A DNA stretch of 35,607 bases. Origin: Phaeodactylum tricornutum CCAP 1055/1 (lineage: Eukaryota > Bacillariophyta > Bacillariophyceae > Surirellales > Neidiaceae). Location of the stretch: NCBI RefSeq assembly GCF_000150955.2, contig NC_011684.1, positions 728,619 through 764,225 on the forward strand. Direction: 5' to 3'. The position numbers were made by a program, and so were the translations under genes. Positions 1 to 35,607 of the stretch are shown in pieces. The notes below the pieces were generated by a model. That model was not told the DNA's origin and searched no databases. It saw nothing but the letters and a program-made list of their open reading frames with translations. The first letter of the stretch is position 1. Each line of letters starts with the position of its first letter.

Positions 1-896
1 TCCGATAAGTACGATAGCGCCCAGAGTGTGTCCGTCTGTAGGTCTACGGCGCTTTCGGCACCGACACCATTCTCAACTTCATTGAGAATGTTTACCAATG
101 CACTTATAAAAGGAGCAACAGCACCAAAATCGGGAGATGGTTTAAATCGACATAAATTGGAAATTGCCCAGGTAAAGTTCTGCAGTAGCGAGAGGTTCGC
201 TGGACGAGATATATTTTTCAACATACCGTTGGTCAACATCGGCGTGGCAAGGAGACCATCTCGGTTCTCAATGGAGTCTCCAGCCACATTTCCAATGCAC
301 CAAGCAGCTTGCTCACGAAGCTCCGCTGAGTCTGCATGATTGATAATACGGACCAAATGTGGGATGGCACCACTATGGGCCACATCCGATGTCCGACTTG
401 TTGAAGCAATGTTCGTGAGTGCCCATGCCGATTCAAACTGCAAACGTGGAGCGTCAGTTTTGTCCTCCTGCAAGAATCGTACCAAAAAAGAGATAATTCC
501 CGATCGAATTACCTGGACAACAGGTGGGTTTCGTTCCTTTGACAATAGTCGTCGAATTGCTTTGGTGGCGTCTGCTAGAGAATCGTCGTTCACCGACGCA
601 GGATTTGCCTCCCATGCGCGGAAAGTTTGCACAGAGCCAGCTACAGCAATGTCAATTTCTTTTGCAGTGGTTGGCACGGGTTGATGGGCTGCACTATCGA
701 TATTGCTGTCAATGGCTGTGCTTTGGTTTGACATCGGTGCTGTGCGACGTTTGGCCATGCGCTCGGCCATTCTGTTTTTTCGAATATGCAAAGTTGTCTC
801 TTCCCGAGATCGACGACCGTCTTCAGCTGACACGGTCTTCTTAAATGACGCATCACGACGAGGAACTAAAGCCGCCCAGGTATACAATTGTGGCAT
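1..896 (-). CDS. Importin subunit alpha (karyopherin alpha), N-terminal part; runs off the left edge
   Basis: Reading the minus strand from the ATG at 894-896 gives one open frame to the window edge, about 298 residues. The first ~60 residues are an importin-beta-binding domain: RRDASFKK, then RRSREETTLHIRKNR and MAERMAKRR, the basic signature of this domain. Armadillo repeats follow, with the family hallmarks FESAWALTNIAS, LREQAAWCIGNVAGDS and LLQNFTWAISNLCRFKPSP. Importin alpha binds classical nuclear localisation signals through its ARM groove and carries cargo through the nuclear pore with importin beta. Family members are about 520-550 residues, so roughly 45% is missing beyond the window. 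The first 12 residues (MPQLYTWAALVP) are unusual, so a short upstream exon or different start is possible. It is divergent from GAPDH. Family assignment is very secure. Confidence 0.93.
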   Translation of the reverse strand, partial: MPQLYTWAALVPRRDASFKKTVSAEDGRRSREETTLHIRKNRMAERMAKRRTAPMSNQSTAIDSNIDSAAHQPVPTTAKEIDIAVAGSVQTFRAWEANPASVNDDSLADATKAIRRLLSKERNPPVVQVIRSGIISFLVRFLQEDKTDAPRLQFESAWALTNIASTSRTSDVAHSGAIPHLVRIINHADSAELREQAAWCIGNVAGDSIENRDGLLATPMLTNGMLKNISRPANLSLLQNFTWAISNLCRFKPSPDFGAVAPFISALVNILNEVENGVGAESAVDLQTDTLWALSYLS

Positions 897-2744
<1,848 letters not shown>

Positions 2745-3649
2745 AGCAAAGATCATGACTTTAGAAAAGCATTGGTAATTGCATACGAGGTCTCTCAATG
2801 TTTAGTACACAGGAGGTTTGAGGTCGCATTTTTTACGGCATACTTCTCAGTTATTCTTTCTAGTTCGATTTCTGTACCTAGCTTTGCCACATACAAGTTT
2901 TCGCGGAAGTAATTGACGTAGATTGATTTGCTTACATACGCTTTTGTGTCTCCTGGTTTCTTCCAGAAAGAGACTTTCGTGCTTATTGAGTTACTGTAGG
3001 TTTTTGACACTGCCCTCCTTTGATTTGGCTTTGCCTGCGCCAGATAGCGTACCATGAGGCAGGTCAATTTGCACATTGTATGTGGATTGGATACTTTACA
3101 CCTGGAGCCTAAAAGCTCTAATTGATAGTGTTACTATGTTTCCAATGTACCCATGCACTTCTTTGCAGCCATACTTTGTGTTAGTGAATGCAGCAATGGG
3201 AGTGTTCTAACAGTGGATTCCAGAGTTTGTGATGAGTCTGAAAGTGGAGTGGTTGCTGTTAAACCTGATGTATGCCAAAGCACAGTTTAAAAGGCTTACA
3301 GACTCACAATTGAGATTCATTCAGGACTCATCCCTGTGCAATCTTTCATTGACAGCTGCTTGTGTCTACCTAAACAAAACATTACAGATATGCACGTACA
3401 CACGCAGTTTCTGTCGAGTCTCTACATCCTTTGTTTCTAGTTGACAACCCTTTTTCTGAGTCAAGAGTAAATAGTCATAACACAAGTAATTGTCAAGTTT
3501 ACTGAGAGTTCAGTGTTAAACATCGTGCTTCCTTTGAAGGATTGGTAGTAAGAATTGTAAGCTCTGAGTCAAAGTAACTGTTTTTTCCCTTGGCTTTGAG
3601 CCGACAATGATTCCTTTCATATGAGAGAATTCTACCTGCTTACGAGTGT
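2745..3649. other. AT-rich intergenic stretch downstream of GAPDH
   Basis: No recognisable gene. The best open frame is minus 3076-2795 (93 codons, ATG start); its residues, for example KVSFWKKPGDTKAYVSKS and GTEIELERITEKYAVKN, look more protein-like than most chance frames, but I cannot name a family. It might be a remnant of a mobile-element protein. A plus frame at 3229-3444 has no features. The rest gives no signal I can interpret. Confidence 0.3.
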
Positions 3650-4320
3650 ATTTGTAGAATACGACGAAAGAGTATAAGTTGGGGGAAAGCCTCGTAGAGG
3701 CTCCGATTGTTTTAATTGGTAGGTTTTTAGATTGAGATTGTGAGAGTAAAATATAGATTCCAAAATGAAACCTTTTGTGTTGGAAACAGAACGCACAAAT
3801 GTAGAAACCAAGTAGCCAATGTACTGGCTATCGAACCATTGACATAGTTTTTGTCGAGACGATTGGATCACCTATGTGATCGCCAAACCATCGAGTTCGA
3901 GTGGTGTCACCAGTATCTGTTGACAACTTTCATCTAGGGAAACCGTATGGTAATCAGGAATATTTCGTTCCCAGCATATCAGGTTTGATAAGACGAGTCG
4001 TCTTATACGCCTCATGCAACGGAAACCTGAGTTGTGTATGTTGCAAACATTTGGATGCATAACGCAAAAAAATTGTTTTCCTATGAGACGCTTCGTATTT
4101 TCCTCCGGCATGCCATACACGGGCAATGAACCCGACGAGGACAGTCGTCTGGCCACTGCGTCTGTCCTACGACAGAGTCAGGAAAAAGGAAATGGCAACG
4201 AGGCCAGGATCTAGAGCTAGTGAATCCTAGATAGATGTTCCAACAAATAATGCTAAAGCTAAGCAATTCTATCTACAACGTAGTATCAAATTGTAGCATT
4301 GTGTGGCTATAATTTATCAC
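3650..4320. repeat. Dispersed hairpin-rich repeat E, copy 1
   Basis: This stretch is a diverged relative of 16060-16840. Shared landmarks in order are GGGGAAAGCCTCGTA near the left end, several short inverted repeats, AATGTTCCAACAA-like sequence, and the right end GTGGCTATAATTTATCAC. Hairpins here include GATCAC/GTGATC (3866-3871 with 3876-3881), ATAAGAC/GTCTTAT (3988-3994 with 4000-4006), CGGG/CCCG (4120-4123 with 4131-4134) and GACGA/TCGTC (4134-4138 with 4145-4149). Small frames inside (3872-4156 minus, 4014-4214 plus) have no recognisable protein. It may be a MITE-like element or a structured non-coding RNA gene. The boundaries are approximate except the right one, where the two copies part at 4320. 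Confidence 0.6.
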
Positions 4321-4614
4321 ATAGTCAAGCAAAAGCATCGATTCCATTTCTCAATTTTGACGTCCTTCGAGTAGATCAAATTGTTAGTCAAAAAGTTTTG
4401 AGCGGTCTTGCCGTCACTCGCAACGACTAAAATGATTTGGGCAACTCGGTTGACCTGACACTAATTGTAATGTTGAGTGTCGGTCTTTTCGAGGGAGAAC
4501 GTAATCATATTTGCGACAGAAAGGCAGTCGTCTTTTGTCTCCCGGAGTACCCTGATATCCTTCTCTCCTTCCTTCCTTCTGCAAGTTACTTTCGTGTAGA
4601 CGACACGGAGAAGC
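4321..4614. other. Intergenic region upstream of the oxygenase gene
   Basis: 294 bp with no gene I can support. It contains pyrimidine-rich sequence (4560-4580) and should hold the promoter and 5' leader of the downstream oxygenase gene. The stretch is AT-rich and has no repeat shared with the rest of the window. Confidence 0.4.
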
Positions 4615-5802
4615 ATGAGAGTGTTCTGGTCGGCTTGGATCGCTTCTTTTTTAGCCAATCATAAAGTGGACAGAGCAGATTCTGTTGGAATAAGAGAGCG
4701 GGAGCGTTTTCCATCGGGGAACAAGAACACTCCACGAAATCAGCGCTGCTATAAAATGACAGCCTTCGCGGGAGGGTTCGGAAACGACACGTCAAAACGC
4801 GCAGCCAAGCAAAACAAAAATTCCAGACGTCCGAAACGAGGATTGAGTGACTTGGCTCCTCCAGTTGCAAGTACCGAATCCATGTCAGTCCAGCTCGATA
4901 AATGGGGGCTTCCTCCGCCAACCGCGGAAGACATTTTCCCTGCTTTGCCTCCCGGAACTGAGCTGATACCTGCTAGGAAATCGAGCACAGAACACACTTT
5001 GACCGAAATCCGGAAGGCTCTGAAAGATCACTTCCCTCTGACGCTCGATCGTTTTGATGACAACGGGGTAGAAACGAGCACACTCGACGGCCGCGAACCC
5101 ATGCGATTGCGAATGTTGCATCAGTCACCTCCAGTGATTGCTATTGATCACTTCTTAACCCCCGATGAATGCCTAAACGTTGAGCACGCTGCGATGCCGC
5201 CTTCTTCAACGCCAAAACACACAGAAGGGGAATACCACAACGAGGCCGTTCGGGTAAATTCGGCCACTTTTTCGCCTTTGGCTCAGTCTAAACGCACTTC
5301 TACGTCCTGGTTTTGCTATTATTCTCAAGTACCAACGTTGCTGGCGAAAGCACATCATGTGTTGGGCATCTTGTTCCCACAAATGGAAGAACCGCAAATT
5401 GTTCGGTACAAAACGGGCGAGGAGTTCTCGTGGCACTACGACGAAGTTCCAACTCCACAGCTTGGGAACGGCGGACAGCGACTGGCTACGCTTCTGGTAT
5501 ATCTTAACACAGTTGAAAGAGGCGGTGGTACAGTTTTTAGAGACTTACGGACCCCGGACGGATCTCTTTTGACGATGCAACCAGTACAAGGGTCGGCTCT
5601 TATGTTCTTTCCCGCCTATGCCGACGGCCGACCCGACGATCGAACCTTACATAAGGGCGAAATGGCCGCGGATGAGAAAAGAATAGTGCAAATGTGGATC
5701 CATGAGCGACCTTACACGGCTGCCGTACCGATGGGGAACTCTCAGGAAGCTGCTATAGAAGCAATTGTACGAGCCAGTCGAGATCTGTGCTACACTCCTT
5801 AA
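4615..5802 (+). CDS. 2-oxoglutarate/Fe(II)-dependent oxygenase, prolyl 4-hydroxylase-like
   Basis: 395 residues from the ATG at 4615. The C-terminal half has the double-stranded beta-helix fold of prolyl 4-hydroxylases: it begins near PPVIAIDHFLTPDECLNVE, carries YKTGEEFSWHYDEVP with the iron ligands His274 and Asp276, then LATLLVYLN and GGGTVF, and ends with the third ligand His346 in LHKGEMAADEKR followed by Lys355, which would bind 2-oxoglutarate. The complete His-Asp-His-Lys set predicts an active enzyme. The substrate (peptidyl proline or another protein side chain) is not determined. The first ~150 residues are basic and low in complexity. The internal Met48 (ATG at 4756, MTAFAGGFG) is an equally good start and would drop a poorly conserved leader. 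It converges on the next gene with 132 bp between stops. Confidence 0.88.
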   Translation: MRVFWSAWIASFLANHKVDRADSVGIRERERFPSGNKNTPRNQRCYKMTAFAGGFGNDTSKRAAKQNKNSRRPKRGLSDLAPPVASTESMSVQLDKWGLPPPTAEDIFPALPPGTELIPARKSSTEHTLTEIRKALKDHFPLTLDRFDDNGVETSTLDGREPMRLRMLHQSPPVIAIDHFLTPDECLNVEHAAMPPSSTPKHTEGEYHNEAVRVNSATFSPLAQSKRTSTSWFCYYSQVPTLLAKAHHVLGILFPQMEEPQIVRYKTGEEFSWHYDEVPTPQLGNGGQRLATLLVYLNTVERGGGTVFRDLRTPDGSLLTMQPVQGSALMFFPAYADGRPDDRTLHKGEMAADEKRIVQMWIHERPYTAAVPMGNSQEAAIEAIVRASRDLCYTP

Positions 5803-5934
5803 CGGATAGTGTTGTATAGTAGACGTAATGTGGAGAGTATGGCTGCCTCTACTATAGTTCCTCCCGTGTTGTATCATCTTAAGCGGAATTACGCATACAA
5901 CTCCTTTTTTCATGTCTATTCATCGCTGTACTCT

Positions 5935-7221
5935 TTAAAAGAGCTTCAAGTCGTCATCGTTGAGACTTTTTCGTGGTTTGTTCTTAAGAAGATTCTCATA
6001 TTTGCCTCCTGTGTACACGGCACCCAGTTGCGTGAGAGAATTGTAAGAAATGGACAAGTCTTTGATGTAGCTCAGGTTGGATCCAGCATATTTGTTCAAC
6101 CAAGTCGAGCTTGTAGGAGAATCCTTATCCATCACTAGCATGGCGATCCAACCGTACTCTTCAAACGCGTCCGGTCCTTGCTTTTTGGATTTTTCGGCAA
6201 TGTCCTTTAAATACTTATTGAAAGTCTTTTCATTGATCTGGTCTTTGGCGAGGCGATCACCAAAACGGGATTCTCGGGATCCAAAACTATCGGCAATGTA
6301 CCAACCATCATCAGGATCCTCGTATTCTGGATCAGATTCGAGTTCAGCCTGAGCAATATCGTCGTCGGTTAAGGGCTTGAATTCAGACAAGCGTCCCATT
6401 TTGCCCGGTTCACGGAAGCGGGGACGAGCCGACTGTTTCCAGTCTTCCACCGTTCGAGTCTTTTCGACGTATTCTAGCGTTAGCAAACCACTCAGAAGAG
6501 CGGTCATTTCCCGGTCTGTTAATCCAGCATTACGAAAAGCGTTTTGTACGTCAGCAAAATCGCGTTTGCCCGAAAACAAGTCAATGGGAACATCGCTGAC
6601 GGGTGCCTTTATCGGAGCGTCGGCCCGCCCGAGTTGCACCGCTAATACGGGCCCCCCGATCGATTCAATCGACTGTGAGCCTCCGATGGCAATGGCGTCA
6701 GCAATCGTAATGGCGACTTTCTTACGCAAGTTCTTTTCCGCTTCGATTAGTGTGAGGCAGGCCTGCTGCAAGTTCTTGGTGTAGGCGTCGTCAGCCTTGG
6801 TGGAGAGGACGACCTTGAGAATACTACCGTCGGGTCCGTATTTCTGCGTCTTGGAGTCAAAAGAGAGTCCGTCGAGTAGGGCGAGTTGATAGAAGCTCGG
6901 AGCAAGCTGCGGATTTTTCAAAATGGCCCGTCGGACGCTTTCCCGCACGGAATCTACTGCGCCTACTCTAAGTTCTTGATCTCCGTACATGGCTGGATCG
7001 AAAAAGACTTGGGCGTTGGCAGGCGTGACGGCGATGTTGGCGTTCCACAGCGTTGCCGCTGTAGTTCCTACCAAGGCGTTCCCGAATCCCCGGCGATCCA
7101 TTGCCAGTCGAGAGTTTCTAGCGGATGTAAAAGACGACAATGGATGCGGAGACTGGAACGCCAAAGTACTCGTCAACGACAACAGCACGGCTAGCGGAGC
7201 CGCTTTCAAAGATAGTTTCAT
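5935..7221 (-). CDS. Thylakoid-lumen heme-peroxidase-fold protein, TL29/APX4-like
   Basis: 428 residues from the ATG at 7219-7221. The start is a signal peptide with a diatom-style TLA/FQ cleavage site (residues 19-23, Phe22), then a transit region, then a second leader with twin arginines (43-44), a hydrophobic stretch and an ANA cleavage motif (68-70). This arrangement sends proteins to the thylakoid lumen by the Tat route. The mature part resembles the class I peroxidase fold: SFYQLALLDG near the start, ADAIAIGGSQSIESIGGP, VQLGRADAP, and a C-terminal acidic region. Where active enzymes have the proximal-histidine stretch ALSGAHTLG, this one reads TALLSGLLTLEYVE, with no histidine. Plant TL29 has likewise lost peroxidase activity and associates with photosystem II. 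The lumen location is well supported; the family call is my recognition without a search. Confidence 0.68.
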   Translation of the reverse strand: MKLSLKAAPLAVLLSLTSTLAFQSPHPLSSFTSARNSRLAMDRRGFGNALVGTTAATLWNANIAVTPANAQVFFDPAMYGDQELRVGAVDSVRESVRRAILKNPQLAPSFYQLALLDGLSFDSKTQKYGPDGSILKVVLSTKADDAYTKNLQQACLTLIEAEKNLRKKVAITIADAIAIGGSQSIESIGGPVLAVQLGRADAPIKAPVSDVPIDLFSGKRDFADVQNAFRNAGLTDREMTALLSGLLTLEYVEKTRTVEDWKQSARPRFREPGKMGRLSEFKPLTDDDIAQAELESDPEYEDPDDGWYIADSFGSRESRFGDRLAKDQINEKTFNKYLKDIAEKSKKQGPDAFEEYGWIAMLVMDKDSPTSSTWLNKYAGSNLSYIKDLSISYNSLTQLGAVYTGGKYENLLKNKPRKSLNDDDLKLF

Positions 7222-7901
7222 GGTGCTTCCTTAGATTGAGACTACCAGTTTTGCTGAGACTGACTGAGAAACCGTTGGTGACGGGCACTTGCTGGAGAAT
7301 AGCTTTTTTCGTTCGAGGAGCGCGCGAAGGATTTGCTAATGGAACGGCAGACAATTGATCTTTTGGATGAGCCCTTTCTCTGTCTATTGTTGTGTGTGAA
7401 TCGTCGTGTGTGACAGATGACAATGAGTGTGCGAAATGTAGTATGGTTGATGGTTGATGGTCCCCTCTACGAGCAATCGCGATACGTACTAGTTGTTGGT
7501 GTCAGCACCGATCATGGATCGCCAACGCAGACACGACATGTGTGATTCCGTTTAGCTCTGGAGAGTACAGGTTACTGATCGTATTTCGATTCGCTTGGAG
7601 GATGGAATGACGTCATAGGGAGACTGACTGGAATGATCCTTTGTTTGTTCGAAATTTAACATTATTTAAATATTAAATATAAAACTCGATACATAGGCCA
7701 CTGTATTTGGACAAGTCTCACATCAGCAAATCACAGTCACTTTCGAGATATGGATGACCGAAACTCAAACCGCTTGGCGATCGATGTTGGATTTGCAACA
7801 CACAGAAAGTGGAAAATGGCTTCTGTTGCATCGAAGCAAGCAAGCGCACCGTTGCAATTCTTTTCGATTTGACAGACTGACCAAGCCTATCATTCTCTAC
7901 C
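7222..7901. promoter_or_regulatory. Divergent intergenic region between the lumen protein and GT92 genes
   Basis: 680 bp between divergent starts. It includes an AT-rich block at 7655-7685 (TTAAATATTAAATATAAAA) that could hold a TATA-like element, and ATGACGTCATAG at 7607-7618. TGACGTCA there is a perfect bZIP/CRE palindrome; this element type is known in diatom CO2/cAMP-responsive promoters, so photosynthesis-linked regulation of the lumen gene is plausible but not shown. Small frames in the region have no recognisable content. Confidence 0.45.
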
Positions 7902-10421
7902 ATGCCGGCATTTTCGAGCAAGTTCGGTTCGGCAGCGCGTCCTTTGCCCGTGCGCCGACGAACTATGGGCTCCGGTAGTCGACGCAAATGGACTTCTGCG
8001 TCACCAACCTGCTGGATCGGCATGACAATGTTTTGCTTGGTGGTTACCTATGTGGCTGTTGTTGTTGTTGTGACACGCAATCACATCGTAGGAGAAGATA
8101 AATCCTACCATGAAGACAGTCCTTTGGCTGCACACGCGCCGGAAGCCCCATTGAAGTCGTCCCGGAAAAACCGACTCGACTCTGTCCAAGACACGGGGAG
8201 GAAAGAGCAGCAAATCGAAACGCGAGCAGAAAAGACCAAAAGGAATCCCTTTCGGCGACAACACCTAGAAAATCCCTTCGGACACGGCGTAGCACCGGAC
8301 GTCTTGCTTCCAAAAGACGAAGGAGACGGGACTGACGCCGAACCAAACCATCTCGCCGCAAAGATAGACCCGCCTCCGGAGACACATCCTTCACCAGACT
8401 TTATTTTGAAAGCATTTCTAGAGCCCTCGAGTCTGGACGAGTGGACTCGCAAGCCGTTGCCTATCCGATCGCAAGCAAAGCAACATAATTTGCGAGAAAT
8501 ATCGTATCCGCGATTGAATTCTTGTTCGAAATTGATACAACAATGGCCGGTTGATGACACTCCCGCAGACATTGATCCCTTTCTACCTTGGATCCACGAC
8601 GTTTTTCCGACTCATGATGGAGCATATGTACAGTTTGTGGCACAAAACAAACGTCGCTGCAAGACGGGTCACAAGGAAAAAGATATTATGGCTCACATGC
8701 AGCCACAAGTTGCACTCTTTCAGCACGTTCCCATCAAGCGCCTCTCCAAGGATGATGGTACCGCTTCCGAAACACGATACCGTTTGTCGAGCCACGAAGA
8801 GGCCGACCCCGATGGCGTCGTCACACGTTTCATTTGTCGATTCAAACCAAGTATGGAAGAAACACTCTCCGAATTCAATTTCGACTACGATTGGACGGCT
8901 CTGAGGAAACGGTACAAGAACACCTTTTCCGAAGACGACGGCGGCATCAAATCAATTCACACATCACAACTCCTTTTTCGCTGTCCTATTCCAAAGGCAT
9001 TACAAAACGACATTCGTCTGGGTCGATCGGTCGATCCGAAAACCGACTGGACCAAGTACTTTGTGGATCTGATTCCTATACGTACACCTCCTCGGTATGG
9101 ACCGCCCAAGCAGTTCTTGCAGCCCCAGTACAAAGACTTTTTGGACAATAATGTTACGGCACGATTCGATCCAGAACACGAGTGGGGATCACAGCACATT
9201 CTGCCCGCCATCAAGGATTCTGGGCGCTGGGAAAACATTCCAATTTGCCAACCGTCTCTTATGACATACGAAAACCAAAAGGCCGACGAAGACTTATCTG
9301 CCTTGATCCTATCCACAACACACGCTATTGAGCCTGTCAAAAAGCACCGTTTAGTTTCCTGTATTTGGGCTTCTGCGGGATATACAACGCGTGGAAACCG
9401 ATTTGCCATAAATGATGGGCAGCGACGATTGTTGGAATGGATTTCCTACAACAAAGTGATCGGATTCGACCACTTTTATCTGTATGACAACTCGGGGGCT
9501 TTCAGCAATGATACTTCACTGAAAAGTGTGGCAGATCTTTTTCCAGACGACGTCACCTACATCCCTTGGCCGTCACAAATATGTAACAATAATCCCAACA
9601 ACGTTGACAGCGTCGGCGAACGCTCTTCCCAGTACGCAGCGGAGTCTTCTTGCCGGCTGCGGTTTGGTCCCCACGTCGACTGGATTGGCCAGTTTGATAT
9701 CGATGAATATCTGATTCCCATGGGAAAGCATTCCGACGTCTTATCTTTGTTGAAAGAGTTGGAAGCCGAAGATACGCGCATTGTTTCTTTCGGCTCTTGG
9801 CGCGCGTGGCCTCGACGCGCGTTTATTGACGAGATTGTGGAAATAAATGACCCAGAGATATGCTGGCACAACGAACCTTGCTTTCACTTACAGATTCCTC
9901 TGAAACATACTATGCTTCAAGCCTATAATTGCGATCGACAACCGCCCGGTCAAAAGAAAGAAGTGATGCCCGCTGAGAAGCAGTTGTACCGTCCTGACTA
10001 TGTCCTGCAGCATTTTATACACTACTCAGCCGTCACGACTTTGTCAGAAAAAAATGAGAGCGAATATGTAAAAGAGGGGATGGTATGGAAGCCTCGTGGT
10101 TTTCCCGATCCTCGGCAGCGCTTCGGGGACGAACTATCCGAAGCACTTATGATCCATACCAAGGCAGTTGCAATTCAAGATACATCCGGTTGGCAACGCA
10201 TGTGTCATGTCGACAACTTGAAGCTTCCGAGAAGAAAGCAAGGACTTTGTCGTCTTGGACTACCTTGGCCGAAAGATCCTGCAATGGCGGCACAGAATGG
10301 AACGAAAGAAGGCTGGGCCTTTAATTGCTACGTGAACGAAAAGGTCGAAGCACAGCTGATACCGAAGCTCGAGGAATCCATGAGACAGAGAGCTCCGCAC
10401 TTCTTTGATCTAAGACAATAA
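7902..10421 (+). CDS. Type II membrane glycosyltransferase, GT92 (DUF23) family
   Basis: 839 residues from the ATG at 7902. A short basic cytosolic tail is followed by one membrane segment at about residues 37-58 (CWIGMTMFCLVVTYVAVVVVV), then a long charged stem and a luminal catalytic part, the plan of a Golgi glycosyltransferase. The GT92 domain begins near residue 480: VSCIWASAGY, then GQRRLLEWISYNKVIGFDHFYLYDN, typical of the family. IGQFDIDEYLIP (about 596-607) holds the acidic metal- and nucleotide-sugar-binding motif. FIHYSAVTT near residue 705 matches the C-terminal part of the domain. Known members add galactose to glycan cores; the substrate here is unknown. Residues ~180-480 are an unassigned extension. 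It converges on the PDZ gene with 84 bp between stops. Confidence 0.87.
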   Translation: MPAFSSKFGSAARPLPVRRRTMGSGSRRKWTSASPTCWIGMTMFCLVVTYVAVVVVVTRNHIVGEDKSYHEDSPLAAHAPEAPLKSSRKNRLDSVQDTGRKEQQIETRAEKTKRNPFRRQHLENPFGHGVAPDVLLPKDEGDGTDAEPNHLAAKIDPPPETHPSPDFILKAFLEPSSLDEWTRKPLPIRSQAKQHNLREISYPRLNSCSKLIQQWPVDDTPADIDPFLPWIHDVFPTHDGAYVQFVAQNKRRCKTGHKEKDIMAHMQPQVALFQHVPIKRLSKDDGTASETRYRLSSHEEADPDGVVTRFICRFKPSMEETLSEFNFDYDWTALRKRYKNTFSEDDGGIKSIHTSQLLFRCPIPKALQNDIRLGRSVDPKTDWTKYFVDLIPIRTPPRYGPPKQFLQPQYKDFLDNNVTARFDPEHEWGSQHILPAIKDSGRWENIPICQPSLMTYENQKADEDLSALILSTTHAIEPVKKHRLVSCIWASAGYTTRGNRFAINDGQRRLLEWISYNKVIGFDHFYLYDNSGAFSNDTSLKSVADLFPDDVTYIPWPSQICNNNPNNVDSVGERSSQYAAESSCRLRFGPHVDWIGQFDIDEYLIPMGKHSDVLSLLKELEAEDTRIVSFGSWRAWPRRAFIDEIVEINDPEICWHNEPCFHLQIPLKHTMLQAYNCDRQPPGQKKEVMPAEKQLYRPDYVLQHFIHYSAVTTLSEKNESEYVKEGMVWKPRGFPDPRQRFGDELSEALMIHTKAVAIQDTSGWQRMCHVDNLKLPRRKQGLCRLGLPWPKDPAMAAQNGTKEGWAFNCYVNEKVEAQLIPKLEESMRQRAPHFFDLRQ

Positions 10422-10505
10422 CAGCGTCAATATGGTCTGTTATTAACACTGATATTGAATGTATCTAAGACAACGGAAGGCTGTACGAACGATTCCCCCG
10501 CTTAC

Positions 10506-11512
10506 TTAAGCGTCTATATTTTTCATCTTTCCAGTAGTTGGATCTCGGATGAAAGTTCCGGATGGGCTTGATCGCGAAGACCATGGTTTGACTACACTAG
10601 CCGCCTCGGATGCAGGTATGGGTTCCGGTTTAGGCGATGCGGCGGGCATGTCTTCGTTCCACATACTGTACATATTTCCTACCAAGTCCTCTTCCTCCGC
10701 AGCACTGTCTGCGGCGTCAACATCATCAACAGCCTCCATGCTGTCATCAGAATCATTGGCGTAGTCGTAGCCACTCTTCAAAAAATCCAAGACGCATTGC
10801 TCAGCTTCCGACTCGCTCTGGTCCTCATTGCCACACAGATCTACAATGGCTTGCTCGTGATCCTCGACGACGGTTGTTCCCCTCGCAAGCTTTAGAGATA
10901 GGGACTCATTTTCCGGTCGAGATGCGACTAGTCCTTTACTGAAAAGAACAAGGAAACGAGAGAGTCTTTGAGCGTACGGATCGTATTTTTTCCACCGTCC
11001 TTGACGCAATCGCACACTTACATCGTCTCGATCCCGAGACCGGAGACATCCATTATTTGATCACCAGTGACCGCCGTGACCCCTATTAGGACGTCTCCCA
11101 CTGCGATTCCAGCTTTAGCGGCATTCCCATCCGGAACGACTTTGCTGACGAATACGTGTCGTCCTACGCCGAGGCTTTCTTCTACCGTGCAACCAAGGGG
11201 TCTGTGGGGTGATATTTGCAATTCGAAGAATTCTGCGTCGACAAAGTAGGACTCCGCGGACTTTGTCACAATCGTCACACTCGTGTCATCGTCGGAAAGA
11301 GCTTTCGCCAATTTGAGCGTCATTGCGCGGTGAGACGAGAGGTGACTGTGGGATCCCTTCTTTTGTGCGAACCGACGACGACTCGTGCACTGAGAAAGCG
11401 GAGACGCTTGCATACCGAAACCAACACATCCCAGTGCATTCGCTGTCAGCACCAGCAAAAGAGACAGGATTGCCCAAAACACAAAGGACAACATCCGCGA
11501 CGCAACATGCAT
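10506..11512 (-). CDS. PDZ-domain protein with N-terminal signal or membrane anchor, two exons
   Basis: Exon 1 is 11512-11022 and exon 2 is 10938-10506 on the minus strand, giving 307 residues. The start is the ATG at 11512; the frame is open further upstream but has no earlier ATG. Residues ~7-27 (MLSFVFWAILSLLLVLTANAL) form a signal peptide or anchor, possibly leading to the plastid. A PDZ domain follows at about 98-185: PLGCTVEESLGVGRHVFVSKV, then GNAAKAGIAVGDVLIGV, then SLSLKLARGT. The 83-bp intron (11021-10939) has a GTAAGT donor and a TTCTTTTCAG acceptor; splicing reads GLGIETIKGLVASRPENES and completes the domain. Exon 2 ends in an acidic Ser/Asp/Glu-rich tail. PDZ domains bind C-terminal peptides; no protease domain is present, so it is not a Deg/Ctp protease. 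The partner is unknown. Confidence 0.8.
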
Positions 11513-11944
11513 ATTCCCCGTACGGACGGTCGGCGACGAGTTTGTACAGTTTGAGAGTCCTTCCGGTGAGTATGGCGCAATGTTACTAGAACGGATAGCA
11601 GATGGCGGCGGAACTTCTAAAGAAATGCCAAAAGTGAAAGCCAGATCCAAAACGAAGAGAAAGTGAGCAAAGAACTACGTTGCCTACGTCACGCTCTTCC
11701 TGGAAACGCATGAAGGCCAGACACCTGACCTATCTACGTATTTGGATTGGTCTTTACATGTCGTCACTATATCCAGCTTAAACCATCTGACACATGATCC
11801 CCTTCGACAAGCCTACGTTGTCCACGCTGCACATCCGAGAAAACCCCACATCTACAATTACATTAATTTACAGTCAATTCGCACTTTCTACCGCTGGCCG
11901 TAGCGACTCCATTGCAATGAATACAGGAATTGAATGTCCGTAAT
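11513..11944. other. Intergenic region with no supported gene
   Basis: 432 bp between the divergent PDZ gene and a possible small gene. The open minus frame continues through 11650 but lacks an ATG and looks non-coding. It presumably holds the PDZ promoter. No repeat or RNA was seen. Confidence 0.4.
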
Positions 11945-12292
11945 ATGGGAGGTCATGCCGCCTGGCGTAAAAGGGTCGCCAATGGAGAACTTGCCAAAGG
12001 ATCGGGAGGAGCGGCCCTTAGACATCGTCCTCGATTTGGTCGAAAGGGTAAAGACATCGACCTGAATCGCAAGGGAAATATAAAAGGTGGAAATCCGGAA
12101 AGGAAAAAGCGGAAAGCTGACGGAAATGCCACGCGGCCGAGATCGCAACAGATATTTATAGCGGACACCGAGCATGCCTCGCAGACAGTTCGAAACGGAA
12201 TCGTTAAAACGCTGTTGCTTTGTCTTTCAGCATTGCTTGTTTTTCTTTGGTACCTCTGGCCTCAAAATGCAACACATACGGAACAAACATAA
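11945..12292 (+). CDS. Possible small basic tail-anchored protein
   Basis: 115 codons from the ATG at 11945. The protein starts MGGHAAWRKRVANGELAKGS, is very rich in Arg, Lys and Gly up to residue ~70, and ends with one hydrophobic segment (IVKTLLLCLSALLVFLWYLW) and a short polar tail, the layout of a C-tail-anchored membrane protein. I do not recognise a family. A minus frame over the same bases (11888-12175) is less protein-like, and an upstream ATG at 11918 opens only a short frame. It lies between the PDZ and ABC transporter genes and converges on the latter with 94 bp between them. It would be confirmed by a transcript. Confidence 0.42.
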   Translation: MGGHAAWRKRVANGELAKGSGGAALRHRPRFGRKGKDIDLNRKGNIKGGNPERKKRKADGNATRPRSQQIFIADTEHASQTVRNGIVKTLLLCLSALLVFLWYLWPQNATHTEQT

Positions 12293-12386
12293 GGCTAATG
12301 TTGTCATGGAAACTCAGTTTTACAATACAGTAGTAATGGTAGAAGATACCGATACGCATTCGTAGAGTTTGTAGAGAAGAAGTTTT

Positions 12387-14687
12387 TTAAGGGTATTCTT
12401 CTACTGCTGTGGTCGACTTATGAGCGGACACAATCCCTTGTTCTCGGGCCAGATTAGCGAACCAGCCATTCTCTTTGCACAGCAATTCCTCGGGATGACC
12501 CGTTTCCACAATCCTCCCTTTTTCCATAACCACTACTCGATTCACATTCAATGAGCGAACCACACCTAGTCGGTGTGTCACCATCACCATACTCTTTGAG
12601 CGCTCCATCGCTCGCAGCAAGGCTTCAACCACCGCCCTTTCAGATTGGGAATCTAAGGCGGCTGTCGGTTCGTCCAACAAAAGTACTTCGGGATGCCGAA
12701 TCAAGGCACGTGCGATAGCAACCCGTTGACGCTGACCGCCGGAAAGGGAACGTCCACCATCTCCCACCCTTGTATCAAGTGAAAGGTTTAAATCATTCCC
12801 CGGCTGCACTGGGAGACCAGCAAGCTCCAACGATTTGGATGTCCTCTCCCGATAAGCATCACTGTAGCATTGCTCACCAGTCTTCGGATCAACGGCGTCC
12901 TTTTCAATACCGTACAAGATATTCTCCATTAGACTCATAGGAAACAAACTCGGCTCTTGTGAAACGATGGAGACCTTGGAGGCAATATCCTTCCTTGACA
13001 TTTCCGTCAGAAGAGTTCTTTCCAGTTGAATCGATCCAAAAGTTGGATCGTAGAACCTGAGTATAGCGCGGAGCATGGAAGACTTTCCACTACCACTTCG
13101 ACCAACGATTGCAACTCGGTCGCCTTCGTCGATTTTTAGGTCGATACAGTCCAGCGCGGGTAAGTCCATTGCACTGTACTTTAGTGTCATGTTGTGAATG
13201 TTGATAATTGGCGTCAATTCTGAGCCATTTAAATGTTTTACAGAATGATCGACGGAGGGCAACGCCAGCTTCATTGGCGGATCTCGTACAGAAGGTACTC
13301 TTCGAATCAAATCAAATACAGAGGTACTCGCCCCGATCGCGCCTTGAATTTTTGCCCATTGATCACCGACTTCATTGGATGACTCGAGCACAAAATTGGT
13401 GTAGAACATAAAGGTCGTCAATTGAGCAGCGGGTAAGCCTCCTGTTCGACCAATACTCCAACAAGCAAAAAGTAGGAGTACTTGCAAAATTCCTTGCAAA
13501 GTGTCTGAGACAAATTTGTGCGTTCCGTATCCCCATGCTTGCGTTTCTTCAAGATCTAACGCTTTGCTCTGCGCCGTCTCGTACTTATTTGACTCAACGG
13601 CCACTCCGTCAAAGGCACGAATCGTTTCCGACATGGAGAACGAAGTCTCCGCCACGGCAGTCGCGTCCGCAAAGGTGTCCTGAACACGCTGCGCCAACAC
13701 ACGATTGAAAGCACCATAGATAGTCGAGAGCCAGGCAACGAGACCAATTCCAGCAAAAGTCCAAAGAGACAACTTTGGAGAAATTCTGATGAGGTACGCA
13801 CTCCCAAAGATAAATTGTGCCAACTGACGACAGACGACGTTGACATGATAAGATATCACCATTCCAATCTTGTTTACATCGCTATTCAGACGGCTGAGTA
13901 AATATCCGGTCTCATTGGAGTCAAAGAAAGCAGCTTCCTGCAATAGAAGACTACGATGTAGCTTGACCCGAATATTGTAGTTCGCTCGACTTCCCGCGAT
14001 CCAAAATAAGCTTCCTCGACAACCAGTGAACAACGCACCCAGTGTACTCGAAACGACAAGCCCGGTCAAAGCTTGGAATACCTTTGCCCTTGTGCCGTCT
14101 AATGTTGCAACAAGCTGGATGCATATGGCGTAGTAATGCGGGATAACACTTGTCATGAGCGCTCCCAGTATGAGAAAGAAAAATGACGGAGCCACAATTG
14201 AAGCGGTATAGTCTGCTAGAGTTGCCAAGTTTCGGCGTTGCTCGTTCAAGTTCGACAGGGTCTTGAGCCATCCTGATGATCCATTCTTAGATTTAGTTTT
14301 ACCCAATCGTTGACGGCATTTTCGTATTCGTTTTCGCCGTCGATTTTCTTTAAAAAGCTTCAAGACGTAGTGAGCAAAAAAGGTGACACTTGCAGTCAAT
14401 GGTTTCGTCGAAGGACAGATCTCGTTTGGATCGTAGTATCCTAATCCAAACGAATTTCTCGGCCCAGCTTCTTCTACTAAAGGATGAGAGTGGAGCCTTA
14501 CAGTGCCGCTTGATCCACGATCAATTGTCAATGGCGGAGAGGAATTTTTTTTCAAAGGACGTGTAGTCAACTTTCCAATGTAAGCCATGTCCCCGGACGG
14601 CGACAGCGCCAAAACCAAAAACCAAGGAATAGCATATCGGAGATGAAAGTTGATTGTGAATAAGATACGATGGTTTTTCTGTAGCAT
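12387..14687 (-). CDS. ABC half-transporter, ABCB (TAP/MDR/ATM-like) type
   Basis: 766 residues from the first ATG in frame (14685-14687). The N-terminus has a short hydrophobic leader and a basic region, then a membrane domain (about 160-480) with typical exporter motifs such as LHRSLLLQEAAFFDSNETGYLLSRL. The nucleotide-binding domain is complete: Walker A GRSGSGKSSML (about 526-536), Q-loop VSQEPSLF, signature LSGGQRQRVAIARAL (about 644), Walker B VLLLDEPTAALD and H-loop MVTHRLG. One membrane domain and one ATPase domain make a half-transporter that must dimerise. ATP-driven export of a peptide, lipid or conjugate is expected; the substrate and membrane are not clear. It is the last ordinary gene before the subtelomeric repeats, 378 bp from the first CCTAAGG module. 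Confidence 0.93.
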   Translation of the reverse strand: MLQKNHRILFTINFHLRYAIPWFLVLALSPSGDMAYIGKLTTRPLKKNSSPPLTIDRGSSGTVRLHSHPLVEEAGPRNSFGLGYYDPNEICPSTKPLTASVTFFAHYVLKLFKENRRRKRIRKCRQRLGKTKSKNGSSGWLKTLSNLNEQRRNLATLADYTASIVAPSFFFLILGALMTSVIPHYYAICIQLVATLDGTRAKVFQALTGLVVSSTLGALFTGCRGSLFWIAGSRANYNIRVKLHRSLLLQEAAFFDSNETGYLLSRLNSDVNKIGMVISYHVNVVCRQLAQFIFGSAYLIRISPKLSLWTFAGIGLVAWLSTIYGAFNRVLAQRVQDTFADATAVAETSFSMSETIRAFDGVAVESNKYETAQSKALDLEETQAWGYGTHKFVSDTLQGILQVLLLFACWSIGRTGGLPAAQLTTFMFYTNFVLESSNEVGDQWAKIQGAIGASTSVFDLIRRVPSVRDPPMKLALPSVDHSVKHLNGSELTPIINIHNMTLKYSAMDLPALDCIDLKIDEGDRVAIVGRSGSGKSSMLRAILRFYDPTFGSIQLERTLLTEMSRKDIASKVSIVSQEPSLFPMSLMENILYGIEKDAVDPKTGEQCYSDAYRERTSKSLELAGLPVQPGNDLNLSLDTRVGDGGRSLSGGQRQRVAIARALIRHPEVLLLDEPTAALDSQSERAVVEALLRAMERSKSMVMVTHRLGVVRSLNVNRVVVMEKGRIVETGHPEELLCKENGWFANLAREQGIVSAHKSTTAVEEYP

Positions 14688-15064
14688 TTTAGAGTCGATC
14701 GTGTTCGTTGTCGAGATAAAGCGAAAGAGCAACTTCGGAATTCGGTGGCCCGCTATTCGAGTAATAATTGCTAGCCCCTTTAGCTCTGCAGCTCCTCAGA
14801 TACCCTCCAAATATATTTTCTTTCACCCGGTACTTCAAAGTAACGAAACGGCCCTGGGACTCGTAGATAGAAATGAAAGAACTGATTCAGCTTCCAGTCA
14901 CCATCGATTGCATGCTCCGCATATAATTTTATTGGAAGGGGCGTGTGGGATTTTTCGGAGGAAACCACGACCATTGAAAAAGCGAGCTCCCATCTCAGAT
15001 ACAATCCACCGGCTGTGACTGACACAATCATCGACATGAATACGACTCACCTTTGTTGGTCTCA
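14688..15064. other. Transition zone between the last ordinary gene and the subtelomere
   Basis: 377 bp that should contain the ABC transporter promoter. Frames here (14650-15018 plus, 14780-15037 minus) are not recognisable proteins. The stretch ends at the first CCTAAGG module. Confidence 0.4.
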
Positions 15065-15315
15065 CCTAAGGGGAGGGGGTATCCCAGAGTAGTAACTATG
15101 TACCTCGCTGTATAAAATTTATCCAAAAACTCTTCCTAAGTAATTCCTCTGGGATAGCAGGGTTTCCCTCTGGGATGTCTAAGTAATCACTCTGGGATAG
15201 CAGGGTTTTGCTCTGAGATATCAGGGTTTCCCTCTGGGATATCAAATAAGGTTAAAGCCACTACTCTGGGATACCTAACTTGCTGACGTCCGGCATACAG
15301 CCTTCACAGTCAGTT
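15065..15315 (+). repeat. CCTAAGG module, family A: leader and first array units
   Basis: It begins CCTAAGGGGAGGGGGTATCC. The leader motif TATCCCAGAG is the reverse complement of CTCTGGGATA, which then recurs through the array (from 15147 onward and in the following 165-bp units). Between leader and array lies an AT-rich block with TATAAAATTTATCCAAAAAC and CTAAGTAATT, shared with the other families. There is no coding sequence. It marks the edge between single-copy genes and the repeat mosaic. Its distal body (CCTAACTTGCTGACGTC, then TTGTTCTTCC) is shared with family D. Confidence 0.8.
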
Positions 15316-15975
15316 GTTCTTCCCCGAATTGTTTGTGTTGTGTATTTCCTCTGGGATATCATATCCTTCCTCTGGGATATCATGTATTCCTTCTGGGATA
15401 TCAAATAGGGTTCGAGCTACTCCTCTGGGATACCTAACCTGCCAACATCCGGCATACAGCTTTCACATTCACAGTCAGCTGTTCTTCCCCGAATTGTTTG
15501 TGTTGTGTATTTCCTCTGGGATATCATATCCTTCCTCTGGGATATCATGTATTCCTTCTGGGATATCAAATAGGGTTCGAGCTACTCCTCTGGGATACCT
15601 AACCTGCCAACATCCGGCATACAGCTTTCACATTCACAGTCAGCTGTTCTTCCCCGAATTGTTTGTGTTGTGTATTTCCTCTGGGATATCATATCCTTCC
15701 TCTGGGATATCATGTATTCCTTCTGGGATATCAAATAGGGTTCGAGCTACTCCTCTGGGATACCTAACTTGCTGACATCCGGCACACAGCTTTCACATTC
15801 ACAGTCAGCTGTTCTTCCGCGAATTGTTTGTGTCGTGTATTCCCTCTGGGATATCATATCCTTCCTCTGGGATATCACGTCTTCCCTCTGGGATATCAAA
15901 TAGGGTTCGAGCTACTCCTCTGGGATACCTAACCTGCCAACGTCCGGCATACAGCTTTCTGTTGTTCCTTGCGAA
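15316..15975 (+). repeat. Family A array: four tandem 165-bp units
   Basis: Units start at 15316, 15481, 15646 and 15811, each exactly 165 bp apart; the second and third are nearly identical and the fourth is more diverged. Each unit carries four copies of CTCTGGGATA(T/C)C or close variants. Because 165 is divisible by three, frames stay open across the units on both strands (plus 15314-15775, minus 16200-15805); I take these as a by-product and not genes. It is minisatellite-like and part of module A. Confidence 0.85.
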
Positions 15976-16059
15976 TTGCGTTTGCGTCAGCACTTTGTGT
16001 GGCTTTGTCGGCCATATAACGGATTCTTCTATACTCACGCAATGTATTGTTGATACAAT

Positions 16060-16840
16060 GAGGGAGTAAGATGAATAAAGGGGAAAGCCTCGTAAGGCCC
16101 CGATTGTATTGTATTTAATCGGTAACTCAATCGGTTTGACCTCGACTGAATTTAGAATTGTGAGTAGAGACAAATATGGATGTAATCTTTTCGAGTGCAA
16201 ACAAATCCCTTGGAGCTCCCTTAGGAGTCTCAGTAGAATCAGTACTACTCTCCACGGATAGTCACATTACTGGGATAGTAATGTTCTGGTCAATCGTATT
16301 CAAGGAGACCGTAGCCTCTGTACTGTCTTCTATGCGTTGATCCCGCAGAATCCAGATGACTGCAAATGAATGCAAATGAATGCATATGAATGCAAATGAA
16401 TGCAGATGAATGCAGATGAACATGAGACCCTTTGATCGTGTGCAGACTTATCTGCTTCGATTCAATCCCAGTTTGTAGACGTGGAGAAGGTATTTTCTTT
16501 ACCTCTCAAGGGATGACCATAATAGAGAAAATCGCTTATGTAAAAATGATTTCTTGGTCGGCAAGACATGTCGTCTTGCGTGTCACAACTGCTGCATCCT
16601 TAGATGCACACACGTGTCACTTCGCACTGCCTTCGCAAATGACATTTCGGTAATGACCCGAAAAACATTGCCTCTATCCGCAGCGTCGTACAGACGACGA
16701 CTGGGACAGTAATAAGGCTGGCAAACATGGCCAATATTCAGAGCTAGGCACTATGCTAGTTGAATGTTCCAACAACAATAGCTATGACAATTGCTCACCT
16801 TAGTGGCAAATTGCAGTATTGCGTGGCTATACTTTATCAC
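16060..16840. repeat. Dispersed hairpin-rich repeat E, copy 2
   Basis: A relative of 3650-4320 with the same order of landmarks: GGGGAAAGCCTCGTA at 16079, short hairpins, ATGTTCCAACAA, and the right end GTGGCTATACTTTATCAC at 16840. Hairpins: ACATTAC/GTAATGT (16264-16270 with 16278-16284), GCAAGAC/GTCTTGC (16561-16567 with 16573-16579), TTTCGG/CCGAAA (16645-16650 with 16658-16663), GTCGT/ACGAC (16685-16689 with 16694-16698). Family B module 1 follows two bases after the shared right end. No coding sequence was recognised. Confidence 0.6.
16358..16422 (+). repeat. 10-bp microsatellite-like tandem repeat
   Basis: About six copies of a unit close to ATGAATGCAA, with A/G and A/T variants, inside repeat E copy 2. 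Copy 1 of E lacks it, so it expanded after the two copies separated. Confidence 0.85.
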
Positions 16841-16842
16841 TC

Positions 16843-17165
16843 CCTAAGGGGAGGGAGAACCCAGAGTAGTACTTTCCTACAATGATGTATAAAATCTATC
16901 TAAAAACTCCTCATAAGTTAACCCTCTGAGTTCACAGTGCGACATATAAATATTCCCTCTGAGTTCACAGTGCGACATATAAGTATTCCCTCCCAGTTCA
17001 CTGTCCGATGTTGTAAGTAATTCCTCTGGGTTCAGTGTCCAACAACATAAGTAAACCCTCTTGGTTAACCCGGAGAACAGTACTTCTTTTCTAAAGCAAT
17101 AAAATCTTTTTCAAATCCTTACTAATGTAAAGTGACGCTGTGAAAACACCCTACCAAAACACCTG
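16843..17165 (+). repeat. CCTAAGG module, family B, copy 1
   Basis: It starts CCTAAGGGGAGGGAGAACCC. The leader motif GAACCCAGAG is the reverse complement of CTCTGGGTTC, found in its array at 17024. The array has five motifs at 33-34 bp spacing (16924, 16957, 16990, 17024, 17058): CTCTGAGTTCACAG, again, CTCCCAGTTCAC, CTCTGGGTTCAG, CTCTTGGTTAAC. A TATAAAATCTATCTAAAAAC block sits between. Its tail holds a degenerate second leader (AACCCGGAGAACAGTACTTC, then AATAAAATC). The unit is exactly 323 bp and is followed head-to-tail by copy 2. Confidence 0.85.
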
Positions 17166-17488
17166 CCTAAGGGGAGGGAGAACCCAGAGTAGTACTTTCC
17201 TACAATGATGTATAAAATCTATCTAAAAACTCATCATAAGTTAACCCTCTGAGTTCACAGTGCGACATATAAATATTCCCTCTGAGTTCACAGTGCGACA
17301 TATAAGTATTCCCTCCCAGTTCACTGTCCGATGTTGTAAGTAATTCCTCTGGGTTCAGTGTCCAACAACATAAGTAAACCCTCTTGGTAAACCCGGAGAA
17401 CAATACTTCTTTTCTAAAGCAATAAAATCTTTTTCAAATCCTTACTAATGTAAAGTGACGCTGTGAAAACACCCTACCGAAACACCCG
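17166..17488 (+). repeat. CCTAAGG module, family B, copy 2 (tandem)
   Basis: A nearly identical 323-bp repeat of copy 1; I can pick out only a handful of substitutions. It ends where a further CCTAA (17489-17493) begins and then diverges into unrelated sequence, as if a third unit had been lost there. Confidence 0.87.
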
Positions 17489-17989
17489 CCTAATCAAAAT
17501 TTCTGGCTGGCAGTGACGGTGTATGATGCAACATCCAAAACCTCACGGTCCGTCCAACATTTGAAATTTCTAATTTTCACAGTCATGCAACCAAAACAAC
17601 TTCAACATTCAAATGATAGGCACACCCATTAGGAAGAGGTCTAGCAAGCAACTCCAACAAGCTGCCACGGACAAGGCATTAATGTAGTCGGTGCAGCAAT
17701 TGTCCGCTTTGGAGGATTTCTGGCCTTTGCAAATGGCAAAGTGGGAAAACGGTACCGGAGTGGAAGATCCCAGGCGCAATATCTTCGACGCGATTTCAAG
17801 GAGCAGGGGGAAGCGGCACAGAGGGAACAGGAGTTCCGCAAAACAAAGTTTGCGACAGGGTTTAAATGATGTCGAACAAAATCGGAATAAGGCTGGGATA
17901 AAGCTCAACGCGAGCAGTGTGCGCCAACCGACAAGTTTACAAATACACTACGAACGCTACCACGCTACAAAATGGAGACACTGCTTGCA
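17489..17989. other. Unassigned subtelomeric sequence
   Basis: About 500 bp without a gene I recognise. A plus frame at 17691-18002 (no strong motifs, Lys/Arg/Gln rich) could be a decayed coding fragment. A weakly similar purine-rich stretch lies at 33950-34130, upstream of the other copy of the following duplication, so the two may be diverged homologues. Confidence 0.35.
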
Positions 17990-18900
17990 CTTCAGGAACT
18001 AAATCAACTAGTCTTTTTAAAGTTAGCATACTGTTACGCATTTTTTTGAGTGTTTGTAGTATCTATAGCTGTTCTACACACATGTTGGTTGTATTTTGAT
18101 ATCTGTTGTATCCTGTACTATTTTTATTGTGGATTCTATTTGGTTTACTTGTCCCCCACACGGCCTGCATCTGCAACTCTCTTGGTCACTCCCATTATGG
18201 CTAGGGAAATGGAAAGCGTTGTTTGCCACGGATAGCAGCCAAGCAAGGTTTCCTCCGGTCACAGATAGAGTGACCCAATACAACTGATATTTTGCCAACA
18301 CCAGCTTTGGTCAATGAAACACTGGCAAGCCCCTTGCAACCGGAAATGATAACTACCAATACTTCCCGCAATTTTCATTCAATTCCAACTTTGGTTCCCT
18401 CCGTCACGATCGCAGCAAGGCATTTTCGATGGTAAAAAAATATTGCGGCCTTTGTCGGCCCCAAATGACATGCTTTTGTTGTGCCAAATGACAGCACAGT
18501 GGGTACCTGCAGCCAAATAAGGGTTCTGTTTGATACGGGTTGACGGATCCGGTTTGACCGTTGCCATCGTCACCCATTGCTGTCGTTGTTGTTGCTGTTC
18601 TTGTTGTCACTGTAGACAGCACCAACAGAACCAATACCAACCAACGCCAATACAAGCACAGGGAGCTGCTTCACAGCCCAAAGAAGTGGACTACGGCTCC
18701 CGCAGTTAGTGTTTCTCTTTCGGCTGTACCATCATGTTTTGTTCTGGCCAGTACAACTGCGGTGCGTACAGCTTCTCCAGCAGTTTCCATGAAAAAATCT
18801 TCCGGGCCAAACGGCTCGTTCGCGTCGTGAATTTTTCTGAAGTTCTGACTGTCGACTCCGATTTCCCTATGAGTGTCGGCAGCATACCAGTTTACAGTGA
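17990..18900. repeat. Subtelomeric segmental duplication, copy 1
   Basis: Diverged copy of 34195-35030. Shared landmarks in order: TAGTATCTATAGCTGTTCTA, CACACATGTTGGTTG, CAAGCAAGGTTTCC, CACAGATAGAGTGACCCAAT, GGCCCCAAATGACATGCTTT, CCAACGCCAA and CTCCAGCAGTTTCCATGAAA. Small insertions and deletions separate the copies. A decayed minus-strand reading frame lies inside. Confidence 0.8.
18170..18655 (-). pseudogene. Decayed minus-strand reading frame within duplication copy 1
   Basis: Reading minus, short frames join by frameshifts to give a sequence also present in copy 2 (34333-34864): a hydrophobic start (WLVLVLLVLSTV), then after a frame change HNKSMSFGADKGRNI, then after another CLAAIVTEGTKVGIE followed by a stop, then REVLVVIISGCKGLASVSL. 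I do not recognise the family. At least two frame changes and one stop make it non-functional. Amino acids are shared with copy 2 in the same order, but the copies are also similar as DNA, so coding constraint is not proven. Confidence 0.4.
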
Positions 18901-19546
18901 GGTGCGGTTGAGGACCTAACAGGTAGAATCAGTACATATTTGAACGTGATTTTGAAACCCGCCGGCTCATTACTGCACCAAGCTATTTTTCTTGTTGGTG
19001 GACCAGGGAAATACCCGTGACATGGAATAAGTGATAAACTTAGTAGGTGATTTAGCCATCCCCTAACGAAACAATGAATTTTTCCAGATGTGACAAGATC
19101 AAATTGACGGATTGATGTAACATCTTTTCACAGTCCTTATTTGCGTTGTTAATTGTAAACTTTTCTAAAGTTGTCTGCCAACTCCAAGTGTATACGTGGT
19201 TTCCAATTTCCTTTGGACTGTCAGGAGCATATGCATCAACTCCAGTTGTAATTTTATTGCCTTGAGCATATAAATACAGAATTGTAAGTAATTTCACTTT
19301 GGTAACCTAATTACAGTTAATTAGTATATATATAAGAAACTGGAAGAAATGCGAAAAATCACTTGTTAAAAATCTCTCCCAGGAATGGAAAATTTTTCAC
19401 AGAATTTCTGTCAGATTTTTCTCAGATTCCATTCACCACCAACACCGAAGTAACAACACAAGTTTTTGGAAGCCCCCAGTCAACAATTTTCATAGTCCTC
19501 CTCCCATAAGCAACTTTTGTTTTTAGGAAAAAGCACAAGTTCCACA
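18901..19546. other. Leader region of the helicase gene with a possible minus-strand exon remnant
   Basis: The minus frame 19297-19052 ends in a stop and reads ...TILYLYAQGNKITTGVDAY, then GNHVYTWSWQTTLEKFTINN and SVNLILSHLEKFIVS. It looks like the last exon of a gene: a TAATTAG sequence just upstream on that strand could be a splice acceptor, but no earlier exon is visible. I do not recognise the family. The helicase promoter must lie in the remaining AT-rich sequence. A possible acceptor (GTTTTTAG at 19518-19525) leaves open an upstream non-coding or coding exon of the helicase gene. Confidence 0.35.
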
Positions 19547-22500
19547 ATGAGTGACTCACAGTCAAACAAATCATACTCTACCAAACAAACAACTGGCAGT
19601 ATGCACCTGTATATTAATAATCCATATGCAGCCAAGGGGAAAAAAAGAAAAGAATTTGACAGAGAGAGTCAAAATCAGACCCTACCCTTGTTGAAACCAG
19701 TAGAAAAAATTACCCAGCCAAGAAATAGAAGTGTATGTACTAAGGTTGGTGTTCCAACACTAGTCACTATAGCAGCAGCAACAGATCCATTGCTTCGTAC
19801 CCCAGGAAGTTCTTTGGCAACAACCAAAGAGTTCACTGACATAATAAATGATGACTCAGATGACCACATTTTTCAATGTACACCCTTTGGTCTATACTGT
19901 CTAAAATGTAAGGCAAAAGTCTCTGCAGAACAAAGCACCAGCTTTCACAGGCATGTCAAAAAGTACCATGCTGGGTATATGTGTCAAAGTTACAACAAAC
20001 TGAAGCTGGAAGTAGAGAGACTCAAAAATCTGCCACCAAATGAATTCTACTGTGAAGGTACCCAAAAAGTGCTGGATACCTGTGGTATATGTGGAGAGGT
20101 TTTTTCAAGACCAGATAATGTCCAACGTCACATTGCAAATTCAATCCAGAAGGGAGGTGCATGTGCTCAGGCTGACATGGTAAAGAAATTGTGTGTAAAA
20201 ACCATTTGCAATAGGGTGGTTGAGTATTTACCCAAAGACAAGGTAGTCCAACCGTCAGCAAAGCTTTTCTCTTACAATGACATGACCTTGATCATCAAGC
20301 CATTTATCAGAGAAGATGAGAATGCTGAGAGATATGTTCCTATCTTCTCCCAGATCATCAAAAGTACTGGCAAGCAATTTGAAAGCAATATCATGGAACA
20401 CATTCTTCAATACCGTGAGCTGGAGGCAACTGAACTTCAATTGATCAAGTTGGTTAAGATTGCAGAAGATTGGCTGACTCAATATGCAAGGATTGAAGTT
20501 GCTGAAGTGCCTGCTAACCTCAGAGCCAGCTTGATGCTTTATGAGGGAGTGGAGGTCAATCAAGTTGCCCAGAACACAACTTTTTCTATGAGAGAAAATG
20601 TCAGCGTGTTGAGCAAGGAACTGAAAAAGCTCCTGTGCTTCCTCTGGAGACATGATTGTGTTGGAACTGGTATCATTGTCAAGACAAGACAAGAGCTCTC
20701 TGATCTTCTGGAGCTCAGTGAGTCTTCTACTCAGATCATTGAAGGTGGTCTGATAGGCAAGCTTCTGGTTGATATCTTACTGGAAAATCCTGCCAGCACA
20801 AGTCAATGTCCATTGGGCTGTGTCTATGCTGCAGCTAGATGCTTCTTCATTTCCAAGGACCAGCTTGTGTTGAGATCAGCTGATGCATCTGCTTCCCAAG
20901 TTGCCACCATAATGCACTTGTTCAGACTGGCCTACTGTTCTGTTGTGGGGACTGTGAGCCATCCTCTTGGTTACATAGAAGGAGCAAAAGTTCTGGTGAA
21001 AACTATTATGGAGAGGCCCACCATGAACACCCTTGGACCCATGATCAGGCATCTCAGAGAGATCCAGATGCAGAAACCCAAGATTGTTGACAGGTATTTC
21101 TCTAGAAATGGAGAGATTGTGGTGCAAGGGCTCATCTTCAAGCCAGAAATTTGGAAGACTCTCATTCCAAGGGTTGTTAGTGCTGCCAGACTTGTTCTCA
21201 GTCAGATCTTTGATGGAAAGGATTGGGAAGTCTTTTTGACCACAACTCTGCCTTTGCTCAATGTTGGAATATCAGGTGGAGCTGATGAGGGAGTTCAGTT
21301 TCAAGTTCAACAAGCTGGTGGAGATGTGTTCAGTGAATCTTTGAAGCTGTCTCCTCAGCTCAATGAAATGGATCAAGACCATCTGTCATCCATTGTGGAG
21401 TTCTGTTTGCATGGTCTGGGTCTTGGCAGTATGAGGTATTCAGAAACTTTAGGCCTACAAGATTTTCAAGTTCTCTGGGGGGATGGTGCTTTGTACTTCT
21501 ATGCCAAATCTACAAAGAAGTGGAAGGCCCAGTCAAAACTCAGTACTGAGCTTACCCAGCACAAGCTTCCAAAGTCAATTTCAAGGATTGTACTGCTCTT
21601 CAGACTTGTCATTTCATTGAGAGGAGGGGATTTGTCAAGCTTTGTACCAGTAAGAAGTGACAGGAAGTACCTCATGAAAGACTTTGTGCAGTCTCTATTT
21701 TGTCTTCCCAGAGCACCTGATGATCTTCAAGTCAGGCATTTCTTTGCAAGTCTGTCCAACTATTTGTTCCCTATGCAAGATGATGGGAAGGCCACCACTT
21801 CTGACATGGTTGCCATGCAGAGTCATCATGCTCCTTCTACTCATGCCAGTACCTACTTTACTCATAGAAAGGCTCATCTTGAGGACTACTATGATGCCTA
21901 CCACTTTCATCTTGGAGACAAGGATACTCAGTGGACCTTTGATATTCCCCTGGATGTTCTGCCTGAGAATACCATTGTTGCTGCTCTCAAAATCTTGTAT
22001 GGTGGAGAAGCAAATTGGCTGTCTGAGACTCAGAGGAGTATGGTTCTGACATGGTCCACTTTGTCCAAGAATGTGATAGCCAATCTACCTTGTGGAGGAG
22101 GGAAGTCTGCTGTGTGGGAGGTGACAGCCTATGCCAGACATAGAGTTGGTTTGACAAGGAAGTGTGCTGTTGTGGTGGTTCCCTACAAGTTTCTAGCCTA
22201 CAATCACTACCATTCTGCCAAGTCCAAATTTGAACTATTAGATGGTGTCAGTGTTGATATGTTGGAGAGTTCTGCTGTTTGTTCCAATCAAGTTCCAACC
22301 ATTCTAAAGTCAGATGTTCTTCCACACATTCTATTCCTCACAGTTGATGCACTGGCTAAATTGTTGGAATTCCATCTTCCCATAGTGCAAAGTATGCAAT
22401 CAAGATTGGCTGGTTTTGTCATTGATGAGTGTCACTGTCCATATACAGAAACATTCAGACCAGTATTTGACTGTTTGCAGGACCTTACAATGTTTGGTGT

Positions 22501-22837
22501 TCCCATTTGTGCTCTGAGTGGTACACTTCCATCTACCTTTCCTTCTTCTCTGATGAAGTACTATGGAGTATCTGCCTTTGAGACTGTGGCAGATAGTGAT
22601 TGCATTGGTGATGGCTTCTCCCTGTCAATCAAGCAGTGTCATGATGAAGTTGCTGCAGTGACTAGGAAGGTGGTGCAGGAGAGGAATCAGAATTCAAGAA
22701 GTGCAATTCATATCATTGCAGCATCTGCCAGAGTTGCAGAGCTTCTTTTCCAGCAGCTGTGTTCCAAGAGTTTTCAGTGTCTGCTTGTGACTTCCCTAAG
22801 GGGAGGGAGAACCCAGAGTAGTACTTTCCTACAATAA
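19547..22837 (+). CDS. Zinc-finger DECH-box helicase, telomere-linked RecQ-like (TLH-like); C-terminus replaced by module B
   Basis: 1096 codons from the ATG at 19547; about 1082 are native. Two zinc-finger-like motifs come first: CLKCKAKVSAEQSTSFHRH...H from residue 118 and CGICGEVFSRPDNVQRH...C from 179. A ~600-residue middle part is unassigned. The helicase lobe starts near 825 with a Q-motif-like SETQRSM, Walker A NLPCGGGKSAV (~846), Walker B/DECH VIDECHC (~957) and motif III ALSGTLP (~987). CGGGKS and DECH point to the RecQ-like side of superfamily 2. Fungal subtelomeric TLH proteins have a comparable plan. Motifs IV-VI should follow but are absent: the frame enters module B at 22795 and stops 43 bp later, adding 13 foreign residues. 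The second lobe is therefore missing and ATPase-driven unwinding is unlikely. Arginine is encoded almost only by AGA/AGG. A second partial copy lies at 32507-33095. Confidence 0.78.
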   Translation: MSDSQSNKSYSTKQTTGSMHLYINNPYAAKGKKRKEFDRESQNQTLPLLKPVEKITQPRNRSVCTKVGVPTLVTIAAATDPLLRTPGSSLATTKEFTDIINDDSDDHIFQCTPFGLYCLKCKAKVSAEQSTSFHRHVKKYHAGYMCQSYNKLKLEVERLKNLPPNEFYCEGTQKVLDTCGICGEVFSRPDNVQRHIANSIQKGGACAQADMVKKLCVKTICNRVVEYLPKDKVVQPSAKLFSYNDMTLIIKPFIREDENAERYVPIFSQIIKSTGKQFESNIMEHILQYRELEATELQLIKLVKIAEDWLTQYARIEVAEVPANLRASLMLYEGVEVNQVAQNTTFSMRENVSVLSKELKKLLCFLWRHDCVGTGIIVKTRQELSDLLELSESSTQIIEGGLIGKLLVDILLENPASTSQCPLGCVYAAARCFFISKDQLVLRSADASASQVATIMHLFRLAYCSVVGTVSHPLGYIEGAKVLVKTIMERPTMNTLGPMIRHLREIQMQKPKIVDRYFSRNGEIVVQGLIFKPEIWKTLIPRVVSAARLVLSQIFDGKDWEVFLTTTLPLLNVGISGGADEGVQFQVQQAGGDVFSESLKLSPQLNEMDQDHLSSIVEFCLHGLGLGSMRYSETLGLQDFQVLWGDGALYFYAKSTKKWKAQSKLSTELTQHKLPKSISRIVLLFRLVISLRGGDLSSFVPVRSDRKYLMKDFVQSLFCLPRAPDDLQVRHFFASLSNYLFPMQDDGKATTSDMVAMQSHHAPSTHASTYFTHRKAHLEDYYDAYHFHLGDKDTQWTFDIPLDVLPENTIVAALKILYGGEANWLSETQRSMVLTWSTLSKNVIANLPCGGGKSAVWEVTAYARHRVGLTRKCAVVVVPYKFLAYNHYHSAKSKFELLDGVSVDMLESSAVCSNQVPTILKSDVLPHILFLTVDALAKLLEFHLPIVQSMQSRLAGFVIDECHCPYTETFRPVFDCLQDLTMFGVPICALSGTLPSTFPSSLMKYYGVSAFETVADSDCIGDGFSLSIKQCHDEVAAVTRKVVQERNQNSRSAIHIIAASARVAELLFQQLCSKSFQCLLVTSLRGGRTQSSTFLQ

Positions 22838-23100
22838 TGTATAAAATCTATCCAAAAACTCCTCATAAGTTAACCCTCTGAGTTCACAGTGCGACATATA
22901 AATATTCCCTCCGAGTTCACAGTGCGACGTATAAGTATTCCCTCCCAGTTCACTGTCCGATGTTGTAAGTAATTCCTCTGGGTTCAGTGTCCAACAACAT
23001 AAGTAACCCTTCTCGGCTAACCCGGAGGGGGAAGTTCTTTGTCTAATACAATAAAATCTTTTTTACTGTCAAACCCTTTCTGAAGTAACGTTATTAACAG
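22795..23100 (+). repeat. CCTAAGG module, family B, copy 3, interrupting the helicase frame
   Basis: It starts CCTAAGGGGAGGGAGAACCC directly inside helicase codons. The leader, AT-rich block and array match copies 1 and 2 (array motifs near 22875, 22908, 22942 and 22976), and the tail again has a second leader-like piece (AACCCGGAGGGGGAAGTTC). Similarity to copies 1 and 2 fades after AATAAAATCTTTT (about 23065). The helicase does not resume downstream. Confidence 0.85.
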
Positions 23101-23345
23101 TAAAATAGGAAAACCCTACGACAAGCATATGGGGGTTCAATATCCCTTAATCGTGGGGACAAGTTTATAAGTTTTGTTTTAGAAAAACCCTACGACAAGC
23201 ATATCGGGGTTCATTATCCCTTTATCTTGGGTTTATGCTTAATAAGTCTTTGTTTTACGTCTTTTTATCGTATCTACAATCCTTTGGTCCCACAGACACG
23301 TTTTAGCCCGTTATCGTTGCAGTTTTCTAAACAATCTGGAAACTC
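23101..23345 (+). mobile_element. LTR-like remnant with a 74-bp tandem duplication
   Basis: AAACCCTACGACAAGCATAT occurs at 23111 and again 74 bp later, each followed by GGGGTTCA(A/T)TATCCCTT. Further right, GCCCGTTATCGTTGCAGTTT (23309 onward) recurs in reverse complement at about 24620-24643, and the order of neighbouring blocks (GGGGACAAG, GGGGTTCAT, TATCCCT, GCCCGTTATC) also matches that region read on the minus strand. I read both as diverged LTR or LTR-adjacent pieces of copia-type elements in opposite orientation. No coding sequence. Confidence 0.45.
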
Positions 23346-23988
23346 CATTGGCAAATAGGCCTGATATTTAAATTTCAGAAATCACCAACATCATCAGACA
23401 AAACCAAATCCCCCTTCTACCACCAAGGCTGGGAACATCAATGAACCATCTAGTCTTCAAATTATATGGCATATGGGGGGACGCCCGGTGCTTGGAGCTC
23501 AAACCCTTGCCCGATCCACAGATTTGGGTACGGGTTAGTCCAACGTTGTCGATTGTTACGATATACACCAATGTACACCGTATGGACAGAAGCACTGTTA
23601 GGAACAGAGCCTGGTAAACAAGAGAGGGCGTTATTACGAACGACCGGCGATACACCTAAGGGACTTAGGAACTGTAAAACTCTACTTGTTGGCGACGCTC
23701 CCCTCGGGTTAGGCAGTGGATACGAGGACCTATGCGTAAACTAGCAATGCGGATCAAAGAACTTATAAAACAATGATTGAAGAATTAGTGCTATAAACTA
23801 ATTCTTGTTGCTCCTCCGATTTGCCAAGATACAACAAAACCTGAGGAACAAACTCAAACGTACACAAATATCTTTCTTCCGTCATAGTATCCTTATACCA
23901 TGACGCGCGCTCACATATACTTATAGTGGAACCGGAAATACCTTTCATAACATGCATGCCGCGGGAAATGGAGCGCATCCATTTACAT
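23346..23988. other. Unassigned sequence with a strong hairpin
   Basis: 643 bp with no recognisable gene; small frames at 23368-23655 (minus) and 23466-23744 (plus) have no motifs. A perfect inverted repeat, AAGAATTAGT at 23780-23789 with ACTAATTCTT at 23797-23806, makes a 10-bp stem with a 7-base loop. Confidence 0.4.
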
Positions 23989-24508
23989 CCTAAGGGCAGG
24001 AAGATCCCAGAGAAGTAGGGGTATACCTAGCTGAATACAATTTATCCAAAAACTATTTCTAAGTAATTGCTCCGGGATCTTCAAGTTGGTTTGTCTTTGG
24101 CGTAGGTAACTGCTCCGGGATCTTCAAGTTGGTTTGTCTTTTGCATAGGTAACTGCTCCGGGATCTTCAAGTTGGTTTGTCTTTTGCGTAGGTAACTGCT
24201 CCGGGATCTTCAACATAGTTTGTCTCTTGTTTAAGTAGTTGCTATGGGATTCTCAACATAGTTTGTCTCTTGTCTAAGTAAATTGGTGATAAATCTACTT
24301 TTCCACCTAACAGACTCATCCTAAATCCATGTCAGACCAGTATTGACCATATAGAGCCTCCAAAGTGACGGACAAACTGATAAGATTGCGTCGGGCAGAA
24401 AAGAGAAGATCCATCGGACACATTGATATCAGGATCGGGCAGAAGATGGTAGGTGAATTCAGACAAGCGGATAAGCAAGCATACTCGACCAGTACACAGT
24501 GCGACAAC
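23989..24508 (+). repeat. CCTAAGG module, family C, copy 1
   Basis: It starts CCTAAGGGCAGGAAGATCCC. The leader motif AGATCCCAGAG is the reverse complement of CTCTGGGATCT; the array has CTCCGGGATCTTCAA at 24070, 24113, 24156 and 24199 (43-bp period) plus a degenerate fifth. A ~220-bp distal body follows, from ACTTTTCCACCTAACAGACT to CAGTACACAGTGCGACAAC, shared with copy 2 and ending at the same base in both. Confidence 0.87.
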
Positions 24509-24984
24509 GGGGATGGCCGAATAGACCTAAAACTAAGGAATGAAAACTCCTTACACGACTCATCCACGTCATACTCAGAAATGCTTTCGATCCGGCCGTT
24601 TGCGATTCAAACAAACTAGAAAACTGCAACGATAACGGGCCAGAATCGTCTAAGGAATCGAAAAGGATCCTGCATACTTTCGTAGACGACCAAAGGCGTA
24701 AAGCACAAGATTATAGACTTATCTGATAGACTTAGGGATATGAACCCCTCATGTACCTCTTGACATAGGGGTTTTCTAGTCCCCACATATCGAAACCATA
24801 AACATAGACATGGACATGGAGAGATGTGTCCCCTCAAAACCACTATGGGAAAAAATAGGGATCCACAACTTGTAAAATAAAAACTTTGACACTGCATGCA
24901 ATGACACGTAGTACTGCAAATGCAATTTGTTCCGATACTGTTTTCATCGAAACGGGAAAGTCGGCAAACCCTTCTTCACTTGAA
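24509..24984 (-). mobile_element. LTR-like sequence downstream of the copia RNase H fragment
   Basis: Lying just past the polyprotein stop on the minus strand, this is where the 3' LTR of the copia remnant should be. It holds GCCCGTTATCGTTGCAGTTT in reverse complement (about 24620-24643) and other blocks shared in opposite orientation with 23101-23345. I could not define clean TG...CA ends. The small frames here carry no known domain. Confidence 0.4.
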
Positions 24985-25947
24985 TCAATTTAAAATTTGA
25001 CGCATAAGATTCTGTCGTACTGGAGCTGACTGAACCTTTGTTAGCGCATTGGCTAAGTTTGTTTCCGACGGCTCATAAGCAATCTTGATAACTCCCATCG
25101 CGACATTCTCTCGTACAAAGTGATATGCAATAGCATTACTCTTCTTCTTCAACATTGATTCCGGCGCTGTAGTATTGTGTACCACCGACATATTGTCGCA
25201 CAAAACTCTAGCCGGACCATCAATCGGAGTTCCCATCATCCGTAACTTATACCTTAAACCCTGAATCATCTCCGTAGCAATCTTTAATGCAACGAACTCA
25301 CTTCCAAACGAAGACGTTTCAACTGAATTCTGACGCTTCGAAAACCACATAATCGGAGCATGATTAAGATAGATCAAAACACCTGTTTGTGAACGGCAAG
25401 TGACTTTGTCTCCAGCATGGTCAGCGTCAACAAAAGCAGTAATCTCCACAGCTCTACCATGTGGCTTCGGAGCATTCGGCGGAATAGATTCCTTCACATT
25501 ACCATAAAAGTCCGTCCAATCTGCACCATCTATAAAATGGTTCTCAATATCAGCATATGAATCATCAAACACGAGTCGTGACCTGTTGTGAGATTTCAAA
25601 TAAGCAAAAATATGGAGAACAGCACTCAAGTGTCCTTCTCGTGGCATCGCGAGAAATGATGAGAGCATAGATACTTCACACATAATATCAATTCGACCAA
25701 TTTCAACTGCCCATCTCAAAACACCAATCTGAGACTGAAATAGTTACATTCAACAAAGGTGAAACATCCAGTTCAGGTCGATATTTCGTCGACATTGGCG
25801 ACGACACTTTGTTAGGCAAACCTCTTTTGATTTTGTCCAAATCTTTCTCAACATTCGCGACAGCTTGTTTCACATAATTTGTCGAACTCATAGACCATCG
25901 CGGTTTGTCTGGCTTATCGGGAAGTGAAAAGTGTCCAAGATTCGCTC
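24985..25947 (-). pseudogene. Ty1/copia-type polyprotein fragment: end of reverse transcriptase and RNase H
   Basis: Minus strand, about 320 residues. It begins within SLPDKPDKPRW and STNYVKQAVANVEKDL, then YRPELDVSPLLN, then after a one-base frameshift near 25735 SQIGVLRWAVEIGRIDI, SMLSSFLAMPREGHL and HIFAYLKSHNRSRLVF, the conserved end of copia reverse transcriptase. RNase H follows: ITAFVDADHAGDK, NSVETSSFGSEFVALK, CDNMSVV and KKKSNAIAYHFVRENV, ending at a stop near 24985. Copia elements move by an RNA intermediate. Gag, protease, integrase and most of the reverse transcriptase are absent; the fragment is cut exactly where module C copy 2 begins (25948). It is inactive. Confidence 0.9.
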
Positions 25948-26429
25948 CCTAAGGGCAGGAAGATCCCAGAGAACTAGGGGTATACCTAGCTGTATACATT
26001 TTATCCAAAAACTATTTCTAAGTAATTGCTCCGGGATCTTCAAGTTGGTTTGTCTTTTGCGTAGGTAACTGCTCCGGGATCTTCAACATAGTTTGTCTTT
26101 TGCGTAGGTAACTGCTCCGGGATCTTCAACATAGTTTGTCTTTTCAATAAGTAATTGCTCTGGGATCTTCAACATGGTTTGTCTCTTGTCTAAGTAATTC
26201 TTTTGGATTGGTGATAAATCTACTTTTCCACCTAACAGACTCATTTTAAATCCATGTCAGACCAGTATTGACCATATAGAGACTCCAAAGTGTTGGACAA
26301 ACGGATAAGCGTCGGGCAGACAAGAGAAGATCCATCGGACACACTAATATCAGGATCGGGCAGAAGATGGTAGGTGAATTCAGACAAGCGGCTAAGCAAG
26401 CATACTCGACCAGTACACAGTGCGACAAC
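25948..26429 (+). repeat. CCTAAGG module, family C, copy 2
   Basis: Same leader, AT block and array as copy 1 (CTCCGGGATCTTCAA units near 26029 and 26072 and later CTCTGGGATCTTCAA). The distal body ends in GTACACAGTGCGACAAC at 26429, the same base at which copy 1 ends. It begins inside the copia frame and truncates it. Confidence 0.87.
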
Positions 26430-26444
26430 ATTAGTAATCCCTAT

Positions 26445-26564
26445 GGGTTAGGGTCAGGTACGTACAAGACGTAAAAAGGAGCTAATGCACTATTCCCAGA
26501 AGGGTTAGGGTTAGGGTCAGGTACGTACAAGACGTAAAAAGGAGCTAATGCACTATTCCCAGAA
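26445..26564 (+). repeat. 63-bp tandem duplication with interstitial telomere-like repeats
   Basis: Two direct copies (26445-26507 and 26508-26564) of a unit running from GGGTTAGGGTCAGGTACGTA to TATTCCCAGAA. At the junction the sequence is GGGTTAGGGTTAGGG, two and a half perfect telomere hexamers in the same strand sense as the chromosome end, about 8.8 kb internal to it. Confidence 0.88.
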
Positions 26565-26629
26565 TAACGAAGGTGTTAAGGTAAGTTACTCGCAACACTG
26601 CAAAGACAGCAGTTCAGTGTTTCGGTTTT

Positions 26630-27135
26630 CCTAAGGAAAAGGAGATCGCTGTGTAGTAAACTTATGCATGAATGGATATTTTATCTTTACACAGGGATTC
26701 ATTTTTTACTTAACCCATCCCACTGGGATCCAAAAAATTCCCACTGAGATTCAAAAACAGTGAAAGTTACTCCACAGGGATAACTAACTTGCTGACGTCT
26801 GGCAAACAACTTTCACAGTTGGTCGTTCTTCCGTAAGTCGCGTCTGCGCTTTGTGTTGCTTACATACAACTGTGAACAGTCAGTATAGGCCAAAATGGAC
26901 TTGCCCTTTATACAGCTTCTAGCTAGTAGAGAATTTTTCTTTCTTCAAATTTTACAACAGAAAACACTCATGGCACCCTGTTTGCATCTACAATGTAGGA
27001 AGCGAACAGCATTGACCACGGATGTTTTTTTGCAGATAGAGTAGGCTAACTCCAGAGAAGACTGGTGATCATGCAGTGTGGTGATTTGGAGTGTAATTTG
27101 GAGCGTTTTACGAAATCTGGTGCTTATTTCGCGAC
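26630..27135 (+). repeat. CCTAAGG module, family D, copy 1
   Basis: 506 bp, close to identical to 33411-33916. It starts CCTAAGGAAAAGGAGATC. The leader motif here is ATCGCTGTGTA (ATCCCTGTGTA in copy 2), and the array motifs are TACACAGGGATTC, CCACTGGGATCC, CCACTGAGATTC and CCACAGGGATAAC. The distal body (TAACTTGCTGACGTC, TCGTTCTTCCGTAAG, CTGCGCTTTGTGT) is related to the end of family A. The two copies stop matching after GCGAC at 27135 and 33916. Confidence 0.87.
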
Positions 27136-27397
27136 CCTCCACGGCGTTATACACGGCACCGTGGGCACATTCATCATAGTTACCATGCTCCTTAGCATGG
27201 CTACGGTCAAGTCCCAAAACAGTCACATCATGTTTCTGAATACTCAGCTGGGATTGCGCCTGTCCAAAACCATCCGTGTCGGGATTTGTGGCCAAACACA
27301 CAAGATTAGTTTTGACAGGCTTGCCTTGGGTGCCACGACCCAAGTAGTGCGCGCCATCACGCAAACCAGTACTCAAAACTGTCATTCCAGTTGACAT
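27136..27397 (-). pseudogene. Fragment of an unknown protein-coding sequence, cut by the end of module D
   Basis: Minus strand from 27397: MSTGMTVLSTGLRDGAHYLG, then LVCLATNPDTDGFGQAQSQL, KHDVTVLGLDRSH and so on for ~88 residues, after which the frame runs into the distal end of module D and loses meaning. Composition looks coding. I do not recognise the family, and no continuation is visible. Confidence 0.35.
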
Positions 27398-27584
27398 GAT
27401 TTGATGCTCTTGAGATATTGTCTCAATTTCTCAGGCTTATGATTTTATTCAAGAGAGTATTTTCCATTGAAAATTTGCTTGTAAGAAACAAGATCACATT
27501 CAGCAAAAATGGCATGTGCAGAGGTTAAGCACCCATTTAGTGGATTTGGCAGGGTCTTAGCACCCATTTAGCGAATTTCCTCAA
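27398..27584. other. Short unassigned stretch with a repeated phrase
   Basis: AGCACCCATTTAG occurs twice (about 27526 and 27559), 33 bp apart. Nothing else recognised. Confidence 0.3.
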
Positions 27585-27880
27585 TGATTTTGAAAACAGC
27601 AGTGAAATGTTCCTCGCGCGGACAATGAAGACACTTCACACATTGACCAAGTTCAACTGCCCATCACAATATATCCAATCTGTGACTGGAAATAGTTAGT
27701 GCAATCAGGATCGAGAATAGCAGATATATCTAACTCGGGGCGATTACTGGTCCACTTCGGAGACGAAGCACAATTGCTTAATGTAAGGCCCTTCCGATTT
27801 CATGCCAGTCTTGTTCAACGTTTTCCACGGCTTGTTTCACGAATTCCGTAGAGCTCATCGACCATATTCTTGTCGTAAAG
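27585..27880 (-). pseudogene. Second, more decayed copia-type reverse transcriptase fragment
   Basis: Minus strand reads WSMSSTEFVKQAVENVEQDW, then after frame disruptions RPELDISAILDPDCTNYFQS and QIGYI, matching the same stretch of polyprotein seen at 25700-25930 (SSTNYVKQAVANVEKDL, RPELDVS, SQIGVLRW). Stops and frameshifts are frequent. It also retains a trace of the PREEH stretch near 27620. It is an older insertion than the copy at 24985-25947. Confidence 0.75.
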
Positions 27881-28509
27881 TTTTCCGAGGATTAATAGTA
27901 AGAGGCCTGGCCTGGTGATCACCTTCAAATCCACCCGCTGTGATTGACCTATTACCGATACGCGAAAAGTAAAATACAACAAAAATTTGGTGATGTACAA
28001 GGAATACTAGATAAAACGTGAATTCAGAATTTAAGCCACTAACGCGCTAGTTTCACCCAATCCAGAAATTTATGTACTTTGAGCTTATGCCCAAGTTATA
28101 GGTGTAAAAGGAAGTCCAATTTCATTGAGATTTTTCGAAGTGCGTAGCTATTAAATGGAAATGGAGCTTTTCCTCTAAGCAGGAATGACACCTTTGATTT
28201 GGTGATCTAAGACCTCATGTACATATATATACCTGGGAAGACTTTCTCACTTCACTTTGCGCATCCATTTTACCGTAACGCAGACAACCTGGTAAAATCC
28301 GAATCAAAGCAGATAGAATTTATCTTGCAAGAAATTCAACAAAATTTATCGAGGGCTTCGAATTGCGGGCATCTACCTTTATGTTTGTGTAGAAATAAGG
28401 TAAAAGCAACAACTTTTGAACGCACCACACTTTAAACCAACGAGACTGTGAACTTCGCCTGTCTCTGGCTGTTCAATTCTTTCTTATTGGATATTGCAGA
28501 GACAAGAGT
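27881..28509. other. Intergenic region upstream of the unknown membrane-protein gene
   Basis: About 630 bp of AT-rich sequence. Small frames (27815-28000 minus, 28217-28435 plus) carry no motifs. The promoter of the gene at 28510 should be here; TACATATATATACC at 28219-28232 is the nearest TATA-like stretch. Confidence 0.35.
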
Positions 28510-30173
28510 ATGTCAAACCCGACGCTGATCTATTCCGTCATGTCGAAGGGCCAAGCACCTAAGCTATATACTGAGCTGACGAATGTGAAAGGGGCGCGTG
28601 TGGTCAACAATTACGATGGTACAAATAAGGAGATTGGGAGATTGATAGAAACAACTCTCTTTATACCAAAGGGTACAACGCTAGCTTTCGCAGTGCCTAA
28701 AGGCGTCGGGGTGAGAGTTAGTCGCCCCATCCTCAACGCTGACGGAAGCGAGGGCGGCACTGATCGAAAAATTGTGAAGCACCAAATTGATGATGAGCAC
28801 TATTGCATCATCGTAGCGGAGCAGGACGGCACTTCCACCACTTCAATTACAAGCCGATCCGGCGTGATGTATATGTTGATTCATTTAGAAGATGCCGTGC
28901 CCACAATTGGGGTCAACAATGTTCTCTCGTTGCTGGGGTTTTATAGCTCGGGTTCGAGGGAAGAGTCGCAACACCTGTTCTTGGAGCACAATACGGATTT
29001 CCTTAAACTCGGGACGTCGCTAAGTGACGCCACAAATGACCTTCCCGTTGAGCTGTGGTACAATGAGGTAAGACGGCTTCTTTTTTGTGTTCTATTGTTA
29101 TTGCTAGCAGTGGGTTTGCACTTTTCAACGGACGGTTCAAAGAGGAACTTGTTACTATTCCTGTCTGAGCTGGCCACCACAATCTTGTTCATACAATCAT
29201 ACGCGGGTTTTAAAAATAGAAGATTCAACTTATGTGCACAAAAGATTGGCAAGTTGGTATCAGACGTAAGTTTCATCCTACAGCTCCTTGCGGAAAGGAG
29301 CGGCACGGGCCTTGAGGTATCAGCATGGGCCCTGCCCATGTTGCGCAGAAAGCGGGCATTCATGACAAGGGCTACAATAGACCTAACATCTGTTGCGGGA
29401 AGCTTGGATGAAAGTGTCCTTTCTACAGGACTAGCCCTCACCCTACTTGGGGTGAGGTGAGCGGCCTGTGCTGTGCTTTTGATGGCGACAGTAGCTCTGA
29501 CTGCAACGTTGTATGTAATGGTGTCATGTCCCAGGATCCTATCATAGTTGCGCTGGGGGGGGTTCCGACTGCAGGGGGAGTAAAAAAAGTGCTCGCTTCA
29601 AATAATCATGGAACGTCGCACGCTTTGTTTGGCTGGCAGGAGATCCGTCCAGCAGAGTCTAAGGAGACCAGTCCGGTAGGGTCCAGGATTGGAGCTACTG
29701 TGAACGGACAGCTAATTTATCACAAAGATACAACGTATGGAGGGAGGGGATGTTGTCTATCCTTGGTGAAATGTAAGGGAAATAAGTACACACCAGGATG
29801 GTCCATTTGCAGTTACGCAGATCACTTTCTTGAACCCCCTTCGGATTGCTGGGGTTTTGTGTCATTCCCAGTCCCTGGAGGCATGGCTATCCTGAACTTG
29901 CCCAGAATCCTGGTATTTGTGGCAGCCTTTTTTGCCGTGAATAATGGCTACTTCCACATGACCACAGCAGCGGCAGTTGCGGGTACGGTTGCTGTGATGA
30001 TGAAAACTCTGATCAGTGAACCCACAATCAATAAATGGAAACATCTCTTTGTCACCAATGCAGCCTGCTGCAATGATCTGCTTGCGCTCCACAACAGAGA
30101 ATGTGAGAGAGCATTTAAGCCAGGGGAGCTGTCAAGAGAAGGTTTGTGCGCAAGGCTTGGGGTTTACCCCTAA
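28510..30173 (+). CDS. Unknown multi-pass membrane protein, probably two exons, truncated by module C
   Basis: The first frame starts at the ATG at 28510 and runs to 29460; a second, offset frame runs 29457-30173. A GT-AG intron of 83 bp (29452-29534; donor GGTGAGG, acceptor CATGTCCCAG) joins them in frame as LALTLLG then DPIIVALGGVPTAGG, which supports one gene of about 525 residues. Likely membrane segments: LLFCVLLLLLAVGLHF, LFLSELATTILFIQ and a pair around RILVFVAAFFAVNN and AAAVAGTVAVMM. A Cys-rich stretch (GGRGCCLSLVKC, SICSY) lies between. I do not recognise a family. The last codon before the stop overlaps CCTAAGG at 30169, so the TAA is supplied by module C copy 3 and the true C-terminus is lost. 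Codon use includes CpG normally, unlike the helicase gene. Confidence 0.55.
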
Positions 30174-30505
30174 GGGCAGGAAGATCCCGGAGAAGCAAGG
30201 GTATACCTGGCTGAATAAAATTCATGCAAAAACTATTTCTAAGTAATTGCACCGGGATCTTCAACATGCCATGTCCTTTGCGTAAATAATTGCACTGGGA
30301 TCTTCAACTTCGTTTGTCTTTTGCGTAGGTAAATGCACCGGGATCTTCAACATAGTTTGTCTTTTTAATAAGTAATGGCTCTGGGATCTTCAACATGGTT
30401 TGTCTCTTGTTTAAGGAATTCTCTTGGATCATCGATAAGTTTACTTTTCCACCTAACAAATTCATCCTAAATCCATGTCAGACCAGCACTGACCATATGG
30501 AGTCT
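30169..30505 (+). repeat. CCTAAGG module, family C, copy 3
   Basis: It starts CCTAAGGGCAGGAAGATCCC; its leader reads AGATCCCGGAG while copies 1, 2 and 4 read AGATCCCAGAG, and its array is the most diverged (CACCGGGATCTTCAAC, CACTGGGATCTTCAAC). The distal body matches copies 1 and 2 up to about ACTGACCATATGGAGTCT, then stops, so it is shorter at the far end. It supplies the stop codon of the preceding gene. Confidence 0.85.
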
Positions 30506-31827
30506 TTCTCCCACTACCGCAACTAGAGCTACCGCTGCCATACATCCTGGTATGACTGCAAAGACGTCACCTTCATTAAGCACAGATGCCGCCCAATACG
30601 GCTTTCTAGCAATCCCTGCGAGTACCGTAGCATCACGCGGATCCAATAAGATGCAGTAGGAAACCCTCGGGACCCCGTACGTGGAAGTTCTCCAAAGAGA
30701 CGACCAGTCCCCATCTACACAACTTCTAGAGGAAAACGAACTCTACAGGAATTGTCGTAGCCGCACGGTAGTGGAACTGTTTCCTTTGGCTGCGTGCCTG
30801 TTTGCAAGGCCAAAATTTAATTGTCGATTTCACTGGATTCATTCCTCTGCCCCCCTCCCCAGGCAAGACCCTCTATAGTCGCTCCGCCGCCAAATTCAGG
30901 ATCTTGAAGGCATTGTCCGGGACAAGGACGACTTACTCCGCACCAATTATCAACCTGCTCAATACGACCTAAGCCAGAATGGAGCTGCCACTACAAGGTC
31001 CTAGGACCTACTGGTATTTGCCACGCGAGTGCTTTGTCACAGATAAAAAGGCTCGAAATTTGCAGTCGGGTGGTTGTTTGGTTGATTTGCGTGATCTTTT
31101 ACGAAATGCTGTTCTAAAAAAAAACCAAACGAGAGACGCCATTCCAGCTTGGACGCAACCCCCACACTCATGTACCATTAGTTCCTTCCTTGCCATTGTC
31201 CACACCCCTCGTGTGCTTGGTTGATTGCACCACAGATGTCCATTGGCATTGCTCACTTTCATTGTTGAGCCCTGGTTAATGGGTGCCAGTGGAGATTCCA
31301 ATGCCGGAAAGGAGTTTAAGGAATGGGCGGATAATGCCAAAGAAACCCACGGCATCAAGTTTACAGTTTCCCTCAACAATCTCCCGCCTCCGTAAGCCCC
31401 GCGGCTTGCTCTCATTTGCGGACGGACGGCCAACAATCCGCAAATATTGACCAAATCAATTGCCAAGGGGCCTAGACTCTTGCTGGTAGGCCAGGAAAAA
31501 GCACAATTTCACAATAGACGTCGCGCGAGAATACCGTATTCATTGTAACGTTTGCCACGTGTTTGGAAAACAACCATTTTGGGACAGACAATTACAGGAC
31601 CAAATCTTGACCACCACTACAAGGATCAATGCACATTCTGTTGAATTTCCAGACCAAACTGTTTTGTTGTCTCAGAGTAAGTATTCCATTGGAGCTTGCT
31701 TCATATATTTAGTCATTGCAACCAACTTGCTGAGATTTACCAAAAACCATAGTGTGTATTTGAAGGAAACAGTATTAACTGTAAAGTAAGAATTTTTAAT
31801 TTACAATCATGTAAGCCTTTGTCAATT
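30506..31827. other. Unassigned subtelomeric stretch, probably decayed coding fragments
   Basis: No intact gene. Plus-strand frames around 30541-30650, 30681-30878 and 30979-31224 look partly coding but are broken by stops. At about 31287-31395 the plus strand reads MGASGDSNAGKEFKEWADNA and GIKFTVSLNN before a stop; this faintly recalls the D-N-x-G-x-E-F and G-I stretch of a retroelement integrase core, but is too short to claim. Past 31500 the sequence is AT-rich with nothing recognised. Confidence 0.3.
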
Positions 31828-32500
31828 CTAATCATGTAGCCACTTTTGCTCCAACCACAATGCTGGAGCGGCAACCACCTGTGCTTTTGTGATACTGCTA
31901 AGAATGGACACGTTCCGAAAGTCACCCGCCCTGTACAGGGGCAGGACTGTTTTCAAAAGCCCTTCATAGCTCAAACAAATTTCAGGCGTAATTTCCGTCT
32001 TGTAAAAGCTCTGTTTGACTTGTTGGCGGTCCATTTCTTCTTTATTGGTTTGTGTTTCAATGGCACGAGCCTTGCATAGGACATCTGCATTGGACATGGA
32101 TTGTCCGGCATCCGCATTGGCTTACACATTGGCGCTGCTGCTCTACAGAGGCGGCTTTGACGGCCTGACGTTGTTTGGCCAACTTGCTGACTTCAACGCG
32201 GGTTTGTATGTCAATGATAATTTGTATAGATCTCGGAGTCCAATGCGCTCTTCGTCGACGCGCGGGTTGTTGGTGGAAAAGACAAGATCTGCGACGAACA
32301 TTTCGTAGGCATCGGACAAGTTGACGTCGTCTCCCTGATTGTTGTTGGTGCTGATGAGATTGTATGAGTCCGATTTGATATTGTCAAGGAGACTGTACAA
32401 GTGTGTGGTCAACACGACGGTGCCGGCGGGGTAACGGAAGGCATGCTTGCCCGACGTCGCCGCGGATGGGGCAGGCAGCACCGAAAAGGCGCGAGCGCTT
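31828..32500 (-). pseudogene. Frameshifted minus-strand gene fragment, function unknown
   Basis: Minus strand, starting near 32500: SAATSGKHAFRYPAGTVVLT, HLYSLLDNIKSDSYNLIS, DAYEMFVADLVFSTNNPRVD and GLRDLYKL; after a frame change QTRVEVSKLAKQRQAVKAAS; after another, with an in-frame stop, ADAGQSMSNADVLCKARAIE and SYEGLLKTVLPLYRAG. The fragments run in order and look like one coding sequence with at least two frameshifts. I do not recognise it. It is rich in CpG and joins abruptly to the CpG-free helicase fragment at 32507. Confidence 0.5.
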
Positions 32501-32506
32501 TTGAAC

Positions 32507-33095
32507 GATTGAAGTTGCTGAAGTGCCTGCCAACCTCAGAGCCAGCTTGATACTGTATGAGGGAGTGGAGATCAATCAAGTTGTCCAGAACACTACATTT
32601 TCTATGAGAGAAAATGTTAGTGTGTTGAGCAAGGAACTGAAAAAGCTGCTATGCTTCCTCTGGAGACATGATTGTGTTGGAACTAGCATCATTGTCAAGA
32701 CAAGACAAGAGATCTCTGATCTTCTGGAGTGCAGTGTGTCTTCAACTCAGATCATTCAAGGTGGTCTGATTGGCAAGCTTTTGGTTGATGTCTTACTGGA
32801 AAATCCAGCCAGCACAAGTCAATATCCCTTGGGGTGTGTCTATGCTGCAGCTAGATGCTTCCTCATTTCCAAGGGCAAGCTTGTGTTGAGATCAGCTGAT
32901 ACATCTGCTTCCCAAGTTGCCACCATAATGCACTTGTTCAGACTGGCTTTCTGTTCTGTTGTGGGGGCTATGAGCCATCCTCTTGGTTACATGGAGGGAG
33001 CTAAGGTACTGGTGAAAACAGTTATGGAGAGGCCCACCATGAACACCTTTGGACCCATGATCAGGCAGCTCAGAGAGATTCAGATGCAGAAACCC
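32507..33095 (+). pseudogene. Second copy of the TLH-like helicase gene, middle-domain fragment
   Basis: 589 bp aligning without gaps to 20491-21079 (offset 12016), about 95% identical by eye. It encodes ~195 residues of the unassigned middle domain, for example SVLSKELKKLLCFLWRHDC and IMHLFRLAFCSVVGAMSHPL, with no stop. It lacks the zinc fingers, the helicase lobe and a start codon of its own. The left edge abuts an unrelated fragment; the right edge is cut by module C copy 4 after CAGAAACCC. Like the full copy it has no CpG inside. Confidence 0.9.
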
Positions 33096-33410
33096 TAAGG
33101 GCAGGAAGATCCCAGAGAAGTAGGGGTATACCTAGCTGCATACAATTAATCCAAAAACTATTTCTAAGTAATTGCTCCGGGATCTTCAAGTTGGTTTGTC
33201 TTTTGCGTAGGTAACTGCTCCGGGATCTTCAAGTTGGTTTGTCTTTTGCGTAAGTAACTGCTCCGGGATCTTCAAGTTGGTTTGTCTTTTGCGTAGGTAA
33301 CTGCTCCGGGATCTTCAACATAGTTTGTCTCATGATTAAGTAATTGCTCTGGGATCTTCATCATGGTTTGTCTCTTGTCTAAGTAATTCTATTGGATTGG
33401 TGATAAATCA
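33094..33410 (+). repeat. CCTAAGG module, family C, copy 4
   Basis: It starts CCTAAGGGCAGGAAGATCCC, then leader, AT block and about six array units with a 43-bp period (near 33175, 33218, 33261, 33304 and later). It matches copies 1 and 2 up to TTGGTGATAAATC, where module D copy 2 begins instead of the usual distal body. Confidence 0.87.
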
Positions 33411-33916
33411 CCTAAGGAAAAGGAGATCCCTGTGTACTAAACTTATACATGAATGCATATTTTATCTTTACACAGGGATTCATTTTTTACTTAACGCATC
33501 CCACTGGGATCCAAAAAACTCCCACTGAGATTCAAAAACGGTGAAAGTTACTCCACAGGGATAACTAACTTGCTGACGTCTGGCGAACAACTTTCACAGT
33601 CGGTCGTTCTTCCGTAAGTCGCGTCTGCGTTTTGTGTTGCTTACGTACAACTGTGAACAGTCAGTATAGGCCAAAATGGACTTGCCCTTTATACAGCTTC
33701 TAGCTAGTAGAGAATTTTTCTTTCTTCAAATTTTACAACAGAAAACACTCATGGCACCCTGTTTGCATCTACAATGTAGGAAGCGAACAGCATTGACCGC
33801 GGATGTTTTTTTGCGGATAGGGTAGGCTAACACCAGATGAGACTGGTGATCATGTAGTGTGGTGATTTGGAGTGTAATTCGGAGCGTTTTACGAAATCTG
33901 GTGCTTATTTCGCGAC
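33411..33916 (+). repeat. CCTAAGG module, family D, copy 2
   Basis: 506 bp, near-identical to 26630-27135. The leader here is intact: AGATCCCTGTGTA, matched by TACACAGGGATTC in the array about 45 bp on. It is stacked directly on the truncated module C copy 4. Confidence 0.88.
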
Positions 33917-34194
33917 GGACCCGCCCGCTCTTGCGTTGCTCCCCGGAATGGGGAAGACAATGTCAAACTGTTCTACAAGAAAATCCAGGAGCAGGTGAAA
34001 GCTGCGCACCGGGAGTGGGATATTGGAAGTGGTTCGAAAAAGCGCTAAAGCAGGGATTAGCGGCCTCGTAGGACAATCAAGAAAGAGAGCAAACGAAACA
34101 AGCAAGGGTCAATTAAGATGCAAACGACGTCCCGAATCGAGCAATACGAAACAGTTGCGCTGGCTCTGTTGACAGACTGGGCTCTTTGGGAACA
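33917..34194. other. Unassigned stretch between module D and the duplicated subtelomeric segment
   Basis: 278 bp, CpG-rich on its left. A short plus frame (33859-34071, beginning in module D) has no motifs. It may be a diverged relative of 17700-17980. Confidence 0.3.
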
Positions 34195-35030
34195 TTAACA
34201 ACTAGTCCTTTTCAAAATTAGAATTTGTTACGCTTTCTTTGTTTGCTTGTATCTATAGCTGCTCTATACACATGTTGGTTGCATTTTGTTTGATGATTAT
34301 TTTATCTTCTATTTCTATTTGGTGTTACTTGTTCAGCCCCATATACTGACTGCATTTGCAACTTTCTTCATCACTTGCATCATGGGTAGGGAAAGGGTCA
34401 TGCGCGACGGACAACAGCACTCACAGGCTACAATAGCCAAGCAAGGTTTCCTTCCGTCACAGATAGAGTGACCCAATTCGACTGCTTTTTGGCCAAATGA
34501 AACACTGACAAGCCCCTTGCTACCGGAAATGATACCTACCAACACTTCCCGCAATTTTCATTTGTCCAATGCGGCTTCAGCTTCAATTCCAACTTCGGTT
34601 CTCTCCGTCACAATTGCAGCAAGGCATTTTCCATTGTCCATAATATTGCGGCATTTGTCGGCCCCAAATGACATGCTTTTGTTGTGCATTGTGACAGCAT
34701 AGTGGGTAACTGCGGCCAACAAAAGGTTTTATTTGATCCAGGTCGACGGATGCTGTTTGGCCGTTGTCGTTGTTGTCGTCGAAGTCGTCGTTGCTGTTCT
34801 CGTTGTCATTGCAGACAGCACCAACACAGCCAATACCAATCAACGCCAAAACAGATGCAGGCAATGGCTTCGCAGCTGGAGCAAGTTGACTATGGTTCCC
34901 GTACTTGGTATCTTTAGGACGCGGTTTCTGTTATATTTTCATCTTCTGTTCTGACCATTGCAACTGCGGCACAGCCTAGCCTCTCCAGCAGTTTCCATGA
35001 AAAAGCTTGCGGGCAAAACGGCTTGTTTGT
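34195..35030. repeat. Subtelomeric segmental duplication, copy 2
   Basis: Counterpart of 17990-18900, with the same landmarks in the same order (ATCTATAGCTGCTCTA, CACATGTTGGTTGCATTTTG, GATAGAGTGACCCAAT, CCCCAAATGACATGCTTT, CAGTTTCCATGAAAAA). It is the last shared block before the telomere. Confidence 0.82.
34333..34864 (-). pseudogene. Decayed minus-strand reading frame within duplication copy 2
   Basis: Better preserved than copy 1. Minus strand: a hydrophobic start MPASVLALIGIGCVGAVC, an Asn/Asp-rich linker, a one-base frame change near 34700, then HNKSMSFGADKCRNIMDNGK and CLAAIVTERTEVGIEAEAAL, one in-frame TGA (34565-34567), then REVLVGIISGSKGLVSVS and KAVELGHSICDG, ending IWG stop. I do not recognise the family. 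One stop and one frame change separate it from an open gene, so it could also be a gene with unrecognised introns. Confidence 0.42.
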
Positions 35031-35296
35031 GATTTTGTTAGAATTGTGTGTGTAGCACACGAGAAACTTCGGCATGTCACCAGATGACGCAGACGGTGCG
35101 TGTGTCATCCGTCGCTACTTTTCTTTGTCTGTGCATGGAAGCCACTTGTTGGTTCTAGTAACATGTAAAGGATAACTACTCTAAGAAATACTGCGGGAGC
35201 TCTTTTCCCACTTCTAGTTGTATTTTTTGGAAAAGAGCATCTTGTAGGGCACTAACAGGCCAACAATTGTTCTAGGCATAGCATACTTATATTTGC
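35031..35296. other. Telomere-proximal spacer
   Basis: 266 bp of single-copy-looking sequence before the TTAGGG array. It contains a perfect 10-bp inverted repeat, GCTCTTTTCC at 35199-35208 and GGAAAAGAGC at 35229-35238, with a 20-base loop. No CCTAAGG module lies next to the telomere. No gene. Confidence 0.5.
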
Positions 35297-35607
35297 TTAG
35301 GGTTAGGGTTAGGGTTAGGGTTAGGGTTAGGGTTAGGGTTAGGGTTAGGGTTAGGGTTAGGGTTAGGGTTAGGGTTAGGGTTAGGGTTAGGGTTAGGGTT
35401 AGGGTTAGGGTTAGGGTTAGGGTTAGGGTTAGGGTTAGGGTTAGGGTTAGGGTTAGGGTTAGGGTTAGGGTTAGGGTTAGGGTTAGGGTTAGGGTTAGGG
35501 TTAGGGTTAGGGTTAGGGTTAGGGTTAGGGTTAGGGTTAGGGTTAGGGTTAGGGTTAGGGTTAGGGTTAGGGTTAGGGTTAGGGTTAGGGTTAGGGTTAG
35601 GGTTAGG
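35297..35607 (+). repeat. Telomere, TTAGGG repeat array
   Basis: 311 bp of perfect TTAGGG, about 52 hexamers, running to the window edge with no variant unit that I can find. The G-rich strand reads 5' to 3' towards the right, the expected sense for a right-hand chromosome end. Confidence 0.98.

Follow-up and report, generated by a model that had tools for sequence, protein, structure and literature searches.

Outward-pointing subtelomeric modules in Phaeodactylum tricornutum that seem to be front ends of a mobile element

The modules and their spans

What are the repeated modules that occupy the distal part of this chromosome end, and why do they all point towards the telomere? The window (the whole analysed stretch of 35,607 nt, positions 728,619 to 764,225 of NC_011684.1) carries CCTAAGG on the plus strand at 15065, 16843, 17166, 22795, 23989, 25948, 26630, 30169, 33094 and 33411, and each of the ten heads proposed by the initial annotation was found in its place. 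Two further matches, at 23655 (plus strand) and 16219 (minus strand), are not heads. By chance, 2.8 matches would be expected on both strands together, and 12 or more occurred in none of 100 shuffles. The stretch of ordinary genes (1-15064) contains none, as had been claimed.

A common plan had been ascribed to all ten modules: a purine run, a CCCAGAG or CCCTGTG leader, an AT block, a TAAGTAATT-like spacer and an array. It holds in full for eight of them (15065, 16843, 17166, 22795, 23989, 25948, 30169 and 33094), while those at 26630 and 33411 have a shorter variant. Array spacing is mainly 21 in the 15065 module (with 32, 53, 85 and 91 also present), 33-34 in the modules at 16843, 17166 and 22795, 43 in those at 23989, 25948, 30169 and 33094, and 31/21 in those at 26630 and 33411. 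(Helical phasing of these spacings is not relied on: the best period was 11.1, two input spacings were wrong, and the spacings are related by descent.) Head alignments show the leader to be the inverted complement of the array unit. The four families recognised earlier stand, with two more (E and F) elsewhere in the genome. As before, no LTR, TIR or target duplication was seen. A transposon of the LTR or TIR type was rejected: there is no inverted repeat pair of at least 40 nt in 15000-35290 and no distal junction to compare. An Rfam search of 15000-35300 gave no match up to an E value of 1.

CCTAAGG had been taken as the module start. The element in fact starts at TAAGG, joined behind a CC that in most cases pre-existed in the target, and the spans, all on the plus strand, are counted accordingly. 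Span 1 (family A1, 15067..16844) has a TAAGG head, the leader TATCCCAGAG, a 21-bp array and then 165-bp higher-order units; it is common to its relatives up to nt 950 and divergent beyond. Three spans of family A2 follow: a 323-nt prefix interrupted by the following head (span 2, 16845..17167), the longest span of all (span 3, 17168..22796), in which a head and 33-bp array precede a helicase open reading frame (ORF), likewise cut by the next head, and span 4 (22797..23990). At the homologue of span 4 (C24:1323), a native CCC precedes the junction, and the native continuation has no match on the distal side. Span 5 (family B, 23991..25949) has a 43-bp array and a minus-strand ORF, which the next head cuts; by eye, this ORF resembles a copia RNaseH region, with no Pfam match. 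Span 6 (family B, 25950..26631) contains a short interstitial TTAGGG piece. Span 7 (family D, 26632..30170) holds two overlapping ORFs (28510-30173), the first of which was found only here and on contig C62. Span 8 (family B, 30171..33095) contains a helicase fragment (32523-33098), span 9 (family B, 33096..33412) is 317 nt long, and the terminal module, span 10 (family D, 33413..35298), runs into the telomere repeats, (TTAGGG)n, at 35299..35607.

Across the genome, 105 of the 109 heads listed on numbered contigs face the nearest chromosome end, and 101 of the 109 lie within 25 kb of a contig end (with presumed sizes for C22, C27 and C30). The exceptions in orientation are two internal heads on C12 and one head each on C14 and C11. 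These counts bear out what the initial annotation had put forward as its own test, a strong concentration in subtelomeres and an orientation towards the telomere on both chromosome arms. They took in 145 of the 201 places that matched a pattern, made up of 100 of 150 for the first pattern (88 exact and 12 with one mismatch among the matches listed) and 45 of 51 for the second, with six places of two to three mismatches left out (C1, C3, C7, C12, C45 and C53).

Junctions and what lies beyond them

To what were the heads joined? Of 79 uninterrupted homologues, 68 have CC as the last two bases ahead of the junction, against a background of 4.2%; the set includes at least one false head (C61:702). 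Runs of three or more C occur at 28 of the 68 CC junctions, compared with 27.6% of background C-runs. The next native base is T in 34 of the 79; 36% of background C-runs precede T.

Beyond the head, in the DNA examined on the telomere side, the target was not seen to resume for 78 of the 79 junctions. The native continuation has no same-strand distal match at 53 of them. At 13, the distal matches are separate copies only, each with its own left flank, and at another 13 they have an unlike left context and, except at C12:422895, look by eye like distant copies or like the head or array of another module. For 22 of the 79 junctions, six of them window heads, the distal DNA was examined through to the contig end. 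The internal site C12:422895 is one candidate resumption: an A1 array continues 220 nt behind an A2 head, with 14 nt missing and 52 nt at 100%, a pattern that would be expected of an insertion. A conventional transposon that inserted at CC and later lost its distal side could account for this array and for the CC preference. However, this explanation is very improbable, given the 78 junctions without resumption in the examined DNA, the variable distal end and the single orientation of 105 of the 109 listed heads.

Of 93 closed spans, 59 are each a prefix of another one at an identity of at least 80%, and 47 of these are at least 20 nt shorter than their relative; no fixed distal terminus was found among the closed spans compared. 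Because the target was not seen to resume at 78 of 79 junctions and these 59 spans are prefixes of relatives, the modules look like successive terminal additions. Near-identical blocks that start at a head stand behind unrelated flanks: at least 400 nt from the head is common to 75 head pairs with unrelated left flanks, the best of which (C14/C16) has 2,086 nt at 100%, spanning an inner head. Similarly, the order of a 317-nt B module followed by D stands behind four different left flanks (C5, C14, C16 and C23). Identical heads (100%) with unlike flanks, at C14/C16 and C8/C8, rule out the idea that head site 44 is re-randomised at every mobilisation.

Might ordinary host repair suffice, by microhomology-mediated break-induced replication or ectopic subtelomere exchange, with the head merely fragile or easily opened? 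Many ends do have subtelomeric blocks in common, divergence points away from heads exist, and both the CC before the junction and the frequency of a following T would suit such a process. However, the regex head set of 143 heads (at least two of them false, C61:702 and C70:2564) yields 126 different left flanks, including a few false ones, and hence about 120 distinct junctions that share one donor start nucleotide. Two to three bases of homology cannot explain why so many junctions fall on that nucleotide and not on any CC, and host repair by itself is an unlikely explanation.

A linked helicase gene and the copying mechanism

The modules had been described as having no coding capacity, but long members carry a helicase ORF, as behind the 17166 head, where 1,082 codons (19547..22792, plus strand) are cut by the 22795 head. 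The protein is at least 1,082 aa long, with a C2H2 zinc finger at about residues 178-196 and a C-terminal DEAD helicase domain (Pfam). No copy seen has a natural end. The gene is linked to the head: all 11 N-terminal copies start 2.1-2.6 kb behind one, at distances of 2379, 2383 and 2394 (A2; about 2.4 kb in span 3), 2251, 2245 and 2230 (F), 2179, 2103 and 2102 (B) and 2553 and 2555 (A1), where residue-1 positions are extrapolated and the C3 match covers only 26 aa. The 16 matches lie at the ends of C3, C10, C16, C18, C19 and C24 and on the unplaced C45, C53 and C62.

Among profiles, Pfam gave only DEAD, and NCBIfam a weak recQ match (E 0.0019). The middle region may be that of a tyrosine recombinase, a reading made by eye from a motif (R630/K654/R730-H731/H760-H761/Y770, with the His of HxxR replaced by Leu) and its near-XerD spacing. 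A pattern tuned on this same protein matched 0 of 20,000 shuffles, 0 of 120 other open stretches and 2 of 6 E. coli recombinases. Tyrosine recombinase profiles gave no support above shuffles (Pfam, PDB, hhalign), and structure models of the protein and its middle region are of low confidence (pLDDT 33.8 and 32.8). No relatives were found in the PDB, viral contigs or phages, collections that hold no fungal proteomes; the helicase pattern matched two stretches in viral contigs, neither confirmed, and none in phages, and the head pattern had no match in viral contigs.

Taken together, the modules seem to be the front ends of mobile elements that are joined almost exclusively to broken ends of chromosomes. 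Our favoured reading, with a probability of about 0.42, is a one-ended DNA element whose own helicase/recombinase copies it outwards, beginning at the head. Such an element would have a fixed first nucleotide (TAAGG) and, as its opposite end, the chromosome terminus. Its end-recognition region would comprise the inverted leader, a small inverted repeat around a 6-bp spacer and an array of leader-type sites, followed by more non-coding DNA and then, from 2.1-2.6 kb, the zinc-finger/DEAD helicase gene with its recombinase-like middle. An end that was broken at the time would expose a C-run at its 3' end and be joined to the head, which the element's own helicase/recombinase may open or cut by acting at leader and array. 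Everything outward of the head would then be added to the broken end, presumably copied from DNA in the style of break-induced replication, and the original distal DNA would be lost. Telomerase or another element would cap the new end, and repeated cycles would stack outward-pointing, truncated elements. Several points count against this reading: the recombinase is read from motif and spacing, every helicase copy seen lacks a natural end, DNA copying explains a nucleotide-exact start only if the head is cut (the nuclease is hypothetical), the stem and hypervariable sites could equally be RNA features, and the array that continues behind the A2 head on C12 appears insertion-like.

Could the copying proceed through RNA? 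A subtelomeric RNA of antisense polarity, with ...CCTTAGG(G)-3' as its terminus, would pair with a chromosome whose 3' end reads ...CC(C). A reverse transcriptase would then copy it outwards, as for HeT-A. (The enzyme proposed is either TERT or, by analogy with Ty1 and yeast Y', one of copia type.) This is possible, if rather doubtful. A defined RNA 3' end would give both the fixed start and the CC(C)/GGG match, and a TERT gene is present. In an alignment of 28 heads, leader and array form a 12-bp stem that starts 10 nt from the head end, with 92.3% of cells paired, a covariation score of 0.217 (0.121 in shuffles) and 24 double-change cells overall (7.2 in shuffles, at most 11 when slid). Fold stability exceeds that of shuffles in A2b, E, B, D and F (with z from about -2 to -6; -1.8 for B on the plus strand). 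Three 18-nt prefixes, and others of 17-18 nt at C10:973532 and C2:4902, each with a new head following at CC, resemble template jumping, and a mutational hotspot at one common offset in all seven subfamilies could reflect misreading by reverse transcriptase. (Variation was counted in 89 of 100 distinct heads, with 3 unassigned and 8 too divergent ones left out, and the hotspot pair test, like the binomial values for the array spacings, counts related heads as independent.)

On the other hand, the template strand required is opposite to the helicase coding strand, no Penelope-type reverse transcriptase was found in an RVT_1 search of the assembly, and blocks that include an inner head move as units at 100% over 2 kb. 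Leader/array pairs with double changes (4 vs 3.6) and pair types (9 vs 9.3) do not exceed shuffles, nor do covariation in families D and F (14 heads) and the fold stability of A1 and A2a. G.U changes point to the minus strand for A2 and B but to the plus strand for F, a conflict that leaves strand assignment by such pairs not decisive. The leader/array pairing would also be expected of a protein-binding motif in both orientations.

If the favoured reading is taken further, the modules may, tentatively, represent a new mobile class: a one-ended DNA transposon with a recombinase-type left end (TAAGG head, inverted core, phased arm sites) and the telomere as its right end, whose helicase/recombinase copying onto broken ends would amount to telomerase-independent end healing.

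Comparison with known systems

The initial annotation knew of no described element with this structure. The topology is familiar from terminal retrotransposons, and Y' of yeast and the TLH genes of fungi are known cases of subtelomeric helicases; the combination of head and helicase, and modules of this kind, were not found described in the literature searched. The available text of the P. tricornutum T2T paper does not mention such modules.

HeT-A/TART of Drosophila and other terminal retrotransposons have a fixed proximal and a truncated, variable distal end and lie head-to-tail at chromosome ends. HeT-A and TART are treated as terminal retrotransposons in the available part of one account (PMC4700185). 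The diatom element resembles the HeT-A type in its location at ends, single orientation, and fixed proximal and truncated distal end, with one candidate resumption and two internal C12 heads. Unlike HeT-A, it has no reverse transcriptase that RVT_1 could reveal (the profile matched at three places genome-wide, TERT and two on C7), its coding strand is reversed, and telomerase repeats occur as well. Endonuclease-deficient Penelope-like elements are telomere-attached and of single orientation, but the assembly has no reverse transcriptase of their type by RVT_1, which does detect TERT, and the left flanks here are not telomere repeats. Helitrons, which encode Rep and an SF1 helicase and insert between A and T, are ruled out by the CC|TAAGG junction, the DEAD (SF2) helicase and the lack of a Rep match to the ORF in Pfam. 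Compared with Y', as we take its junctions to be, the diatom element begins with a precise head that carries an array of its own and follows CC in unrelated sequence.

Among telomeric elements, the MoTeRs of Pyricularia leave truncated relics that mark former ends, but are described in the portion available as retrotransposons that insert in telomere repeats, unlike the diatom element (PMC8381367). CryptonS, tyrosine recombinase elements reported from P. tricornutum, are given 5-6-bp terminal direct repeats, mostly TATGG, in the available part of the source (PMC3212892), whereas the diatom element has one end, TAAGG after CC, and a helicase. Fungal TLH genes likewise encode a helicase next to telomeres (PMC8381367, in part), the diatom one with a zinc finger; linkage of TLH to a mobile head was not described in the literature searched, as far as its available text goes. 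As excerpts of two reports have it, Saccharomyces Y' elements can be mobilised by Ty1 and can serve end maintenance without telomerase (PMC4700185, PMC10054321). Like the diatom element, they are subtelomeric helicase-encoding repeats spread among ends, and the trait of a helicase gene at many ends, typical of Y' and TLH, is present here.

On the favoured reading, each head would mark a former end, and the heads would together document how chromosome ends of a model diatom were lost and repaired. If the process is driven by the element's own helicase, the healing of ends by mobile DNA could be tested in an organism that has a telomerase gene as well, and the element would be a terminal mobile element without its own reverse transcriptase, an unexpected counterpart of HeT-A and Y' that resembles the former in topology and the latter in cargo.

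Heads and their distribution along the chromosomes

The assembly comprises 27,450,724 bases in 88 contigs, and the window lies at the right end of C16, where the telomere begins at 35299; the telomere repeat of P. tricornutum is given as AACCCT in the available text of the T2T paper. All ten CCTAAGG heads (module starts) proposed in the initial annotation were found in the window, where two further CCTAAGG are not heads. All ten heads are on the forward strand, and they belong to families A1 (15065; main array spacing 21), A2 (16843, 17166 and 22795; spacing 33), B (23989, 25948, 30169 and 33094; spacing 43) and D (26630 and 33411; spacing 31/21). Two more head families, E and F, are found in other parts of the genome. 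A non-coding block is common to 18059-18710 and 34249-34909, behind A2 and D heads, and in one case adjoins the telomere. A 57-bp duplication at 26445-26564 contains short interstitial TTAGGG repeats; a similar piece, like GGGTTAGGGTCAGGTACGTACA, is found at other junctions, namely on C12 near 423174 and in the E span of C18.

Across the genome, two head patterns were found at 150 and 51 places, and at 27 and 4 when read backwards. The distribution was counted on the 145 listed places that had one mismatch or none; contigs C1-C33 carry 109 of them. The nearest end was faced by 105 of these 109, and 101 lay no more than 25 kb from an end (a zone of about 6% of the genome, assuming 66 ends), so that both the telomere-directed orientation and the subtelomeric enrichment suggested earlier were borne out. 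The rest were six heads at 25-50 kb, all on C31, and two internal ones on C12. In the listed set, at least one head is present on 29 chromosome ends or halves, the internal C12 pair counting as one. Four listed heads face away from the nearest end (C12:422297, C12:422893, C14:812941 and C11:21267). The C12 pair, an A1-A2 pair at C12:422297-423200 (L087), contains the sole internal heads in the listed set and is followed by interstitial telomere repeats. On the unplaced contig C44, modules at 39040-39563 (L056), including an E module lacking a head, are inverted directly at the right telomere, in what looks like a fold-back or fused end. Given these two loci, it is possible that heads face away because former chromosome ends were fused or inverted.

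Junctions, truncation and the DNA beyond a module

Where does the element start? The left flank of 79 distinct junctions has an uninterrupted homologue in the available DNA (80% or more over 40 nt or more). CC directly precedes the junction in 68 of these 79 homologues, against a background of 4.2%, which indicates that the element itself starts at TAAGG and uses a CC already present in the target. The target's C-run is kept whole, C being the next native base in just 1 of 79. In the window, head 33094 interrupts a helicase gene between AAACCC and AAG, head 22795 another helicase gene between TTCCC and AAAC, and head 25948 a copia-like ORF between GCTCCC and AAA. By eye, an ORF at 24985-25719 (minus strand), without a Pfam match, resembles the RNaseH end of a copia element.

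In 53 of the 79 cases, no same-strand match to the native continuation lay further out in the available distal DNA (median 1,985 nt, reaching the contig end for 22 of the 79, six of these in the window). For 13, every distal match was a separate copy with its own left flank. For another 13, at least one distal match had an unlike left context; by eye, these belonged to other modules (heads or arrays) or were copies lying many kilobases off, with one exception. At C12:422895, in the internal locus, the A1 array seems to pick up again 220 nt beyond the A2 head, 14 nt having been lost, which may reflect insertion or exchange inside a repetitive array. Head 17166, a tandem copy, is little informative here.

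Among 93 closed spans (40 nt or longer, ending at the next head or a telomere), 59 were matched by another span, from its own head, to within 6 nt of their end; for 47 of these, the relative continues for 20 nt or more beyond that point. Four of the 59 run into telomere repeats, so a cut module can be capped by telomerase. The other 34 diverge earlier, have only relatives whose available DNA stops first or, in one case, have no relative; degenerate heads seemingly stand at some divergence points. Blocks of at least 400 nt at 96% identity or more are common to 75 head pairs with unlike left flanks, the best (C14:825854 and C16:761714) being 2,086 nt at 100% with an inner head included. The order B (317 nt) plus D recurs behind four different left flanks. 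Very short partial heads (18 nt, stopping at the head's first CCC; 41 nt in C20), with another head directly after, were seen at L033, L031, L034 and L059.

Leader/array pairing and hypervariable sites

The leader, the motif behind the head, matches the array unit in inverted complement. Across 28 heads aligned from families A1, A2, B and E, 92.3% of cells keep the 12-bp pairing, and there are 24 double-change cells, where shuffles give 7.2 and sliding gives no more than 11. The covariation score of these heads likewise exceeded controls; the counts of pair types and of pairs showing double changes did not, nor did covariation in D and F exceed shuffles. Folds were more stable than shuffles for A2b, E, B, D and F, and no more stable for A1 and A2a. 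Unit spacings group at 21, 32-34 and 43, and the first unit lies 45 or 66 from the leader, near multiples of the DNA turn, although the phase test is not relied on. The pairing may serve protein binding on DNA or form an RNA stem.

The pairing encloses a small inverted repeat centred on a 6-bp spacer, and an 8-bp block of this repeat is flanked by hypervariable head sites 34, 35, 44 and 45, which keep the same offset from the head across subfamilies and are numbered from TAAGG (e.g., window 15111, 24034 and 33456). At site 44, 29 of 89 heads, from all seven subfamilies, depart from the majority base of their subfamily (mean over sites, 3.1), and all four bases are seen in B, D and F. Among 41 disjoint nearest pairs, related heads being treated as independent, site 44 differs 7 times, where 107 differences in 12,232 nt would predict 0.36.

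Coding content, proposed mode of spread and known systems

The modules had been thought to lack coding capacity, which does not hold for the long copies: an ORF of 1,082 codons at 19547-22792 encodes a C2H2 finger and a DEAD helicase domain. It has 16 genome matches, itself included, none with a natural end; 8 of the 15 others stop within 3 nt of a head. Each of the 11 matches containing the N-terminus has a head of the same orientation 2.1-2.6 kb before it, and members of one family have similar distances. Residues 629-773 include MRYSETLGL, AKSTKKW, QVRHFFAS and SHHAPSTHASTYFTH, with spacings R-K 24, K-R 76 and H-Y 9 (24, 75 and 9 in XerD) and a close order as well. Profile and fold methods gave no support for a recombinase-like middle, which is put forward as a lead from residue order and spacing. 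Two overlapping forward-strand ORFs at 28510-30173 (316 and 238 aa, different frames), inside the D module of span 7, had no match above cut-off in Pfam or NCBIfam; the first has one other genome copy, on C62.

How would such an element spread? An acceptor chromosome end, ...CC(C), would be joined to the donor's fixed start, and copying would then run outwards from there. DNA copying driven by the element's own protein is tentatively favoured (probability roughly 0.4) on three grounds: a helicase and perhaps a recombinase are encoded by the element, blocks containing inner heads move as intact units, and a single profile search (RVT_1) found no reverse transcriptase beside the element. RNA-templated end addition by a reverse transcriptase, the main rival, which we consider less likely, would account for the stem and the precise start no less well than DNA copying, but requires an antisense template and a foreign reverse transcriptase, for which the available text of PMC4700185 offers a precedent in Ty1 and Y'. 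The genome encodes telomerase alongside these elements, with a telomerase reverse transcriptase gene at C13:546700-550100 (L095; Telomerase_RBD, E 1.6e-32).

In the literature searched, which took in few subscription papers, no such element was described. On the features tested in this assembly, the element does not fit Penelope elements or Helitrons, and probably not Cryptons either. In topology, the element works like HeT-A, and in cargo it is like Y'.
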